Assembly: GCF_020991065.1 (NCBI RefSeq)
Contig: NZ_CP087710.1
Location: 3,906,001 to 3,970,000 of the forward strand
Reading direction: 5' to 3'
Origin: Nocardioides okcheonensis
GTDB lineage: Bacteria > Actinomycetota > Actinomycetes > Propionibacteriales > Nocardioidaceae
DNA length: 64,000 bases
Notes under the pieces: model-generated
Database searches by the model: none
What the model saw: the letters and a program-made list of their open reading frames with translations, nothing else
Told to the model about the DNA's origin: nothing
Shown: positions 1-64,000 of the stretch, piece after piece
Numbering within the stretch: the first letter of the stretch is position 1
Layout: each line of letters starts with the position of its first letter
Made by a program: the position numbers and the translations under genes

Positions 1-2
1 TC

Positions 3-1094
3 ATGGACCGTGCGAACTGGAACCCGAACAACCCCAACGTGGACGCCGCGCGCCTCTGGACCGCGCTCAAGCAGGGCAACAAGGGCCGCGCCAAGGAGAA
101 GAAGAGCTTCCTGCGCCGCTGCATCGGCTCCTGCCGCGGCCGGTACGGCATCCCGCACACCAAGTTCTTCCTCTTCAACAAGGTGCGCGTGAAGAAGAAC
201 AAGGCGATCAAGACGGTCCGCTGGGTGACGATGTACGGCTCGTACAACGCCACCGAGCTCGGCGCCACGATCCAGTGGAACGACCTCTTCACGATCAAGA
301 ACGACGAGACCCGCTACGACCAGTTCCTCTCCGTCTTCGACGAGATGACCAAGGACAAGCCGATCAAGAACGCCTACACCGGCTACTACGACGACGGGGC
401 CGTCGCGACCGCGTTCTACCCCTACATCGGCAAGAACGCCGGCGCGGACCCGATCATGGACGTCCTCAACCAGGTGACCTGCAAGGGCGCGACGACGAAC
501 CGGAACGGCACCACCCGCATCCGGATCGCGCAGACCGCGATGTACGGCGACCGCGGTCTCGCGCTGGCCCGCAAGATCGCCCAGCTCCAGCGCTCCGGCT
601 GCAACATCCGGCTCGTCTACGCCATGTTCGGCGGCGAGGTGCTAAGGATCCTGCGCGCCGCCCGGGTGCCGCTGACCCACCTCGCCTACGACAACGACGA
701 GGACGGTCTCTACGACCGCTACGTCCACATGAAGTCGATGGCCATCTCGGGCTACTACGGCGGCAACACGGCCGCCCGCATGGTCTGGAACGGCTCCGCC
801 AACTGGACGTCGGTGGCGCTCGCCAGCGACGAGGTGGTCGGCGTGGTGAACAAGAAGTGGGTGACCAACAAGTACATGCAGTGGATCGACTACATGTTCA
901 CCCACCGTCCCGCCGCCTGGGGTCCCGAGCACCCCGGCAACAACGGCGCGGCCCCGACCGGCCGGATCGCCGTCGGCGCGCTCGACACCTACCAGGCCCG
1001 CGCCGCGGCGCAGGACCAGTACGACGCGATGGTCGAGGCCCGCGCCCGCAAGCGTGGCGTCGACCCCTACGCCCTCATCAAGGAGGAGAACTGA
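3..1094 (+). CDS. phospholipase D-like domain protein, 5' partial
   Basis: The reading frame is open to the left window edge, so the N-terminus (probably with a signal peptide) is missing; the first ATG here is unlikely to be the real start. Two PLD-type half-sites are visible: IPHTKFFLF near residue 53 followed by GSYNATE, and VHMKSMAIS near residue 245 followed by WNGSANWTSVAL and an acidic DEV. This H-x-K ... GSxN layout is typical of secreted PLD-like phosphodiesterases. In both motifs the aspartate usually found after H-x-K is replaced (N or S), which is common in divergent members. The stop lies just before a ribosome-binding site and ATG of the next gene, so the two are probably co-transcribed. 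Activity could be on phospholipid or nucleic acid; the sequence does not decide. Confidence 0.8.
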   Translation: MDRANWNPNNPNVDAARLWTALKQGNKGRAKEKKSFLRRCIGSCRGRYGIPHTKFFLFNKVRVKKNKAIKTVRWVTMYGSYNATELGATIQWNDLFTIKNDETRYDQFLSVFDEMTKDKPIKNAYTGYYDDGAVATAFYPYIGKNAGADPIMDVLNQVTCKGATTNRNGTTRIRIAQTAMYGDRGLALARKIAQLQRSGCNIRLVYAMFGGEVLRILRAARVPLTHLAYDNDEDGLYDRYVHMKSMAISGYYGGNTAARMVWNGSANWTSVALASDEVVGVVNKKWVTNKYMQWIDYMFTHRPAAWGPEHPGNNGAAPTGRIAVGALDTYQARAAAQDQYDAMVEARARKRGVDPYALIKEEN

Positions 1095-1095
1095 C

Positions 1096-4000
1096 ATGAC
1101 GCTGCTGCGAGCCCGGTCCCGAGGAATCCGCGAGGAATCTCCACCCGCCGGGCTCGCACCGGCGTCGTCGCGCGTCGCGCGCCTCGCCACGCTCGGCCTG
1201 GTCGCCGGCCTGCTGCTCGCCGCCAACGGCCAGCAGGCGGCTGACCCTTCCGGCGCCGTGGGCGCGGGTGACCTCGTCCCCGTCGCGGCGCAGGCGCGCC
1301 GCGCCGCGGCCTGCACCGACCTGCTGGTCGTCGCCGTCGACGGCAACGGCCAGGGCAAGGGCAACAAGCCGGGCCAGGTGGTCTCCGCGATCACCAACAA
1401 GGTGCAGAAGAAGGCCGCCGGCCAGGCGCGCACGGTCACCGTCAAGCGGGTGCGCCTCAAGACCCCCGGCTCGGTCGTGACGCTGCGCACCCAGCGCGGG
1501 CCCGCTGCGGGGGCGGTCTCGCGTGCGGGTCTCAAGCGCTGGAAGAAGCCGATCCGCTCGGGCATCAAGGCGACCCGCAAGCAGGTCAACCGCCAGCTCG
1601 CGTCGTGCCCCGAGCAGCAGGTGCTGCTCGTCGGCTACGCGCAGGGCGCGGCCGTCGCCCACCAGGTCGCCCAGGACCTCGACAAGCGCGACTCCCTCGG
1701 CTCGGTCCCGGCGGTCGTGACGATCTCCGACCCCGCCCGCACCAAGAAGTCGTCGGCCGGCCGCCCGCTCGGCAACCCGGGCGCCGGGCGCGCCTCGGAG
1801 GGCATCCTGACCCGCTTCACCCGCTCAGCGGGCGACGTGCCCGACGCGACCGGCACCTTCCGGGTCATCTCGGTCTGCCACAAGGGAGACCTGGTCTGCA
1901 ACCCGGGCAGGACGGCCGCCCGCAAGGCGCTCGGCCTCTCGCTGTCCTACGCCTCGAAGAAGTCCCGCGCCGCGATGCGCACCGCCGCGAGCCGGGCCTA
2001 CGACCAGGTCTCGCTGTGGCCGGTGGTCTCCACCGAGCAGGTCGTCGTGGGCATCGGTGAGCAGGTCGCGACCCAGGTCGCGGTCCAGGGCGGCTCGCCG
2101 ACGGGCCAGGCGGCCCGCTTCACGCCCGTCACGGTCCCGGCCGGGCTCAGCCTGGGCGAGACCGGCGCGCTCACCGGCCGGATCGACACCCCCGGCATCT
2201 ACGAGCTGCGGTTCACCGTCGCGGGCGTCTCCCCGGCGACGTCGGCGCGGACGGCCAGCGTGCTGGTCAACGTCCGTGCGCCCTCCGGCGGCTCCGCGGC
2301 CGGCGGCCAGTCCTCCTGCGGCGTGCGCGCCGACACCACGCTGTGGTGCCAGGGCCGCAACGACTTCGGACAGCTCGGCGACGGCACCACGACCCTGCGG
2401 ATCAACCCGGTCCAGGTCGCGGGCGGCGCCGGCTGGTCGAAGGTCGCGACCGGCGGCAGCTTCACCTGCGGCGTGAAGACCGACGGCACCCTGTGGTGCT
2501 GGGGCCTGAACAACTTCGGCCAGCTCGGCGGGGCCGACAAGGCCACCTCGATCCTGCCGCGCCAGGTCGGCACCGGCACCACCTGGCGCGACGTCTCCGC
2601 GTCGTGGCAGCACGCGTGCGCCACCCAGACCGACGGGTCGGCCTGGTGCTGGGGCCAGAACCAGCGCGGCCAGCTCGGCGCCGGCAACCAGTCGACCCGC
2701 AGCAGCGCCCCGGTGCGCGTCGCCGGAACGGTGCAGTGGACGTCGGTCTCGGCCGGCGGCTGGCACACCTGTGGCACCACCACGTCCGGCACGGCCTTCT
2801 GCTGGGGCGACAACGCCTTCGGCCAGGTCGGTGACGGCACCATCTCCAACCGGAGCGTGCCGACCGCGGTGACCGGTGGCCTGCAGCTCGTGCAGGTCGC
2901 CACGACGTGGGGCCGCTCGTGCGGCGTCACGGCCGCGGGCGACGCGTGGTGCTGGGGCGAGAACGCCAACGGCGAGCTCGGCAACGGCACCCGCACGAAC
3001 TCGGCCAAGCCGGTCCAGGTGTCCGGAGGCGGCTTCACCGCCGTCGGCACCGCCCTCACCGCGACGTGCGGCACCCGCGCGGACGGCGCGGTCTCCTGCT
3101 GGGGCGACAACCGCTACGGCCAGCTCGGCCCGGCCGCGACCGGCAGCGGGTCCACCACGCCGGTCGGGTCGGGGCTCACCGCCACCGGTCCGGTCACCGG
3201 TGGCTGGCTGCACCTGTGCGCCGAGGGCGCCGGGTGCTGGGGCGCCAACGACGCCGGCCAGCTCGGCGACGGCACCATCGTGTCGCCGCGGATGCCGGCC
3301 GAGGCGGCGCCCTCGTGGGGTCCCGGCACGGCCGTCACCACCAAGCAGGTCAAGCAGTGGTCGGCCGAGAAGGTCGCCCAGAAGGCGATCTCCTCGCGCC
3401 CGAAGGTCAACGGCCGGGCGAAGCGTGGTTCCACCGCGGTGCAGGTGATGACGTTCAACGTCCTCGGCAGCCAGCACACCGCGCCGGGCGGCGCGCGCCC
3501 GAACTTCGCTCCCGGTCGGGTCCGCGCGGAGTGGGCGAAGACGCTCATCAGCCAGCGCGGCGCCACCCTCGTCGGGCTGTCGGAGCCGCAGCCCGACCAG
3601 ATCACCGCGCTCGACGTGGCGACCAACGGCGACTTCTCGTTCTACCCCGGCAACACGATGGGCTACGACGCCGCGCCCCAGTCGGTGATGTGGAAGGACT
3701 CCGAGTGGTCCTTCGTCTGGGGCAACACCGTCCAGATGCCGTTCATGGGGTCCTCGCGCCCCCAGGCCCTCGTGCGGCTGCGCAACACGTCCACGGGCCA
3801 GGAGGTCTACTGGATCAACGCGCACCTGTCGCCCGGCAAGATGCAGGCCGACCGGGACAAGGGCATGGAGATCATCAAGCAGGTCGTCAAGAAGCTGAAC
3901 GGCGACGGCCTGCCGATCCTCGTGACCGGTGACCTCAACGAGCACGCCAAGGCGTTCCGCCGGATCGCCTGCCCGACCGACATGGCCGCCGCGGTCGGCG

Positions 4001-4161
4001 GTCGCACGGCCGGCAAGGCCTGCCAGCTGCCCAAGGCGATGCGGGTGGACTGGATCTTCGGCAAGGGCGGCACGTTCGACACGACCGAGGTCAACCAGGG
4101 CGCCCAGGTGCGCCGCACGACCGACCACGCCGTCGTCTCCTCGCGCTTCAGCGTGCAGTAG
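1096..4161 (+). CDS. secreted cutinase-like / RCC1 repeat / EEP phosphodiesterase fusion
   Basis: A 1021-residue protein. The start at 1096 is preceded by AGGAGGAG (1081) and gives a signal peptide with a hydrophobic run near residues 31-46; an upstream in-frame ATG at 1054 lies inside the previous gene. Domain 1 (about 70-260) resembles a cutinase, but the nucleophile motif reads GYAQGA, with alanine codon 1639-1641 where serine is expected. A short Ig-like segment follows (about 315-395). Seven RCC1/BNR-like repeats (about 405-740), each with paired cysteines around a WCWG core and a FGQLG turn, form a likely disulphide-stabilised propeller. The C-terminus (about 785-1021) is an endonuclease/exonuclease/phosphatase fold with MTFNVLG, SEPQPDQ, NAHLSPG, TGDLNEH, VDWIFG and TTDHAVV, so metal and catalytic residues look intact. 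It is probably an extracellular nuclease or phosphodiesterase with a binding propeller; substrate unknown. Confidence 0.85.
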   Translation: MTLLRARSRGIREESPPAGLAPASSRVARLATLGLVAGLLLAANGQQAADPSGAVGAGDLVPVAAQARRAAACTDLLVVAVDGNGQGKGNKPGQVVSAITNKVQKKAAGQARTVTVKRVRLKTPGSVVTLRTQRGPAAGAVSRAGLKRWKKPIRSGIKATRKQVNRQLASCPEQQVLLVGYAQGAAVAHQVAQDLDKRDSLGSVPAVVTISDPARTKKSSAGRPLGNPGAGRASEGILTRFTRSAGDVPDATGTFRVISVCHKGDLVCNPGRTAARKALGLSLSYASKKSRAAMRTAASRAYDQVSLWPVVSTEQVVVGIGEQVATQVAVQGGSPTGQAARFTPVTVPAGLSLGETGALTGRIDTPGIYELRFTVAGVSPATSARTASVLVNVRAPSGGSAAGGQSSCGVRADTTLWCQGRNDFGQLGDGTTTLRINPVQVAGGAGWSKVATGGSFTCGVKTDGTLWCWGLNNFGQLGGADKATSILPRQVGTGTTWRDVSASWQHACATQTDGSAWCWGQNQRGQLGAGNQSTRSSAPVRVAGTVQWTSVSAGGWHTCGTTTSGTAFCWGDNAFGQVGDGTISNRSVPTAVTGGLQLVQVATTWGRSCGVTAAGDAWCWGENANGELGNGTRTNSAKPVQVSGGGFTAVGTALTATCGTRADGAVSCWGDNRYGQLGPAATGSGSTTPVGSGLTATGPVTGGWLHLCAEGAGCWGANDAGQLGDGTIVSPRMPAEAAPSWGPGTAVTTKQVKQWSAEKVAQKAISSRPKVNGRAKRGSTAVQVMTFNVLGSQHTAPGGARPNFAPGRVRAEWAKTLISQRGATLVGLSEPQPDQITALDVATNGDFSFYPGNTMGYDAAPQSVMWKDSEWSFVWGNTVQMPFMGSSRPQALVRLRNTSTGQEVYWINAHLSPGKMQADRDKGMEIIKQVVKKLNGDGLPILVTGDLNEHAKAFRRIACPTDMAAAVGGRTAGKACQLPKAMRVDWIFGKGGTFDTTEVNQGAQVRRTTDHAVVSSRFSVQ

Positions 4162-4171
4162 TGTCCCGGCT

Positions 4172-4196
4172 GCCCGCCCCGTGTCGCGGGGCGGGC
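4172..4196 (+). terminator. GC-rich hairpin after the fusion gene
   Basis: Perfect 10-base-pair stem (4172-4181 with 4187-4196) and a five-base loop, starting 10 bases after the stop at 4161. There is no T-run, as is usual for high-GC actinobacteria. It would separate the secreted-protein genes from the glycan operon that starts at 4221. Confidence 0.55.
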
Positions 4197-4220
4197 GGCC
4201 AGACGCAGGGAGGAGTCGAG

Positions 4221-5813
4221 ATGTTGCCGGTGGTCGACCGCGTCGACGACGACGGCCTCCACCTCCAGCGAGGCACCGACTGCTCGCTCGACGTCCACTT
4301 CGACGGGTGGCGCGGCTGGTCCGTGGCGGTCGAGGACGGACCCGGGCCGGTCACCGTGCCGTGGCCCAAGCGGCTGGCCGCGCGGCTCGACGGCCGCTCG
4401 CTCGTGACGGTCACCGTCGACGACGCCGAGGTGTTCCGCGGCGAGGTCGTCTTCGGCACCGGCGAGGGCCGCGTCGAGATCGTCGACCGGTTCGGCAACC
4501 CCGTGATCATCGACAAGTGGGGCCTCACCCAGCGCATCTTCGAGACCCGCCGCGAGACCGGCGCCGTCGAGGCGATGACGGCGATGGCCGAGCGGGTGCT
4601 CGAGGTGATGCGCGACGCGTGCGGGCTCGAGGGGTGGATCTCCTTCGGCACGCTGCTCGGGGCGGCCCGCTCCGGCTCGGTGATCGGCCACGACAGCGAC
4701 ATCGACCTGTGCTTCCTGTCCGAGAAGCAGACGCCGGCCGAGATGGCCGTCGAGATCTGGGACGTCGCGCGGGCGCTCGTCGACGCCGGGATCTCGGTGA
4801 AGCACAAGACCGCCAGCTTCATCACCGTCGTCTACGACGCGCCCGACGGTGGCGAGGACGGCATCGACATCTACACCTGCTTCTACGTCGGCGACCTGCT
4901 GCACGAGACCGCCACGGTCCGCGAGCGGGTGCCGCGCTCGGCCGTCCTGCCGCTGCGGGCGCTGGAGTTCGAGGGCCGCGACATGCCGGCGCCGGCCGAC
5001 CCCGACCGGCTGCTCACCGTGTCCTACGGACCGGACTGGCGGGTCCCGGACCCGTCCTTCCGCCACCTGCCCTCGCGCGAGGTCACCGACCGCTTCGACG
5101 GCTGGTTCAGCTCGGTGATGACCCACCGGCGCGACTGGACGCAGTTCAACGGCCAGCAGGGAGCCGCCGGGATGCGCCCGAGCCCGTTCGCCCACTGGGT
5201 CGTCGACCGGCTCGGTGACGCCGCCGGCGAGGGCCTGCGCGTCCTCGACGTCGGGTCCGGCTCCTCGGCCGACCTGCGGCTCTACGACCGGGTCGGCTGC
5301 AAGGCGATCGGCTACGACTACGCCCACCCCGGCAAGCACGCGCTCGGCGGTCGGGAGATCGACCTCCCCGAGACCGTGGGCCGACGGGTGCTCAACCTGC
5401 TCGACGAGCGCGACGTCCTCACCGTCGGGGCCCTCGCGGCGCGCCAGAAGGGCGCCAGGGTGGTCACCGCGCGTCGGCTGCTCGAGGCGGTCCCGCCGCG
5501 CTCGCGCGCCCAGCTGTGGCGCTTCGCCTCGATGGCGCTCGGCGAGGGCGGCCGCGCCTTCGTCGAGGGCGTCAGCCGCTCGCCGGCGGCCTGCCGCGCG
5601 GCCGAGGAGCGCACCGGCGCGCCGCGGCTGTGGCCGGTCGACCCGGCCGACGTCGAGGCCGACGTGCGCGCGAGCGGCGGCCGCGTCGTGCACCGCGAGG
5701 GGTTCGCGGCCGCGTCCCGGGCGGCGCGCACCGGAAGCCCCGCCACCTGGCGGATGATCGTCGACTACCCCACCCCGAAGACGTCGGCTCGAGAGGTTCG
5801 GACGCACCGATGA
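4221..5813 (+). CDS. LicD-like nucleotidyltransferase fused to methyltransferase-like domain
   Basis: 530 residues from ATG 4221, chosen because GGGAGGAG precedes it; the GTG at 4161 overlaps the previous stop and has no such site. Residues about 120-290 match the LicD fold: SFGTLLGAARSGS followed by GHDSDIDLCF, equivalent to the GTLLGA...DDDID pattern of phosphocholine and sugar-phosphate transferases. The C-terminal part (about 335-525) starts with VLDVGSGSSADL, a class I SAM-binding glycine loop, followed by YDYAHPGKHAL, but lacks an easily identified methyl-acceptor motif. The stop overlaps the next ATG (ATGA), so it leads a translationally coupled operon with a sulfotransferase and glycosyltransferase. 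A role in adding phospho- or methyl-type decorations to a surface polysaccharide or teichoic acid is inferred from this context. Confidence 0.75.
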   Translation: MLPVVDRVDDDGLHLQRGTDCSLDVHFDGWRGWSVAVEDGPGPVTVPWPKRLAARLDGRSLVTVTVDDAEVFRGEVVFGTGEGRVEIVDRFGNPVIIDKWGLTQRIFETRRETGAVEAMTAMAERVLEVMRDACGLEGWISFGTLLGAARSGSVIGHDSDIDLCFLSEKQTPAEMAVEIWDVARALVDAGISVKHKTASFITVVYDAPDGGEDGIDIYTCFYVGDLLHETATVRERVPRSAVLPLRALEFEGRDMPAPADPDRLLTVSYGPDWRVPDPSFRHLPSREVTDRFDGWFSSVMTHRRDWTQFNGQQGAAGMRPSPFAHWVVDRLGDAAGEGLRVLDVGSGSSADLRLYDRVGCKAIGYDYAHPGKHALGGREIDLPETVGRRVLNLLDERDVLTVGALAARQKGARVVTARRLLEAVPPRSRAQLWRFASMALGEGGRAFVEGVSRSPAACRAAEERTGAPRLWPVDPADVEADVRASGGRVVHREGFAAASRAARTGSPATWRMIVDYPTPKTSAREVRTHR

Positions 5814-7123
5814 CGCAGGTCGTACATCTCCACGTGGGAGCCCCGAAGTCGGGCACCACCTTCGTCCAGCAGGTGCTGGAGCACAACCGCGCCACCCTCG
5901 AGGAGGCCGGCGTGCTCGTGGCCGGGCCCCGCCTCGACCTGATCCACGCGGCGATGGCCGTGCGCGGCGACCGCCGCCTCGCCGACCTCCCCGAGGACGC
6001 CGCCGGCGCGTGGGACCGGATCGTGGAGCAGGTGCGCTCCTGGCCGGGCCGCGCCGCGGTCGTGAGCTACGAGCTGTTCGCCAACGCGTCGGCCGACCAG
6101 GCCCGCGCGGCGCTCGCGCGCCTCGACGGCCTCGAGGTGCACGTGGTCGTCTCCGCCCGCGACCTCGGGCAGGCGATCGCCTCGTCGTGGCAGGAGCAGC
6201 TGAAGTTCGGCCTCACCCGGCCGCTCGAGCAGTGGTCGCCCCCGCAGGAGTCGGCGGCCGGCAGCGAGTGGGGCTGGCGCACCATGCAACCCGCCAACGT
6301 CGCCGCGCGCTGGGGCGCCGACCTGCCGCCCGAGCGGGTGCACGTGGTCACGGTCCCGTCCGGGGGCGCCGGCCCCGACGAGCTCTGGCACCGCTTCGCC
6401 GAGGCCACCGGCCTCGACGCGGTCGCCGGCCTGGACCTCGACGTGGAGCGGGCCAACGAGTCGCTCGGCGTCGTCGAGGCCGAGCTGCTGCGCCGGGTCA
6501 ACGTCGCGCTCGACGGCCGGATCCGCGGCGGCCGGCAGAAGTCGCTGTGGCAGCGCGACCTGCTCGCCCACACCGTCCTCGCCCCGATCGGCCGCGAGCC
6601 GATCGGCCTGACCGCGGCGCACCTCGACGAGGCCGCAGCGGAGGCCGAGGCCGCGATCGCCGCGATCACGGCGGCCGGCCACCGCGTCCACGGCGACCTC
6701 GAGGACCTGCGCCCCTCGCCGCGCGACGCCCGGCTGCCGGGCGAGGTGACCGACGCCGAGGTGGCCGGGTCGGCCGCCCTCGCCCTCGCCGACCTCCTGG
6801 TCTGGGCCCGGGCTGCCGGCGCAGACGTCCGGACACCGCTCGACACCGACGCCGAGCCCGCTCCCGTCGGGCGCGCGGACCGGATCAAGGGAGCCGTGCG
6901 CGGCTCGCTCGAGCGGGTCACCAGCCCGGTGCGCGACCAGCGGGTCGTCCGCCTCGAGCGCCGCATCGCCGAGCTCGAGGCCGAGGTCGCCCGGTCGCGT
7001 GCCCTCCACCTGCGGGTCGCGACGCTCAGCGACGTCGTCGCCCAGCTCCTCCTGCCCGCCGCGCAGCAGGACGAGGAGATCACCATGCAGGCGCTGCGGA
7101 CCTACCGGGACCGGTCGCTGTGA
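5810..7123 (+). CDS. sulfotransferase family protein
   Basis: 437 residues. The N-terminus carries the 5'-phosphosulfate loop of PAPS-dependent sulfotransferases, GAPKSGTTFVQQ at about residues 9-20; a second motif, VVSARDLGQAIASSWQ, corresponds to the 3'-phosphate-binding region. The last 70 residues form a heptad-rich helix (LERRIAELEAEVARSR), probably a coiled coil for oligomerisation or partner binding. The ATG overlaps the stop of the LicD-like gene by four bases, and the stop overlaps the GTG of the next small gene. It shares the RDLxxxxxSxWQ block with the two sulfotransferases at 21.2-23.4 kb, so they are paralogues. The acceptor is unknown, probably a surface glycan made by the same operon. 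Confidence 0.85.
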   Translation: MTQVVHLHVGAPKSGTTFVQQVLEHNRATLEEAGVLVAGPRLDLIHAAMAVRGDRRLADLPEDAAGAWDRIVEQVRSWPGRAAVVSYELFANASADQARAALARLDGLEVHVVVSARDLGQAIASSWQEQLKFGLTRPLEQWSPPQESAAGSEWGWRTMQPANVAARWGADLPPERVHVVTVPSGGAGPDELWHRFAEATGLDAVAGLDLDVERANESLGVVEAELLRRVNVALDGRIRGGRQKSLWQRDLLAHTVLAPIGREPIGLTAAHLDEAAAEAEAAIAAITAAGHRVHGDLEDLRPSPRDARLPGEVTDAEVAGSAALALADLLVWARAAGADVRTPLDTDAEPAPVGRADRIKGAVRGSLERVTSPVRDQRVVRLERRIAELEAEVARSRALHLRVATLSDVVAQLLLPAAQQDEEITMQALRTYRDRSL

Positions 7124-7326
7124 GCCCCGCGGACCGGCTGCGCCGGGTGGTCGCGGCCAGCGGCCTCGGCGACGTCGTCGCCCTTGAGGCGGCGGTCGAC
7201 TCGCTGGCCGTCGCGGTCGCGGAGAACGCGGCCCTCGAGGTGCCGCTGGCGGCGCTGGTCGACGACCTCGAGCGCGACGTGGCCGAGGTGGTGGCCCGGC
7301 GCGCAGGAGACGGGATGGGAGCATGA
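7120..7326 (+). CDS. small acidic helical protein within glycan operon
   Basis: 68 residues starting at GTG 7120, which overlaps the sulfotransferase stop (GTGA) and itself ends overlapping the ATG of the glycosyltransferase at 7323. The short length and the longer artificial frame around it make it easy to miss, but the double overlap and strongly biased third codon positions argue that it is real. The sequence is alanine/valine/leucine-rich with regularly spaced acidic residues (for example VDDLERDVAEVV) and looks fully helical, without a signal or membrane segment. No family recognised. It may be an adaptor or chaperone for the neighbouring sulfotransferase or glycosyltransferase. Confidence 0.7.
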   Translation: MSPADRLRRVVAASGLGDVVALEAAVDSLAVAVAENAALEVPLAALVDDLERDVAEVVARRAGDGMGA

Positions 7327-8363
7327 GCGCCATGCCTGCCGTCCCGGACCCCTCCACGAGCGAGCGCGTCGAGCTCTCCGTGGTCGTGCCCTGCTACAAC
7401 GAGGAGGAGTCCCTCCCGCGCCTGGTCGAGGTGCTCACCGAGGAGCTCTCGGCGCTGACGCCGCACTTCGAGGTGATCCTCGTCGACGACGGCAGCCGCG
7501 ACCGGACGCTCCCGATGCTCCGCGAGGTGCACGCCGCGCACCCGCGGTTCCGCTACCTCTCGCTCAGCCGCAACTTCGGCAAGGAGTCGGCGATGCTCGC
7601 CGGGCTCAGCCACGCGCGGGGCGAGAAGGTCGCGATCATGGACGCCGACCTCCAGCACCCGCCGACGCTGCTGGCCCAGATGCTGCCGCTGCTCGACTCG
7701 GGCGACTACTCCCAGGTCGTCGCACGCCGGACCCGCGCCGGCGACCCCGCGCTCCGCACCGCCCTGTCGCGGCTCTACTACCGGATGATGAACCGCCTCG
7801 TCGACGTCGACCTCGAGGACGGCGTCGGCGACTTCCGCGTGCTCGACCGCCGCGCGGTCCGGGCGCTGCTCACGCTGGGGGAGACCAACCGGTTCTCCAA
7901 GGGCCTGTTCGCCTGGATCGGCTTCCCGACCGCGGTCGTGGACTACGAGAACGTCTCGCGGGAGGCCGGCGCCACGAAGTGGAGCATGCGCAACCTGTTC
8001 AACTACGGCATCGACGGCGTCGTGTCGTTCAACTACCGCCCGCTGCGGATGTCGATCTGGTTCGGCATCCTCGCCACCGTCATCGCCGTCGGCTACGCCC
8101 TGTGGGTGCTCGTCGACGCGATCGTGCACGGCAACAGCGTCCCCGGCTACGTCACCACGATCTGCGCGGTCACCGCCTTCGGCGGCGTGCAGCTCATCGT
8201 GCTCGGCGTGATCGGGGAGTACCTCGGCCGGATCTACGCCGAGACCAAGCAGCGGCCCCTCTTCCTGCTCAAGGAGAGCAGCGAGTCCGACGCCCCGGTG
8301 ACCTCGGTCCTGGGACGCGAGCACGAGGTCCTCGAGCCCACCGAACGGAGCCACCCGGAGTGA
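7323..8363 (+). CDS. GT2 polyprenyl-phosphate glycosyltransferase, CsbB/GtrB type
   Basis: 346 residues. It has the GT2 GT-A fold: VVVPCYNEE, VDDGSRD, the LSRNFGKESAMLAGL block, MDADLQHPP (DXD-type metal site) and GDFRVLDR. Two C-terminal membrane segments (about 240-262 and 275-300) end in GEYLGRIYAETKQRPLF, the typical tail of CsbB/GtrB/DPM-like enzymes that charge undecaprenyl phosphate with a sugar. A second in-frame ATG lies at 7332; the first is preceded by GGGAG. The next gene encodes a YfhO-like protein. CsbB and YfhO are a known pair that glycosylates lipoteichoic acid in Bacillus, so this enzyme probably makes the lipid-linked donor for the YfhO-like transferase. Confidence 0.9.
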   Translation: MSAMPAVPDPSTSERVELSVVVPCYNEEESLPRLVEVLTEELSALTPHFEVILVDDGSRDRTLPMLREVHAAHPRFRYLSLSRNFGKESAMLAGLSHARGEKVAIMDADLQHPPTLLAQMLPLLDSGDYSQVVARRTRAGDPALRTALSRLYYRMMNRLVDVDLEDGVGDFRVLDRRAVRALLTLGETNRFSKGLFAWIGFPTAVVDYENVSREAGATKWSMRNLFNYGIDGVVSFNYRPLRMSIWFGILATVIAVGYALWVLVDAIVHGNSVPGYVTTICAVTAFGGVQLIVLGVIGEYLGRIYAETKQRPLFLLKESSESDAPVTSVLGREHEVLEPTERSHPE

Positions 8364-10666
8364 GCGACTCCAGCCCCTCCCGCACCCGCGGCGCCCGCCG
8401 CGGTCCGGCGGCCCGCGCCACCTGGCCCTGGTCGGTGCTGGTCGTGGTCGTGACCGCGGTCTACACCGCGATCCCGTACGTCATCACGGGCTGGTTCTAC
8501 CAGCGCGGCGACACCGCGGCGCAGTTCGCCCCGACCTGGTGGCACTTCGGCGAGCTGGTCCGGTCCGGGCAGTGGCCGATCTGGCTCGACCCGCAGTCGT
8601 GGGCCGGCGGCAACTACGTGGCGGAGGCCCTCTTCGGCACCTACAACCCGCTCAACGTGCTGGTGTGGCTCACGGTCTCGCTCGGACCCGACCTGGCCGT
8701 GACGACGTACCTCGTCAAGGCGAGCGTCATGGTGCTGCTGGCGCTCGGCACCTACCTGCTGGCCCGCGAGTACGACGCCGCCCCGGCCGCGGCGGCCGCG
8801 GTCGCGGTGGCGCTGCCCTTCTCTGGCTTCACCCTGTTCTGGGACGCGGGCTCGTGGCCGTCGGGCCTGATGTCGTTCGCCTACGCCCCCTGGGTCTGGC
8901 TCACCTTCCGGCGTGCGCTCCGCGGCGTCGGGAGCCCGTTCTGGGCCTTCCTCGCCGGCGTGCTCGCGGTCCTCAACGGCAACCCCTACGGCACCCTCGC
9001 CGTGATCGTCGTCGGTGCCGCGATGCTCCTCGAGGGTGCGGTCCAGCGGGCGTGGGGCGGCGTGCTGCGGATCGTGCTCGTCGGGATCGGCGTGGCGGCG
9101 TTCCTGCCGCTGGTCTACCTCCCGCTGCTGGAGTCCTCCGACCTCGCGGTCCGCTCCACCGGCGCGCTCTTCGAGAACAGCGGCAAGCTGCGGCCCACGG
9201 CCGGCGACCTGCTGGCCGCGAGCTCGCCGCTGCACACGCCGCCGATCCGCGCCATCACGGGCCCGATGATGGTCCCGGCGACCTTCCTCGCCTGGTTCGT
9301 CCTGCCGCTGCTGCCGTGGCTGCGCTACGACGTGCTCCGCCGCCGCTCGCGCGAGCTGGTCGGGCTCGGCGTGGTGACCGCGGTCTACCTCGCGCTGACG
9401 CTCGGCCCCAGCAAGCTGTGGCTGTTCCGCTGGCCGCTGCGGGTCATCGAGTACTTCTACCTCGGCGTGATGGTCGTCTTCGCCGTGCTGCTCAGCCACG
9501 GCCTGGCCCGCTCGACGATGCGGCCGCGCCTCGCCGCCACCGGCATCGTCCTGGTGGCGCTGGGCTGGCTGACCTGGTCGCAGGACCCGCAGGCGCTGCG
9601 CCGCGCCGCCATCGGCACCGCCGTGGTCGCCGTCCTGACCGTCGTCGCGCTCGCCGCCCACCTGGTGCTGCGCCGGACCGCGCTGGTCGCGCTGGTCGCG
9701 ATGGGCGGGGTCGGTGCCGTGCTGGCGCTCCAGGTCGGGGTGTTCGGCGAGAATGCGAGCTCGCGGCTGTGGCACGTCCCGAGCAACGTCTCCGCGCTCC
9801 AGGCCAGCTTCTCCGACCTCGACGGCCGTGTGATGCAGTTCGCCGACCTCAAGCCGCTGCAGAACAAGGGCCAGACCCGCAAGCTCGAGGAGCAGTGGAA
9901 GGGCTCGTTCCTGCCCGGCAGCATGTACCACCCCGCGGGCGTCGAGGCGGTCAACAACTACACCGGCATGGGCTTCTTGCCGTTCACGCGGAACTTCTGC
10001 ATGGAGTACGACGGCCTGACCCAGCCGTGCGGCTACCGCAACCTCTGGAAGGTCGGCGGCGCCGGGCAGCCGCCGCTCGCGGACCTGATGAAGCTCGACA
10101 CCGTCGTCGTGCAGCCGGAGATCGCCGAGGGCGTCGCCCCCGGCGCGGGCTGGGTGAAGGACTACGAGGACGCCAAGGTGGTCCGGCTCCGCCGCCAGGG
10201 CGAGCAGCCCTGGGCCGGCTCGGAGCTCTCCTGGGCGTCCGACGGCGTCGAGGTGGCCTCCGCCGAGACCCGCGGCGAGCTGCACCAGACCGTGCAGGTG
10301 TCGTCGGCCGACGAGGGCGGTCGGCTGGTCTTCTCCATGCTCGCCTGGCCGGGCTGGTCCGCCGACCTCGACGGCAAGGCCCTCGAGGTCACCCGGAGCG
10401 ACGTCGGCCTGCTGACCGTCACGCTGCCCGCGGGCGCGAGCGGCACCGTCGACCTCACCTACCGCCCGCCGGGCCTGGCCACCGGGCTGGCCGGCGCCGG
10501 CGTCGGCACGCTGATCGGCCTCGGGCTGGCCCTGGCCGGGTGGCGCTCCCGCCGTCGGCAGCGTGCCGGGCGCGAGCGCGAGGACGTCCCGGACACCGCG
10601 CTGGAGCCCCGCGAGGATGTGACATCAGTCTCGGACGACAGCCCTGCCCAGGTGAACGACCGATAA
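8360..10666 (+). CDS. YfhO-like polytopic membrane glycosyltransferase
   Basis: 768 residues from GTG 8360, overlapping the previous stop. About a dozen hydrophobic segments run from residue 22 to about 460, followed by a large extracytoplasmic region (about 470-700), one last membrane segment near 705-730 and a charged acidic tail. An early motif QRGDTAAQFAPTWWH and the YNPLNVLVWL segment fit the YfhO/GT-C superfamily (lipid-linked sugar to wall polymer). Direct adjacency to a CsbB-like GT2 supports transfer of a sugar to a surface polymer outside the membrane. It is the last gene of the operon that starts at 4221; a promoter for the next gene begins at once after its TAA stop. Confidence 0.8.
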   Translation: MSDSSPSRTRGARRGPAARATWPWSVLVVVVTAVYTAIPYVITGWFYQRGDTAAQFAPTWWHFGELVRSGQWPIWLDPQSWAGGNYVAEALFGTYNPLNVLVWLTVSLGPDLAVTTYLVKASVMVLLALGTYLLAREYDAAPAAAAAVAVALPFSGFTLFWDAGSWPSGLMSFAYAPWVWLTFRRALRGVGSPFWAFLAGVLAVLNGNPYGTLAVIVVGAAMLLEGAVQRAWGGVLRIVLVGIGVAAFLPLVYLPLLESSDLAVRSTGALFENSGKLRPTAGDLLAASSPLHTPPIRAITGPMMVPATFLAWFVLPLLPWLRYDVLRRRSRELVGLGVVTAVYLALTLGPSKLWLFRWPLRVIEYFYLGVMVVFAVLLSHGLARSTMRPRLAATGIVLVALGWLTWSQDPQALRRAAIGTAVVAVLTVVALAAHLVLRRTALVALVAMGGVGAVLALQVGVFGENASSRLWHVPSNVSALQASFSDLDGRVMQFADLKPLQNKGQTRKLEEQWKGSFLPGSMYHPAGVEAVNNYTGMGFLPFTRNFCMEYDGLTQPCGYRNLWKVGGAGQPPLADLMKLDTVVVQPEIAEGVAPGAGWVKDYEDAKVVRLRRQGEQPWAGSELSWASDGVEVASAETRGELHQTVQVSSADEGGRLVFSMLAWPGWSADLDGKALEVTRSDVGLLTVTLPAGASGTVDLTYRPPGLATGLAGAGVGTLIGLGLALAGWRSRRRQRAGREREDVPDTALEPREDVTSVSDDSPAQVNDR

Positions 10667-10667
10667 C

Positions 10668-10673
10668 TAGACT
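10668..10673 (+). promoter_or_regulatory. -10 hexamer TAGACT for acyl-CoA dehydrogenase gene
   Basis: TAGACT fits the actinobacterial TANNNT consensus and would start a transcript near 10680, giving a leader of about 30 bases with CAAGGAG about 8-13 bases before the ATG at 10710. No clear -35 box. Confidence 0.5.
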
Positions 10674-10709
10674 CCGAGCGATCCAGCCGCGAGCGCAAGG
10701 AGCCCCCGC

Positions 10710-11906
10710 ATGCCCCGCCTCTGCCAGACCGACGGCCTCACCGAGGACCAGACCGAGATCCTCAAGGCCGTGCGCCAGTTCGTGGACGAGCAGATCATCC
10801 CGGTCGCGCAGGAGCTCGAGCACGCCGACGAGTACCCGACCGAGATCATCGAGGGGCTCAAGGAGCTCGGTGTCTTCGGCCTGACCATCCCCGAGGAGTT
10901 CGGCGGGCTGGGGGAGTCGCTGCTGACCTACGCGCTGGTCGTCGAGGAGATCGCGCGCGGCTGGATGAGCGTCTCCGGCGTGATCAACACCCACTTCATC
11001 GTGGCCTACATGCTGATCCAGCACGGCACGGAGGAGCAGAAGCAGAAGTACCTCCCGCGCATGGCCACCGGCGAGGTGCGCGGCGCGTTCTCGATGTCCG
11101 AGCCCGGCCTGGGCTCCGACGTCTCGGCGGTCTCCACCAAGGCCGCGCGCCAGGACGACGGCTCCTACGCGATCACCGGTCAGAAGATGTGGCTGACCAA
11201 CGGCGCCACCTCGACGCTCGTGGCCCTGCTCACCAAGACCGACGAGGGAGCCGACTCGGTCTACAAGAACATGACGACCTTCCTGGTGGAGAAGGAGGCG
11301 GGCTTCGGCGAGACCGCCCAGGGCGTCACCGTCCCGGGCAAGATCGAGAAGATGGGCTACAAGGGCGTCGAGACGACCGAGCTGATCCTCGAGGGTCACC
11401 GGATCTCCGCCGACCAGGTCCTCGGCGGTGAGCCGGGCAAGGGCTTCTTCCAGATGATGGACGGCGTCGAGGTCGGACGGGTCAACGTCGCGGCCCGTGC
11501 CTGCGGCCTGGCCTGGCGCGGCTTCGAGCTCGCGATCGCCTACGCCCAGCAGCGCAAGACCTTCGGCAAGGCGATCGCCGAGCACCAGGCCGTGCTGTTC
11601 CGCCTCGCGGAGATGGCCACCAAGGTCGAGGTCGCCCACACGATGATGGTCAAGGCCGCCCGGCTCAAGGACACCGGCCAGCGGATGGACGTCGAGGCCG
11701 GCATGGCCAAGATGGTCGCCTCCGAGTACGCCAACGAGGTCGTCGAGGACTCCTTCCGGATCCACGGCGGCTACGGCTACTCCAAGGAGTACGAGATCGA
11801 GCGGCTGATGCGCGAGGTCAAGTTCATGCTGATCGGCGAGGGCACCTCCGACATCCAGAAGATGATCATCGGCCGCAGCCTGCTCAAGGACTACCGCCTG
11901 CACTGA
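10710..11906 (+). CDS. acyl-CoA dehydrogenase
   Basis: 398 residues, normal family length. The N-terminal helical domain is followed by FSMSEPGLGSDVS and GQKMWLTNGA (flavin and substrate binding), then the C-terminal signature QRKTFGKAIAEHQ. GEGTSDIQKMIIGR holds the glutamate that acts as catalytic base in medium- and short-chain enzymes. It oxidises an acyl-CoA to the trans-2-enoyl-CoA with FAD, passing electrons to ETF. It stands alone with its own promoter and a hairpin after it; chain-length preference cannot be read from the sequence. A branched-chain or short-chain substrate is a reasonable guess only. Confidence 0.93.
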   Translation: MPRLCQTDGLTEDQTEILKAVRQFVDEQIIPVAQELEHADEYPTEIIEGLKELGVFGLTIPEEFGGLGESLLTYALVVEEIARGWMSVSGVINTHFIVAYMLIQHGTEEQKQKYLPRMATGEVRGAFSMSEPGLGSDVSAVSTKAARQDDGSYAITGQKMWLTNGATSTLVALLTKTDEGADSVYKNMTTFLVEKEAGFGETAQGVTVPGKIEKMGYKGVETTELILEGHRISADQVLGGEPGKGFFQMMDGVEVGRVNVAARACGLAWRGFELAIAYAQQRKTFGKAIAEHQAVLFRLAEMATKVEVAHTMMVKAARLKDTGQRMDVEAGMAKMVASEYANEVVEDSFRIHGGYGYSKEYEIERLMREVKFMLIGEGTSDIQKMIIGRSLLKDYRLH

Positions 11907-11918
11907 CGGGCCCGAGCC

Positions 11919-11933
11919 GTCCCGGCGCGGGAC
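11919..11933. terminator. hairpin between convergent genes
   Basis: GTCCCG and CGGGAC pair perfectly around a three-base loop, in the gap between the converging acyl-CoA dehydrogenase (ends 11906) and ROK regulator (ends 11935). It could act on both strands. Confidence 0.4.
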
Positions 11934-11934
11934 G

Positions 11935-13143
11935 CTAGGCGCCGGGCGCCTCGGTCCTCGCCTCGACGGCCGCGAGCGCCTCGCCGGCGGCGTCCACGAC
12001 GTCGGGCGACAGCACGTGCTCGATCGCGAGCGCCGCGGCGCCCAGCACCGCTGCCTGGCCGCCGGCCTGGGACGTGACGATCCTCAGGTGCTCGGTCGCG
12101 AGCGGCAGCGAGCGCTGGTAGACCGACTCGCGGATCCCGGCCAGCAGGTGCTCGCCGGCGTCGGCGACCTGGCCGCCGATGACGACCACCGACGGGTTGA
12201 TCAGGTTGACCATCGTGGCGACCACCTCGCCGATGTCACGGCCGGCCTGGCGGACCACGGCCATCGCCGGGCGGCTGCCGCGCCGGACCAGCTCGACGAC
12301 GTCGCCGCCGTCCTCTGCCTGCTCGCCCTGGGCCCGCACGGCCGCGGCCAGCGCCGGCCCGGCGGCGACGGCCTCGAGGCACCCCGAGTTGCCGCAGCGG
12401 CACTGCACGGCCTCGGCGCCCGGGACCCGCACGTGGCCGAGGTCGCCCGCGGTGCCCTGCGCGCCGCGCTGCAGCACGCCGCCCGAGACGATGCCCGCGC
12501 CGATGCCGGTGGCGACCTTGATGAGCACCAGGTCGTCGACGTCGCGCAGGTGCCGGCGGCGCTCGCCGAGCGCCATGATGTTGACGTCGTTGTCGACGAG
12601 GACCGGGATGTCGTACTCCCGGTGCAGGTGGCCAGGGACGTCGTAGCGGTCCCAGCCGGGCATGATCGGCGGGTTGATCGGGCGGCCGGTCGAGTGCTCG
12701 ACCGGTCCCGGCAGGCCGATGCCGATCGCGGCCAGGTCGGACTCGGGCCGACCGGTCGCGGCCACGAGCCCGCGGACGGAGTCGACCACCCAGGTGAGCA
12801 CCCGCTCGGGCCCCTCGGCGACGGCCAGCCGGGCGTCCACCTCGCCGAGCACGGTGCCGTCGAGGTCGGTGAGCGCGACGCGCGCATGGGTCGCACCGAC
12901 GTCGACGCCGACCACGAGGCGTGCGGCGGGGTTCATGGCGAACAGCGCGGGCGGGCGGCCACCGGTCGACCGCGCGCCCCCGAACGGGGCGACCAGCCCG
13001 AGGCGCATGAGGGTGTCGATGCGCGCCGTGATCGTGGAGCGGGCGAGACCGGTGGCGTCGGCGAGCTGCGCGCGCGTCCAGGGGCGTCCGTCGCGCAGCA
13101 GGTCGAAGAGCTCACCGGTACGCACGGCGGGAGTCAAGCACAT
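11935..13143 (-). CDS. ROK family transcriptional repressor
   Basis: 402 residues from ATG 13143; the frame extends 21 codons further up but those codons cover the operator region, and TAAAGG lies just before this ATG. An N-terminal winged helix-turn-helix (TRAQLADATGLARSTITARID) precedes an ROK kinase-like domain with GVDVGATHARVAL (phosphate loop), IGIGLPGPV, the sugar-binding DNDVN and GHVRV, and the zinc motif CRCGNSGCLEAV. ROK regulators sense a sugar or sugar phosphate and repress uptake and catabolic genes. It is divergent from the ABC transporter at 13221 and probably controls it through the inverted repeat at 13171-13194. Confidence 0.9.
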   Translation of the reverse strand: MCLTPAVRTGELFDLLRDGRPWTRAQLADATGLARSTITARIDTLMRLGLVAPFGGARSTGGRPPALFAMNPAARLVVGVDVGATHARVALTDLDGTVLGEVDARLAVAEGPERVLTWVVDSVRGLVAATGRPESDLAAIGIGLPGPVEHSTGRPINPPIMPGWDRYDVPGHLHREYDIPVLVDNDVNIMALGERRRHLRDVDDLVLIKVATGIGAGIVSGGVLQRGAQGTAGDLGHVRVPGAEAVQCRCGNSGCLEAVAAGPALAAAVRAQGEQAEDGGDVVELVRRGSRPAMAVVRQAGRDIGEVVATMVNLINPSVVVIGGQVADAGEHLLAGIRESVYQRSLPLATEHLRIVTSQAGGQAAVLGAAALAIEHVLSPDVVDAAGEALAAVEARTEAPGA

Positions 13144-13170
13144 CCCGACCTTTACGCAATAGAAGGGAGA

Positions 13171-13194
13171 CTTTTGCATGCCTATCGACAAAAG
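13171..13194. promoter_or_regulatory. candidate ROK operator (inverted repeat)
   Basis: CTTTTG (13171-13176) and CAAAAG (13189-13194) form a perfect inverted repeat with a 12-base spacer, an A/T-rich island in very GC-rich DNA between the divergent ROK gene and transporter. It lies just upstream of the transporter -10 hexamer (CACAGT, 13209-13214), where a bound repressor would block transcription. Confidence 0.5.
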
Positions 13195-13220
13195 GGCGTG
13201 ACGCATGCCACAGTCCGTGC

Positions 13221-14735
13221 GTGGCCTCCTCCCAGACCCCCCTCCTCGAGGTGCGCGGCATCGTCAAGCGCTTCCCCGGCGTGCTGGCGCTCGGCGGCGT
13301 CGACCTCGACGTGCGCGCCGGCGAGGTGCACTGCCTGCTCGGCCAGAACGGCGCCGGCAAGTCGACCCTGATCAAGGTGCTCTCCGCGAGCTACCAGCCG
13401 GACGAGGGCGAGGTCCTGTGGGAGGACCAGCCGGTCACCCTCGGCACGCCCCAGGCCGCGATGAGGCTGGGGATCTCCACGATCTACCAGGAGCTCGACC
13501 TGGTGCCCGAGCTCACCGTCGCGGAGAACATCTTCCTCGGCCACGAGCTCAGCCGCGGCGGCGTCAGCCGGGTCCCCGAGACCAACCGCCGCGCCCGCGA
13601 GCTGCTGGCCCGCCTGGGCCACCCCGAGATCTCCGCCACCCGCGCCGTCGGGCGACTCCCACCCGCCGCGCAGCAGGTCGTCAGCATGGCCCGCGCCCTG
13701 TCCCAGGACACGCGGCTGCTGATCCTCGACGAGCCGTCGGCGGTGCTCGACCAGGGCGAGGTCGACACCCTCTTCCGCACCATCCGCGACCTGACCGCCA
13801 CGGGCGTCGCGGTCGTCTACATCTCCCACCGCCTCGAGGAGATCCGCCAGATCGGCGACCGGATCACCGTGCTGAAGGACGGCAGGACCGTCGCCAGCGG
13901 GCTGCCGGTCGACCAGACCCCGACCGCCGAGCTGATCAGGCTGATGACCGGACGCTCCATCGAGTACGTCTTCCCGCCGCGCACCGGCGCGACGGCGACG
14001 GGGGAGCCGGTGCTGGACGTGCGGGGTCTCGAGCTCGCCGGCGTGTTCTCCGGCGTCGACCTGAGCGTGCGCGCGGGCGAGATCGTCGGTCTCGCCGGCC
14101 TCGTGGGCGCCGGTCGCTCCGAGATCCTGGAGACCGTCTACGGCGCCCGCCGGGCGTCGGCCGGCAGCGTCCGGGTCCACGGACGCGAGCTGCGCCGCGG
14201 GTCGGTCCCTGCTGCCGTCAGGGCGGGCCTGGGGCTCGCGCCCGAGGAGCGCAAGAGCCAGGGCCTGCTGCTCGACCAGGCCGTCTACCGCAACGTCACC
14301 GTCTCCACCCTGCGCCGCTTCGCCCGTCTGGGCTTCCTCGACAGCGGCGAGGAGCGACGCCGGGCCGCGGAGGTCACCGGCTCCCTCGACGTCCGCCCCG
14401 GCGGCGTCGACCGCCTCGTCCGGCTGCTGTCCGGCGGCAACCAGCAGAAGGTGGTGCTGGCGCGGTGGCTGCTGCGCGAGTGCCGCGTGCTCCTGCTCGA
14501 CGAGCCCACGCGCGGCGTCGACGTCGGAGCGCGGGCCGAGATCTACGCCGTGGTGCGCGCGCTGGCCGACTCCGGGGTCGCCGTGGTGGTCGTGTCCAGC
14601 GAGGTGGAGGAGGTGCTCGGCCTGTCCGACCGGGTGCTGGTGGTCCGCGAGGGCCGCGTCGTGCACGAGGGCCCCGCGCACGAGATCGACGAGTCCCGGG
14701 TCCTCGACCTGGTCATGGAAGGAAGCGCCGCATGA
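13221..14735 (+). CDS. sugar ABC transporter ATP-binding protein, RbsA-like
   Basis: 504 residues with two fused nucleotide-binding domains, as in RbsA/MglA/XylG. Domain 1 has Walker A GQNGAGKST and Walker B LLILDEPSA, with a degenerate signature (LPPAAQQVV). Domain 2 has a degenerate Walker A (LAGLVGAGRSEI), a canonical LSGGNQQKV signature and LLLDEPTRGVDVGA. The GTG start follows CACAGT by six bases, so the mRNA is probably leaderless. It overlaps the permease gene (ATGA). It energises uptake of a monosaccharide or polyol; the substrate is unknown. Confidence 0.93.
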   Translation: MASSQTPLLEVRGIVKRFPGVLALGGVDLDVRAGEVHCLLGQNGAGKSTLIKVLSASYQPDEGEVLWEDQPVTLGTPQAAMRLGISTIYQELDLVPELTVAENIFLGHELSRGGVSRVPETNRRARELLARLGHPEISATRAVGRLPPAAQQVVSMARALSQDTRLLILDEPSAVLDQGEVDTLFRTIRDLTATGVAVVYISHRLEEIRQIGDRITVLKDGRTVASGLPVDQTPTAELIRLMTGRSIEYVFPPRTGATATGEPVLDVRGLELAGVFSGVDLSVRAGEIVGLAGLVGAGRSEILETVYGARRASAGSVRVHGRELRRGSVPAAVRAGLGLAPEERKSQGLLLDQAVYRNVTVSTLRRFARLGFLDSGEERRRAAEVTGSLDVRPGGVDRLVRLLSGGNQQKVVLARWLLRECRVLLLDEPTRGVDVGARAEIYAVVRALADSGVAVVVVSSEVEEVLGLSDRVLVVREGRVVHEGPAHEIDESRVLDLVMEGSAA

Positions 14736-15853
14736 GCGAGCACCGCACCACCCCCGGCACCGACGGGCCCGACCTGGCGTCCGTCGAGAACCCCGTCGCG
14801 CCGTCCGGGGACACGGTCCGGGTCGAGCGCGCGGCCGCGGAGCCCGAGCGGGCGTCGCGCGGCGCCGGGCTGATGGGCGGGGCGTTCGGGCGCAACCTCG
14901 GCCTGGTGGTCGCCCTGCTGGTCATCTGCGCGGTCGGCGCCGTCACGGCCGGCGACCGGTTCGCCAGCGTCGACAACGTCGTCACCATCCTGCGCCTCGC
15001 CTCCATCACGGGCGTCGTCAGCATCGGCATGACCTTCGTGATCACCGGTGGCGGCATCGACCTGTCCGTGGGGGCGATCGTGGCCCTCGCCTCCGTGTGG
15101 GCCACCACGTTCGCCACGCAGAGCATGGCCAACGACACGCACTGGCTGCTGATGGTGTTCGCGGCGCTCGCGGTCGGTGCGGCCTGCGGCCTGGTCAACG
15201 GGGTGCTGATCGCCTACGGCAACGTCGTCCCGTTCATCATGACCCTCGCGACCCTGGCCTCCGCCCGCGGGCTGGCCGAGATCATCTCCGAGCGGCGCAC
15301 CCAGATCGTGCCGTCGCCGGACCTGCCCGACTCCGCAGGCGTCCAGGGGTTCAAGGACTTCTGGACCGCCGACGTCCTCGGCATCCCGCTGCTGGTCGTC
15401 ATCTTCGCCCTCGTCTCGGTGGCGGGCTGGTTCCTCTTCAACCGCACCACGTTCGGGCGCCGGACCCTGGCCGTCGGCGGCAACCCCGAGGCGGCGCGGC
15501 TCGCCGGCATCGACGTCAGGCGGCACACCGTGCTGCTCTACGTCCTGGTCGGCCTCTGCTGCGGCCTCGCCGCCCTGATGTTCATCGCCCGCACGTCGAC
15601 CGGCACCTCCACCCACGGCACCCTGCTGGAGCTCGACGTCATCGCCGCCGTCGTGATCGGCGGGACCCTGCTGACCGGTGGCCGCGGCACCATCGTCGGC
15701 ACCGTCATCGGCGTGCTGATCTTCAGCACCCTGAGCAACGTCTTCGTCCTCAACAACCAGGACGCCTCGACCCAGGCCGTCGCCAAGGGCCTGATCATCG
15801 TCGTCGCCGTGCTGCTCCAGCAGCGCCTGGCGCGTCGCTCGACCACGACCTGA
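14732..15853 (+). CDS. sugar ABC transporter permease, RbsC-like
   Basis: 373 residues from ATG 14732, overlapping the ATPase stop. A polar N-terminal tail of about 60 residues precedes roughly eight to ten membrane segments. ITGGGIDLSVGAIVALAS, GNVVPFIMTLATL and AVGGNPEAARLAGIDV (the loop that contacts the ATPase) are hallmarks of the RbsC/BPD_transp_2 family. It forms the pore with the double ATPase and receives substrate from the lipoprotein encoded next. The 60-base gap downstream is C-rich and unstructured, with AAGGAG before the next ATG. Confidence 0.93.
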   Translation: MSEHRTTPGTDGPDLASVENPVAPSGDTVRVERAAAEPERASRGAGLMGGAFGRNLGLVVALLVICAVGAVTAGDRFASVDNVVTILRLASITGVVSIGMTFVITGGGIDLSVGAIVALASVWATTFATQSMANDTHWLLMVFAALAVGAACGLVNGVLIAYGNVVPFIMTLATLASARGLAEIISERRTQIVPSPDLPDSAGVQGFKDFWTADVLGIPLLVVIFALVSVAGWFLFNRTTFGRRTLAVGGNPEAARLAGIDVRRHTVLLYVLVGLCCGLAALMFIARTSTGTSTHGTLLELDVIAAVVIGGTLLTGGRGTIVGTVIGVLIFSTLSNVFVLNNQDASTQAVAKGLIIVVAVLLQQRLARRSTTT

Positions 15854-15916
15854 CCCCGTACCCGGACCACACCCGCCACCACCCGGCACCACCCACCCGC
15901 ACCCAAGGAGCACCCC

Positions 15917-16993
15917 ATGCGTCTGCGCACCACCCCCTCACGCCAGCCCGGCCGCCGTCTCCCCGGTCTGGTGGCCGGCGCCGCCGCCGTCCTGGCCCTC
16001 TCCGCCTGCACCGGCAGCGCCCAGGACGCGGCCGACGACGAGGAGGGCTCGTCGGGCTCCACGCCGGCTGCCGCCTCGGGGGCCAACGACGAGTCGGGTG
16101 ACACCGTCACCATCGGCTTCTCCGCACCCGCCGCCGACCACGGCTGGATGGCCGCCATCACCGACAACGTGCGCGCCCTCTCCGACCAGTACCCCGACCT
16201 CGACCTCAAGGTCGCCACGGGCACCAACGACGTCAGCCTGCAGATCAGCCAGGTCGAGACGTTCATCAACGACGGGGTCGACGCGATCGTGCTGCTCCCG
16301 TTCGACGGCGCGGCGATGACGCCGGTGGCGCTGAAGGCCATGGAGGCCGGCATCCCGGTGATCAACGTCGACCGCGAGTTCGACGACCCCAACGCCGCCC
16401 GCGTCACCGTCCTCGGCGACAACTACGGCATGGGCGTCTCGGCCGGTCAGTACGTCTGCGAGCAGGCCGACGGCAACGAGGACGCCGTCGTCGCCGAGAT
16501 CGCCGGCATCGACTCGCTGCCCCTGACCCAGGACCGCAGCCAGGGCTTCGAGGACGCCCTGGCCGAGTGCGGCCTCGACGTCGACGCCCGCCAGGCCGCC
16601 CAGTTCACCGTCGCGAGCGGCGAGGAGGTCGCCTCGCAGCTCCTGCAGGCCGAGCCCGAGATCGACTTCCTGTGGAACCACGACGACGACCAGGGCGTCG
16701 GCGTCCTGGCGGCGATCGAGAGCGCCGGCCGCGACGAGTTCACCATGATCGGCGGCGCCGGCTCCGCCAACGCCATGCGTGCCATCCAGGACGACTCCGG
16801 CGTCCTCAAGGCGACGGTCATCTACCCCTCGACGCAGGGCGCCGACGGCGTCAAGCTCGCCCGCCTGCTGGTGCAGGAGAAGGCCATGGGCGACCTGGTC
16901 GAGGTCGAGGTGCCCCGCGAGGTGCAGCTCTACGCGCCGGTCGTGACGGCCGACAACGTCGACCAGTTCATCGACACCGCGTTCGAGTCCTGA
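15917..16993 (+). CDS. sugar-binding lipoprotein of ABC transporter
   Basis: 358 residues. A lipoprotein signal ends in the lipobox LSAC, with Cys31 to be lipidated, then a Gly/Ser/Ala-rich acidic linker and a type I periplasmic-binding fold (VTIGFSAPAADHGWMAAI, GVDAIVLLPFDG, AGIPVINVDREF). This family (RbsB-like, Peripla_BP_4) binds pentoses, hexoses, inositol or autoinducer-2. It is anchored outside the membrane and delivers ligand to the permease. AAGGAG is well placed before the ATG. The ligand is not predictable from the sequence. Confidence 0.92.
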   Translation: MRLRTTPSRQPGRRLPGLVAGAAAVLALSACTGSAQDAADDEEGSSGSTPAAASGANDESGDTVTIGFSAPAADHGWMAAITDNVRALSDQYPDLDLKVATGTNDVSLQISQVETFINDGVDAIVLLPFDGAAMTPVALKAMEAGIPVINVDREFDDPNAARVTVLGDNYGMGVSAGQYVCEQADGNEDAVVAEIAGIDSLPLTQDRSQGFEDALAECGLDVDARQAAQFTVASGEEVASQLLQAEPEIDFLWNHDDDQGVGVLAAIESAGRDEFTMIGGAGSANAMRAIQDDSGVLKATVIYPSTQGADGVKLARLLVQEKAMGDLVEVEVPREVQLYAPVVTADNVDQFIDTAFES

Positions 16994-17036
16994 GGTCGCG
17001 GCCGACGCCCTGACACCGACGACACCGAGGACACCG

Positions 17037-18224
17037 ATGACGCACCAGCACGACACCCTCGCCGTGGGGATGGTGGGCCACGCCTTCATGGGCGCCGCCC
17101 ACTCCCAGGCCTGGCGCAACGCTCCCCGCTTCTTCGACCTGCCGCTCCACCCCCGCATGGCGGCGGTGGCGGGCCGTGACGCGGCCAGGGTCGCCGAGGC
17201 CGCGACCCGCCTGGGGTGGGAGTCCACCGAGACGTCGTGGCAGGCGCTCGTCGCCCGCGACGACATCGACCTGGTCGACGTGTGCACCCCCGGGGACACC
17301 CACGCCGAGATCGCCGTGGCGGCCCTCGAGGCAGGCAAGCACGTGCTGTGCGAGAAGCCGCTCGCCAACACCGTCGAGGAGGCGGAGGCGATGGTCGCGG
17401 CGGCCGAGAAGGCCGCGGCGTCGGGCGTCCGGTCGATGGTGGGCTTCACCTACCGGCGCGTGCCCGCGATCGGGCTCGCGCGCCGCCTGGTCGCCGAGGG
17501 CCGGCTCGGCCAGGTCCACCACGTCCGCGCGCAGTACCTGCAGGACTGGATCGTCGACCCGGAGGCGCCGATGTCGTGGCGCCTGGACAAGTCCCGGGCC
17601 GGGTCCGGTGCCCTGGGCGACATCGGCGCCCACGTCGTCGACCTGGCCCAGTTCATCACCGGCGACACGATCGCGACGGTGTCCGGCCGGCTCGAGACCT
17701 TCGTCAAGGAGCGACCGCTCCCGGCAGAGGCGCACACCGGGCTGGCCGGCGCCGCAGCGGGGGGCTCCACGGAACGTGGGCTGGTGACGGTGGACGACGC
17801 CGCCGCCTTCCTGGCCCACTTCCGTGGAGGAGCGCTGGGCGTGTTCGAGGCGACCCGGTTCGCCAACGGCCGCAAGAACGCGATCCGCATCGAGGTCAAC
17901 GGCTCGCGCGGCAGCCTCGCCTTCGACTTCGAGGACATGAACGTCCTGCACTTCTACGACGGCGACGACGACGCGGCGACGGCCGGCTTCCGGCGGATCC
18001 TGGTCACCGAGCCTGAGCACCCCTACGTCGCGGCCTGGTGGCCCGCGGGACACCTGCTCGGCTACGAGCACGGCTTCACCCACCAGGTCGTCGACCTCGT
18101 CACCGACATCGCCGCCGGCACGGACCCCGCCCCGTCGTTCGCCGACGGCCTGCAGGTCCAGCGCGTCCTCGCGGCCGTCGAGACCAGCTCGAACGACAAC
18201 GCCTGGCAGGACGTACCGGTATGA
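17037..18224 (+). CDS. Gfo/Idh/MocA family oxidoreductase
   Basis: 395 residues. The Rossmann motif near the start reads [24 protein letters not shown] and [12 protein letters not shown] follow, the last containing the catalytic-domain EKP motif. The C-terminal domain has [16 protein letters not shown]. Family members oxidise or reduce a sugar, inositol or amino-sugar carbon with NAD(P). It sits between the transporter and an isomerase and probably performs the first cytoplasmic oxidation of the imported sugar. Confidence 0.92.
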
Positions 18225-18246
18225 CCCACCCGAGGAAGGACACCTG

Positions 18247-19260
18247 ATGACCCGCCCCGTCACCCTGTTCACCGGCCAGTGGGCCGACCTGCCGTTCGAG
18301 GAGGTCTGCCGCCTCGCCTCCGGCTGGGGCTACGACGGCCTCGAGATCGCCTGCTGGGGCGACCACTTCGACCCCTGGGCCGCGGTCGAGGACGACGGCT
18401 ACGTCGCCGCGAAGCGCGCGGTGCTCGAGGAGCACGGCCTGCAGGTGTTCGCGATCAGCAACCACCTCAAGGGCCAGGCGGTGTGCGACGACCCGATCGA
18501 CGCCCGCCACCGCGATATCCTCCCCGACCGGATCTGGGGAGACGGCGACGCCGAGGGCGTGCGCCAGCGCGCCGCGGAGGAGATGAAGACGACCGCGCGG
18601 GCGGCCCGCCGCCTCGGGGTGGACGTCGTCGTCGGCTTCACCGGCTCCTCGATCTGGAAGTACGTCGCGATGTTCCCGCCGGCCTCCCAGGCCATGGTCG
18701 ACGCCGGCTACGAGGACTTCGCGAACCGCTGGAACCCGATCCTGGACGTCTTCGACGACGAGGGCGTGCGCTTCGCGCACGAGGTGCACCCCTCCGAGAT
18801 CGCCTACGACTACTGGACGACCGTGCGGGCGATGGAGGCGATCGGCCACCGTGAGGCGTTCGGGCTGAACTGGGACCCCAGCCACTTCGTGTGGCAGGAC
18901 CTCGACCCGGTCGGCTTCCTCTGGGACTTCCGCGACCGGATCTACCACGTCGACTGCAAGGACGTGAAGTTGCAGGTCGGCAACGGTCGCAACGGCCGGA
19001 TGGGCTCGCACCTGCCGTGGGCGGACCCGCGGCGGGGCTGGGACTTCGTCTCGACCGGCCACGGCGACGTGCCCTGGGAGCAGTGCTTCCGGATGCTCAA
19101 CGCGATCGGCTACGACGGGCCGATCTCGGTGGAGTGGGAGGACGCCGGGATGGACCGCCTGGTCGGGGCGCCGGAGGCGCTCGAGCTCGTCCGGCGCCTG
19201 GCCTTCGACGCGCCGTCGACGGCCTTCGATGCCGCGTTCAGTACCCGTTCGGAGGCCTAG
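18247..19260 (+). CDS. sugar phosphate isomerase/epimerase (xylose isomerase-like TIM barrel)
   Basis: 337 residues of the AP-endonuclease-2-like TIM-barrel family. Visible metal-site residues include [31 protein letters not shown] and [11 protein letters not shown], all typical of sugar isomerases/epimerases or inosose dehydratase relatives. AAGGAC precedes the ATG, 22 bases after the oxidoreductase stop, so it completes the sugar operon. With the Gfo/Idh/MocA partner it would act on a keto-sugar intermediate. The exact reaction is unknown. Confidence 0.9.
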
Positions 19261-19270
19261 ACTCCCGTCC

Positions 19271-20080
19271 ATGAGGGGATTCGGCGCCAAGGACGCGGAG
19301 CGTGACGCGGCGCTCGCCTGGATCGCGGCGGCCCACGCCGACGGGCAGATCGGCGAGGCCGACCGCGACCTGCGCCTCGACCGGGCCCGCGGCGCGGAGA
19401 CCGCCGACGAGCTCGCGACGCTGACCCGCGACCTGCGTCCCGTGGCCCGCGCCGCGCAGCCGGCCCCGATGGTGCCGGTGCGGCGCGGACCCTCGCGGCG
19501 CGCCGGCGGCGTGCTGGTCGGGCTGAGCATCTTCCTCGTCCTCGTGGGCGTGGGCGTCACGGGCCTCGTGGCCCTGCTCGCCCTCGCCGTCGGGCCCTCC
19601 GGGACCACCGGGCGGGCCGGCGGGTCGAGCGAGGCCGTCCCCGTCGTCGTGACCGACGGCGAACTCGACGCGAGCGGGCTGCGGGGGTTCCTGCGGGCCT
19701 ACTCCGAGCAGTTCGGCACCGACGAGGCGCTCCAGGTCGTCGTCGCCGACGGCCGGGTGACCGTGACGGTCCCGGTGCGCGGGGAGGAGCCGAGCGCCCG
19801 GATGTGGGCGTGGTCCGGCTCCTGGGAGCAGCTCTCCGGGCGTACGCCGGTCGCCGCCGGGGTCGCCACCGTCGACCTGCGGACCCTCGACGTGCGCCGC
19901 CTGGTCCGCAACGTCGAGGTGGCCCGCTCGGCGCTGGGGCGCGACGTCGGCGTGCAGCGCGTGGTCGTCTCCGACTCCGGGACCGGACCTCGCGTGCGCG
20001 TCCACCTGGCCGGTGACGGGACGGCCGGCACGGTGGTGACGACGCCCGGCGGACGGGTCGTCAGCGGCGTCACGTCGTGA
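19271..20080 (+). CDS. DUF1707 domain membrane protein
   Basis: 269 residues from ATG 19271. TAGACT (19258-19263) ends seven bases before this ATG, pointing to a leaderless mRNA and ruling out the upstream in-frame ATG at 19229. The N-terminal 60 residues (AALAWIAAAHADGQIGEADRDLRL) are the actinobacterial DUF1707 domain. One membrane segment spans about residues 80-105, followed by an extracellular domain of about 160 residues rich in Val and Thr with no recognised family. Function unknown; DUF1707 is often found in putative cell-envelope regulators. Confidence 0.8.
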   Translation: MRGFGAKDAERDAALAWIAAAHADGQIGEADRDLRLDRARGAETADELATLTRDLRPVARAAQPAPMVPVRRGPSRRAGGVLVGLSIFLVLVGVGVTGLVALLALAVGPSGTTGRAGGSSEAVPVVVTDGELDASGLRGFLRAYSEQFGTDEALQVVVADGRVTVTVPVRGEEPSARMWAWSGSWEQLSGRTPVAAGVATVDLRTLDVRRLVRNVEVARSALGRDVGVQRVVVSDSGTGPRVRVHLAGDGTAGTVVTTPGGRVVSGVTS

Positions 20081-20148
20081 GCGCGCTGTGACCGAGTCCA
20101 CGTGACCGGACCCGCCCGGGCGCCCGTCGCTGCGGCACGATGTGGCGC

Positions 20149-21192
20149 ATGAGCCACGCCGCCAAGACCAACCCGGGCAACTTCTTCGAGGACTTCACCC
20201 TCGGCCAGGTCATCGAGCACGCCACCCCGCGCACGGTCACCGAGGGGGACCGCGCGCTCTACGGCGCGATCTACCCGACCCGGTTCGCGATCTGGTCGTC
20301 GGCCGAGTTCGCCGCGTCGGTGGGCCTCGCGCCGCACCCGGTCGAGGACCTGATCGGCTTCCACGTCGCCTTCGGCAAGACGGTGCCGGACGTCTCGCTC
20401 AACGCGGTGGCCAACCTCGGCTACGCCGAGTGCCGCTTCCACGTCCCGGTCGTCCCGGGCGACACCCTGCGCACCCGCTCCGAGGTGATCGGGCTCAAGC
20501 AGAACTCCAACGGCCGCACCGGCGTCGTGTGGGTGCGCTCCACCGCCACCAACCAGCGTGGTGAGGTCGCGATCGACTGGGCGCGCTGGGTGATGGTGCA
20601 CAAGCGCTCGGCCGACGCGCCGGCCCCGGAGACGGTCGTGCCGGACCTCGCGCCGGCCGTGGCCGCCGCCGACCTCGTCGTGCCGGCCGGCCTCGACCTC
20701 ACGGCGTACGACACCGTCGCCGCGGGCTCGCCGCACCTGCTCGGCGACTACGAGGTGGGGGAGCGGATCGACCACGTCGACGGGGTCACCCTCACCGACG
20801 CCGAGCACATGATGGCGACCCGGCTGTGGCAGAACACCGCGAAGGTGCACTTCAGCACCGAGGCCCGCCCCGACGGGCGGCGGCTGGTCTACGGCGGCCA
20901 CGTGATCTCGCTGGCCCGCGCGCTGTCGTTCAACGGCCTGGCCAACGCCCAGCTGGTCGCGGCGATCAACGCCGGCGCCCACGTGGCGCCCGCGTTCGCC
21001 GGGGACACGGTCCACGCCTGGTCGGAGGTGCTGGACACCGCCGAGCTCGACGCCCCGGGCGTGGGCGCGCTCCGGCTGCGGCTGGTCGCGACCAGGGGCC
21101 GCGACGAGTCGATGACGCTGCGCGGCGAGGACGGCGCGTACGCCGACGGCGTGCTGCTCGACCTCGACCACTGGGTGCTCGTGCCCCGCTGA
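20149..21192 (+). CDS. mch: mesaconyl-CoA hydratase (MaoC-like double hotdog)
   Basis: 347 residues. The start at 20149 fits a leaderless mRNA with CACGAT at 20136-20141; the ATG at 20140 would overlap that hexamer. The sequence closely follows the Mch enzyme of the ethylmalonyl-CoA pathway as I remember it: KTNPGNFFEDF, HATPRTVTEGD, FHVAFGKTVPDVSLNAVAN, EVIGLKQNSNG and VYGGHVISLARALSFNGLAN. It hydrates 2-methylfumaryl(mesaconyl)-C1-CoA to beta-methylmalyl-CoA, in acetyl-CoA assimilation or related branched C5 metabolism. No other ethylmalonyl-CoA gene lies in this window, so the pathway assignment rests on the family alone. Confidence 0.85.
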   Translation: MSHAAKTNPGNFFEDFTLGQVIEHATPRTVTEGDRALYGAIYPTRFAIWSSAEFAASVGLAPHPVEDLIGFHVAFGKTVPDVSLNAVANLGYAECRFHVPVVPGDTLRTRSEVIGLKQNSNGRTGVVWVRSTATNQRGEVAIDWARWVMVHKRSADAPAPETVVPDLAPAVAAADLVVPAGLDLTAYDTVAAGSPHLLGDYEVGERIDHVDGVTLTDAEHMMATRLWQNTAKVHFSTEARPDGRRLVYGGHVISLARALSFNGLANAQLVAAINAGAHVAPAFAGDTVHAWSEVLDTAELDAPGVGALRLRLVATRGRDESMTLRGEDGAYADGVLLDLDHWVLVPR

Positions 21193-21203
21193 CGCCGCTC
21201 CGA

Positions 21204-21253
21204 GCGGTGTGTGAGGGGGATTCCCGACCCTCGGAATCCTCCCCACTCACCGC
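21204..21253. repeat. 50-base palindromic repeat, copy 1
   Basis: Imperfect hairpin (18 of 21 arm positions pair) starting GCGGTGTGTGAGGGGGATTC and ending in ACTCACCGC. It contains the stop codon of the minus-strand sulfotransferase. Copies 2, 3 and 4 are at 21287, 48017 and 48100. Confidence 0.85.
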
Positions 21254-22368
21254 CCGCCGGTGAGTCGGCGCACGACACGCCCGAGGGCGGTGCGTGAGGG
21301 GGATTCTGCGGCCCCGGAATCCTCCTCACGCACCGCTCGCGCGGGGGCGGCCGGAGGGTCGGCCCGGGCGAGCAGCTCGGCGGCGAGGAACTCCTCGGCC
21401 ACCGCCAGCACCTCGGCCGTCGGCACCGCGTCGGGGTCGACGCCCAGCCCCGGCTCGGGGTCGGGACGCAGGTCGTCAAGGTCGCCGACGACGTGCCACG
21501 GAGCGCCGGCGAGCTCGTCGACCATCCGGTCGCCGCGCTCGACCAGCCAGGCGTGCACGTCGGGCGCCAGCGCGATCCGCTGGGGAGCGGCGCCGCCGAG
21601 CCGCGGCTCCATGAACCCCTTCACCCGGCGCGAGAGCGCGACGTCGAGGTGGGCGTTGCGGAAGTGGGCGTTGACCGCGCGGTGAAAGGCGATCTCGGCC
21701 GGCGCGAGGGTCTCGTTGGCGACCGGCGCGTCGAGCGAGAGGCCGGTGTCGTCGATCCCGAGCAGGTCGCACGTACGTCGCCACAGCAGGTCGCGGTCGG
21801 CGCCGGGCCGGGGGAGCGCGACGACGTGGACGTGCCCGGGCGGCAGCCCGTCGGTCCACCGCTCGAGGATCCGCGGCACGTCCTGGTGGTGCCAGAAGTT
21901 GAAGTCCGGGTCGTCCTTGGCCACCCGCGCGAAGAACCGCCGCAGCGTGGTGGGCGACCCGTGCTTGACCCGCTGCTGCCACGCGCTCGGCACCTGGCGG
22001 ACCAGGTCGCGCGCGGTGACCACGACGTGCACCTCCCCGGCCACCGACCGGAGCCGGTCGAGGGCCGCGGACGCCGACGCCCCGGAGGCCTCGACCAGCT
22101 GCTCCTGGCTGAGCAGCGCGTCGCCGTCCCAGCCGCGCACCTCGTCGACGACGCGGTCCCACGCGCCACGCTGGCGCTCGTCCATCGTCGCGAGCACGCC
22201 CGCGTTGTCACGGACGACGGCCGCGGCCCGGAACTGCTCGTCGGCGGACCCGCCGGGGAGCAGCAGGCCCCGGTCGGCCAGCGCGGTGCGGTTGTGCCAC
22301 CACAGGCTCTGGAGGTAGGTGGTGCCGGACTTGGGGGTGCCGATGTGCACGAGGACGCGTCGGGCCAT
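21247..22368 (-). CDS. sulfotransferase family protein with repeat-derived C-terminus
   Basis: 373 residues. The ATG at 22368 overlaps the stop of the upstream sulfotransferase (TGATG), so the two are coupled. HIGTPKSGTTYLQSL (residues 8-22) is the PAPS phosphosulfate loop; VVTARDLVRQVPSAWQQRV is the 3'-phosphate region; WHHQDVPRILERW and the C-terminal VVGDLDDLRP are shared with its neighbour. The last 29 residues (from AVREEDSG onward) are encoded by the paired palindromic repeat at 21204-21336, so the original end of the gene was probably replaced or extended when the repeat arrived. The acceptor molecule is unknown. Confidence 0.85.
   Translation of the reverse strand: MARRVLVHIGTPKSGTTYLQSLWWHNRTALADRGLLLPGGSADEQFRAAAVVRDNAGVLATMDERQRGAWDRVVDEVRGWDGDALLSQEQLVEASGASASAALDRLRSVAGEVHVVVTARDLVRQVPSAWQQRVKHGSPTTLRRFFARVAKDDPDFNFWHHQDVPRILERWTDGLPPGHVHVVALPRPGADRDLLWRRTCDLLGIDDTGLSLDAPVANETLAPAEIAFHRAVNAHFRNAHLDVALSRRVKGFMEPRLGGAAPQRIALAPDVHAWLVERGDRMVDELAGAPWHVVGDLDDLRPDPEPGLGVDPDAVPTAEVLAVAEEFLAAELLARADPPAAPARAVREEDSGAAESPSRTALGRVVRRLTGGR
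21287..21336. repeat. 50-base palindromic repeat, copy 2
   Basis: Near-perfect hairpin, starting GCGGTGCGTGAGGGGGATTC and ending CCTCACGCACCGC, exactly 83 bases after the start of copy 1. It lies within the coding end of the sulfotransferase. The 33-base spacer to copy 1 resembles the spacer between copies 3 and 4. Confidence 0.85.
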
Positions 22369-23381
22369 CAGCGCTCCTGCTCGATCATCCGGGCCACCAC
22401 CGTCGTCGCGACGGCCAGCAGCTCGTCGTCGCCGGCCTGGTCGGGCGTACGCCCCTCGCGCGGCCCGGCCGGCAGCAGGTCGTCGAGGTCGCCGACGACG
22501 TCCCAGCCCCCCGCGCGCAGCCGCGCGACCATCTCCTCCGAGCGCTCGCGCACCCAGCCGGCGTGGCGGACCGGCAGCACGAAGGCCTCCCGCGGCGCGC
22601 TCCCGGCCAGCAGGTCGCGCGCGAAGGAGCCCTTGGTCAGCCGGGTCAGGGCGACCGACCGGCGCTCGCGCGGGATGCGGCGGTTGACCCGACGCAGCAG
22701 CTCGGCCTCCACGACCGACAGGGAGTCGTTGGGCAGGCGCGGGTCGGTGTCGAGGCCGGACACGTCGACGCCCAGCACCCGGGCGGTGCGCTGCCAGAGC
22801 TCGTCGCGAGGCGCGCCCGACGGCGGGACGACGACGAGGTGGACCCGCTCGGGCGGCAGCCCGGCCGCCCAGCGGGAGAGGATGCCCGGGACGTCCTGGT
22901 AGCGCCAGAACTTCTGGTCGTCCTCGCCTCGCCGGACGGTGGCGAGGAACCGGCCGTAGGACTGACGCGCGCCCTGCTTGACCCGCTGCTGCCAGGCCGA
23001 CGGCAGCACCCGGCCGAGGTCGCGCACCGTCACCACGAGGTGGACCTCGTCGGCGGCGGTCGCGAGGTCGGCGAGCGCCGCGGCCGCGGCCTCGGCCGAG
23101 GAGTCGGAGAAGTGCTCGTGGCTGATCAGCGCGTCGCCCGCCCAGCCGCGGGTCTCGGCGACCAGGCGCTGCCACACCGCCCGGTCGTCGTCGTCGAGCT
23201 CGTCGACGATGACCTCCATCCCCTTGACCAGCGCGGCGGCGTGGAAGTGGTCGCGCAGCGCCTCGCCGGGCAGCAGCAGGCCGCGCTCGCGCAGCGCGCC
23301 GCGGTGGTGCCACCACAGGTCCTGGAGGTAGGTGGTGCCGGACTTGGCGGTGCCGCAGTGGAGGAACACGCGCCGGGCCAT
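22368..23381 (-). CDS. sulfotransferase family protein
   Basis: 337 residues, first of a coupled pair. HCGTAKSGTTYLQDLWW (residues 8-24) is the PAPS phosphosulfate loop and VVTVRDLGRVLPSAWQQRV the 3'-phosphate-binding segment. It is closely related along its whole length to the downstream gene (for example YQDVPGILSRWAAGLPPERVHLV), so the pair arose by tandem duplication, and both are paralogues of the one at 5810. A divergent methyltransferase gene starts 45 bases away. Both may modify the same kind of surface or secreted molecule; no acceptor can be named. Confidence 0.85.
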   Translation of the reverse strand: MARRVFLHCGTAKSGTTYLQDLWWHHRGALRERGLLLPGEALRDHFHAAALVKGMEVIVDELDDDDRAVWQRLVAETRGWAGDALISHEHFSDSSAEAAAAALADLATAADEVHLVVTVRDLGRVLPSAWQQRVKQGARQSYGRFLATVRRGEDDQKFWRYQDVPGILSRWAAGLPPERVHLVVVPPSGAPRDELWQRTARVLGVDVSGLDTDPRLPNDSLSVVEAELLRRVNRRIPRERRSVALTRLTKGSFARDLLAGSAPREAFVLPVRHAGWVRERSEEMVARLRAGGWDVVGDLDDLLPAGPREGRTPDQAGDDELLAVATTVVARMIEQER

Positions 23382-23425
23382 GGAGTGATCCTATGAGGGC
23401 GCCTCGACGGTGCAGACTCTCCCTC

Positions 23426-24247
23426 GTGGCCTGGGACCGTGACTTCTTCTACGACACCTACCCGCGCGTGGAGGAGGCCTTCGCGGCCAGGCTCGACGAG
23501 AGCCTGGCGCCGCGCGACCCGTCGGTGCTGCTCCAGGTCGTGCGCGAGCTCGACCTGCCCCCGGACAGCCGCGCGGTCGACGTCGGCTGCGGGGAGGGGG
23601 CGTACGCCTTCCGGCTGGCCACCCACTTCGGCCTCCGCGTGCTCGGCATCGACCCGGTGCAGCGCCACCTCGACCTGGCCCGCGAGGCGCGACGCGACCT
23701 CGCGCCCGACATCGCCTCGCGCGTCTCGTTCGAGCGCGGCACCGCGACGGCCGTGCCGCTGCGCGACGGGTCGCTCGACCTCGTGTGGTGCCGCGACGTG
23801 ATGGTCCACGTCGAGAGCCCCGCCGAGGCCTACGCCGAGGCCGCGCGCGTGCTGCGCCCGGGCGGCCACGTCGTCTCCTACCAGGTGGTCGCCACCGACC
23901 TCCTCGAGCCGGGCGAGGCCGCGTGGCTCTTCGACGTGATGGGGGTGGTGCCGTCGTCGGCCGACCCGGCCGTGCTCGACGACGCCGTCGCGCGGTCCGG
24001 CCTCGAGGTCGTCGACACCCTCGACCTCGCCGCCGAGTGGGGCGAGTGGACAGAGGAGCAGGAGGGCGCCGGCTCGCGGGCCCTGCTGCGCCTGGCCCGC
24101 CTGCTGCGCGACCCGGACCGCTACCGCGCGGAGTTCGGCGACGCCGCCTACGACGTGATGCTCGGCGACTGTCGCTGGCACGTCTACCGGATGGCCGGCA
24201 AGCTCGCCGGGCGCGTCGACGTGCTGCGGCGACCGGGACGCGGTTAA
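23426..24247 (+). CDS. class I SAM-dependent methyltransferase
   Basis: 273 residues from GTG 23426. CAGACT (23413-23418) lies seven bases upstream, suggesting a leaderless mRNA; an ATG 11 codons earlier (23393) is the alternative. The SAM-binding motif AVDVGCGEGAYAFRLA and acidic LGIDPVQRHLD are clear, followed by DLVWCRDVMVHVESP and VLRPGGHVVSY, as in UbiE/COQ5-like Methyltransf_11 proteins. The substrate is unknown. It faces away from the sulfotransferase pair, sharing their upstream region. Confidence 0.85.
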   Translation: MAWDRDFFYDTYPRVEEAFAARLDESLAPRDPSVLLQVVRELDLPPDSRAVDVGCGEGAYAFRLATHFGLRVLGIDPVQRHLDLAREARRDLAPDIASRVSFERGTATAVPLRDGSLDLVWCRDVMVHVESPAEAYAEAARVLRPGGHVVSYQVVATDLLEPGEAAWLFDVMGVVPSSADPAVLDDAVARSGLEVVDTLDLAAEWGEWTEEQEGAGSRALLRLARLLRDPDRYRAEFGDAAYDVMLGDCRWHVYRMAGKLAGRVDVLRRPGRG

Positions 24248-24252
24248 CCCCT

Positions 24253-24268
24253 CGACCCGGTCGGGTCG
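24253..24268 (+). terminator. hairpin after methyltransferase
   Basis: CGACCC and GGGTCG pair around a four-base loop just after the stop at 24247, followed by GCTTTGG. Short but well placed. Confidence 0.4.
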
Positions 24269-24322
24269 GCTTTGGCAGGGTGGCACTCCGTACGCACCAC
24301 CACCGCGATCCCAGGAGGACCC

Positions 24323-24508
24323 ATGGCCGACCAGGACCCGAACGCCGACCTCAAGGCGAAGATGCGGGAGGCCCTGGACCGCAAGCAGGGCCACCACCAC
24401 CCCGACGACACCGCGGGCTCGCGGGAGAAGGCGCACGGCTCGGAGGTCAACGACAAGAACGTCGCCAAGCCGATGCACCGCCGCAAGGCCGGTGGCGGGG
24501 GCGCCTGA
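24323..24508 (+). CDS. DUF5302 small protein
   Basis: 61 residues from ATG 24323, with AGGAGG (24313-24318) at good distance; an in-frame ATG at 24272 has no such site. The sequence is highly charged and disordered-looking: DLKAKMREALDRKQGHHHPDD then a HG-rich middle and a basic RRKAGGGGA tail. This K-x-K-[FM]-REALDRK pattern and the basic Gly-rich end match the small actinobacterial DUF5302 family, whose function is unknown. No signal or membrane segment. Probably single-gene transcription unit. Confidence 0.8.
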   Translation: MADQDPNADLKAKMREALDRKQGHHHPDDTAGSREKAHGSEVNDKNVAKPMHRRKAGGGGA

Positions 24509-24526
24509 GCCGAGGTCACCCGACCG

Positions 24527-25705
24527 CTACGCGTCGGCGGGCGCCCGTCCCGATGACAGGTCGTCCGCCGGCGCGAAGGCCCGCGCCAGCCAGAACAGGG
24601 CCACCACCAGCACGAGCGGGACGGCGAAGCCGACCCGCAGCGAGCCGGCGCCGACCGCGCCGGTCATCACCGCGCCGAGCAGCGCGCCGACGTAGTTGAA
24701 CTGGTTGAACCGCGCCACCACCGCGTCGACGCGGGCCTGCCGCGTCGCCGGGTCGGCGTCGCGGCCGGCGAGCGCGGCCGCCGCGGAGAAGCTCAGCGGC
24801 GCGACCACCGCCACGCCGCAGCCGAGCCCGGTGAAGCCCAGCACGGCGACCGGCCACGACGGGGCCGCCACCACCACGACGAGCGACACCAGCGCCACGG
24901 CCGCGCCCACGCGCAGCAGGCGGACCGCCCCGACCCGCTCGGTGAGGCCGTCGCCGACCAAGCGGACCAGGCCGCTCGCGAGCAGGTAGGGGAGCGTCGC
25001 CAGCGCGACCAGGCCCTCGGGCGCGGCGAACTCGTCGTCGAGGTAGACCGGTCCCCACGTCGCGGCGGCCGTGTCGACGGTGTAGAAGCAGACGAGGGCG
25101 AGCCCGACCAGCACGATCGGGCGCCACGGCACGTCGGTGTCGGTCGACGTCGCGGCCTCGCCGTGGTCGCGGGGGAGGTACGGCGCAGCGGCCGCCGCGA
25201 GCGGCAGCAGGGCCACGAGCGCGACGGCCGACCACTGCACGTCGGTCGTGGCGAGGGTGAGCACCGCCCCGACGACGCCGCCGAGCGTCCATGCCCCGTG
25301 GCAGGAGGGCAGCACGACCCGGCCCAGCCGGTGCTCGAGCGCGACCGCCTGCATGTTGCCGGTGGCGTCGACCAGCCCGAGCCCGACGCCGTACGCCGCG
25401 AGGCCGAGCACGAACACCGCGGTCGTCGGGGCCAGGATCGCCACGGCGACGGCCACGGCCACGGTGAGCAGCCCGGCGCGCAGCACCCGCGCACTGTCGA
25501 GGCGCGGCGCGAGGCGCTCGGCGAGCAGGGAGCCCGCGCCCGCCAGCAGGACCATCATCAGCAGGACGCCGGACAGCGCCAGCTCGTCGAGGTCCCACCG
25601 GTCCTGGATGCGGGGCAGGCGGGTGGTGAGGCTGATGAACACCAGCCCCTGGGTCAGGAAGGCGGCCGCGATCGCGAGCCGCGCCCGGCGGAGGTCAGCG
25701 CCCAT
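24527..25705 (-). CDS. major facilitator superfamily transporter
   Basis: 392 residues with about twelve hydrophobic segments. ATG 25705 is favoured because CACCAT lies seven bases upstream in the leaderless arrangement seen in this genome; ATG 25714 is also possible. The first segment AAAFLTQGLVFISLTTRLPRIQ and the loop LAERLAPRLDSARVLR resemble the YbjJ/fucose-permease-like branch of the MFS. A run of Asp/Pro lies in the central loop (STDTDVPWRP). Substrate unknown; efflux or sugar uptake are both possible. It is divergent from the phosphatase gene at 25754. Confidence 0.85.
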   Translation of the reverse strand: MGADLRRARLAIAAAFLTQGLVFISLTTRLPRIQDRWDLDELALSGVLLMMVLLAGAGSLLAERLAPRLDSARVLRAGLLTVAVAVAVAILAPTTAVFVLGLAAYGVGLGLVDATGNMQAVALEHRLGRVVLPSCHGAWTLGGVVGAVLTLATTDVQWSAVALVALLPLAAAAAPYLPRDHGEAATSTDTDVPWRPIVLVGLALVCFYTVDTAAATWGPVYLDDEFAAPEGLVALATLPYLLASGLVRLVGDGLTERVGAVRLLRVGAAVALVSLVVVVAAPSWPVAVLGFTGLGCGVAVVAPLSFSAAAALAGRDADPATRQARVDAVVARFNQFNYVGALLGAVMTGAVGAGSLRVGFAVPLVLVVALFWLARAFAPADDLSSGRAPADA

Positions 25706-25753
25706 GCCGAGCATGGTGGCAGCCCGACGGCCCGCGCGTGGCAGACTCGCGGC

Positions 25754-26323
25754 ATGGCATCGGTGTCGGGTCCTGAGCTCTGGGTGGTCCGGCACGGTGA
25801 GACCGAGTGGAGCCGCGACGGCCGGCACACCTCGGTGACCGACCTGCCGCTGACGGAGAAGGGCGAGGCGGCGGCCCGCGAGCTGGCCCCGCGCCTGGCC
25901 GACGTGGCGTTCGACCTCGTGCTGACCAGCCCGCGCCAGCGGGCGCGGCGCACCGCCGAGCTCGCCGGCTTCGCCGGGGCGGAGGTCGACGACGACCTCG
26001 CCGAGTGGGCCTACGGCGACTACGAGGGCATCACCACCGAGCAGATCCGCGAGACCGACCCCACGTGGAGCGTCTGGACGCACCCGACGCCCGGCGGCGA
26101 GACGGCCGCAGAGGTCGCCCGGCGCCTGGACCGCGTCGTGGCGCGCGCCCGCGAGCACGAGCGGACGATCGTCTTCGCCCACGGGCACTCGCTGCGGGTG
26201 CTGACCGCACGGTGGCTCCAGCAGACCGCCGCCGAGGGACGCTTCTTCCGGCTCGACACCTCCACGGTCTCGGTCCTCGCGTTCGAGCGCGAGACCCCGG
26301 TGCTGCTGCGGTGGAACAGCTGA
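25754..26323 (+). CDS. histidine phosphatase family protein
   Basis: 189 residues. ELWVVRHGETEWSRDG contains the RHG catalytic histidine; LTSPRQRARRTAEL, EWAYGDYEG and VFAHGHSLRVL supply the remaining arginine, glutamate and second histidine of the phosphoglycerate-mutase-like site. CAGACT at 25742-25747 is six bases before the ATG, so it is probably leaderless. Substrates of this branch (acid phosphatase/PGM-like) range from sugar phosphates to small nucleotides. The following PHP gene starts two bases after the stop, so they form a short operon of two phosphoester hydrolases. Confidence 0.9.
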   Translation: MASVSGPELWVVRHGETEWSRDGRHTSVTDLPLTEKGEAAARELAPRLADVAFDLVLTSPRQRARRTAELAGFAGAEVDDDLAEWAYGDYEGITTEQIRETDPTWSVWTHPTPGGETAAEVARRLDRVVARAREHERTIVFAHGHSLRVLTARWLQQTAAEGRFFRLDTSTVSVLAFERETPVLLRWNS

Positions 26324-26324
26324 C

Positions 26325-27158
26325 GTGCGCATCGACCTCCACACCCACTCCTCGGCCAGCGACGGCACCGACACCCCCGGCGACCTGGTCCGCGAGGCCG
26401 CCGCTGCCGGGCTCGACGTCGTCGCGCTGACCGACCACGACGCCACCTCCGGCTGGGACGAGGCGCAGCGGGCAGCCGACGAGGTGGGCATCGTGCTCGT
26501 GCCGGGGCTCGAGATCAGCACCGTGTTCCACCACCGCGGCGTCCACCTGCTCGGCTACCTGCCCGATCCGGCGTACCCGCCGCTGACCGCCGCCCTGGAC
26601 CGGATCCTCGCCGGCCGCACCGAGCGCACCCCCGCGATGGTCGCGGCGCTGCGCGAGCACGGCATCGACATCACCGAGGACGACGTCCGTCGTGAGTCGG
26701 GCGGCTCGGTCGCCGCCGGCCGCCCGCACGTGGCCGACGCGCTGGTGCGGATGGGGGTGGTCGCGGACCGCACGCAGGCCTTCGACGAGCTGCTCAACCC
26801 CGGTCGCCCCGGCTACCGCAGCCGCTGGGCCGCCGAGCTCGAGGACATGGTGCCGCTCCTCGTCGCCGCCGGCGGCGTGCCGGTCATCGCGCACCCTTGG
26901 GGACGCGGCGGCCGCACGGTCCTCGACGTCGACGCGCTCGCGTCGCTGCGCGACCTCGGCCTGGCCGGCATCGAGGTCGACCACCAGGACCACCCGCCCG
27001 AGGTCCGGGCCCGGCTGCGCGAGGTCGCGGCCGACCTCGACCTCGTCGTCACCGGCAGCAGCGACCACCACGGCCTCGGCAAGGTCGACCACGACCTGGG
27101 TGTCAACACCACCGACCCGGGTCAGTACGAGCGGCTGATGTCGCTGGCCCGTCGGTGA
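26325..27158 (+). CDS. PHP domain phosphoesterase
   Basis: 277 residues from GTG 26325. Metal-binding motifs of the PHP superfamily are all present: IDLHTHSSASDG, LTDHDATSGWDEA, VPGLEIS, PVIAHPWGRGG and GSSDHHGLGK. This YciV/RNase AM-like branch includes 3',5'-nucleoside bisphosphate phosphatases and 5'-3' exoribonucleases. It is co-transcribed with the histidine phosphatase. The last 50 codons are duplicated, in degenerate form, at 30336-30458 on the far side of the next gene. Confidence 0.9.
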   Translation: MRIDLHTHSSASDGTDTPGDLVREAAAAGLDVVALTDHDATSGWDEAQRAADEVGIVLVPGLEISTVFHHRGVHLLGYLPDPAYPPLTAALDRILAGRTERTPAMVAALREHGIDITEDDVRRESGGSVAAGRPHVADALVRMGVVADRTQAFDELLNPGRPGYRSRWAAELEDMVPLLVAAGGVPVIAHPWGRGGRTVLDVDALASLRDLGLAGIEVDHQDHPPEVRARLREVAADLDLVVTGSSDHHGLGKVDHDLGVNTTDPGQYERLMSLARR

Positions 27159-27165
27159 CCCTGCC

Positions 27166-30100
27166 CTAGCGAGCGGCGACCCGGTCGGAGAAGTCGGACC
27201 AGGCGCTGCGCCCGCTCGCGTCGACCGCGCAGACGCGGAACCGGTAGGTCCCGGGGGCGAGGGCGATCTCCAGCGCGCGTGCCGACGCGTCCCGGACCAC
27301 GACGGTGCGGCGGACGGTCCTGCCGGACGGCGTCACCCCCCGCACCTGCACGCGGTAGGAGACCACCGCTCCACCGTCGGCCGGGAAGCCCCAGCGCGCG
27401 GTCGCGGTGCTCCGCCCGCCCCGGGCGCCGCTGCGTGCCTCCCAGATGGTGGGCACACCGGCCCTCGGGACGCTGGCCACGGGCGGCTGGACGACGGGCG
27501 GCTGGACGACGGGCGGCTGGACGACGGGCGGCTGGACCACGGCGGGCAGCACGGTGTCACCCAGCGCCCCGTCGGGCAGGGCGGCCCCGTCGACGCTGAC
27601 CCGGTCGCCCTGGCCGACCGTGAACGGCCCACCCACGACCGGCGGCGTCACGCCGTCGGCGAAGCGGACGACGTACGTCCCGATGCGCAGGCCGGTGACC
27701 GTCCAGGCGCCGGTGGCGGACGTCGTGGTGGTCGCGACGGGGGAGGCCCCGGGGAGGTCGGCGACGCGGAGCACCTCGACCGATGCCCCGGCCACCGGAC
27801 GAGCGTCGGTGTCGACGACCCGACCGGACACGGTGGCGGTGCCGACGGCGTCGTCGAGGACCACCGGGCGGAGCTCGCCGGAGTCCACCGGGCTCGAGTC
27901 CACGACGACGACGCCGTCCAGGTCCACGACCACGTCGACCGACGTGGCACCGGTGAAGCCGTCCGCGGCGTAGGTGAGGCGGTAGGTGCCCGGGCGGACG
28001 TCCAGCCGGTAGCGCCCGTCGGTGCCGGAGGTGACGGCCCTCTGCTGGCTGCTGCTGGTGCCGGACTGCGGCACGGCGGTCACGGTCGCGCTGCCCACCG
28101 GGTCGCCGTTCACGTCCACGACGGTGCCGACCACGGCGTGCGGCACGCTCGCGGGCGACGGCGCCAGGGTGACCACGGGGAGGAGGTTGCCGGCGACCGG
28201 GGTCCCGGCCACGCTCGCGGTGCCGCCCTGGGCGACGACGACCGGCGTCGGCGTGCTGCCGCCGAACCAGGTCGGCTCGTGGGCGACGTCGTCGACGGTG
28301 CCCGCGAACCCGACGACGTAGCTGCCCACGGTCAGGCCGGAGACCCCTGCCAGGGACCACGACCCGTCGGCGCCCGTCGTGGTCGTCGCGACCGGGGTGC
28401 TCGGGTCGGACTCGGCGTAGGCCGTGACCGCGATCCCGGCGAGGGCCGCGGACCCGTCGGTGACCGTGCCCCCGAGCGGGTAGGTCGTCCTGCCGTCGAC
28501 CGCGGTGGGTCCGAGGTCCCAGCCGGCCATCGCCGTGCCGTTGACGGCCACCGCGCCGTTGGCCAGGACGGTCACGTCGGCCGTGCCGACGCCCCCGCCG
28601 GCGTAGGACGTGTCGCGCCAGTGCGCGCCCCCGGCGACCGTCACCTCGTAGCTGCCGGGCACGAGCGACAACCGGTAGCGACCGTGGTCGCCCGCGTTGC
28701 CGTCGGCGCCGGTGGTGGTGGAGGCAGCCGCTCCGTCGCGGGTCGGCACGGCCGAGACGACGAGGCCGTCGACCGGGTCGCCGTTGACGTCGACGACCGA
28801 GCCGAGGACGGGATGGGGGGTGTCGGCGGCCGACAGCGCGAGGCGCTGCTCGGGCAGGGAGGTGACGGGGGTGCCGTCGACCGTGGGCCCGCCACCCTGC
28901 GTCACGTGCACCGAGGCCAGGGAGCGCGTGGCGTACGCCGGGCTGACGCCGTCGTCGTCGACGTAGTCCAGGTCGTAGGCGCCGACGGGGAGGTTCAGGG
29001 TGTAGGAGCCGCTCGTGTCGGTGTCGACCAGGTCGACCAGGTCTGCGGGATCGGTCGATCCTTCGCGGAAGGCGCGGACCGTGATGCCGCCGAGGGGCGA
29101 CCCGTCGGTCGCGGACACGACACCCGTCACCGCGAACGGGGTGCTCCGCAGCTCGACGGCGGCGAGCCGGTTGCCGGTGACGGCCTCGGCGGGCGCGACC
29201 GCGAGCGTGCCGTCCGGCGCGACCGTGATCGTCGACGGGGTGGCGCTGCCGCCGTAGGCGGTGGTGACCCACCCGGTCCTCGCGAGCTGGACGCGATAGG
29301 AGCCGGGGAGGACCGGGACGCCGTAGGTGCCGTCCGCTCCGGTCGTGCCGGTGCCGCTGTCCTCGCTGCCACCGACACCGGTCACGTCGACCACCACGCC
29401 GGCCACCGGGTCTCCGAGGGCGTCGACGACGGTCCCGGCGACGGGGAACCGCGTGCTCGGGGCCGCGACGGCGAGCGCGACCGGGTCGAGGGAGCGGGCG
29501 GCGCTGACCGCGACGTCGACCGGCTCGTCGCCGCCGTACCACTGGGCGACGTGGCTGCCGGAGGGATCGGTGTAGCGGACGACGTAGATGCCGGTCGGGA
29601 GGTCGAGCGTGTAGGCCCCCGACCCGGGGACGGTGGTCACCTCGGCGAACGGGGTGGTCCGGTCGCCGGCGTCGAAGGCCTGCACCGCGATGCCACCGAG
29701 GCCCGCCCCGTCGGTGTCGCGGACCGTGCCGGTGACCTGGTGCGTGGCGGTCGAGGTGAGGGTCACGTCGTCGAGCAGGTTGTCCTCGACCGGCTGGCCG
29801 TCGACCGCGACCTGACCCGTGTCGTCGACGACCAGGTCGACCCCGCTGCCGCCTCCGTAGTGGGCGGGGGCGTAGCCGGACCTGTCGAGCTGCAGGCGGT
29901 AGGTGCCCTGGGCCAGCGGCAGCTGGAACTCGCCGGTGGAGCCCGTCGTGGTCGCAGCAGCCGAGCTCGCGTAGGACGGCGCGACGAGCGCTGTGACCGT
30001 GACGCCCGCGAGGGGATCGCCCACGGCGTCGTAGACGTGTCCCACCACCGTTCCGGGCGCCGCGTGGGCGGGGGCCGCCACCAGGGCGCCGGTCACGGGG

Positions 30101-30168
30101 AGGAGGAGCGTGGCGAGGGCAGAGACGAGCAGACGGAGGGCGCGCGCGGGCGTCGCAGGAACTGGCAC
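27166..30168 (-). CDS. large secreted protein with carboxypeptidase-regulatory-like repeats and FnIII domain
   Basis: 1000 residues. GTG 30168 is chosen over 30201 because CACAGT lies exactly six bases before it and it gives a compact signal peptide (basic start, LRLLVSALATLLLPVTGALV, cleavage near PAHAA). The mature part carries about eight to nine Ig-like carboxypeptidase regulatory (CarboxypepD_reg/SdrD B-like) modules of roughly 95 residues, each with GxVxDxxGDPLAGVxV, a DGSY or TGxY turn and a GSYxxxF strand. A PVVQP repeat linker follows, then a C-terminal fibronectin-III-like domain (about 905-1000). No sortase signal or membrane anchor is seen, so it is released or held by the domains themselves. 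Probably an adhesive or structural surface protein. It is flanked by PHP-gene duplicates, suggesting it was inserted. Confidence 0.85.
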   Translation of the reverse strand: MPVPATPARALRLLVSALATLLLPVTGALVAAPAHAAPGTVVGHVYDAVGDPLAGVTVTALVAPSYASSAAATTTGSTGEFQLPLAQGTYRLQLDRSGYAPAHYGGGSGVDLVVDDTGQVAVDGQPVEDNLLDDVTLTSTATHQVTGTVRDTDGAGLGGIAVQAFDAGDRTTPFAEVTTVPGSGAYTLDLPTGIYVVRYTDPSGSHVAQWYGGDEPVDVAVSAARSLDPVALAVAAPSTRFPVAGTVVDALGDPVAGVVVDVTGVGGSEDSGTGTTGADGTYGVPVLPGSYRVQLARTGWVTTAYGGSATPSTITVAPDGTLAVAPAEAVTGNRLAAVELRSTPFAVTGVVSATDGSPLGGITVRAFREGSTDPADLVDLVDTDTSGSYTLNLPVGAYDLDYVDDDGVSPAYATRSLASVHVTQGGGPTVDGTPVTSLPEQRLALSAADTPHPVLGSVVDVNGDPVDGLVVSAVPTRDGAAASTTTGADGNAGDHGRYRLSLVPGSYEVTVAGGAHWRDTSYAGGGVGTADVTVLANGAVAVNGTAMAGWDLGPTAVDGRTTYPLGGTVTDGSAALAGIAVTAYAESDPSTPVATTTTGADGSWSLAGVSGLTVGSYVVGFAGTVDDVAHEPTWFGGSTPTPVVVAQGGTASVAGTPVAGNLLPVVTLAPSPASVPHAVVGTVVDVNGDPVGSATVTAVPQSGTSSSQQRAVTSGTDGRYRLDVRPGTYRLTYAADGFTGATSVDVVVDLDGVVVVDSSPVDSGELRPVVLDDAVGTATVSGRVVDTDARPVAGASVEVLRVADLPGASPVATTTTSATGAWTVTGLRIGTYVVRFADGVTPPVVGGPFTVGQGDRVSVDGAALPDGALGDTVLPAVVQPPVVQPPVVQPPVVQPPVASVPRAGVPTIWEARSGARGGRSTATARWGFPADGGAVVSYRVQVRGVTPSGRTVRRTVVVRDASARALEIALAPGTYRFRVCAVDASGRSAWSDFSDRVAAR
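27481..27540. repeat. four tandem 15-base repeats
   Basis: Four consecutive copies of a 15-base unit beginning GGGCGGCTGGAC; the fourth differs by one base at its end. In frame on the minus strand they encode PVVQP repeats in the linker before the FnIII domain. Repeat number may vary between strains. Confidence 0.9.
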
Positions 30169-30335
30169 CGGGCCACTGTGTCCCGGAACGTCGCGTCCCA
30201 CCCCCGTTATCCGAGAAGTCGCGGTGCGAGGCTTGCGCCGTGCCCCGGCCGATCGGACGAGGAGGACGGGCCTCGGGGCCGAGGTGGGGGGTGGCCGCGG
30301 TGGGCGAGCGTGATGCCATGACCCCGACCCGCACC

Positions 30336-30458
30336 CCCGACGTCCGGGCCCGCCTGCGCGGCATCGCGGTCGACCACGACCTCGGCGTCAACACCACCGA
30401 CCCGGGTCAGTACGAGCGGCTGCTCCCGCTCGCGACGTCGGGCGTCCGGCTGGGCTGA
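30336..30458 (+). pseudogene. broken duplicate of the PHP phosphoesterase 3' end
   Basis: Bases 30369-30422 match the end of the PHP gene (27084-27137) at 52 of 54 positions, and the preceding 30 bases match 26997 onward. Relative to the intact gene an in-frame block of 18 codons, including the SSDHHG metal motif, is missing, and the 5' four-fifths of the gene are absent. The translated remnant reads VRARLRG then VDHDLGVNTTDPGQY, then diverges. It cannot be functional. It lies just upstream of the large secreted-protein gene, so that gene is bracketed by the two PHP ends. The distal part overlaps the end of the next minus-strand gene. Confidence 0.8.
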
Positions 30459-30784
30459 GGAGGGGTCGACCTCCGCCGGTCGACCGCGGACAGCCCCGCC
30501 AGCGCGACCGCGCCGCCGAGGCCCATGACGGCCGCGACCCACAGGCGTGCCTCGCGCACGGTCGGCGCGCAGGCCTCCGCAGCCGCCTGCTGCTCCGTGC
30601 CACGCGTCCCCGGTCCGTCACCGGGGGCACGGGTGCCGGTCACCAGCGCCCACGCAGGGATGGCGCTCCCGCAGGCGTAGGACCCGCCGGCGGTGTCGAC
30701 CGACAGGTCTCGCTCGGTGCCGATGCCGAAGCCGACGAGCAGCGCCAGGACACCGCACGCGACGACGAGCCTGGCCCTGTCCAT
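30407..30784 (-). CDS. small two-helix membrane protein, unknown
   Basis: 125 residues. Hydrophobic segments lie at about 6-24 (VVACGVLALLVGFGIG) and 80-98 (LWVAAVMGLGGAVALAGL), with an extracytoplasmic loop of about 55 residues holding two cysteines (YACGS and EACAP) that could form a disulphide. It starts three bases after the stop of the acetyltransferase gene, so it is the last gene of that operon. No family recognised. The tail overlaps the PHP remnant on the other strand, suggesting its 3' end was altered by that duplication. Confidence 0.6.
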   Translation of the reverse strand: MDRARLVVACGVLALLVGFGIGTERDLSVDTAGGSYACGSAIPAWALVTGTRAPGDGPGTRGTEQQAAAEACAPTVREARLWVAAVMGLGGAVALAGLSAVDRRRSTPPQPSRTPDVASGSSRSY

Positions 30785-30787
30785 GGC

Positions 30788-31276
30788 TCAGTGTCGCACC
30801 ATCCGGCGCTCGAGGCCGACGTCGTCGGGCTTGGTGGCGCCGTCGAACGCGAAGCCCTGGCGCTCGTAGAACCGGATCGCGCGCTCGTTGCCGTCGAGGA
30901 CCCAGAGGTACGCCGGCGCTCCGCCGAGCGCGGCGGTCAGCAGGGCGTGGCCCACGCCGGTGCCGTGGACGGACGCGCGGGCGTAGAGCGCCATCAGCTC
31001 CAGCGGCGGCAGCGCGTCGGCCGGGTCGTCACGGCCGGGCCCGGTGCTGGAGAAGCCGACCAGCGTGCCGTCGGGCGACCACGCGAGCACGTTGTCGCTC
31101 GACCCGGCCGCGATGATCGCGCTCCAGCTCGCCACCCGGTCGGCTCGCCGGGCGCGACGCCCGGCGAAGACCGACGCCGGCATGAGGTCGGCGTAGGCCT
31201 CCTCCCAGACGTCGAGGTGGAGGTCGGTGAGCGCCTCGGCGTCCTCGACGCGCGGGGGAGCGAGGCGCACCGTCAC
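30788..31276 (-). CDS. GNAT family N-acetyltransferase
   Basis: 162 residues from GTG 31276, which overlaps the SDR stop (GTGA). The GNAT fold is seen as LTDLHLDVWEEAYADL near the start, ALYARASVHGTGVGHALLTAAL (acetyl-CoA pyrophosphate loop, Q/RxxGxG/A type) and YLWVLDGNERAIRFYERQGF at the C-terminal end. It transfers an acetyl group to an unknown amine. Longer upstream frames run through the SDR gene and are not used. Confidence 0.85.
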   Translation of the reverse strand: MTVRLAPPRVEDAEALTDLHLDVWEEAYADLMPASVFAGRRARRADRVASWSAIIAAGSSDNVLAWSPDGTLVGFSSTGPGRDDPADALPPLELMALYARASVHGTGVGHALLTAALGGAPAYLWVLDGNERAIRFYERQGFAFDGATKPDDVGLERRMVRH

Positions 31277-32025
31277 CGACGGCCGATGTTCTGGGTGAGC
31301 CGGAGCACCCGGTTGGGGATCGCGCGGGTCAGCGCGATGATCGTCTTGTACTGCGCGCCGGGGATCGAGTACGCCCGGCCCTTGGCGAAGTCCTCGAGCG
31401 ACCTGCGGACCAGGAACTCCGGCTCGAGCCACATGAAGCCGTCGCCGCGGGTGACCTCCATCCGCTGGTGGAACTCGGTCTTGGTGAAGCCGGGGCACAG
31501 CGCCATCACGGTCACGCCGCGCGAGCGGTACTCCAGGTGCGCCCACTCGCTGAAGCTGTTGACCCACGCCTTGGCGGCCGAGTACGTGCCGCGGGGGAGG
31601 AAGGCGGCGACGCTGGAGACGTTGATGATGCCGCCGTGGCCGCGCTCGGCCATCGCGCCCAGCGCGGCGTGGCTGAGCCGCAGCACCGCGGTGACGAGCA
31701 CCTCCTGCATCGCGGTCTCCTCCTCGACGGTGTTGTCGAGGAAGCGCTTCTTCAGGCCGAAGCCGGCGTTGTTGACCAGCAGGTCGACCGGACGGTCCCG
31801 GTCGGCCAGGCGCGCCTCGACGCGGCCGAGCTGCTCGCGGTCGACGAGGTCGGCGACCAGCACCTCGACGTCGACCCGGTGGGCCCGGCGCAGCTCCTCG
31901 GCCACGGCCTCGAGCCGGGCCGCGTCACGGGCGACCAGCACGAGGTCGTCGCCGCGCGCGGCGAGCTGGTGGGCGTACTCGAGGCCGATGCCGGCGGTCG
32001 CGCCGGTGATGAGGGACGTCGTCAT
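31273..32025 (-). CDS. short-chain dehydrogenase/reductase
   Basis: 250 residues, classical SDR. LITGATAGIG binds NAD(P); LLVNNAGFG, INVSSVAAF and the YSAAK dyad (Ser, Tyr, Lys) form the active site; LCPGFTKTEF follows. Substrates may be ketones, sterols or fatty acyl compounds. It is first in a three-gene minus-strand operon with an acetyltransferase and a small membrane protein, and is divergent from parA at 32086. Confidence 0.9.
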   Translation of the reverse strand: MTTSLITGATAGIGLEYAHQLAARGDDLVLVARDAARLEAVAEELRRAHRVDVEVLVADLVDREQLGRVEARLADRDRPVDLLVNNAGFGLKKRFLDNTVEEETAMQEVLVTAVLRLSHAALGAMAERGHGGIINVSSVAAFLPRGTYSAAKAWVNSFSEWAHLEYRSRGVTVMALCPGFTKTEFHQRMEVTRGDGFMWLEPEFLVRRSLEDFAKGRAYSIPGAQYKTIIALTRAIPNRVLRLTQNIGRR

Positions 32026-32085
32026 GGGCAGAGCATTTCAGGACGGACCGCCCGGGCGCGACCCGGTCCGGCACAATGGCGAGCG

Positions 32086-32934
32086 ATGAGCACCCAGAAG
32101 CCCGGCCCCGTCACCCTCGCCGTCGCCAACCAGAAGGGCGGCGTCGCCAAGACGACGTCGGTCGCCTCGATCGGGGCGGCGCTCGCCGAGCTCGGGCACC
32201 GCGTGCTGCTCGTCGACCTCGACCCGCAGGCGTGCCTGACCTTCTCCCTCGGCATCGACCCCGAGGACCTCGAGACGTCGGTGCACCACGTCCTGACCCA
32301 GGGCCTCGACCCGCTGGAGGTGGTGATCGAGACCGAGGACGGCGTCGACCTGCTGCCGGCGACCATCGAGCTGGCCCGCGCCGAGGCCGACCTGCTGACC
32401 CGCACCGGTCGCGAGCACGTGCTCAAGGGGGTGCTCGAGCAGCTCGCCGAGGACCTCGGCGACACCGAGGAGGGGCCCTACGACTGGGTGCTGCTCGACT
32501 GCCCGCCGTCGCTGGGGGTGCTGACGGTCGCCGCGCTCACCGCCGCCGACGGGGTGCTGGTGCCGCTGCAGTGCGAGACGCTGTCGCACCGCGGTGTCGG
32601 GCAGCTGCTCGACACGGTCCACGACGTGCGCCGCTTCACCAACCGCGGCCTCGAGGTCTGGGGCGTGCTGCCGACGCTCTACGACGGGCGCACCAACCAC
32701 GCCCGCACCGTGCTGGAGACGATCAGCGAGACCTACGACCTCGAGGTCGTCGAGCCGCCGATCCCCAAGACCATCAAGTTCGCCGAGGCCCCTGCCGCCG
32801 GCCGGTCCATCCTGGCGACCAGCCGCAGCAGCAAGGGGGCGACGGCCTACCGCGAGGTCGCGGAGAACCTGGTGGCGCGGGCCTCGCGGCCGAAGCCGAG
32901 GAAGACGGTGAAGAAGGCGCCGAAGAAGCGCTGA
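32086..32934 (+). CDS. ParA/Soj-like ATPase
   Basis: 282 residues. The deviant Walker A NQKGGVAKTTS, LLVDLDPQACLTFSLG and VLLDCPPSLG identify a ParA/MinD family ATPase. The C-terminus is basic (KPRKTVKKAPKKR) and could bind DNA. No parB is next to it, so it is an orphan ParA; the mycobacterial counterpart beside the helicase (Rv3213c as I recall) is likewise an orphan. CACAAT lies eight bases before the ATG, consistent with a leaderless mRNA. Possible roles are positioning of DNA, chemosensory or cell-envelope complexes. Confidence 0.88.
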   Translation: MSTQKPGPVTLAVANQKGGVAKTTSVASIGAALAELGHRVLLVDLDPQACLTFSLGIDPEDLETSVHHVLTQGLDPLEVVIETEDGVDLLPATIELARAEADLLTRTGREHVLKGVLEQLAEDLGDTEEGPYDWVLLDCPPSLGVLTVAALTAADGVLVPLQCETLSHRGVGQLLDTVHDVRRFTNRGLEVWGVLPTLYDGRTNHARTVLETISETYDLEVVEPPIPKTIKFAEAPAAGRSILATSRSSKGATAYREVAENLVARASRPKPRKTVKKAPKKR

Positions 32935-32935
32935 C

Positions 32936-34327
32936 TCACGACTTCGGGGTCTCGACCGACTGGCCGCCGCGGGTGCGGCGACGGCTGCGGTTGCGACGAC
33001 GGGGGGCGTCGCCGGACTTCTCCGGGGACGAGCCCGACGTGTCCGAGGAGGAGCCCGAGCGGTCGGAGGACCGGCGCTCGCGCGGGGCGCGCTCCTTCTT
33101 CTCCACCGGGGCGGGGTCGACGACGCGGCCCTTGGTGCCGGCCGGGATGCCCTGGTCGTGGAAGAGGTGCTCGGAGGTGGAGTAGGTCTCCTGCGGGTCG
33201 TCGAAGGGCAGGTCGAGCGCCTTGTTGATCATCTTCCAGCGGTGCAGGTCGGCCCAGTCGACGAAGGTGATCGCGGTGCCCGTCGCGCCCGCGCGGCCGG
33301 TGCGGCCGATGCGGTGGACGTAGGTCTTGTCGTCCTCGGGGCAGGTGTAGTTGATGACGTGCGAGACGCCGCGCACGTCGATGCCGCGGGCCGCGACGTC
33401 GGTGCAGACCAGCACCTGGATCTTGTCCTCGCGGAACCGCGCCAGCGCCTTCTCGCGCGCGACCTGCGCCATGTCGCCGTGGAGCGGGGAGGCCTTGAAG
33501 CCGCGCTCCTGCAGGTCCTCGGCGACGCGCTGCGCCTGGCGCTTGGTGCGGGTGAAGACGATCATCTTGTCGGCGTCGTCGGCCTGGAGCACCCGCCCGA
33601 TGATCTCGGGCTTGTCGAGGTCGTGGGCCTGGTAGATGAACTGCGCGGTCGCCGGGACGGTCGCGTTCTCGTAGGACGACTCGGCGCGGATGTTCATCGG
33701 GTGGCGCATGTGGGTGCGGGCCAGGGCGACGATCGCGGCCGGCATGGTGGCCGAGAACAGCATCGTCTGGCGGGTCTCCGGGGTCTTGGAGATCAGCGTG
33801 ATCACGTCGGGCAGGAAGCCGAGGTCGAGCATCTCGTCGGCCTCGTCGAGCACCAGCGCGTGGACGTGGGAGAGGTCGAGCGCGCGGCGGTTGGCGAGGT
33901 CGATCAGGCGACCGGGCGTGCCGACGACGATGTCGACGCCCGCGTCGAGCGCCTCGAGCTGCGGCTCGTAGCCGACGCCGCCGTAGACGGTGAGGACGCG
34001 CAGGCCCATGTCCTTGCTCGCCAGCGACAGGTCGCTGGAGACCTGGAGCGCGAGCTCGCGGGTCGGGGCGACGATGAGCGCCTGCGGCTTGCCCTGCGGC
34101 AGGTCGGCGTAGGCCGGGTCGGTCACCGCGACGGAGCGCTGCATCACCGGGATGCCGAACGCGAGCGTCTTGCCGGTGCCGGTGCGGGCCTGGCCGATCA
34201 GGTCGGTGCCCATGAGGGCGACGGAGAGGGTCATCTCCTGGATGGCGAAGGGGGTGGTGATGCCGGCGCGCTCGAGGGCGTCGCAGATCTCGGGCAGCAC
34301 GCCCAGGTCGCGGAAGGTGGTGGTCAC
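32936..34327 (-). CDS. DEAD-box RNA helicase, RhlE-like
   Basis: 463 residues from GTG 34327 (VTTTFRDLG). Motifs in order: Q-motif PFAIQEMTL, ARTGTGKT, PTRELALQ, TPGRLID, VLDEADEM, FSATMPA, and HRIGRTGRAG. The C-terminal 70 residues are charged and low complexity, ending in an RRRNRSRRRTRGG-type RNA-binding tail. The frame continues 32 codons upstream, but those lack a start with ribosome-binding site. It unwinds RNA in ribosome assembly or mRNA decay, especially in the cold. It converges on parA and is divergent from the ferritin-like gene. Confidence 0.93.
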   Translation of the reverse strand: MTTTFRDLGVLPEICDALERAGITTPFAIQEMTLSVALMGTDLIGQARTGTGKTLAFGIPVMQRSVAVTDPAYADLPQGKPQALIVAPTRELALQVSSDLSLASKDMGLRVLTVYGGVGYEPQLEALDAGVDIVVGTPGRLIDLANRRALDLSHVHALVLDEADEMLDLGFLPDVITLISKTPETRQTMLFSATMPAAIVALARTHMRHPMNIRAESSYENATVPATAQFIYQAHDLDKPEIIGRVLQADDADKMIVFTRTKRQAQRVAEDLQERGFKASPLHGDMAQVAREKALARFREDKIQVLVCTDVAARGIDVRGVSHVINYTCPEDDKTYVHRIGRTGRAGATGTAITFVDWADLHRWKMINKALDLPFDDPQETYSTSEHLFHDQGIPAGTKGRVVDPAPVEKKERAPRERRSSDRSGSSSDTSGSSPEKSGDAPRRRNRSRRRTRGGQSVETPKS

Positions 34328-34472
34328 GGGTGTCGCTTTCGTCAAGTGTCGGATTCCCACGCGTATGCGGTCGGGCACTCCGGAAAGGCACTCGGACCGC
34401 GCACATACAGGCGGCCACCGCACGGGTTCGTCGGCGGCTCGGTCACCGCGATGCTATCGCTAGGCTGCGCGC

Positions 34473-35162
34473 ATGAGCGCATCGGCCGAGAGTGCCCCGC
34501 CCGACGAGGACTACCGGCGGGCAGCCGTGGACCTCCTCGGCGCCATCGCCTACGGAGAGCTGTCCGCGTTCGAGCGGCTCGTCGAGGACGCCAAGCTGGC
34601 CCCCGGCATCGCCGACAAGATCGCGATCGGGGCGATGGCCACCGCCGAGTTCGCCCACCTCGAGAACCTCGTGCACCGCCTCGAGGAGCTCGGCGCCGAC
34701 CCGGCCGAGGCGATGCAGGCCTTCCGGGAGAGCTTCGACAGCTTCCACGAGCACACCGCGCCGTCCGACTACTACGAGGGCCTGATCAAGGCCTACGTCG
34801 GCGACGGGCTGGCCGCGGACTTCTACCGCGAGATCGCGGCCTACCTCGACGCCGAGACCCGCGAGGTCATCATCGCCTCGCTCGAGGACACCGGGCAGAC
34901 CGCGTTCATCGTCGAGCGGGTCCGCGCGGGCATCGCCGCGGACCACCGCCTCGGCGGCCGGCTCGCGCTGTGGGGCCGGCGGCTGATGGGGGAGGCGCTC
35001 ACCCAGGCCCAGCGGGTCGCGGGCGACCGCGACGCGCTCACCGCGCTGCTCGCCGGGGGAGTGGACCGTCCCGGTCTCGACCTGGCCGCGCTCGGGCGGA
35101 TGTTCACCCGCCTGACCGAGCGGCACGCCGACCGGATGGCGCAGCTCGGCCTGGAGCCCTGA
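34473..35162 (+). CDS. ferritin-like fold protein (MiaE_2-like)
   Basis: 229 residues, almost all helical. AIAYGELSAFERL and MATAEFAHLENLVHRLEEL supply E and ExxH metal ligands of a ferritin-like di-iron four-helix bundle, the actinobacterial family related to tRNA hydroxylase MiaE; IASLEDTGQTAF contributes another helix. TAGGCT (34461-34466) six bases before the ATG indicates a leaderless mRNA. It lies head to head with the helicase, an arrangement conserved in mycobacteria, which suggests an RNA-linked role. Catalytic activity is unproven. Confidence 0.82.
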   Translation: MSASAESAPPDEDYRRAAVDLLGAIAYGELSAFERLVEDAKLAPGIADKIAIGAMATAEFAHLENLVHRLEELGADPAEAMQAFRESFDSFHEHTAPSDYYEGLIKAYVGDGLAADFYREIAAYLDAETREVIIASLEDTGQTAFIVERVRAGIAADHRLGGRLALWGRRLMGEALTQAQRVAGDRDALTALLAGGVDRPGLDLAALGRMFTRLTERHADRMAQLGLEP

Positions 35163-35180
35163 GCCGAGCCGGCTCGCCGG

Positions 35181-35531
35181 TCAGGACCGCCGGTCGCGGC
35201 CGACGCGCCGCTCGCGGCGGTCGCGCCGGTCGTGGCGCCCGGTGATCGTCGCTGCGACGACCACGAGCACCGCGGCGGTCCCGACCTGCCACGCGTGGCG
35301 CCACCAGTCGGGTCCGCGGCTCGTGTCGTTCATGTCGCCCCCGGGGTTGTCGGAGGCGACGCCGAACACCAGGTAGTAGAGCCAGCTGCCGACGAACGCG
35401 CCGAGGATGCCGCACACGACCGTCAGCCACAGCGGGATGTTGTCGCGCGAGCCGGGCGCGACGGCCTTGCCGAGGAAGCCGATGACCAGGCCGAGCAGGA
35501 GCGTGACGACGACGGTCCAGATCAGGCCCAT
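35181..35531 (-). CDS. GlsB/YeaQ/YmgE-type small membrane protein
   Basis: 116 residues with three membrane segments: about 2-22, 32-55 and 80-98. The first two, with GLVIGFLGKAVAPG and TVVCGILGAFVGSWLYYLVFG, match the transglycosylase-associated (Transgly_assoc) family of stress-induced membrane proteins. The C-terminus is a basic, Arg-rich tail. GAGGA precedes the ATG. It lies between otherwise syntenic genes and is probably a local insertion. Function unknown, perhaps envelope stress. Confidence 0.8.
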   Translation of the reverse strand: MGLIWTVVVTLLLGLVIGFLGKAVAPGSRDNIPLWLTVVCGILGAFVGSWLYYLVFGVASDNPGGDMNDTSRGPDWWRHAWQVGTAAVLVVVAATITGRHDRRDRRERRVGRDRRS

Positions 35532-35556
35532 GGCGTGGTCCTCGCGGCGCCGGGGG

Positions 35557-35775
35557 TCAGCGGAAGCCGACCGTGCTCGCGTTGGGCGAGCCGATCTCCA
35601 GGTAGGCGACCGCGGCGGCCGGGACGACGACGGTGCGGCCCTTGGTGTCCTCGAGGCGCAGCACGCCGTTGCCGGCGATCGCCTCGGCGAGGCGCGCCTC
35701 GATGTCCTCGGGCGTGACGTCCGTGTCGAGCACGAGCTCTCGCTGCGCGCGCTGCACGCCGATCTTGACCTCCAC
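35557..35775 (-). CDS. DUF3107 small protein (TB9.4-like)
   Basis: 72 residues from GTG 35775, with AAGGAG upstream. EVKIGVQRAQRELVLDTD and VVVPAAAVAYLEIGS match the conserved actinobacterial DUF3107 family (mycobacterial Rv3208A/TB9.4). Compact alpha/beta protein without signal or membrane segment; function unknown. Sits between the TetR gene and the helicase block, as in mycobacteria. Confidence 0.88.
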   Translation of the reverse strand: MEVKIGVQRAQRELVLDTDVTPEDIEARLAEAIAGNGVLRLEDTKGRTVVVPAAAVAYLEIGSPNASTVGFR

Positions 35776-35841
35776 GGTGGTGCTCCTTGCTGGTCGGTGT
35801 CTGGGGGACTGCGGTGGGACTGCTGGGTCGATCGTGCCCGG

Positions 35842-36480
35842 TCAGTGGTCGTCGGTCATCGGGTACCCCCGGATGCCGCGCCAGGCCAGGCCCGCGACCA
35901 GGGAGGCCGCGTCGTCCTGCGTGATCTCGCCGCCGCCCGCGAGCCAGAACCGCGCCGACACCTGGGCCATTCCCACGAGGGACACCGCGAGCAGCTCGGA
36001 CGCCTCGTCGGGCAGGCCGGTGTCGGTGCGGATCACGTCGGCGATCATCGAGGCGCACTCCACGGTGACCCGGTCGACGCGGGCGCGGACCTCGGGCTCG
36101 CTGGTCAGGTCGGACTCGAAGACCAGGCGGAACGCTCCCTCCTCGGAGGCGACGTAGCTGTAGAAGACCTTCATCGTCGCCGTCACGCGGTCGCGGTTGT
36201 CGGTGGTGGACGCCAGCGCCGCGCGGCAGTTGTCGATGATCATGTCGCACGAGGAGTCGAGGAGCGCGACGTAGAGGTCGAGCTTGCCGGGGAAGTGCTG
36301 GTAGAGCACCGGCTTGGAGACCCCGGCCCGGTCCGCGATGTCGTCCATCGCCGCGGAGTGGTAGCCCTGGGCGACGAACACCTCCAGGGCCGACTCGAGC
36401 AGCTGGGCGCGACGCTCACGCCGCGGCATCCGGCCGCCGCGCGGTCGCGGGGAGCCTGTGTCGAGATGGCCTGCAGTCAC
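35842..36480 (-). CDS. TetR/AcrR family transcriptional regulator
   Basis: 212 residues from GTG 36480, supported by AGGAGT eight bases upstream. The helix-turn-helix is MDDIADRAGVSKPVLYQHF, followed by PGKLDLYVALLD, standard for TetR. The ligand domain is all-helical. It is divergent from moeZ (starts 36639) and in the same order as mycobacterial Rv3208. It may regulate itself and its neighbours; no clear palindromic operator was seen in the gap. Confidence 0.9.
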   Translation of the reverse strand: MTAGHLDTGSPRPRGGRMPRRERRAQLLESALEVFVAQGYHSAAMDDIADRAGVSKPVLYQHFPGKLDLYVALLDSSCDMIIDNCRAALASTTDNRDRVTATMKVFYSYVASEEGAFRLVFESDLTSEPEVRARVDRVTVECASMIADVIRTDTGLPDEASELLAVSLVGMAQVSARFWLAGGGEITQDDAASLVAGLAWRGIRGYPMTDDH

Positions 36481-36638
36481 GTCGTACTCCTGGGTAGTGC
36501 GGTCGTGGTGAGCCTAACCGCCCCGCAGCCCGGACCCCGGTCCGCATCGCGGGACGTGGTGCGGGGAGTCCTCGGGGCGCGAGGGAACATGGGGTGCGTC
36601 GGTGCTGTTGCACCCTCACCCGAGCCAAGGAGAAGTCC

Positions 36639-37838
36639 GTGTCGTTCCCGCCACTCGTCGAGCCGGCCGCCGAGCTCACCACCGACGAGGTCCGTCGCTA
36701 CAGCCGCCACCTGATCATCCCCGACGTGGGCATGACCGGGCAGAAGCGGCTCAAGAACGCCAGGGTGCTGGTCATCGGTGCCGGCGGGCTCGGCTCGCCC
36801 GCGCTGCTCTACCTCGCCGCCGCCGGCGTCGGGACCCTCGGCATCGCCGAGTTCGACGAGGTCGACGAGTCCAACCTCCAGCGCCAGATCATCCACGGCA
36901 TGTCCGACGTGGGCCGGTCCAAGGCGGTGTCGGCGAAGGAGTCGATCGCCGAGGTCAACCCCTACGTCGAGGTCGTCGTCCACGACGAGCGCCTCGACAA
37001 CGACAACGTCATGCGCGTCTTCGAGGGCTACGACCTGATCGTCGACGGGACCGACAACTTCGCGACGCGCTACATGGTCAACGACGCGGCGTACTTCCTC
37101 GGCATCCCCTACGTCTGGGGCTCGATCTACCGCTTCGACGGCCAGGCGTCGGTCTTCGCGCCGTCGCTGTCCGACGACGCGCCCTGCTACCGCTGCCTCT
37201 ACCCCGAGCCCCCGCCGCCGGGCATGGTGCCCAGCTGCGCCGAGGGCGGCGTGCTGGGCGTGCTGTGCGCCAGCATCGGCTCGATCCAGGTCAACGAGGC
37301 GATCAAGCTCCTCACCGGCATCGGCGACCCGGCCATCGGCAAGCTCGTCATCTACGACGCCCTCGAGCTCGAGTGGCGCAAGCTCAAGGTGCGCAAGGAC
37401 CCGAGCTGCGCGCTGTGCGGGGAGAACGCCACCGTCACCGGCCTGATCGACTACGACGCGTTCTGCGGCGCCGTGTCGGACGAGGCCGCGGAGGCGGCGG
37501 CCGGCTCCACCATCTCGGTCACCCAGCTCGAGCAGATGCTCAAGGAGCGCGACAACGGCGAGCGCGACTTCACGCTCATCGACGTCCGCGAGCCCAACGA
37601 GTACGAGATCAACAAGATCCCGGGCTCGGTGCTGATCCCCAAGGGCGAGTTCCTCAACGGCAACGCGCTCGGCGACCTGCCCGCCGACAAGCCGATCGTG
37701 CTGCACTGCAAGTCGGGCGTCCGCTCGGCCGAGGTGCTCGCGGTGCTCAAGGGCGCCGGCTTCGGTGACGCCGTCCACGTGGGTGGCGGCGTGGTGGCCT
37801 GGGTCAGCCAGATCGACCCGAGCCAGCCGGCCTACTGA
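36639..37838 (+). CDS. moeZ: MoeZ: adenylyltransferase/sulfurtransferase (ThiF + rhodanese)
   Basis: 399 residues from GTG 36639 with AAGGAG at 36627-36632. The ThiF/MoeB domain shows RYSRHLIIPDVGMTGQKRL, VIGAGGLGSPALLYLAAAG (ATP), SNLQRQIIH, DNFATRY, and zinc pairs CYRC and CALC. The C-terminal rhodanese domain has LIDVREPNEYEI and active-site HCKSGVRS, with cysteine intact. It adenylates the C-terminal glycine of ubiquitin-like sulfur carriers (MoaD/ThiS/CysO) and then thiocarboxylates them, for molybdopterin, thiamine or cysteine synthesis. Relevant here because the downstream hydroxylase needs molybdenum cofactor. Confidence 0.95.
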   Translation: MSFPPLVEPAAELTTDEVRRYSRHLIIPDVGMTGQKRLKNARVLVIGAGGLGSPALLYLAAAGVGTLGIAEFDEVDESNLQRQIIHGMSDVGRSKAVSAKESIAEVNPYVEVVVHDERLDNDNVMRVFEGYDLIVDGTDNFATRYMVNDAAYFLGIPYVWGSIYRFDGQASVFAPSLSDDAPCYRCLYPEPPPPGMVPSCAEGGVLGVLCASIGSIQVNEAIKLLTGIGDPAIGKLVIYDALELEWRKLKVRKDPSCALCGENATVTGLIDYDAFCGAVSDEAAEAAAGSTISVTQLEQMLKERDNGERDFTLIDVREPNEYEINKIPGSVLIPKGEFLNGNALGDLPADKPIVLHCKSGVRSAEVLAVLKGAGFGDAVHVGGGVVAWVSQIDPSQPAY

Positions 37839-37895
37839 CGCAGCCGCAGCCCGTACCCCTCGCACGGCGCGGACCCTTCGCCTAGGGTTCGCGCC

Positions 37896-38696
37896 ATGCG
37901 TGCGTCAGGGGAGCTCACGTCGGGCATGCGCGCCGCGCTCGCGGTGCTGGCCGCGAGCACCTTCGTGGTGCTGGTCGCGTGGGGGACCCTGGCGGGTCCG
38001 GACCGGGTCTTCACCGGCGACGGGCCGCAGCCGGCCACGCTGACGACCGCGACCGAGTCCTGCATCCCGCTCCCCGTGCGCACCGCCGCCGACGGCACCG
38101 TGACCGTGGAGGTCCCGCCGGACGCCGCCGACCGCACCTACTGCGACCCGCCCGACGCCTCCGACCAGGACGCCCGGCGGATGGTCGAGCAGGCCGACGC
38201 GCCGCTGTGGCTGAAGATCCTCGTCTGGACGCTCGAGGCGCTGGTCCTGCTGGCCGTGCTCGCCTTCATCGGCTTCCTGCTGCTGCAGCTGCGCGAGGCC
38301 TGGCGGCGCCGGGCGCCGGCCGAGGACGAGCCCGACGACGTCGCCTTCGAGACCCTCTCGGCGCCCGCCCGGCTGGTCGCGGCGATCACCGAGGACGCCG
38401 CCGGCCAGGACCACCTGCTGCGCGACGGCGACGCCCGCAACGCGATCGTCGCGGCGTGGTCGCGCTTCGAGGTGCAGGGCGCCCGCGCGGGCTCGCCCCG
38501 CCGGTCCTGGGAGACGTCCTCGGAGTACACGCTGCGCATCCTCGACCTCGTCGAGGCCGACGCCGGCGCGGTGCACCGCCTCGCCACCCTCTACCGCGAG
38601 GCCCGCTTCTCCGAGCACCCGATCACCGAGGAGCACCGCGACGCCGCGCTGGCCGCGCTCGCGGAGATCCGACGCAGCCTCGAGGTGCGCGCGTGA
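37896..38696 (+). CDS. DUF4129 domain membrane protein
   Basis: 266 residues. Membrane segments at about 12-29 and 104-127. The cytoplasmic C-terminal domain (RNAIVAAWSRFE, ETSSEYTLRIL, RLATLYREARFSEHPI) is DUF4129, a regular partner of MoxR/DUF58 operons. TAGGGT (37883-37888) ends seven bases before the ATG, indicating a leaderless operon promoter. The stop overlaps the next GTG. Likely part of a membrane complex controlled by the MoxR ATPase; function unknown. Confidence 0.85.
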   Translation: MRASGELTSGMRAALAVLAASTFVVLVAWGTLAGPDRVFTGDGPQPATLTTATESCIPLPVRTAADGTVTVEVPPDAADRTYCDPPDASDQDARRMVEQADAPLWLKILVWTLEALVLLAVLAFIGFLLLQLREAWRRRAPAEDEPDDVAFETLSAPARLVAAITEDAAGQDHLLRDGDARNAIVAAWSRFEVQGARAGSPRRSWETSSEYTLRILDLVEADAGAVHRLATLYREARFSEHPITEEHRDAALAALAEIRRSLEVRA

Positions 38697-39128
38697 GGGC
38701 CCGGCCCGCCCGCATCTCGCCGCAGTGGCGCGGGCGGCTGCTGGGGGGCGTCGCGCTCGCCGCGGTGGGCTTCGGCGCCGCCGCCCTGTTCGACTTCGGT
38801 CCGCGGCCGGTGCCGTACGCCCTGTGGTCCCTGATCGCGCTGGCCACGGCCTGGCTGGTCCTCGACTCGGCCAACGTGCCGCTGACGTCCTGGCGCAGCG
38901 GCCTGCCGCCGCCGTCCGACCGGGTCGACCAGGCGAGCAGCGACCTGCGGATCCTCACCGGCCACCGGCAGGCCAGCCAGCCCTCCGAGGCGCTGCGCGA
39001 GCGCCTCGTCGCGCTCGCCCGTGCCCGCGACCCCGACCTGGCCGAGGCGCTCCGCCTCGAGCTCGATCCCGTCCGCCGGCTCTCGCCGGCCGACGTCGAC
39101 CGCATCCTGACCCGAATCGAGGAGATCC

Positions 39129-39136
<8 letters not shown>
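38693..39136 (+). CDS. small membrane protein of MoxR operon
   Basis: 147 residues from GTG 38693, overlapping the DUF4129 stop. Two adjacent hydrophobic segments at about 15-33 and 41-57, then a cytoplasmic helical domain with DRVDQASSDLRILTGHRQAS and a charged end. It overlaps the moxR start by eight bases. No named family recognised. Position and coupling indicate a component of the MoxR/DUF58 system. Confidence 0.7.
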
Positions 39137-40099
<963 letters not shown>

Positions 40100-40103
<4 letters not shown>

Positions 40104-41374
40104 GCTCGTGGCGGCCCACCGCGGGGCTGGTCCGGGCGTGCCTGCTGGCGCTCGGCGGCACCGCGGGAGGGCTGCTGCTCGGCCAGGGCGTGCTCGTCGT
40201 CCTCGGCGCCCCGTTCGTGCTGCTCGCCGCGATGGGGCTGCTGCACCGTCCGCGGCACGACCCGGTGGTGCGGACCGCCGTCGACCACGGCCGCCTCCAC
40301 GAGGGCCAGGGCACCGCGGTGCGGATGGACGTCGACGACCTCACCGGCGTCGAGCACGCCGTCCGGGTGGCGGCCCGGTCCGCGCACGTCGCCACCCGCC
40401 CGCGCCACGGCACGGTCGGGACGCTCGTGGCCGACGGGCTGCCCGTCCTCGAGGTCAGCCCGCGCCGCTGGGGGAGGCGGGCGCTCGGCGCCGAGCGGGT
40501 CGCGCTCACCAGCGCGTGGGCGGGCTGGCGCTGGGGGCCGGCGGACATGTCCGAGCACTCCGTGGTCGTGCTGCCCCAGGCGACGCCGTACGACAGCCGG
40601 GCCGAGGTGCCGCAGCCCGACGGCCTGGTCGGTCGGCACCGGTCGCGGCAGATCGGCAGCGGCACCGACTTCGAGGGGATCCGGCGGTTCACGACCGGCG
40701 ACCGGCTCAAGCGGATCACCTGGCCGGTGTCGCTGCGCACCGGCGAGCTGCACGTCGTCACCACGCGCGCGGAGCAGGACGCCGGGGTCTGGCTGGTGGT
40801 CGACGCGCTGCGCGACATCGGCGTCTCCGGCGGCATCGACGGCGCCGCGAGCACCCTCGACCTGACGGTGCGCGCCGCCAGCGCGCTCGCCGAGCACCAC
40901 GTCCGCACCGGCGACCGGGTGGGCCTGCTGGTGCTCACCTCCGACCCCGTCCGGATCGGCCTCGGGTCGGGGCCGCGGCACCTGCAGCGGGTGCAGGGCA
41001 CGCTCGCCCGGGTCCGGGCCGACGCGCGCAGCGAGGCGCCCGAGCGCCTCGACCTCGGCGCGGGCGCGGGCAGCGTGGTCCACGTGCTGTCGCCGATGCT
41101 CTTCACCCCGCTGGTCACCGCCACCGCCGGCCTGCTGCGCAGCGGGACGGCCGTCGTCGTGATCGACACGCTGGGCGAGCGCGAGCAGGAGGGCGACCCG
41201 CTGGCGCTGGCGAGCCTGGCCGAGCGGATGCAGCGGATCGAGCGCGACGACCGGCTGCGCCAGCTCGCGCTGCTGGGCTGCCCGGTGGTGCCGTGGCGCG
41301 GGCCCGGCACCCTCGACACCGTGCTGCGCCAGCTCGCGCGCCGCTCCCGGGTGCCGAAGGTGAGGGCGCGATGA
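40100..41374 (+). CDS. DUF58 domain protein
   Basis: 424 residues from GTG 40100. Two N-terminal membrane segments (about 10-45) lead into a DUF58 domain: GSGTDFEGIRRFTTGDRLKRITWPV is the family signature, followed by a VWA-like region (VWLVVDALRDIG). Usual MoxR partner. Overlaps moxR and the next gene (GTGA, ATGA). Confidence 0.9.
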
Positions 41375-41877
41375 GGCTCGTCGCACCCGGCACCACCCGC
41401 ACCGTGCTGGCGCTGCGCACGCTGCTGGTGCTGCTGCCGTGCGGGGCGCTCGCGCTGGCGCTGCCCGTGGTCCCGCACTGGTTCGTGCTGCTCGGGGTGG
41501 TGGCGTGCTCGCTGCTGTGGGCGCGCACCCCCGACCACCTCGCCGGTGTCGTCGCGCTCGGCCTGGTGGCCGGCTGGTGGAGCGCCCACGGCGTCCTGGA
41601 CTGGCGGGTGCTCGTGGTCGGCGTGCTCCTGGTGCTGGCCCACGTCGACGCGGTGGTGCTCTCCCACGGCCCCGGCACGCTCCCGGTCGACCCGGGGCTG
41701 GCGCGCCTGTGGCTGCGACGCGCGCTGCTGACCCTGGTGCCGATGCCCGTGGCCTACGGCGCGCTCCGCAGCCTCGACACCGTCGTGGCGCCGTCCTGGG
41801 TGTGGCTGGCGGCCGGGCTCGCGGCCGTCGTGGCGCTGCTCGCCACCGCGCGGCTGACGCAGGCGGAGCCGGAGTGA
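41371..41877 (+). CDS. membrane protein of MoxR operon, unknown
   Basis: 168 residues, almost wholly hydrophobic, with five or six membrane segments (for example LLVLLPCGALALALPVV and WVWLAAGLAAVVALLAT). No recognised family. ATG overlaps the DUF58 stop and its own stop overlaps the next GTG, so it belongs to the same coupled operon. Confidence 0.75.
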   Translation: MRLVAPGTTRTVLALRTLLVLLPCGALALALPVVPHWFVLLGVVACSLLWARTPDHLAGVVALGLVAGWWSAHGVLDWRVLVVGVLLVLAHVDAVVLSHGPGTLPVDPGLARLWLRRALLTLVPMPVAYGALRSLDTVVAPSWVWLAAGLAAVVALLATARLTQAEPE

Positions 41878-42215
41878 CGACCCCGGAGGAGCGCGAGCTC
41901 TACGCCGAGCTGGTGCTGCAGTGCGCCGAGTCGGTGCCGCGCGGCCGGGTCACCACCTACGGCGCGATCGCCGACGTGGTCGGCCACCGCCTCGGCCGCG
42001 GCGGACCCCGGCTGGTCGGGAACGTGATGGCCACCCACGGTGCGGCGGTGGCGTGGTGGCGGGTGGTGCGCTCCGACGGCTCGCTCCCGCCCTCGCACGA
42101 CGAGGAGGCGCGGCAGGCGTACCTCGAGGAGGGCACGCCGCTGCGTCCGGGCGGTGCGGTCGACCTCCGGGCGGCGTTCGTCGCCCCGACGCTCCGGGGC
42201 GCGGACGCTCCCTGA
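41874..42215 (+). CDS. alkyltransferase-like protein (ATL)
   Basis: 113 residues from GTG 41874, length of the isolated DNA-binding domain of O6-alkylguanine transferases. VPRGRVTTYGAIADVVG and RLVGNVMATHG are the helix-turn-helix and arginine-finger region. Where the active enzymes have PCHRV, this protein reads AWWRVVRSDGSLP, so the alkyl-accepting cysteine is a tryptophan, as in ATL proteins that flag alkylated bases for nucleotide excision repair. Its place at the end of a MoxR/DUF58 operon is unexpected. Confidence 0.85.
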   Translation: MTTPEERELYAELVLQCAESVPRGRVTTYGAIADVVGHRLGRGGPRLVGNVMATHGAAVAWWRVVRSDGSLPPSHDEEARQAYLEEGTPLRPGGAVDLRAAFVAPTLRGADAP

Positions 42216-42247
42216 CCCGCACCGACCCGGGGTGGCAGGATCGGGCC

Positions 42248-42916
42248 ATGCTCTACACGGTCGCGCACGGCGTCATCCCTCCGCTGGCCCGAGCCGTGTG
42301 GCGCCCGACGGTCGAGGGGCTGCACCACGTCCCGACCACCGGCCCGGTCATCGTGGCGAGCAACCACCTCTCGTTCTTCGACAGCGTGGTGATCCCGGTC
42401 GTCGTGCCGCGCAAGGTGGTGTTCCTCGCCAAGTCCGACTACTTCACCGGCACCGGCGTCAAGGGCGCGCTGCAGCGCGCCTGGTTCGAGGGCCTGGGCA
42501 TGCTCCCCGTCGACCGCGACGACACCAGGGCTGCCATTGCCAGCCTCGACACCGCGCTCGAGGTGCTGCGCCGCGGGGAGGCGTTCGGCATCTACCCCGA
42601 GGGCACCCGCTCGCGCGACGGCCGGCTCTACCGCGGCCGTACCGGCGTCGCGCACCTCGCGCTGACGGCCGGCTGCCCAGTCGTGCCGGTGGGCCTCGAG
42701 GGCACCGAGGACATCCAGCCCGTCGGCGAGAGCCGCCCCCGCCGCGCGAAGGTGACGGTGCGCTTCGGGGCGCCGATCACGGTCGCCGACGAGTACGACG
42801 ACGTCCCGTCCGGCCGGGCGCGCCGCGAGCTCACCGACCGCATCATGGCGGCGATCGGTGAGCTCTCGGGGCAGGAGCCGGCGGGCGTCTACAACGAGCG
42901 GCCCGCCCGCGCCTGA
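42248..42916 (+). CDS. 1-acyl-sn-glycerol-3-phosphate acyltransferase family protein
   Basis: 222 residues. NHLSFFD is the NHX4D catalytic motif, FLAKSDYF and IYPEGTRSRDG the substrate motifs, and VVPVGLEGTEDI the final block. It adds the second acyl chain to lysophosphatidate or a related acceptor at the membrane; an N-terminal amphipathic stretch but no clear membrane helix is seen. CAGGAT six bases upstream suggests a leaderless mRNA starting at the ATG. Single-gene unit followed by a shared hairpin. Confidence 0.9.
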   Translation: MLYTVAHGVIPPLARAVWRPTVEGLHHVPTTGPVIVASNHLSFFDSVVIPVVVPRKVVFLAKSDYFTGTGVKGALQRAWFEGLGMLPVDRDDTRAAIASLDTALEVLRRGEAFGIYPEGTRSRDGRLYRGRTGVAHLALTAGCPVVPVGLEGTEDIQPVGESRPRRAKVTVRFGAPITVADEYDDVPSGRARRELTDRIMAAIGELSGQEPAGVYNERPARA

Positions 42917-42928
42917 CGGGTCAGGCGC
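42909..42928. terminator. symmetric hairpin over two convergent stops
   Basis: GCGCCTGA and TCAGGCGC form a perfect eight-base-pair stem with a CGGG loop, spanning the stop codons of the acyltransferase (ends 42916) and the minus-strand DUF1116 gene (ends 42921). It is likely a bidirectional terminator. Confidence 0.55.
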
Positions 42929-44342
42929 GCGCCGCCCGTGCGGCGTCGGCGAGCGCGGCGAGGGCCTGCGGGAAGATCTCGGCCGGCGGCGTGACCAGCC
43001 CGGCACCGACCTGGCCCACCCCGGCGACCGCGCCGGCCATGCCGGTGTTGATCTGCGGCAGGATCCCCGTACGGCACACCTTGGTCACGTCGATGCCGGT
43101 GGGCGTGCCCTGGAACTCCAGGACCGGCACCGACCAGCGCGGGTTCTCCGCGAGGGTGATCTCGTGCATCCGGCGGGTGGTGGCCAGTGCGTCGGGGACG
43201 GTGCCGCCGACGAGGCGCACGATGGCGGGGGCGGTGGCCATCGCGAAGCCGCCGATGCCGGCGGTCTCGGTGATCGCGGAGTCGCCGATGTCGGGGTTGG
43301 CGTCGTCCGGGCCGTAGTCGCCGAGGAACAGGCCCTCGGCGACCTGCGCCGGGCCGGTGAACCACTGGTCGCCGGTGCCGGAGACCTGGATGCCGAACTC
43401 GGTGCCGTTGCGCGCCATCGCCACGACCATGGTCGAGCCGGGGACGTCGCGGCCCGCGTCGAGGGCGAGCTTGCAGGCCGGCATCGCGAGGTTGAGGAAG
43501 AAGTGGTCGTTGCCGCCGACGAAGCGCAGCGCGTCCGCGACGTCCTTGGCGTCGAAGCCGGACGTGACCATCGCGGGGGAGAGGTCGCGCACCAGCATCA
43601 GGGTGCCGGCGCGGTTGCGGTTGTGCGCCTCGTCGCCCATCTGCAGCATCTGGGTGAGGATGCCGGTGATGTCGGAGGCCTCCGCGGTCCCGCGGACGGC
43701 CGCCTGCAGCAGCGGGCCGAGGACGTCGCCCATCCAGCGCAGCCGGGTCAGCACCTCGTCGTTGTAGGCGCCGTAGCGCAGCACCTTGCCGAGGCCCTCG
43801 TTGAGCGAGCAGTACGTCCGGCGGCCGGTGGCGCGGTCCTCGAGGACCCACATCCACATCGACGGCGTGACCACGCCCGCCATCGGGCCGACGGCGCTGC
43901 GGTGGTGGCACGGCTCGAGGCTGACGCTGCTGCCCGACTCGAACAGCGCGACGGCGTCCTCGGGGTCGTCGACGAGGCCCTCGAGGGCGGCGCCGCCCAT
44001 CAGCGCGCCGCGCAGCGGGCCGGAGGCCTGCTCCCACGCGATCGGCGGGCCGGCGTGCAGGAACTGGCCCCGCTCGAGGCCGAGGACCTCCGAGGCGGGG
44101 GCGACGTCGACGAGGTGGGCGGTCACGCCCAGCATCGCCTCGACGGCACGGCGGTTGGCCTCCGGGCGGCGCGGGTCGGTCGCGACGGCGGCGAGGTCGG
44201 CCTCGGTGCCCGGCATCGGCGGGCGCCAGTCGACGCGCTCGACGTCGACGGCCTGGCCGGCGACGGCGTCGGCGAACATGTCGGCGCCGCAGGCGACGAC
44301 CTCGGGGCTCGTGGCGCCGAGGGTGACGACGGTGGGGGTCAT
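42921..44342 (-). CDS. DUF1116 protein, YlbE/AllG-like carbamoyltransferase subunit
   Basis: 473 residues. Family features include VDWRPPMPG near residue 40, RTYCSLNEGLGKVLRYGA, GTLMLVRDLSP, GGNDHFFLNLAMPACKLA, MARNGTEFGIQVSGTGDQWF and VPVLEFQGTPTGIDV. This is the DUF1116 family (E. coli YlbE), which with FdrA and YlbF makes the oxamate carbamoyltransferase that phosphorolyses oxalurate in allantoin degradation. The ATG overlaps the FdrA stop (ATGA). It is the last gene of the three-gene arm. The substrate here need not be oxalurate; see findings. Confidence 0.85.
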   Translation of the reverse strand: MTPTVVTLGATSPEVVACGADMFADAVAGQAVDVERVDWRPPMPGTEADLAAVATDPRRPEANRRAVEAMLGVTAHLVDVAPASEVLGLERGQFLHAGPPIAWEQASGPLRGALMGGAALEGLVDDPEDAVALFESGSSVSLEPCHHRSAVGPMAGVVTPSMWMWVLEDRATGRRTYCSLNEGLGKVLRYGAYNDEVLTRLRWMGDVLGPLLQAAVRGTAEASDITGILTQMLQMGDEAHNRNRAGTLMLVRDLSPAMVTSGFDAKDVADALRFVGGNDHFFLNLAMPACKLALDAGRDVPGSTMVVAMARNGTEFGIQVSGTGDQWFTGPAQVAEGLFLGDYGPDDANPDIGDSAITETAGIGGFAMATAPAIVRLVGGTVPDALATTRRMHEITLAENPRWSVPVLEFQGTPTGIDVTKVCRTGILPQINTGMAGAVAGVGQVGAGLVTPPAEIFPQALAALADAARAARA

Positions 44343-45835
44343 GCGCGGGCTCCTTCGAGCAGCTGGAGGGCGCGGCGGGTGGCCGCGGCGTTGGACAGGT
44401 GCACCTCGGCGCCGGCGGCGACCAGGGCGTCGCGCTGGGCGTCGAGGCCCTGCGGGTCGAGGTCGGTGCCGACCAGGCTGACGATGACCGGCACCGGCCG
44501 CGCGCTGCGGGCCTCGCGGATGGCGGGAGCCAGCATCGCGGCCGGGTCGGGCTCGGCGCCGTGGCCGAGCACCAGGTCGAGCAGGATGACGCCGGTCTGC
44601 GGGTCGGCGGCGGCGCGGGCGAGCTGCTCGTTGCGCAGCGTCGGGTCGATCATCGGGTGCGCGCGGCCCTGGGTGAGCGCGTCGTCGCCGAAGTCGATCA
44701 TCGTGTGGGTGTCGGTGAGCAGGTCGCCCGGCTCGGTGGAGTCGAGGCCGAGGTCGTCCGACAGCGGGATGTTGCTGCGGACCGGCCCGAGCACCTCGGT
44801 GGCCATCAGCATCGACTCGTCGCACAGCGTGCCGCCGACGAACAGCCCGCGCAGCAGCGGACCGGTCGCCGCACCGGTGTTGTCCTCGCCCGCGACCGGC
44901 CACTGCGGCGCCTCGTGCCCGAGCCGGGCCAGCACGGCCTCGGCGACGGTGGTGAGGTCGCGCTGGCCGCGACCGAGCAGGCCGAGCTCGACCGGGGTGC
45001 CCAGCGCTTCGGCGTCCTTCGCCAGCGCCTCGGCGACCTCGGGGGCCGGGGGCTTGGACACCACGACCACGAGGTCGACGTCGGGGTCGGAGTCGAGGCG
45101 GCGCAGCGCCTCGCGCGTCGAGAGCCCGCCGACGGCGGCCGACAGGTCGCGCCCGCCCACGCCGAGCGCGTGCCGCACGCCCACGCCGTCGATCCCGGCA
45201 CCGGCGTGGTGGAGGAGGACGAGGAGCTGCTGGCAGCCGGTGCCGGAGGCGGCCACGATGCCGATGCGGCCCGGGCGGGTGGTGTTGGCGAAGCCGAGCC
45301 CGACGCCGTCGATCACCGCGGTGCCGCAGTCCGGCCCCATGACGAGCGCGCCGCGGGAGGCGGCGTACGTCTTGAGCGCGACCTCCTCCTCGACCGGCAC
45401 GTTGTCGCTGAAGACCATCACGTCGCGGCCCGCCTCGACGGCGTCCATCGCCTCGACGGTCGCGCTGGCGCCGGGCACCGACACGAGCGCCACCGCGTCG
45501 GGGCCGGTGCGGCGCAGGGCGGAGCCGGTGGTGCGCGGCGGCGCGACCTCGCTGGCCCCCGACGCGGGACGGGCCGGGACGAGGGCGGCGTCGACCGCGG
45601 CCAGCGCGGTGGCGACGTCGGCGTCGTCGTCGAGGCGCAGCGCCACGACCATGTCGTTGGGGGAGGAGGCCGGCACGTCGAAGCCCATGCCGGCGAGCAC
45701 CTCGAGGTTGAGCCCGGTGGCCATCGCGACCTGGGCGGCGACCACCCCCGGGGCCGCCTGGACGGCACGACTCACCTGCAGCAGCGTCACGGAGTCGGCG
45801 TAGGCGCCGCTCCTCAGCTCGACGTGGTCCTTCAT
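44339..45835 (-). CDS. fdrA: FdrA-like (AllF) acyl-CoA synthetase-fold protein
   Basis: 498 residues from ATG 45835, with AAGGAG upstream. The N-terminus (about 1-110) is an ACT-like domain (VELRSGAYADSVTLLQVSR); the central part has the succinyl-CoA-synthetase-like fold with RIGIVAASGTGCQQ, RHALGVGGRDLSAAVGG, PDVDLVVVVSKPP and FVGGTLCDESM. This architecture is FdrA, the large subunit of oxamate carbamoyltransferase. With DUF1116 and DUF2877 subunits it would split an N-carbamoyl amide with phosphate to give carbamoyl phosphate, which yields ATP if a carbamate kinase is available. No such kinase is encoded in this window. Confidence 0.88.
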   Translation of the reverse strand: MKDHVELRSGAYADSVTLLQVSRAVQAAPGVVAAQVAMATGLNLEVLAGMGFDVPASSPNDMVVALRLDDDADVATALAAVDAALVPARPASGASEVAPPRTTGSALRRTGPDAVALVSVPGASATVEAMDAVEAGRDVMVFSDNVPVEEEVALKTYAASRGALVMGPDCGTAVIDGVGLGFANTTRPGRIGIVAASGTGCQQLLVLLHHAGAGIDGVGVRHALGVGGRDLSAAVGGLSTREALRRLDSDPDVDLVVVVSKPPAPEVAEALAKDAEALGTPVELGLLGRGQRDLTTVAEAVLARLGHEAPQWPVAGEDNTGAATGPLLRGLFVGGTLCDESMLMATEVLGPVRSNIPLSDDLGLDSTEPGDLLTDTHTMIDFGDDALTQGRAHPMIDPTLRNEQLARAAADPQTGVILLDLVLGHGAEPDPAAMLAPAIREARSARPVPVIVSLVGTDLDPQGLDAQRDALVAAGAEVHLSNAAATRRALQLLEGARA

Positions 45836-45885
45836 CGGCACTCCTTCGGGGAGATCGTGTGCGGGGGGTGTGGTGGGGACGGGTG

Positions 45886-46662
45886 TCACGCCGCGGTGGT
45901 GCCGCGGTCGCGCAGGGAGGCGAGGGCGAGGCCGGCGCCGGTCGCGAGACCGGCACCGGAGGTGGCGCCGACGTCGAGCAGGGCCGCGAGCGTGCCGGGG
46001 CCGGGAGCGGCGAGCCAGTGGGCGAGCTGGGGCAGGGCCTCGCCGTGCAGGGCGCAGTCGAGGAGGGTGCCGGAGAGCAGCGTGGTGACGGCGAGGCGGC
46101 GGCGGACCGCGCCGGAGACCGCGACGTCCTCGCGCCCGGCGGCCGCGCGGACCACCAGCCAGCCCGCGAGCACGTCGTCGCCCAGCGGCGTCAGGCCGGG
46201 GCCGCGCCCGAGCAGGGCCTCGACGTGGGCCGGGGTCAGCCGGCCGTCGACCGGCAGGTCGAGGTCGTGGCCGGTGACGACCCGGCGGGCCGGGTCGGTG
46301 ACCGGCACGTCGTCGGGCAGCGTGGTGACGCGGGTGTCGACGACGCGGGCGATGCCCAGGCGGCGACCGGCGACGACGAGCCCGCCGCCCTCGACGCGCG
46401 CCGTGACCGCGTCGGGACGGCGCGAGGCCACCTGGCCGGAGAGCGCGGACAGGTCGTCGAGGGAGGACCACAGCGCGTTCGGGACGCGGCTCGCCTTCGC
46501 CGACACCAGGCCGAGGCACCAGCCGTCGACGTCGACGTAGACCGCGGAGCCGCTGGCGTGGACCACCTCGAGGGGGCCGTCGGGGACCGCGGACAGGTGC
46601 ACCAGGACGCGGGCGGGCGCCGCCACCGGGAGGGGGGTGGAGACCGAGCCGGCGAACATCAC
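45886..46662 (-). CDS. DUF2877 protein, YlbF/AllH-like carbamoyltransferase subunit
   Basis: 258 residues from GTG 46662. TAGCGT lies seven bases before this codon, giving a leaderless start; a longer frame to 46689 would overlap the palindromic operator. GRGPGLTPLGDDVLAGWL is the DUF2877 signature, followed by LSGTLLDCALHGEALPQL. In E. coli the equivalent YlbF is the third subunit of oxamate carbamoyltransferase. First gene of the minus-strand arm, divergent from the pucR-like regulator. Confidence 0.85.
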   Translation of the reverse strand: MMFAGSVSTPLPVAAPARVLVHLSAVPDGPLEVVHASGSAVYVDVDGWCLGLVSAKASRVPNALWSSLDDLSALSGQVASRRPDAVTARVEGGGLVVAGRRLGIARVVDTRVTTLPDDVPVTDPARRVVTGHDLDLPVDGRLTPAHVEALLGRGPGLTPLGDDVLAGWLVVRAAAGREDVAVSGAVRRRLAVTTLLSGTLLDCALHGEALPQLAHWLAAPGPGTLAALLDVGATSGAGLATGAGLALASLRDRGTTAA

Positions 46663-46686
46663 CGGACAGACGCTAACGGCTCGTGG

Positions 46687-46702
46687 CACACTCGCGAATG
46701 TG
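46687..46702. promoter_or_regulatory. candidate PucR operator palindrome
   Basis: CACACTCGCGAATGTG is a 14-of-16 palindrome (CACA-N-TCGCGA-N-TGTG) between the divergent DUF2877 and PucR genes. It lies about 12 bases upstream of the DUF2877 -10 hexamer and 26 bases before the pucR GTG, so it covers both promoters. The TGTG/CACA half-sites recur before the permease gene at 49267-49314. Confidence 0.5.
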
Positions 46703-46727
46703 AGTTCCTGACAACGAAGGACAGCAA

Positions 46728-47996
46728 GTGGGCCAAGACTTGATAAGCGACCCGGAGGCCGTCGCCGCGCTGGAGCGGGCGGACGCGCTGCACACCGCCC
46801 TCACGCACATCGTGCTGGAGGGCGGTGACCTCGCGGCCATCGCCGAGGCCGTGGGCGACGCGCTCGGCTGCGGCGTCGCGTTCACCTCGACCGACGGGCG
46901 CGAGCGCGCCGCCCACCTCGGCGACGGGGACCGGGCGGCGCTGGCCAGCGCGGGACTGCTCGACCCCACCGGTCGGGTGCGCGTCGAGCGGATCGACCCG
47001 GGCGGGACGGCCGTGGGCGAGGGGCAGGCGCTGCTGCGCCGGGTCGTCGCCGCCGGCGTCGACCTCGCGCGGCTGGTGGCGCTGCGCACGGACGGCACGA
47101 TCCACTCCTCCGACGTGCACGCGCTCGAGCGCGCGGCGATCGTGGCGGCCCTGCTGGTGACCCGCGTCGAGGCGATCACGGCCGTCGAGAACAAGTACCA
47201 GGGCGACTTCCTGCGCGACGTGTTCCTCGGGCGCGCGGGCGAGGAGGACTACGTCGCCGAGCACGCGCAGGCGTTCGGCTGGGTGCTCGACCGACCCGTC
47301 GTGGTCGTCGTCGCCGTGCTCGACCCCGACGCGCTCGCCGCCCAGGGCGCCGCCGACGACCGCCGCGCGTGGCACGACCGGTTCGCCCAGGCGTGGCGGC
47401 AGGTCGCGGTGGGTGCCGACCCGACGGTCGCGTCGGTCGCCTTCAGCCGCGAGGTGGTCACGCTCGTGCCGGTCGACCCCGACGCCGGGCCGGCGGCCGC
47501 GCGGGCCGCGGTGGACCGGATGATCGAGGGGGTGCGCGGCGACCGCGGTGGCGGGCGGATCTCGTTCTCCGCCGGTGTCAGCCGCGTCGCCCGCGACGTC
47601 GGTGAGCTGCCCGAGGCGTTCCGCCAGGCGCAGCGCTCGGTCGAGATCGGTCGACGGGTGCACGGCGGCGGCTCGGTGACCCGCTTCGACCAGCTCGGCC
47701 TGCACCGCCTGCTGGCGCTGGTGCCGGACAGCGCCGAGCTGTCGGCCTTCGCCGCCGACGTGCTCGGCCCGCTCGCCGAGCGGACGCCGGAGGCCGCCGA
47801 CCTGCGCGAGACCCTGCAGGTGCTGCTCGACACGAACTTCAACGTGGCCGAGGCCGCGCGGGCGCAGTTCTTCCACTACAACACCATGCGCTACCGCGTC
47901 GGCAAGCTGCAGCGGATCCTCGGCCCCGTCGCCTCCGACCCGCACCTGCGCCTCGACGTCGCCGTCGCGCTGCGGGCGCTGGAGATCGCGGAGTGA
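46728..47996 (+). CDS. PucR family transcriptional regulator
   Basis: 422 residues from GTG 46728 with AAGGA upstream. N-terminal GAF-like sensing region (about 10-140), a central GGDEF-like CdaR domain (RISFSAGVSRVARDVGELPEAFRQAQRSVEIG), and the C-terminal PucR helix-turn-helix (NFNVAEAARAQFFHYNTMRYRVGKLQRILG). PucR proteins control purine, allantoin, pyrimidine or amino-acid catabolism in response to intermediates. It sits between the two arms of the catabolic island and is the obvious regulator of both. Followed by a repeat pair, not by another gene. Confidence 0.9.
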   Translation: MGQDLISDPEAVAALERADALHTALTHIVLEGGDLAAIAEAVGDALGCGVAFTSTDGRERAAHLGDGDRAALASAGLLDPTGRVRVERIDPGGTAVGEGQALLRRVVAAGVDLARLVALRTDGTIHSSDVHALERAAIVAALLVTRVEAITAVENKYQGDFLRDVFLGRAGEEDYVAEHAQAFGWVLDRPVVVVVAVLDPDALAAQGAADDRRAWHDRFAQAWRQVAVGADPTVASVAFSREVVTLVPVDPDAGPAAARAAVDRMIEGVRGDRGGGRISFSAGVSRVARDVGELPEAFRQAQRSVEIGRRVHGGGSVTRFDQLGLHRLLALVPDSAELSAFAADVLGPLAERTPEAADLRETLQVLLDTNFNVAEAARAQFFHYNTMRYRVGKLQRILGPVASDPHLRLDVAVALRALEIAE

Positions 47997-48016
47997 GGTC
48001 CGGCATCCTCCCCCGG

Positions 48017-48066
48017 GCGGTGCGTGAGGGGGATTTCCCGGCCCCGTCATCCCCCTCACGCACCGC
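48017..48066. repeat. 50-base palindromic repeat, copy 3
   Basis: Hairpin whose outer 18 bases pair perfectly (GCGGTGCGTGAGGGGGAT with its complement). Starts 21 bases after the pucR-like stop and lies in the gap between convergent genes. Confidence 0.85.
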
Positions 48067-48099
48067 CACTGGTGTGTCGCTGCGGCGACGCGCCCGGCA

Positions 48100-48149
48100 G
48101 CGGTGGCTGAGGAGGCTTTCGAGCTCCCGGGATCCTCCTCACGCACCGC
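48100..48149. repeat. 50-base palindromic repeat, copy 4
   Basis: Starts exactly 83 bases after copy 3, the same period as copies 1 and 2. The right arm is intact (CCTCCTCACGCACCGC); the left arm has drifted (GCGGTGGCTGAGGAGG), so this is the most decayed copy. Confidence 0.8.
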
Positions 48150-48195
48150 TCGCGGGGCAGCGCGACGAGACGGGGTGGCGGGACGGCGCGGCGGG

Positions 48196-48645
48196 TCAGA
48201 GGCGCTTCTCGTAGAAGACCCGGGTCAGCCCGTGGTCGGTCGCGCGGTGCGTCTCGACGTAGCCGATCCGCTCGTAGAGCCGCTGGTTCTCGACCATGCT
48301 CACGTGCGTGTAGAGCCGCAGGCGCGGCAGGTCGAGCGCGTGCGCGCGGTCCTCGGCGTGCGACAGGAGTGCCCGCCCGATCCCGCGGCCGTGGTGCGAC
48401 GGGTGCACCGCGACGTTGTCGAGCAGCACCGCGTCGTCCTCGGCGACGAGCAGCAGGAAGCCGACGACCTCGCCGGCGTCGAGCGCCACCCAGGCCTCGG
48501 TGGTCGCGACGGCCGCGGCGTAGTCGGCGTCCAGCGGGCCGGGGCGCTGCCCGGCCATCCGGGGGAGGTACGGCGTGTAGGCCGCGGCGGCGACCCGCTC
48601 GAGCGCCGCGACGTCGGCCGGCGTCGCCCGGCGCAGGTCGGTCAT
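48196..48645 (-). CDS. GNAT family N-acetyltransferase
   Basis: 149 residues from ATG 48645, overlapping the upstream stop (ATGA). VGFLLLVAEDDAVLLDNVAVHPSHHGRGIGRALLSHAE contains the acetyl-CoA loop HHGRGIGRAL; LYTHVSMVENQRLYERIGYVE is the C-terminal motif. Substrate unknown. It forms a two-gene operon with another acetyltransferase placed inside the catabolic island and probably not part of it. Confidence 0.88.
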   Translation of the reverse strand: MTDLRRATPADVAALERVAAAAYTPYLPRMAGQRPGPLDADYAAAVATTEAWVALDAGEVVGFLLLVAEDDAVLLDNVAVHPSHHGRGIGRALLSHAEDRAHALDLPRLRLYTHVSMVENQRLYERIGYVETHRATDHGLTRVFYEKRL

Positions 48646-49184
48646 CGCGCGCCCGGGTGCCGCACGCCGAACCACTGCTCGGCGCCGAACTCCTCGAACC
48701 GGTCGGCCTCGACGAAGCCGAGCCGGGCGGCCAGCCGCCGCGAGGCCGCGTTGGCGGTCTGGGTGCACAGCACGACCGGCTCGTCGAAGCGCGCGTCCGC
48801 CCAGGCGAGGACCGCCGTGCCGGCCTCGGTCGCGAAGCCCTGTCCCCAGGCCGAGGTCGGTGTGACGTAGCTGAGCTCGAGCTCGCCCCCGTCGGGCGTG
48901 ACCCGCCCCGGCCGCGCCGGGTCGCGACGGGAGATGCCGAACCAGCCCGCGACGCGTCCGTCGTGCTCGACGACGAACTGGCCCGGCCGGTCGGCGGGCG
49001 TCCCGGGCATCTCCGCGTCGAGCGTGGCGCGGTCGCGGCCGCCGCCGGTGAAGCGGTTGACCACCGGGTCGCTGCCGAGGTCGAGGAACGCGTCGCGGTC
49101 GCGCGGCGCCGGTGGGCGCAGCAGCAGCCGCTCGGTGCGGATCGGGGCCGGCGGCCAGTCGTCGACCGTGAGAGGCAGCGCCAT
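48642..49184 (-). CDS. RimJ/RimL-type GNAT acetyltransferase
   Basis: 180 residues from ATG 49184; TACCCT seven bases upstream supports this start over ATG 49202. RTERLLLRPPAPRDRDAFLDL, AGWFGISRR, ELELSYVTPTSAWGQGFATEA (acetyl-CoA loop) and NAASRRLAARLGFVEAD are typical of the RimJ/RimL branch, which acetylates N-termini or small amines. First gene of a two-gene minus-strand operon. Confidence 0.88.
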   Translation of the reverse strand: MALPLTVDDWPPAPIRTERLLLRPPAPRDRDAFLDLGSDPVVNRFTGGGRDRATLDAEMPGTPADRPGQFVVEHDGRVAGWFGISRRDPARPGRVTPDGGELELSYVTPTSAWGQGFATEAGTAVLAWADARFDEPVVLCTQTANAASRRLAARLGFVEADRFEEFGAEQWFGVRHPGAR

Positions 49185-49266
49185 GCAGGGGAGGGTAGCC
49201 ACGCGGTCGAACCGCCCGAGAAGTTGCCATCACAACCGGCGTTCCTTCGGCGGATGTCGCCAGTGA

Positions 49267-49314
49267 GGGTGTGTGATGTGGCGCACTAGTTTGAGGGATC
49301 TCGGGCACACACCC
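49267..49314 (+). promoter_or_regulatory. permease promoter with flanking inverted repeat
   Basis: GGGTGTGTG (49267-49275) and CACACACCC (49306-49314) are perfect inverted arms, 30 bases apart, around a -10-like TAGTTT (49287-49292). The left arm occupies the -35 region. The half-sites resemble the TGTG/CACA arms at 46687-46702, so a PucR-type regulator may bind here and control the NCS2-hydroxylase operon. Confidence 0.5.
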
Positions 49315-49346
49315 CTGCGAATCCGCTGCGAAACCTGGAGGCCTGC

Positions 49347-50771
49347 ATGTCGATGTTCAAGTGGGACGTGGTCGATCCCGCTCCCGGCGAGGCGGTGCTC
49401 CCGCACCAGCGGCTGCCGTGGGGCAAGACGATCGGGCTCGGCGCCCAGCACGTGGTCGCCATGTTCGGCGCCACCTTCGTGTTCCCCCTCGTCATGGGGC
49501 TCGACGCCAACCTGGCGATCATGTTCTCGGGCCTGTGCACGATCCTGTTCCTGCTCATCGTCCAGAACCGCGTGCCGAGCTACCTCGGCACCAGCGCGTC
49601 GTTCGTGGCGTCCGTCGCGGCGATCCGCGCCCTCGACTCGGGCAACGACTCCTCCTACGTCACCGGCGCGATCCTCGTCGGCGGCCTCGTGCTCGCCGCG
49701 GTCGGCGTGCTGGTCCACTTCGCCGGCGCCCAGCTGATCCACCGCCTGCTGCCGCCCGCCGTCACCGGCGCGGTCGTCATGCTGATCGGCTTCAACCTGG
49801 CCCCGGTCGTGGCGGGCGTCTACTGGCCCCAGGACCAGTGGATCGCGCTGCTCACCGCGGCCTTCATGGTCTTCGCGTCCGTCGCGCTGCCCGGCTTCTG
49901 GTCGCGGATCGCGGTCTTCCTGGCGCTGATCTTCGGCTACGTCCTGTCCTTCGTGGCCGACAAGGTGTTCGGCCCGATCACCTCCGTCCTCGGCGGCGCC
50001 ACCGAGGCCACCGAGCACGACCGCGTCTCCTGGGCCGGCGTCCAGGCGGCCGACTGGATCGGGCTCCCGAGCGGCACCCTCGCGGACGGCGTCTCCGTCG
50101 TGCACGCCCCGTCGTTCTCGCTGACCGCGATCCTCCTCGTCCTGCCCGGCGTCATCGCGCTCGTCGCGGAGAACACCGGCCACGTCAAGGCCGTCGCGGA
50201 GATGACCGGGGAGAACCTCGACCCCTACATGGGCCGCGCCATCGGTGCCGACGGCATCGCCACCGCCTTCGCCAGCGCGTTCGGCGGCTCGCCCACGACG
50301 ACCTACGCCGAGAACATCGGCGTCATGGGCGCCACCCGCGTCTACTCGTCCGCCGCCTACTACGTCGCCGCGCTCGTGGCGATCCTGCTGGGCCTGTGCC
50401 CGAAGTTCGGCGCCATCGTCAACGCCACCCCCGGAGGCGTCCTCGGCGGCATCACGGTGGTCCTCTACGGGATGATCGGACTGGTGGGTGCGAAGATCTG
50501 GGTGGAGAACGGCATCGACTTCGGCAACCCGGTCAACATGGTCGGCCTGGCCGCCGGCCTGATCGCCGGCATCGGCGGCGTCACGCTCACCTTCGGCGAC
50601 GACTTCGAGCTCGGCGGCATCGCCCTCGGCACGATCCTGGTCATCGCCTTCTTCCACATGGTCAAGGGCCGCGGGGGGCACGGTGCCGGCACCGTGACCC
50701 GCAACCTGAGCCACCCCGACTACGACGGCGGCGTCGACGACGCGGCCTCTGGAGGCACCACCACCCGATGA
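49347..50771 (+). CDS. NCS2 nucleobase permease, pyrimidine (UraA/RutG)-like
   Basis: 474 residues, about 12-14 membrane segments. Conserved NCS2 features: QHVVAMFGATFVFPLVMG, ENTGHVKAVAEMTG and the signature GGSPTTTYAENIGVMGATRVYS. The ENIG form with TTTYAEN is that of uracil-type members, whereas xanthine and urate permeases carry QNNG. Import of uracil, thymine or a related ring by proton symport is therefore more likely than of a purine. CTGGAGG precedes the ATG. First gene of a six-gene operon; its stop overlaps the next ATG. Confidence 0.88.
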   Translation: MSMFKWDVVDPAPGEAVLPHQRLPWGKTIGLGAQHVVAMFGATFVFPLVMGLDANLAIMFSGLCTILFLLIVQNRVPSYLGTSASFVASVAAIRALDSGNDSSYVTGAILVGGLVLAAVGVLVHFAGAQLIHRLLPPAVTGAVVMLIGFNLAPVVAGVYWPQDQWIALLTAAFMVFASVALPGFWSRIAVFLALIFGYVLSFVADKVFGPITSVLGGATEATEHDRVSWAGVQAADWIGLPSGTLADGVSVVHAPSFSLTAILLVLPGVIALVAENTGHVKAVAEMTGENLDPYMGRAIGADGIATAFASAFGGSPTTTYAENIGVMGATRVYSSAAYYVAALVAILLGLCPKFGAIVNATPGGVLGGITVVLYGMIGLVGAKIWVENGIDFGNPVNMVGLAAGLIAGIGGVTLTFGDDFELGGIALGTILVIAFFHMVKGRGGHGAGTVTRNLSHPDYDGGVDDAASGGTTTR

Positions 50772-51634
50772 AGCCCGCACCCTTCGCCTACCTGCGACCG
50801 ACCGGTCTCGAGGAAGCCCTCGCGGCCCTCGCGAAGGAGCCGGGGGCGAAGGTGCTGGCCGGCGGTCAGTCCCTGGTCCCGCTGCTCTCCATGCGGCTGG
50901 CCGCGCCCTCGATGCTCATCGACATCAACGCCCTGCCGGACCTCGGCCACGTCACCGCCTCCCGCGAGGGGGACGGGGCCGGGGTCCGGGTCGGGGCCCT
51001 CGCCCGGCACGCCCACGTGCTCGCCGACACCGCGGCGGGCGAGGTCCAGCCGCTGCTCGCGCTGGCCCTGTCCCACGTCGCGCACCCGACGATCCGCAAC
51101 CGCGGCACCACCGTCGGCTCGCTGGTGCACGCCGACGCTGCCGCCGAGATGCCGATGGTGCTGCGCCTGCTGGAGGGCTCGGTCGACGTCGCGTCGGTGC
51201 GCGGACGTCGTACGATCCCGGCCGCCGAGCTCTTCGCCGGCCCGCTCGAGTCGACGCTGGCCCACGACGAGATCGCCGTCGAGGCGTTCTTCCCGGCCCT
51301 GCCCGCCACCGCGGGCGTGGCCTTCCAGGAGATCGCCCGCCGCCACGGCGACTACGCCCTCGTCGGGGTGGCCGCGGTCGTCGAGCTCGACGGCGACACC
51401 GTCGCCCGGGCCCGGATGGGCTTCGTGTCGGTCAGTGACGTGCCGGTCGTCGTCGACGTCACCGACGCCCTCGACGACCCCGCCGCGAAGGCGCTGGCCG
51501 AGCTCGAGCCGGCCGAGGACATCCATGCGACCGCCGCCTACCGCGCGCACCTGGTGAAGGTGCTCGCCCCCCGTGTCCTGGCGGCCGCGACCGACCACGC
51601 CCGCACCCGGGCAGGAGAGGTGACCCCCGCATGA
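50768..51634 (+). CDS. molybdenum hydroxylase, FAD-binding subunit
   Basis: 288 residues, normal for the medium (CoxM/XdhB) subunit. AGGQSLVPLLSMRLA and HPTIRNRGTTVGSLVHADAAAEMP are the two FAD-binding motifs of the CO-dehydrogenase/xanthine-dehydrogenase medium chain. It passes electrons from the iron-sulfur subunit to the final acceptor. ATG overlaps the permease stop and the end overlaps the next ATG. Confidence 0.93.
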   Translation: MKPAPFAYLRPTGLEEALAALAKEPGAKVLAGGQSLVPLLSMRLAAPSMLIDINALPDLGHVTASREGDGAGVRVGALARHAHVLADTAAGEVQPLLALALSHVAHPTIRNRGTTVGSLVHADAAAEMPMVLRLLEGSVDVASVRGRRTIPAAELFAGPLESTLAHDEIAVEAFFPALPATAGVAFQEIARRHGDYALVGVAAVVELDGDTVARARMGFVSVSDVPVVVDVTDALDDPAAKALAELEPAEDIHATAAYRAHLVKVLAPRVLAAATDHARTRAGEVTPA

Positions 51635-52155
51635 CCACCGAGACCACGGAGCAGCTCCACGACGTGCGCCTGCACGTCAACGGCGCGGTCCACGAGGTCC
51701 GGGTGCCCGCGCGGCGCCTGCTGTCCGACGCGATCCGCCACGACTGCGGCCTCACCGGCACCCACGTCGGCTGCGAGCACGGCGTCTGCGGCGCGTGCAC
51801 CGTCCTCGTCGACGGCGCGCCGGTGCGCTCGTGCCTGATGTTCGCGGTCTCGGCGGTCGACGCCGAGATCACGACGGTCGAGGGCCTCACCGAGGACGAC
51901 GGCACCGACCGCGGCCGGCTGAGCCCGGTCCAGCAGGCGTTCTCCGACTGCCACGGCCTCCAGTGCGGCTTCTGCACCCCCGGCTTCCTGACCACCATCA
52001 CCGCCGGCCTGCGCGAGAACCCCGAGCCCACCGAGGACGAGGCCCGCGAGATGATCGCCGGCAACCTGTGCCGCTGCACCGGCTACCAGAACATCGTGAA
52101 GTCGGTGCTGCGGGCAGCCGAGATCACCGCCGAGCGCGAGGAGGGGTCCGCGTGA
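51631..52155 (+). CDS. molybdenum hydroxylase, 2Fe-2S subunit
   Basis: 174 residues with all eight cluster cysteines: CEHGVCGACTVLVDG with a further Cys in VRSCLM (plant-type cluster), and CGFCTPGF and LCRCTGYQNI (second, alpha-helical cluster). Relays electrons from the Mo centre to FAD. Coupled to both neighbours by four-base overlaps. Confidence 0.95.
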   Translation: MTTETTEQLHDVRLHVNGAVHEVRVPARRLLSDAIRHDCGLTGTHVGCEHGVCGACTVLVDGAPVRSCLMFAVSAVDAEITTVEGLTEDDGTDRGRLSPVQQAFSDCHGLQCGFCTPGFLTTITAGLRENPEPTEDEAREMIAGNLCRCTGYQNIVKSVLRAAEITAEREEGSA

Positions 52156-54539
52156 CCACCAAGCTCTTCGGCACCAAGGTCGCCCGCGTCGAGGACCAGC
52201 GCTTCCTGCGCGGCCAGGGGCGCTACGTCGACGACCTGCTCACCGACGACCCGCGGCTGCTCCACTCCGCCGTGCTGCGCTCGCCGCACGCCCACGCCCG
52301 GATCGTCGACATCGACGTCTCCGGCGTGCTCGACGTCGAGGGCGTCGTCGCGGTCTGGACGTGGGACGACCTCACCGACGCGATGGCCGAGCCGCTGCCG
52401 CTGCTGATCCCGCACCCGACGCTGACCCACGGCCGCACCCAGTACGCCCTGGCGAAGGACGAGGTCAACTACGTCGGCGAGGCGATCGCCTTCGTCGTCG
52501 CCGTCGACCGCTACGTCGCCGAGGACGCCGTGTCGCGGATCCGCGTCGACTACGAGCACCTCCCGCCGGTCGTGGGCATCGCCGCGGCGCGGGCCGCCGA
52601 GCGGACCGTCCACGACGACGTGCCCGACAACGTCGCGGCGCGGATGGAGCAGGAGAACGGCGACGCCCGCGCGGCCATCGCCGCCGCCCCGCACACGCTC
52701 CACCTCGACCTCGACATCGAGCGCTCGGCCTGCACGCCGATGGAGGGCCGCGGCACCGTCGCGCGCTGGGACCCCGACACCAGCCGGCTGACCGTGTGGT
52801 CGTCGACCCAGACCTCCACCGGCGTCCGCGGCTGCGTGGCCGCCAAGCTCGGCCTCGACCTGGTCCAGGTCGACGTCGTCACCCCCGACGTGGGCGGCGG
52901 CTTCGGCGTCAAGGTGGTCCACCCGTGGCCGGAGGAGCTGCTGGTCCCGCTCGCCGCGAAGACCCTCGGCCGGCCGGTGAAGTTCACCGAGGACCGGCGC
53001 GAGCACTTCATCTCCTCCGCGCACGAGCGCGCCCAGCAGCACGTGGTCGACGTCGGCTTCGACGACGACGGTCGGGTCCTCGGGCTCAACGTGGAGTTCT
53101 GGCACGACCACGGCGCCTACACGCCGTACGGCCTGATCGTCCCGATCATCACCTCCACGCAGCTGCTCGGCCCCTACAAGCCGCAGAGCTACCGCGTGGT
53201 CTTCGAGTCGCTCTACACCAACACGGTCATCGTCACCCCCTACCGCGGGGCCGGGCGGCCGCAGGGCTGCTTCGTGATGGAGCGGACGATGGACGCGATC
53301 GCCGCCTACCTCGGCAAGGACCGCACCGAGGTCCGCAGCGCCAACTTCATCCAGCCCGACGAGTTCCCCTACGAGCACGGCCTGGTCTTCCAGGACGGGC
53401 GCGAGCTGACCTACGACTCCGGCGACTACCCGGCGTCGCTGACCAAGCTCAAGGAGCTGGTCGGCTGGGACGAGTTCGAGGACTTCCGCGCCGAGATGGC
53501 CGCCCAGGGCCGCCGGGTCGGCATCGGCCTGGCCTGCTACGTCGAGGGCACCGGCGTCGGCCCCTACGAGGGCGCCCACGTGCACGTCGAGACCTCCGGC
53601 AAGGTCAAGGTCGCCACCGGCCTCACCACCCAGGGCCAGGGCCACCAGACGGCGTTCGCGCAGATCGTCGCCGACACCCTCGGCGTGCGGTTCGAGGACG
53701 TCGAGATCACCACCGGCGACACCCGCAAGATGCCCTACGCGGTCGGCACCTTCGCGTCGCGGGCCGCGGTGATGAGCGGCTCGGCGATCCACCTCGCCGC
53801 GCTGCGCGCCAAGGAGAAGGCGCTGCGGATCGCCGCCGAGGCGCTGGAGGCCGACGAGGCCGACCTCGAGATCGTCGACGGCGTGGTGTCGGTGAAGGGC
53901 ACCGACGCGACCATCGACCTCGGCACCGTCGCGGTGCTGTCCAACCCGCTGCGCTACGCCTTCGACGAGGCGTCCAAGGCCGCCACGCAGTTCTCCGTCG
54001 GCGACCCCGGCAAGCCGCCGGTCGCCGAGGACGACGAGCCGGGCCTGGAGGGCAAGGACTTCTACTCCCCGCCGCGCTCCACCTTCGCCAACGGCATGCA
54101 CGCCGTGATCGTGGAGACCGACCCCGACACCGCCGAGATCACCATCCTCAAGTACGCCGTCGTCCACGACTGCGGCCACCTGATCAACCCGATGATCGTC
54201 GAGGGCCAGATCCACGGCGGCGTCGCGCAGGGCGTGGGCGGCGCGCTCTACGAGCGGATGGCCTATGACGAGTCGGGCCAGCTGCTCAACGCGTCGTTCA
54301 TGGACTTCCTCATGCCCTACGTCACCGAGGTGCCGACCACGATCGACATCGACCACCTCGAGACGCCGTCGCCGCTCAACCCGCTCGGCATCAAGGGCGC
54401 GGGCGAGGCGGGCGTGATCCCGTCGGCCGCCGTCTTCGCCGCCGCGATCGAGGACGCCGAGGGCTTCCCGATCACCGCCATGCCCATCTCGCCGTCCGAG
54501 CTGTTCGAGCTGCGCCTCGAGCACGCCGACACCCCCTGA
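52152..54539 (+). CDS. molybdenum hydroxylase, large molybdopterin subunit
   Basis: 795 residues from GTG 52152. Starts with VARVEDQRFLRGQGRYVDD, then GGGFGVKVVHPWPEE, the loop YRGAGRPQG (Tyr364-Gly372) and catalytic glutamate Glu752 in GIKGAGEAGVIPS. The AYxCSFR active-site loop with the cysteine of true CO dehydrogenase (form I CoxL) is absent, so this is a form II-type hydroxylase that adds water-derived oxygen to a carbon of an aldehyde or N-heterocycle. Neighbouring permease, amidase and hydantoinase point to a pyrimidine, hydantoin or purine ring. A perfect inverted repeat lies 55 bases after the stop. Confidence 0.93.
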   Translation: MTTKLFGTKVARVEDQRFLRGQGRYVDDLLTDDPRLLHSAVLRSPHAHARIVDIDVSGVLDVEGVVAVWTWDDLTDAMAEPLPLLIPHPTLTHGRTQYALAKDEVNYVGEAIAFVVAVDRYVAEDAVSRIRVDYEHLPPVVGIAAARAAERTVHDDVPDNVAARMEQENGDARAAIAAAPHTLHLDLDIERSACTPMEGRGTVARWDPDTSRLTVWSSTQTSTGVRGCVAAKLGLDLVQVDVVTPDVGGGFGVKVVHPWPEELLVPLAAKTLGRPVKFTEDRREHFISSAHERAQQHVVDVGFDDDGRVLGLNVEFWHDHGAYTPYGLIVPIITSTQLLGPYKPQSYRVVFESLYTNTVIVTPYRGAGRPQGCFVMERTMDAIAAYLGKDRTEVRSANFIQPDEFPYEHGLVFQDGRELTYDSGDYPASLTKLKELVGWDEFEDFRAEMAAQGRRVGIGLACYVEGTGVGPYEGAHVHVETSGKVKVATGLTTQGQGHQTAFAQIVADTLGVRFEDVEITTGDTRKMPYAVGTFASRAAVMSGSAIHLAALRAKEKALRIAAEALEADEADLEIVDGVVSVKGTDATIDLGTVAVLSNPLRYAFDEASKAATQFSVGDPGKPPVAEDDEPGLEGKDFYSPPRSTFANGMHAVIVETDPDTAEITILKYAVVHDCGHLINPMIVEGQIHGGVAQGVGGALYERMAYDESGQLLNASFMDFLMPYVTEVPTTIDIDHLETPSPLNPLGIKGAGEAGVIPSAAVFAAAIEDAEGFPITAMPISPSELFELRLEHADTP

Positions 54540-54593
54540 CCGACCCCGACCGACCGACCGACCTCGAGCTGCCCCCGACCTTGAGCTGACCCC

Positions 54594-54657
54594 GGTATCT
54601 AGGGACGTTCTGGTGGGCCAGAACCCCCTCTTGCCCACCAGAACGTCCCTAGATACC
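54594..54657. repeat. perfect 25-base-pair inverted repeat
   Basis: Arms 54594-54618 and 54633-54657 are exact reverse complements, with a 14-base loop. The outer end reads GGTATCTAGGGACGTT, less GC-rich than the surroundings. It fills most of the 143-base gap between the large hydroxylase subunit and coxG, inside an otherwise coupled operon. No T-run follows. It could be an attenuator or processing hairpin, or a copy of a small mobile palindrome. Confidence 0.9.
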
Positions 54658-54682
54658 AGCCACCCGTCTGAGGAGACACCCC

Positions 54683-55324
54683 GTGAAGTTCACCGGAGAG
54701 AACGTCCTGAACGCCCCCGTCGAGAAGGCGTGGGACGCCCTGCTCGACCCCGCCGTGCTCGTGCGCACCATCCCGGGCTGCGAGAAGCTCGAGGCGACCG
54801 GCGAGAACGCCTACGCCATGACGGTCACCGCGGGCGTCGCGTCGATCAAGGGCACCTACGCCGGCTCGTGCCAGCTCGGCGACCTCGAGCAGCACGAGTC
54901 GCTGGTCATGAAGCTCGACGGCGCGGGCGCGCCCGGCACCATCGGCGCGACGGTCCACGTGCGCTTCACCCCCGAGGGCGACACCACCCGGGTCTCCTAC
55001 GACGCCGACGCGACCGTCGGCGGGATGATCGGCGGCGTCGGGCAGCGGATGCTGACCAGCGTCTCGCGGCGGATGGCGGGCGAGTTCTTCGGCAACGTCG
55101 ACGCGGCGATCGCCGGCGGTCCGGTCACCGCGACCGTCACCGCCCCCGCCGGTGCGACGGTCGAGCCCGGTGCGCCCGCCCCGGCCGGCGCCGTCTTCAC
55201 CGCCCCGGCCAAGGCGTCGTCGCCGGTCGGCTCCCAGCAGGACTTCCTCACCGGCGTCGCCGTCGGCGCGGGCCTGGTCCTGCTCGGCGCCGTGGTCGGC
55301 GGCCTGCTCGGTCGTCGCCGATGA
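54683..55324 (+). CDS. CoxG-like SRPBCC protein with C-terminal membrane anchor
   Basis: 213 residues from GTG 54683, GAGGAG upstream. The first 150 residues are a carbon-monoxide-dehydrogenase subunit G (CoxG/SRPBCC) domain: APVEKAWDALLDPAVLVRTIPGCEKLE, VASIKGTYAGS, MLTSVSRRMAGEFF. A Pro/Ala-rich linker leads to a single C-terminal membrane segment (FLTGVAVGAGLVLLGAVVGGLLG) ending in RRR. CoxG anchors Mo hydroxylases to the membrane, so the enzyme probably feeds electrons to the respiratory chain. The stop overlaps the amidase ATG. Confidence 0.92.
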   Translation: MKFTGENVLNAPVEKAWDALLDPAVLVRTIPGCEKLEATGENAYAMTVTAGVASIKGTYAGSCQLGDLEQHESLVMKLDGAGAPGTIGATVHVRFTPEGDTTRVSYDADATVGGMIGGVGQRMLTSVSRRMAGEFFGNVDAAIAGGPVTATVTAPAGATVEPGAPAPAGAVFTAPAKASSPVGSQQDFLTGVAVGAGLVLLGAVVGGLLGRRR

Positions 55325-56712
55325 CCGACGTCACCGTCGACTCCACGGCCCGCGACCAGGCCGCGGCGGTCCGGTCGGGGGCGATCTCGGCCGCGGAGCT
55401 GCTCGAGCTGCACCTCGACCGGATCGAGGAGCGCAACCCCGAGCTCAACGCGATCGTGTCGCTCGACGCCGAGCGCGCGCGGTCGGCTGCCGCCGTCGCT
55501 GACCAGGCGCAGGCGTCGGGGGAGCTGACCGGTCCGCTGCACGGGCTGCCGTTCGCCGTGAAGGACACCCACGCGCTCGAGGGGTGGCCGCACACGTTCG
55601 GCTCGCCGGTCTTCCGCGACCACGTCGCCGACCACGACGAGCTGCTCGTCGAGCGCGTACGCCGTGCGGGCGCGGTCTTCGTCGGCAAGACCAACGTGCC
55701 GGAGTTCGCCGCCGGCTCGCACACCTTCAACACCGTCTTCGGCGTCACCCGCAACCCGGTCGACCCCTCGCGGTCCGCGGGCGGCTCCAGCGGGGGAGCG
55801 GCCTGCGCGCTCGCGGCCGGCATGGTGCCGCTGGCCGACGGCTCCGACATGGGCGGCTCGCTGCGCAACCCGGCGTCGTTCTGCGGCGTGGTCGGGATGC
55901 GGCCCTCGCTCGGGCGGGTGCCGGAGTGGCCGCTCTACAACCAGTGGGAGACCACGTCGGTGGGCGGCCCGATGGCCCGCAACGTCGGCGACCTTGCCCT
56001 GCTGCTCTCCGTGCTCGCCGGCCCCGACCCGCGCGCCCCGCTCGCGCTCGGCGACCCGGGCTCGTCCTTCGCGCCGCCGCTGGACCCCGCCCCGCTCGCC
56101 GGGCTGCGGGTCGCGGCGTCGGTGGACCTCGGCGGCGCCTTCGCGGTCGACCACGCGGTCGCCGACGTCGTACGCGCCACCGCCGCGCGGCTCTCCGACG
56201 CGGGCGCCGCGGTGGGCGACGCGCACCCCGACCTGTCGCTCGCCGACGACACCTTCCGCACCCTGCGGGCGTGGCACTTCCAGGCCAAGCTCGGCCGGCT
56301 GCTCGCCGAGCACCCGACGTCGTTCAAGCCGTCGCTGGAGGCCAACATCCGCGCCGGTGAGCCGCTCACCGGCGCCGACGTGGCCCGCGGCTACGCCCAG
56401 CGCACCGCGCTCTCGGAGACGATGCGGCTGTTCTTCGGCGACCACGACGTGCTGCTGCTCCCGACCTCGCAGGTCCCGCCGTTCCCGGCTGACCAGGAGT
56501 TCCCGGCGACGATCAACGGCCAGGGGATGCCCGACTACCTCGCGTGGATGCGCTCGGCCTACTTCATCTCCGTCACCGGCTGCCCGGCCATCTCGGTCCC
56601 GGCCGGCACGACGCCCGACGGCCTCCCGGTGGGCGTCCAGCTGGTCGCCCGCCACGGCGCCGACCGCCGGCTGCTCGAGGTCGCCGCGGCGGTCGAGGAG
56701 CTGCTCGGCTGA
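55321..56712 (+). CDS. amidase (amidase signature family)
   Basis: 463 residues, typical AS-family length. Catalytic triad visible: Lys81 in AVKDTHALEG, cis-Ser in AGGSSGGAACALAAG (156-157) and nucleophile Ser180 in DMGGSLRNPASFCG. It hydrolyses a linear amide or carbamoyl amide. In the context of a ring hydroxylase and hydantoinase it could act on a ring-opened ureido acid or on an amide such as malonamate or oxamate. ATG overlaps the coxG stop; last gene of the operon starting at 49347. AtzF/ureidomalonase-type and GatA-type members share these motifs, so the substrate is uncertain. Confidence 0.9.
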   Translation: MTDVTVDSTARDQAAAVRSGAISAAELLELHLDRIEERNPELNAIVSLDAERARSAAAVADQAQASGELTGPLHGLPFAVKDTHALEGWPHTFGSPVFRDHVADHDELLVERVRRAGAVFVGKTNVPEFAAGSHTFNTVFGVTRNPVDPSRSAGGSSGGAACALAAGMVPLADGSDMGGSLRNPASFCGVVGMRPSLGRVPEWPLYNQWETTSVGGPMARNVGDLALLLSVLAGPDPRAPLALGDPGSSFAPPLDPAPLAGLRVAASVDLGGAFAVDHAVADVVRATAARLSDAGAAVGDAHPDLSLADDTFRTLRAWHFQAKLGRLLAEHPTSFKPSLEANIRAGEPLTGADVARGYAQRTALSETMRLFFGDHDVLLLPTSQVPPFPADQEFPATINGQGMPDYLAWMRSAYFISVTGCPAISVPAGTTPDGLPVGVQLVARHGADRRLLEVAAAVEELLG

Positions 56713-56853
56713 GCTCGCGGCGGTCCAGACCGGGCTGTGCACACAGCTGTGGACAGAGGTGTGGAAACAGTCCGGTGGCTGGGGACGACCGGCCCCGTCC
56801 TGTGCACGACGCGCCGGAACCCGCGGTATGTCCGACGAGCTCTCCCGAACCCC

Positions 56854-56883
56854 TTGTGGCGACGGTCACAGGCGGCGTAGAAC
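56854..56883 (+). promoter_or_regulatory. candidate promoter in the 468-base gap
   Basis: TTGTGG (56854-56859), an 18-base spacer and TAGAAC (56878-56883) resemble a primary sigma-factor promoter. Transcription would begin near 56890, just before the GNRA hairpin. Three weak DnaA-box-like sequences (7-8 of 9 matches to TTGTCCACA) lie further upstream at 56735-56768 without known meaning. Confidence 0.4.
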
Positions 56884-56915
56884 TCTCCCTACGCAGCCCC
56901 GCAAGGGGAGGCGGG

Positions 56916-57056
56916 ATGGCTCCGGAAGGAGGGTCCAGCACGACGCGGAACCGGTTCGCCGGGGAAGCGGCGCAGGCACCGGGTGATGCGATGGCTGAGG
57001 ACCCGCACGAGGGAGCGATCGACCGCGAGCATCACCACGACCGGTCACCCCGATGA
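56916..57056 (+). CDS. possible 46-residue small protein
   Basis: ATG 56916 follows GGGGAG by five bases. The peptide is hydrophilic, starting MAPEGGSSTTRNRF and ending in a His/Asp/Arg-rich stretch (DREHHHDRSPR); no signal or membrane segment. The ribosome-binding GGGG forms the right arm of the GNRA hairpin, so translation could be controlled by folding. Codon usage is weaker than that of neighbouring genes. It may be fortuitous within a non-coding RNA. Confidence 0.3.
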   Translation: MAPEGGSSTTRNRFAGEAAQAPGDAMAEDPHEGAIDREHHHDRSPR

Positions 57057-57085
57057 CCGTCCGCCCAGGCGGACCGACATCACCC

Positions 57086-57122
57086 GAAGGGCCCTTGCCG
57101 CTCATACCGGCAGGGGCCCTTC
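57086..57122 (+). terminator. strong hairpin terminator
   Basis: GAAGGGCCCTTGCCG (57086-57100) pairs with CGGCAGGGGCCCTTC (57108-57122) over 15 positions with one G-T pair and a seven-base loop. It sits 30 bases after the small frame and before the leaderless gene at 57180, so it likely ends the transcript from the gap. Confidence 0.7.
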
Positions 57123-57179
57123 GCCTGTCGCGGCGTGGGGATGCCCCGCACCGGGTCCCCGGCCTGCCACGATGCGTCC

Positions 57180-57698
57180 ATGAGCGCGACGCCCCCGGTG
57201 GGACCGGTCCTCGACGAGCAGGAGGTGCCACCGGAGCTGTGGTGGTTCGGCTGGTCCTTCGTGGGGATCGGCCTGGTGCAGCTGCTCGTCCAGGGTGCCA
57301 AGGACGACGTGGTGTCGGCGGTCGTGTCCATGGGCCTCAGCGCGCTGGTCGTCGCGTTCTTCGCCGCGGGAGTCGTGCGTGCGCGCGGGGTCCGGCTGGG
57401 GGTGGTGGCGACCCTGGTCGGTCTCCTGCCGGTGCTCGCCGTGGTGGCGCTGGTGTACGACCCGACGGCGCTCGGCGCGCTCGAGGCCCTCGTGTCCGGC
57501 CTGCAGGCCTGGTTGCTGTGGCGCTACACCCGGACGCCGTGGTTCGCGTGGCAGCGGACGATGCCGACCGGCGGCCCGTCGCTCGCCCCGATCCTCGCCG
57601 TCGCCGTGCTGGCGGGCGTGCTGGGCGGGCTCACGGTCACCCAGGAGCCGCAGCCGGGCTTCACCGTCAACCTGTCCGTCGCCGGCACCCCGCACTGA
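57180..57698 (+). CDS. membrane protein, unknown
   Basis: 172 residues from ATG 57180; CACGAT (57168-57173) six bases upstream indicates a leaderless start rather than the ATG at 57135. About four or five membrane segments (WWFGWSFVGIGLVQLLVQ, VVSMGLSALVVAFFAAGVV, VVATLVGLLPVLAVVALVY, ILAVAVLAGVLGGLTV). No recognised family. It separates the hydroxylase operon from the hydantoinase genes and may be unrelated to both. Confidence 0.7.
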   Translation: MSATPPVGPVLDEQEVPPELWWFGWSFVGIGLVQLLVQGAKDDVVSAVVSMGLSALVVAFFAAGVVRARGVRLGVVATLVGLLPVLAVVALVYDPTALGALEALVSGLQAWLLWRYTRTPWFAWQRTMPTGGPSLAPILAVAVLAGVLGGLTVTQEPQPGFTVNLSVAGTPH

Positions 57699-57731
57699 CC
57701 GGCAACCTCTGCCCAAGGATCACGGTTCCAT

Positions 57732-57761
57732 CGGCAGATCCTGCCGTGGCCGTCGCCACGG
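57732..57761 (+). promoter_or_regulatory. overlapping hairpins before hyuA
   Basis: CGGCA/TGCCG (57732-57746) and CCGTGG/CCACGG (57744-57761) are perfect inverted repeats that share three bases and so exclude each other as stems. They lie just upstream of a -10-like TTGAAT (57771-57776), so they are more likely operator DNA than RNA structure. Confidence 0.35.
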
Positions 57762-57783
57762 CGCCGCGAGTTGAATCGTCCCC

Positions 57784-59883
57784 ATGAGCAACCGGCGGAT
57801 CAGGATCGGCATCGACACCGGAGGCACGTTCACCGACGTGGTCGCCTTCGACGAGGACTCGGGGGAGCTGGTCACGACCAAGACCCCCTCGACGCCCGGC
57901 AACCCGGCCGACGGGTTCATCGCCGGCATCGAGAAGATCCTCGGGATCGTCGGCGCCGCGGGCGAGGACATCACCGCGGTCTCCCACGGCACCACGGTCG
58001 CCACCAACAAGCTCCTCGAGGGCAAGGTCGAGGCGCTCGGCTTCATCACCACCGAGGGCTACGAGTTCATGCTCGAGATCGCCCGCCAGTCGGTGCCCGA
58101 CGGCTACGGCAACTCCTACTTCTGGGTCAAGCCCGACCGGATCGTCCCGGCCGACCGCGTCCGCACCGTCGGCGGCCGGCTCGACTTCACCGGCGCCGAG
58201 GTCCGCCCGTTCGACGAGGAGTCCGCGGTCGCCGCGGCCCGGTGGTTCCGCGACCGCGGCATCACCACCATCGGCGTGTGCCTGCTCCACGCCTACGCCA
58301 ACGACGAGCACGAGCTGCGGCTGCGCGAGATCCTGCGCCGCGAGCACCCCGAGGCCGTCGTGTCGATCTCGAGCGAGGTGCTGCGCGAGTACCGCGAGTA
58401 CGAGCGGTCGATGACCACGCTGGTCGACGCGGCCGTCAAGCCCAACGTCAGCCGCTACGTGAACAACATCTCCGAGCGCCTGGTGGGGTTCACCGGCAAC
58501 GAGATCCCGTTCTACGTCATGAAGTCCAACGGTGGCGTGCTGTCGGCCGACGAGGTCGTCCACCAACCCATCACGACCGTGCTCTCCGGCCCGGCCGCCG
58601 GCGCCCTCGGCGCCGCGCTGATCGCCAAGGTCGCCGGCTTCCCGAAGATCCTCACGTGCGACGGCGGCGGCACCTCGACGGACGTGTCCGTCGTCCTCGA
58701 CGGCGAGCCGACCCTCACCACCGAGGGCACCGTCGGGGCGTACCCGAGCAAGATCCCGATGATCGACGTGGTCACCGTGGGGGCCGGCGGCGGCTCGATC
58801 GCCTGGCTCTCGCCCGAGGGCACCCTCAAGGTCGGGCCGCACTCGGCCGGCGCCGACCCCGGCCCGCTCTGCTACGCCAAGGGCGGCACCCAGCCGACGA
58901 TCACCGACGCCCACGTGACGCTCGGCCGGATCCCTCCCCACCTGCTGGGCGGGGAGATCCCGCTCGACGTCGACGCGGCGCGCGCCGGCATCGCCGACCT
59001 CGCGGGCAAGCTCGGCGTCGACTTCGAGCGCTGCGCGACGGGCATCCTCGAGATCTCCGCCTGGAACCAGGCCAACGCGCTGCGCCAGGTCAGCGTGAAG
59101 CGCGGCCTCGACGTGCGCGACTTCATGCTGACGACCTTCGGCGGCTCCGGCTCGCTGCTGGCCTGCCGCCTGGTCGACATCCTCGACCTCGCCGGCGTCG
59201 TCGTGCCGCCCAACCCGGGCAACGTCAGCGCCTTCGGCCTGCTGACCGTCGACGTGAAGAACGACTACGTCCAGACCCACGTCGCCAAGGAGTCCGCGCT
59301 GGACCACGCGGCCGTGCAGGGCATCCTCGACGACCTCACCGACCGGGCCCGCGAGGCGCTCGCCAAGGAGGGCTTCACGCCCGAGCAGCACCGCTTCCAG
59401 CGCACCATCGACGTGCGCTACGTCGGCCAGGCCTTCGAGGTCCGCGTCGCCGCCCCTGAGGCCAGCGACGGGCAGAGCGTCGACGCGGCCTACGTCGCGC
59501 AGGTCGCCGACACCTTCCACGCCGAGCACCGCCAGCTCTACGGCTACGACTTCCGCGGCGACGCCACCCAGCAGGTCGAGTGGGTCAACCTCCGCGTGAC
59601 CGGCATCGGCCCGATCACCCGCCCGGAGATCCCGACCCTCGACAAGGCCGACGGCAGCGTCGAGGAGCGCGCGGTGCGCGGTCGCCGTCCGGTCTGCTTC
59701 GACGCCGACCACGGCTACGTCGACACACCCGTCATCTGGCGCGGCGACCTCGGCGCGGGGGACACGTTCAGCGGTCCCGCCATCGTCGAGGAGTTCGGCT
59801 CCACCATCCCCGTCCACCCCGGCTTCGAGGTCGTGGTCGACGACTGGGCCAACCTCGTGATCCGGAAGGAGTCGGGCCGATGA
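57784..59883 (+). CDS. hyuA: hydantoinase/oxoprolinase A-type subunit
   Basis: 699 residues, full length. IRIGIDTGGTFTDVVAFD is the actin-like ATP phosphate loop; SHGTTVATNKLLEG, LSGPAAGALGA, CDGGGTSTDVS and GSIAWLSPEG follow, all typical of HyuA/HydA of ATP-dependent cyclic amide hydrolases (N-methylhydantoin amidohydrolase, 5-oxoprolinase, caprolactamase). TTGAAT seven bases before the ATG suggests a leaderless mRNA. It needs HyuB, whose ATG overlaps its stop. In this island it probably opens an oxidised ring with ATP. Confidence 0.92.
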   Translation: MSNRRIRIGIDTGGTFTDVVAFDEDSGELVTTKTPSTPGNPADGFIAGIEKILGIVGAAGEDITAVSHGTTVATNKLLEGKVEALGFITTEGYEFMLEIARQSVPDGYGNSYFWVKPDRIVPADRVRTVGGRLDFTGAEVRPFDEESAVAAARWFRDRGITTIGVCLLHAYANDEHELRLREILRREHPEAVVSISSEVLREYREYERSMTTLVDAAVKPNVSRYVNNISERLVGFTGNEIPFYVMKSNGGVLSADEVVHQPITTVLSGPAAGALGAALIAKVAGFPKILTCDGGGTSTDVSVVLDGEPTLTTEGTVGAYPSKIPMIDVVTVGAGGGSIAWLSPEGTLKVGPHSAGADPGPLCYAKGGTQPTITDAHVTLGRIPPHLLGGEIPLDVDAARAGIADLAGKLGVDFERCATGILEISAWNQANALRQVSVKRGLDVRDFMLTTFGGSGSLLACRLVDILDLAGVVVPPNPGNVSAFGLLTVDVKNDYVQTHVAKESALDHAAVQGILDDLTDRAREALAKEGFTPEQHRFQRTIDVRYVGQAFEVRVAAPEASDGQSVDAAYVAQVADTFHAEHRQLYGYDFRGDATQQVEWVNLRVTGIGPITRPEIPTLDKADGSVEERAVRGRRPVCFDADHGYVDTPVIWRGDLGAGDTFSGPAIVEEFGSTIPVHPGFEVVVDDWANLVIRKESGR

Positions 59884-61889
59884 CCACCCTGAGCACCGAC
59901 GTCAGCACCCGCCCCGTCGACCCCGCCTACGTCACCGCGAAGCCGGTCAACCCGGCCGGCCTGCCCACGGCGTACTCCCACGGTGGACGCCTCACCGCCG
60001 AGGGCTCGAGCGTCGACCCGATCCTCGTCGAGATCGTCCAGGGCACCCTGGCCAGCGTCGAGATGGAGGTCGAGACCGCGATCGGTCGCACCAGCCGCTC
60101 GCCGATGATCCGCGACGCCCACGACTTCCGCGCCGGCATCCACGACCGCCAGCTGCGCAAGCTCACGGGTCGCTCCTACAGCGCGCTCGTGCACCCCATC
60201 GTGCGCGACTTCCCGCTGGAGGAGATGCGCGAGGGCGACGTCTTCTTCCACAACGACGTCTACGAGTCGGAGGGCGGCATCGGCCACCTGCCCGACCTCT
60301 GCGTCACCGTGCCGGTCTTCCACCAGGGCGAGGTCGTGGCGTTCGTGCAGGCCTTCGGCCACCACGACGACATCGGCGGCGCCTGCCCGGGCTCGATGCC
60401 CAGCGGCGCGACGACGGTGTACGAGGAGGGCTTGGCCGTCCCGCCGATCAAGCTGTGGGACGCCGGCGTCCCCAACAAGGCCGCGCTGCGGATCATGACC
60501 CGCAACTCGCGGATGCCCGACAGCCTCGCCGCCGACCTCGACGCCGAGTGCTCCGCCTGCCTGATGGGCGCGCGCCGGCTCAGCGAGCTCTTCGAGCGCT
60601 ACGGCCGCGAGGCGATCGAGACGTCGTTCGACGCGATCCTCGACGCCACGACCGAGACCTACCGCCGCGAGATCCTGTCCAAGATCCCCGACGGCACCTA
60701 CGTCTGGGAGGACTACGCCGAGCACGACGGCGTCGACGACCCCCAGCTGCACACCCAGCGGATCACCCTGACCAAGGTCAGCGACGCCCCGGCCGACCCC
60801 GAGAACGGCCGCCCCGCCGGACCCCGGCTGATCATCGACTTCACCGGCACCAGCGCGCAGGCCAAGGGCCCGATCAACCACTGCGGCGACTACGTGGGTG
60901 GCAACTTCCTCAAGAAGTGGCTCGCACCGATCCTGCGCAACCTCGCCGACACCCCGGAGCGGATGGCCGAGCTCGACGTCAACGAGGGCATCGTGCCGCT
61001 CATCGAGATGCGCTTCCCCGAGAAGGGCACGCTGCTCACGCCGATCCACCCCGGCCCGACCAACGCCCGCACCTTCGTCATCCTGCGCCTGCTCGGCGTG
61101 CTCGCGGGCGTGGTCGCCAAGGCGGTCGACGGCAAGATGCCCGCCGACCAGGAGACCATCCGCTACACCGGCGTCTACGGCAAGGACCTCGAGGGCAACG
61201 ACTACCTCATGCGCGAGGTCCTCGGCGGCGGCTCCGGCGGTCGCTACTACGCCGACGGCGAGGACACGATCCACGTCGTGCCCGACTCCCGGAACCTGCC
61301 GACCGAGTTCACCGAGTCGCGCTTCCCGTTCATCGTCGAGCGCCTCGGCCTCGCCGTCGACTCCGGCGGCGCGGGCGAGTTCCGCGGCGGCCTGGGCTAC
61401 GAGAAGCAGATCCGGATGCTCAAGGACGCCCACTTCATGTCCATCGCCGACCGCTCGATCCTCGCCTGCTGGGGCGTGCGCGGCGGCAAGGCCGGCGCGC
61501 CGTTCCAGGTCGTCATCGACCCGGGCGGCCCCGACGAGCGCGAGGTCGACGCCCTCGCCGACGCCGAGGTGATCCGGGCCGGGCAGGTCGTGCGGATCCG
61601 CACCACCGGTGGCGGCGGCTGGGGCGACCCGCTCGCCCGCGACCCCGAGCTCGTCGTGCGCGACGTGGTGTGGGGCAAGGTCTCGGCCGAGGCGGCGCTG
61701 CGCGACTACGGCGTCGTGCTGACCGGTGCCCGGGAGAGCGACGACCTCGGCTTCGACGCCGACGCGACGAGCGCCGAGCGCGGCTCGCGGGCGGCGTGGA
61801 GCAAGGCCGACGACGCCTTCTTCGACCGCGGCCCGGGCTACGCCACCCTCGCCGCCGGCGCGGCGTCCGCCGAGGTCGACCGGGTCTGA
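59880..61889 (+). CDS. hyuB: hydantoinase B-type subunit
   Basis: 669 residues, about 40-60 longer at the N-terminus than most HyuB proteins. GDVFFHNDVYESEGGIGHLPDLCVTVP, FGHHDDIGGACPGSMP, DFTGTSAQAKGPINH and the C-terminal RTTGGGGWGDPLARDP are standard. It forms the hydrolytic complex with HyuA. The long, Pro-rich N-terminal tail (about 1-45) has no known function. The ATG overlaps the hyuA stop, and the next gene begins one base after its own stop. Confidence 0.92.
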   Translation: MTTLSTDVSTRPVDPAYVTAKPVNPAGLPTAYSHGGRLTAEGSSVDPILVEIVQGTLASVEMEVETAIGRTSRSPMIRDAHDFRAGIHDRQLRKLTGRSYSALVHPIVRDFPLEEMREGDVFFHNDVYESEGGIGHLPDLCVTVPVFHQGEVVAFVQAFGHHDDIGGACPGSMPSGATTVYEEGLAVPPIKLWDAGVPNKAALRIMTRNSRMPDSLAADLDAECSACLMGARRLSELFERYGREAIETSFDAILDATTETYRREILSKIPDGTYVWEDYAEHDGVDDPQLHTQRITLTKVSDAPADPENGRPAGPRLIIDFTGTSAQAKGPINHCGDYVGGNFLKKWLAPILRNLADTPERMAELDVNEGIVPLIEMRFPEKGTLLTPIHPGPTNARTFVILRLLGVLAGVVAKAVDGKMPADQETIRYTGVYGKDLEGNDYLMREVLGGGSGGRYYADGEDTIHVVPDSRNLPTEFTESRFPFIVERLGLAVDSGGAGEFRGGLGYEKQIRMLKDAHFMSIADRSILACWGVRGGKAGAPFQVVIDPGGPDEREVDALADAEVIRAGQVVRIRTTGGGGWGDPLARDPELVVRDVVWGKVSAEAALRDYGVVLTGARESDDLGFDADATSAERGSRAAWSKADDAFFDRGPGYATLAAGAASAEVDRV

Positions 61890-61890
61890 G

Positions 61891-62571
61891 GTGTCCGTCC
61901 AGCGCGTCGCGGTGATCGGCGGCCACGGCAAGACCGGCCGCGCGGTCACCGCCGCGCTGGACGCCCTCGGCGTGGGCACGGCCCCGCTGGGCCGGGCCGA
62001 CTGGCCCGACCTGGCGTCGGGCGTCGCCGGGTGCGACGCGGCGTACGTCATCGCCCCGAACCTCCACCCCGACGAGCCGGCGTACGTCGCCTCGGTCCTC
62101 TCCGCCCTGCGGGACGCCGGGGTCGGACGGGTGGCCTACCACTCCGTCGCGTCGCCCTACGTCCCCGCGATGCCGCACCACCTCGGCAAGGCCGCCGCCG
62201 AGGACCTGGTCCGCCGCAGCGGGCTGGCCTGGACGGTGCTCCAGCCGGGGGCGTACCTGCAGAACCTCGACCTCTCCGGTCCGCTCGACCTGCCGTACTC
62301 GCCCGACGTGCCCTTCGGGTTCCTCGACCTCGCCGACCTCGGCCGGGCCGCGGCGCTCGTGCTGACCGAGCCGGGCCACGAAGGTGCGACCTACGAGCTC
62401 GCTACCCGCGTCGCGACCGTCCGCGAGCTCGCCGACGAGGCCGGTGTGCCGGTGCGGCGGGTGCCCGACCCCGGCACCCACCCGTGGCTCTCGGCGATGT
62501 TCGCCTACTACGACGACCACGGGCTCCCCGTCGGCACGAGGGTGCTGGAGGCCCTGCTCGCCCGGGCCTAG
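61891..62571 (+). CDS. NmrA-like NAD(P)-binding protein
   Basis: 226 residues from GTG 61891, one base after the hyuB stop. VAVIGGHGKTGRAVTAAL binds the dinucleotide; the protein lacks the YxxxK dyad of classic SDRs and fits the NmrA/atypical SDR group (HSVASPYVPAMPHHLGKAAAEDLVRRSGLAWTVLQPG). It could act as a redox sensor or a reductase of a ring-opened product. It ends the hydantoinase operon. Confidence 0.82.
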   Translation: MSVQRVAVIGGHGKTGRAVTAALDALGVGTAPLGRADWPDLASGVAGCDAAYVIAPNLHPDEPAYVASVLSALRDAGVGRVAYHSVASPYVPAMPHHLGKAAAEDLVRRSGLAWTVLQPGAYLQNLDLSGPLDLPYSPDVPFGFLDLADLGRAAALVLTEPGHEGATYELATRVATVRELADEAGVPVRRVPDPGTHPWLSAMFAYYDDHGLPVGTRVLEALLARA

Positions 62572-62596
62572 GGTGGCGCCGTGACCACGCGTCGCG

Positions 62597-62881
62597 GTGT
62601 GGTTCTGCGCCTGCGAGACGCCGGACGCGTGGGAGACCTGGGTGGTCCACTCCGTCGGCGCCGACGGGCTGGGTTGGCTCCGGTTCGCCGATGCCCGCGA
62701 GTCCGACGACGTGCTCGTGGCCGACCGCCTGGTCGGGCTCCACCCAGGCCCGCAGGCGCTTCTGCGGTGGCTGGGCGGCGACGAACCGGACCCGTGGCAG
62801 CACATGCACCCTGAGGTCTGGGCATCGGGCGTGGTCGCGGAGCTCCACCGGCGCGTACGCCTCGCGCGGCCCACGCCCTGA
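62597..62881 (+). CDS. small hypothetical protein
   Basis: 94 residues from GTG 62597; third codon positions are strongly GC-biased, so this frame is coding. Sequence is Trp- and Asp-rich (ETPDAWETWVVHSVGADG, HPGPQALLRWLGG), with no family, signal or membrane segment recognised. A leaderless promoter (TAGGGT) sits exactly before another GTG at 62581 in a different frame, so the true N-terminus may be altered by a frameshift. Confidence 0.55.
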   Translation: MWFCACETPDAWETWVVHSVGADGLGWLRFADARESDDVLVADRLVGLHPGPQALLRWLGGDEPDPWQHMHPEVWASGVVAELHRRVRLARPTP

Positions 62882-62996
62882 CCGAGTGGTCCCTGTTGTG
62901 TCACGGCCTGTGCCACATCGCGGTCGACCGCACCGCGGGATCTGACCAGCGCTGTGACACCACGCGACCGTCACCGCAACCGCTAGGGTCCCGGGC

Positions 62997-63842
62997 GTGC
63001 GAGTCCTCGGCATCGACGTGAGCCCCGACCTCCTCGAGCGGTGGGTGGGGTGGTTCGCCCCCGAGGCCCAGCCGTTCCTCGCCGACGACGCACTCGCCGC
63101 CGCCGTCGGCGGGCGCGAGGAGGAGCTCACCGACGAGGTCCGCGACACCTTCTGCCTCTACGGCCCGCCCGAGGGGCTGCGGCACGTGTGGCTCGACGAG
63201 CAGCAGCTCCTCGACCTGCCGCGGGTGCTGCGCGTACGCCTGGTGCGCGAGCAGCTCGCCCACGAGCGCGAGCTGGTGCCGAGCGTCCGTGGATGGGTGG
63301 ACGTGGTCCCGCGGGTGCGCGAGCAGGTCGACGGGCACCGCTTCGTCTGGTGGCCCTCGCTGCTCGCCGGCCACGAGCAGGACGTGCTCACCGCCTACGT
63401 CGAGGAGGGGCGCCGGCCGAGCCGCCACGAGGAGGTGCCCGCATCCGTCTGGTCCGCGGCGACCGACGTGCTGCCGGGCGCCCGGCGCCTCGCCGGCACC
63501 TTCCCGCCGGCCAGCGGCCCCAACTGCTTCGGCGCGGTGATGGCCGCCGCCGGGGTCGACGGGGCCGAGGACGTCTGGATGGTGCGCGAGCCCTTCGAGG
63601 AGTGGCTGGCGACGGCGACCCGCCCCGGCGGTCGCGACGACGAGCCCGGCACGGTGCTGGTGTGGCGCTCGCCCGACGGCCTGGTGCAGCACGCCGCCGT
63701 CACGCTCGGGAGCGGCTGGGCGCTGCACAAGCCGTCCCAGGGCTGGATGAGCCCGACCAAGGTGCTGACCGTCGTCGAGTGCCGGGCCAGCTCCCGGGCC
63801 CCGGGACGCCGGCTCGAGCGCCGCACCCTCAGGGCTCGATGA
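62997..63842 (+). CDS. hypothetical protein, possible papain-like fold
   Basis: 281 residues from GTG 62997, with TAGGGT (62984-62989) seven bases upstream. The N-terminal half is rich in acidic and arginine residues (ELTDEVRDTFCLYGPPEGLRH). The C-terminal third has SGPNCFGAVMAAAG and later LVQHAAVTLGSGWALHKPS, a cysteine and histidine spacing like that of NlpC/P60-type proteins, but similarity is weak. No signal peptide. Inverted arms TTGTGTCACGGC (62896-62907) and GCTGTGACACCA (62951-62962) precede the promoter and could bind a regulator. Confidence 0.65.
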   Translation: MRVLGIDVSPDLLERWVGWFAPEAQPFLADDALAAAVGGREEELTDEVRDTFCLYGPPEGLRHVWLDEQQLLDLPRVLRVRLVREQLAHERELVPSVRGWVDVVPRVREQVDGHRFVWWPSLLAGHEQDVLTAYVEEGRRPSRHEEVPASVWSAATDVLPGARRLAGTFPPASGPNCFGAVMAAAGVDGAEDVWMVREPFEEWLATATRPGGRDDEPGTVLVWRSPDGLVQHAAVTLGSGWALHKPSQGWMSPTKVLTVVECRASSRAPGRRLERRTLRAR

Positions 63843-64000
63843 GCCCCGCGCGGATCGCGTAGCGGGTGAGCTCGACGCGGTCGCGCATGCCGAGCTTGGC
63901 CAGGATGTTGGCGCGGTGCCCCTCGACCGTCTTCGGCGCGATGTGCAGGTCACGGGCGATCTCGCGCGAGGAGCGGCCCTCGGCGATGAGCTTGATGACC
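63829..64000 (-). CDS. LuxR-type response regulator, 3' end only
   Basis: The window ends within this gene; the last 56 codons are visible. They encode a complete NarL/FixJ-type helix-turn-helix tail: VIKLIAEGRSSREIARDL then HIAPKTVEGHRANILAKLG and a short helix. Such proteins are two-component response regulators with an N-terminal receiver. It overlaps the convergent gene at 62997-63842 by 14 bases. Confidence 0.85.
   Translation of the reverse strand, partial: VIKLIAEGRSSREIARDLHIAPKTVEGHRANILAKLGMRDRVELTRYAIRAGLIEP
63832..63846. terminator. hairpin between convergent genes
   Basis: GGGCTC and GAGCCC pair perfectly around GAT, spanning the overlap of two convergent coding ends. Confidence 0.35.

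Follow-up and report, generated by a model that had tools for sequence, protein, structure and literature searches.

The question raised by this locus is which substrate is degraded by an island in which carbamoyltransferase genes and a set of hydroxylase, amidase and hydantoinase genes lie on either side of a PucR-family regulator, and whether the two arms belong to one pathway. In the window (the whole stretch of 64,000 nucleotides that was analysed, from a soil actinobacterium), all of the genes named in the initial annotation were found at 42921-61889, each with family-profile support from Pfam or NCBIfam searches. The order is allG, allF and allH (minus strand), pucR, an NCS2 permease, coxM, coxS, coxL, coxG, an AS-family amidase, hyuA and hyuB, and the two arms were indeed seen to flank pucR (46728-47996, plus strand; PF13556, PF17853), which diverges from allH across a gap of 38 bases. 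We propose, with a probability of about 0.7, that this island, together with a barbiturase and a carbamate kinase encoded past the window end, serves the oxidative catabolism of uracil, perhaps of thymine too, by the steps given below.

In the proposed pathway, the base would be imported by the uracil-type NCS2 nucleobase permease (49347-50771, plus strand, as are all genes that follow it in the window; PF00860, 225 bits; best NCBIfam match TIGR03616, RutG, 348 bits, below the cut-off of 759). CoxMSL, a form II molybdenum hydroxylase, would then hydroxylate ring carbon 6 of uracil to give barbiturate. Its FAD subunit is encoded by coxM (50768-51634, refined start; PF00941, PF03450), its [2Fe-2S] subunit by coxS (51631-52155; PF00111, PF01799) and its molybdopterin subunit by coxL (52152-54539; MoCoBD_1/2). 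Electrons would pass from the FeS subunit to FAD and towards the quinone pool, with CoxG (54683-55324; SRPBCC protein, PF06240, 84 bits) as the probable membrane or quinone link. Barbiturase (genome C1:3975645-3976751, 5.6 kb past the window end) would convert barbiturate to ureidomalonate, which the oxamate-carbamoyltransferase-type AllFGH would split by phosphorolysis into carbamoyl phosphate and malonamate. ATP could be formed from the former by carbamate kinase (genome C1:3974646-3975593, 4.6 kb beyond the end of the window), and the latter would be hydrolyzed to malonate and ammonia by the amidase (55321-56712; PF01425, 350 bits; PRK07486, 458 bits, cut-off 465), a candidate malonamate (malonic monoamide) hydrolase. 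These reactions are assigned from the predicted proteins. The route from uracil through barbiturate and ureidomalonate to malonamate and carbamoyl phosphate had been drawn in the initial annotation and fits the wider evidence; barbiturase and carbamate kinase were missing from it because both lie beyond the window. The names of the permease, AllF, the amidase and HyuAB are kept at family level, since these proteins score below the cut-offs of the nearest NCBIfam equivalogs or subfamilies.

The distribution of the genes supports the view that the two arms belong together as one catabolic unit, as had been supposed. Of the 394 class genomes sampled, 75 had island-type AllG, 77 CoxL, 75 HyuA and 77 barbiturase-type AtzD; all four markers were found in 71 genomes and the union was 79, an association far stronger than expected by chance (pairwise Fisher p from 7e-72 to 1e-79, uncorrected for ancestry). 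Within the host genus, 12 of the 20 sampled genomes carried all four and 8 carried none. A separation of the arms in relatives was also looked for, and the result went against it: AllG and CoxL were both present in 73 genomes, on one contig in 65, and no more than 15 kb apart in 58 of these 65. The four markers shared one contig in 47 genomes and lay within 50 kb in 38 of them. In one genome (G592), barbiturase and CoxL were 0.5 Mb apart. The gene set is not indivisible, since partial sets exist in two complete genomes that both lack AllG: G266 has CoxL and HyuA but no barbiturase, and G206 has CoxL and barbiturase but no HyuA.

The presence of AllG alone was dropped as a marker: PF06545 was matched in 88 of the 394 genomes, and the 13 with only distant copies (35-54% identity) were left out before counting. 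The 15 distant AllG loci that were fetched held no island-type CoxL, and one (L113) had a 28% homolog. In one left-out genome (G051) AllG may have been lost in assembly, since island-type CoxL, barbiturase and an AllF stub exist on other contigs. The island AllG copies grouped in a single clade apart from all others (support 100/97), a test that is partly circular because the island group was defined by identity. Five genomes whose AtzD-family proteins were all distant are excluded from the barbiturase count, which includes G023 on the strength of a fragment of 25 residues (29 bits) and G209 on that of two pieces. Gene families clustered by blastp included shadow frames and served as leads only.

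The ring-opening step had initially been given to HyuAB. HyuA (57784-59883; PF01968, PF05378, PF19278) has the Hydant_A N-terminal and central domains, and its partner HyuB (59880-61889, refined start; PF02538, 442 bits) is present, so that both subunits and their domains are shared with the N-methylhydantoinase/caprolactamase/5-oxoprolinase family; the scores, however, are far below the equivalog cut-offs (504 bits for CapA, cut-off 1000). N-methylhydantoinase is the nearest solved relative of HyuA (484 bits), and 5-oxoprolinase is also among the solved relatives. It is doubtful that barbiturate is opened mainly by HyuAB at the expense of ATP, with barbiturase acting at another step or as a back-up. 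HyuAB does follow CoxMSL-CoxG in Rhodococcus-type loci, belongs to one gene run with them in the window, is kept with CoxMSL in G266, which has no barbiturase, and adjoins CoxMSL in L142, a 22-kb locus of a marine alphaproteobacterium that includes no barbiturase. But a dedicated barbiturase is encoded in the same island, 85% identical to a genomic copy that matches the solved enzyme (PDB 5hwe) at 100%, and it is the only island protein with a closely related characterized enzyme. Barbiturase-type AtzD was moreover present in 73 of the 75 genomes with a HyuA ortholog, G206 combines CoxL and barbiturase without HyuA, and barbiturase is not known to require ATP. The proposed scheme does not need HyuAB at any step, yet the pair is conserved as much as the rest. 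It would probably act on a second, harder ring from the same hydroxylase (our guess is 5-methylbarbiturate from thymine), or as a back-up to barbiturase.

AllFGH raises the question of a purine-derived substrate, as the initial annotation had offered parabanate and oxalurate as an alternative branch. The three adjacent genes encode all subunits together: allG (42921-44342, 473 amino acids, refined start; YlbE/DUF1116 type, PF06545, 316 bits), allF (44339-45835, 498 amino acids; FdrA type, PF00549, and NF004760 at 367 bits, below the cut-off of 433) and allH (45886-46689, 267 amino acids; YlbF/DUF2877 type, PF11392, 58.4 bits, cut-off 25). Compared with the E. coli proteins, AllF is 39% identical to FdrA over 493 amino acids, AllG is 46% identical to YlbE over 410, and AllH is 35% identical to YlbF over 115 amino acids only. 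The arcC-type carbamate kinase of the island (TIGR00746, 344 bits, cut-off 358; PRK12352, 318 bits, cut-off 266) is a neighbour of barbiturase, not of allH, from which some 22 kb separate it; the gap between kinase and barbiturase was at most 220 bases in 18 of 20 downstream loci, which had been picked for reaching barbiturase.

Under the alternative, which we consider improbable, the target of the hydroxylase and HyuAB would be a purine or a ring of the hydantoin type, and that of AllFGH would be oxalurate. Regulators of the PucR type have known roles in the control of purine genes, and N-methylhydantoinase and 5-oxoprolinase, which are among the solved relatives of HyuA, open five-membered rings. 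In addition, E. coli AllFGH has published oxamate carbamoyltransferase (OXTCase) activity on oxalurate, according to the available part of PMC11326118. The E. coli allFGHK genes encode the same three subunits and a carbamate kinase 42% identical to that of the island, but have allC, allD and allE as neighbours, whereas among the Pfam-scanned ORFs of window positions 32936-63953 no such allantoin gene, and no urate or ureidoglycolate gene, was found. The island differs further in its aerobic-type setting with a molybdenum hydroxylase and barbiturase, in the position of its kinase, and in a proposed AllFGH substrate that is one carbon longer. The oxalurate branch is disfavoured, and this part of the initial annotation finds no support, because the ring opener linked to the island carries residues of the barbiturase type, barbiturate having no five-membered ring, and because a CoA-transferase and carboxyltransferase pair linked in many relatives would suit malonate.

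Breakdown of cyanuric acid or of biuret-type triazine products by the island, with its AtzD-family enzyme as ring opener, is very unlikely, even though this enzyme exceeds the cut-off of the NCBIfam model for cyanuric acid amidohydrolase (465 bits, cut-off 360). It scored 668 bits against 5hwe and at most 310 bits against cyanuric acid hydrolases. Within the SMDxSN motif, host barbiturase and 5hwe have Asn where four aligned cyanuric acid hydrolase chains have Arg. The Thr of VQTKTP and the Asn of SMDxSN were present in 50 of 50 distinct island-type proteins, while a distant relative had Cys and Arg. The available text of PMC4051656 gives Gln as the residue of the barbiturase subgroup, which does not match the Asn in the host protein and in 5hwe; it also states that the two enzymes share no substrates. 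Finally, cyanuric acid has no ring C-H open to attack by a molybdenum hydroxylase.

CoxL carries the NCBI name of an aerobic CO dehydrogenase (NF040766, 'CODH_aero_grp5', 1521 bits, cut-off 950), and the island shares with form II CoxMSL of this group 5 the three subunits, CoxG and, in many relatives, XdhC/MobA/CoxD/CoxE-like maturation genes. Its active-site loop is PYRGAGR, invariant in 16 aligned sequences including the host CoxL, and the best solved match is quinoline 2-oxidoreductase. The form I motif, (A/S)YRCS(F/L)R according to the part of PMC13240472 available, is thus absent from the island CoxL, which is a candidate large subunit of a uracil/thymine dehydrogenase; for the oxidation of uracil to barbiturate, its linkage to barbiturase is indirect evidence. 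That CoxMSL truly works as an aerobic CO dehydrogenase, with the carbamoyl genes as unrelated passengers, is barely credible despite the family name and the adjacent coxG, as the two solved CO dehydrogenases shown have a Cys-containing loop at this position, form II activity is not settled in the same text, and CO oxidation would not predict the co-occurrence of CoxL with barbiturase (76/77 genomes) and AllG (73/77).

Oxidative uracil catabolism, first described in the 1950s and called rare, converts the pyrimidine via barbiturate to malonate and urea (PMC3758960, in part). In the portions of the literature covered by the search, neither the initial reaction nor ureidomalonase had a gene assigned to it, and the island offers candidate genes for both. 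The route was studied in Rhodococcus erythropolis JCM 3132 (Soong et al. 2001, 2002, via the available parts of PMC3758960, PMC4051656 and PMC3961730), which has in common with the island a barbiturase ortholog, a uracil-type permease and malonate as the expected carbon product. As a further likeness, genome G500 carries CoxMSL and HyuAB, with the permease and CoxG, beside a barbiturase of 99% identity within 17 kb, a locus with no AllFGH. The systems differ in that R. erythropolis uses ureidomalonase and releases urea by hydrolysis, whereas carbamoyl phosphate and ATP are expected from AllFGH and carbamate kinase in the window lineage. In eight of eight Rhodococcus-type loci, amidases and the CaiB-AccDA pair flank barbiturase, and no match to AllG, AllF or carbamate kinase was found within the stretch. 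We propose that AllFGH has replaced ureidomalonase in the window lineage and that an amidase serves this step in Rhodococcus-type loci.

The broader reading, to which we give even odds, is an energy-conserving aerobic uracil catabolism. Here the form II 'CO dehydrogenase' would be a uracil/thymine dehydrogenase, and ureidomalonate would be a second natural substrate of AllFGH, its carbamoyl group yielding carbamoyl phosphate and ATP rather than urea; Rhodococcus-type bacteria would take the hydrolytic step, and HyuAB would perform an ATP-driven ring opening, which to our knowledge occurs in no known pyrimidine route. A function would thereby be suggested for a family whose NCBI name may distort surveys of CO oxidation, and AllFGH may be a more general carbamoyl-recovery enzyme, beyond allantoin. 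The barbiturase-type gene is present in about 20% of the sampled class genomes.

The place of the amidase is taken in many relatives by a nitrilase-family protein, which would hydrolyze malonamate in those lineages. The linked CoA-transferase and fused carboxyltransferase of relatives (CaiB-AccDA) could carry malonate to acetyl-CoA. This pair is unlinked in the host genome, where AccDA relatives lie at 2.43 and 1.61 Mb. Among 40 island genomes, 32 had an AccDA-type carboxyltransferase (E <= 1e-80), as against 8 among 40 controls; in 16 of 40 it shared a contig with barbiturase or HyuA and lay no more than 12 kb away (positions compared by eye). RutA, considered as a rival uracil route, was too rare to be informative (0/40 island genomes, 2/40 controls).

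The frame at 57135-57698, between the amidase gene and hyuA, had no family match in Pfam. Directly 3' of hyuB lies a gene for an NmrA-like NAD(P)H-binding protein (61891-62571, start approximate; PF13460/PF05368), which was also found 3' of hyuB in Nocardioides and Rhodococcus loci.

The initial annotation had joined two arms, a carbamoyltransferase arm (AllFGH) and a molybdenum hydroxylase/amidase/HyuAB arm (CoxMSL and its neighbors), on either side of a PucR regulator. This was examined in 394 genomes of the host's class. AllG (PF06545) was matched in 88 genomes, and the AtzD/barbiturase family (PF09663) in 82; 13 and 5 of these, respectively, held distant members only and were dropped. Together with CoxL (NF040766, E <= 1e-200) and HyuA orthologs (E <= 1e-170), the resulting sets comprised 75 (AllG), 77 (CoxL), 75 (HyuA) and 77 (AtzD/barbiturase) genomes. 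All four markers occurred together in 71 genomes, out of a union of 79, and AllG lay within 15 kb of CoxL in 58 of the 65 genomes with both on one contig (73 genomes have both), which bears out the joining of the arms into one unit. Pairwise Fisher tests over the 394 genomes gave p = 7e-72 to 1e-79, values that ignore shared ancestry; the better control is the host's own genus, where 12 of the 20 sampled genomes had all four markers and eight had none. A single contig carried all four in 47 genomes, spanning 50 kb or less in 38 of them. One genus (g43) departs from this layout yet retains all the parts: in 10 of 12 genomes the AllFGH arm and CoxL are separated, by 92 kb to 1.7 Mb in seven and by lying on different contigs in three.

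Within the window the island extends from 42921 to about 62571. The genes allG (42921-44342), allF (44339-45835) and allH (45886-46689), encoding an enzyme of the oxamate carbamoyltransferase (OXTCase) type with FdrA/YlbE/YlbF-like subunits, lie on the minus strand, and the PucR gene (46728-47996, plus strand) is divergent from allH across a 38-base gap. Further plus-strand genes are an NCS2 permease (49347-50771), coxM (50768-51634), coxS (51631-52155), coxL (52152-54539), coxG (54683-55324), an AS-family amidase (55321-56712), hyuA (57784-59883), hyuB (59880-61889) and, to about 62571, an NmrA-like gene. Overlaps of 4 bases (allF-allG, permease-coxM, coxM-coxS, coxS-coxL, coxG-amidase and hyuA-hyuB) give an operon-like arrangement. 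A GNAT acetyltransferase gene (48196-49308) between pucR and the permease had homologs in only two of 89 fetched loci (L084 and L088, near relatives), in the same position, and is therefore probably a passenger. The frame at 57135-57698, which separates the amidase gene from hyuA, resembles a small membrane protein gene; no Pfam family matched it. Genes for a DUF4129 protein and a MoxR-type AAA ATPase were observed just before the island (37839-40103); this ATPase is probably not of the MoxR group to which the CoxD-like ATPase beside allG in relatives belongs.

The key gene of the island, encoding an AtzD-family protein (barbiturase), lies beyond the window, which ends at 3970000 of the host contig. 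It was located at 3975645-3976751, preceded by a carbamate kinase gene at 3974646-3975593. The protein scored 668 bits over its full length against a solved barbiturase (5hwe), and at most 310 bits against cyanuric acid hydrolases. It contains the motifs VQTKTP and SMDLSN; in the cyanuric acid hydrolases aligned with it, the first reads VQ(V/I)KCP (VQIKAP in one chain) and the second has Arg. The core could be read in 51 distinct AtzD-family proteins from the loci. Fifty were of the island type, and every one of these had T and N at the two positions; the remaining one (L241, 36% identical) had C and R. For the barbiturase subgroup, Gln is given at the Arg position in PMC4051656, and the host protein has Asn there. 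In 20 downstream loci, selected so as to reach barbiturase, carbamate kinase was 220 bases or less from it in 18 (exceptions L224 and L231), and HyuAB, carbamate kinase and barbiturase were consecutive on four Nocardioides contigs (L121, L122, L124 and L146).

The closest named relatives of the host CoxL were from Nocardioides (82–86% identity). Its family scored about 1500 bits with NF040766, a model named "aerobic carbon-monoxide dehydrogenase large subunit, group 5", although the family members that were aligned lack the form I CO motif; the names given to these genes across many actinobacterial genomes probably mislead. The nearest solved relative is quinoline 2-oxidoreductase, which attacks a C-H next to a ring nitrogen. 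CO oxidation by CoxMSL cannot be assumed, since the active-site loop reads PYRGAGR rather than the (A/S)YRCS(F/L)R of form I enzymes, and the activity of form II enzymes is called unresolved (PMC13240472). CoxG proteins are described as a membrane anchor of such enzymes or as handing electrons to quinone (PMC11962113, PMC13240472).

In the proposed pathway, uracil would be taken up by the permease and hydroxylated by CoxMSL at carbon 6, a C-H beside a ring nitrogen, after which barbiturase would yield ureidomalonate. AllFGH of E. coli converts oxalurate to oxamate and carbamoyl phosphate (PMC11326118), whereas the island enzyme would act on the one-carbon-longer homolog, ureidomalonate, giving malonamate and carbamoyl phosphate. 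Carbamate kinase would then form ATP from carbamoyl phosphate, and the amidase would release malonate and ammonia from malonamate. A nitrilase-type protein takes the amidase's place in other families, which fits a single amide-cleaving step with exchangeable enzymes. Beside barbiturase, many relatives encode a pair of proteins that would fit malonate: a CoA-transferase of the CaiB type and an AccD-AccA fusion, the latter related to ACC and to a lesser degree to malonate decarboxylase subunits. The AccDA relatives of the host genome lie unlinked to the island. In one family (L080, L082 and L083, e.g. L083 16096-17328) a cytosine-deaminase-like amidohydrolase gene, with a subfamily score below the cut-off, was observed just after the amidase/nitrilase gene, in keeping with a pyrimidine route. 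No paper assigning these genes was found among the matches listed; most subscription papers and all preprints lay outside the search, so this absence is not proof of novelty.

The 5hwe sequence, which we take to be from R. erythropolis, was also searched in 201 genomes of the family holding Rhodococcus sp. 1168, and matched in 11 (100% identical in G512, 99% in three others). In G500 (99%), one 17.5-kb stretch held NmrA-HyuB-HyuA-CoxG-CoxL-CoxS-CoxM-permease, amidase and barbiturase, with no match to AllG, AllF or carbamate kinase. CoxL and barbiturase were 6.3 kb apart in G512 and 0.5 Mb apart in G592. Another of the 11, G446, has carbamate kinase beside barbiturase (L279), indicating that the family is mixed. 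In a sister genus, all eight loci showed the order CoA-transferase, AccDA, barbiturase, amidase, PucR, amidase, XdhC, PucR, permease, and seven of the eight genomes had CoxL. AllG was not found in the genome of Rhodococcus sp. 1168 (L137, one of the eight), nor in the fetched stretches of the other seven, to which the search was confined there.

Rhodococcus-type loci with CoxMSL, permease, HyuAB and barbiturase lack AllFGH in the stretch and carry extra amidases, so AllFGH looks like the variable step of the pathway. The extra amidases are expected if AllFGH and carbamate kinase replace the hydrolytic ureidomalonase of the described oxidative route, in which pyrimidine is converted to barbiturate, and malonate and urea are then released through barbiturase and ureidomalonase (PMC3758960); pyrimidine use is reported for strain CCM2595 = JCM 3132 (PMC3961730). 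A similar split, OXTCase versus urease, is described in enteric bacteria (PMC11326118), and allFGHK with biuret genes in nitrifiers is another setting of the same enzyme (PMC12625717).

HyuAB has no required step in the proposed scheme, and was inherited as tightly as the other island parts. Our guess, by inference only, is that it opens a second ring, that of 5-methylbarbiturate derived from thymine. One genome (G266) has HyuAB with CoxMSL and no barbiturase. A marine alphaproteobacterial contig (L142, 4594-12397 and 17850-22368) carries a HyuA-HyuB-CoxM-CoxS-CoxL run and, after it, a BMP-type ABC transporter, with no barbiturase match in 22 kb and no AllG in its genome bin, possibly representing a reduced or different HyuAB-hydroxylase route.

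Distant AllG copies (35–37% identical; L114-L119) from four actinobacterial families had their own conserved neighbor set, in which the island CoxL was not found, and are perhaps another AllG-based system. Plasmids also carry AtzD-family genes, about 46% identical: 132 plasmid records had some AtzD-family match, and the matches listed include plasmids from Citrobacter, Klebsiella, Enterobacter and other genera. These plasmid genes probably encode cyanuric acid hydrolases.
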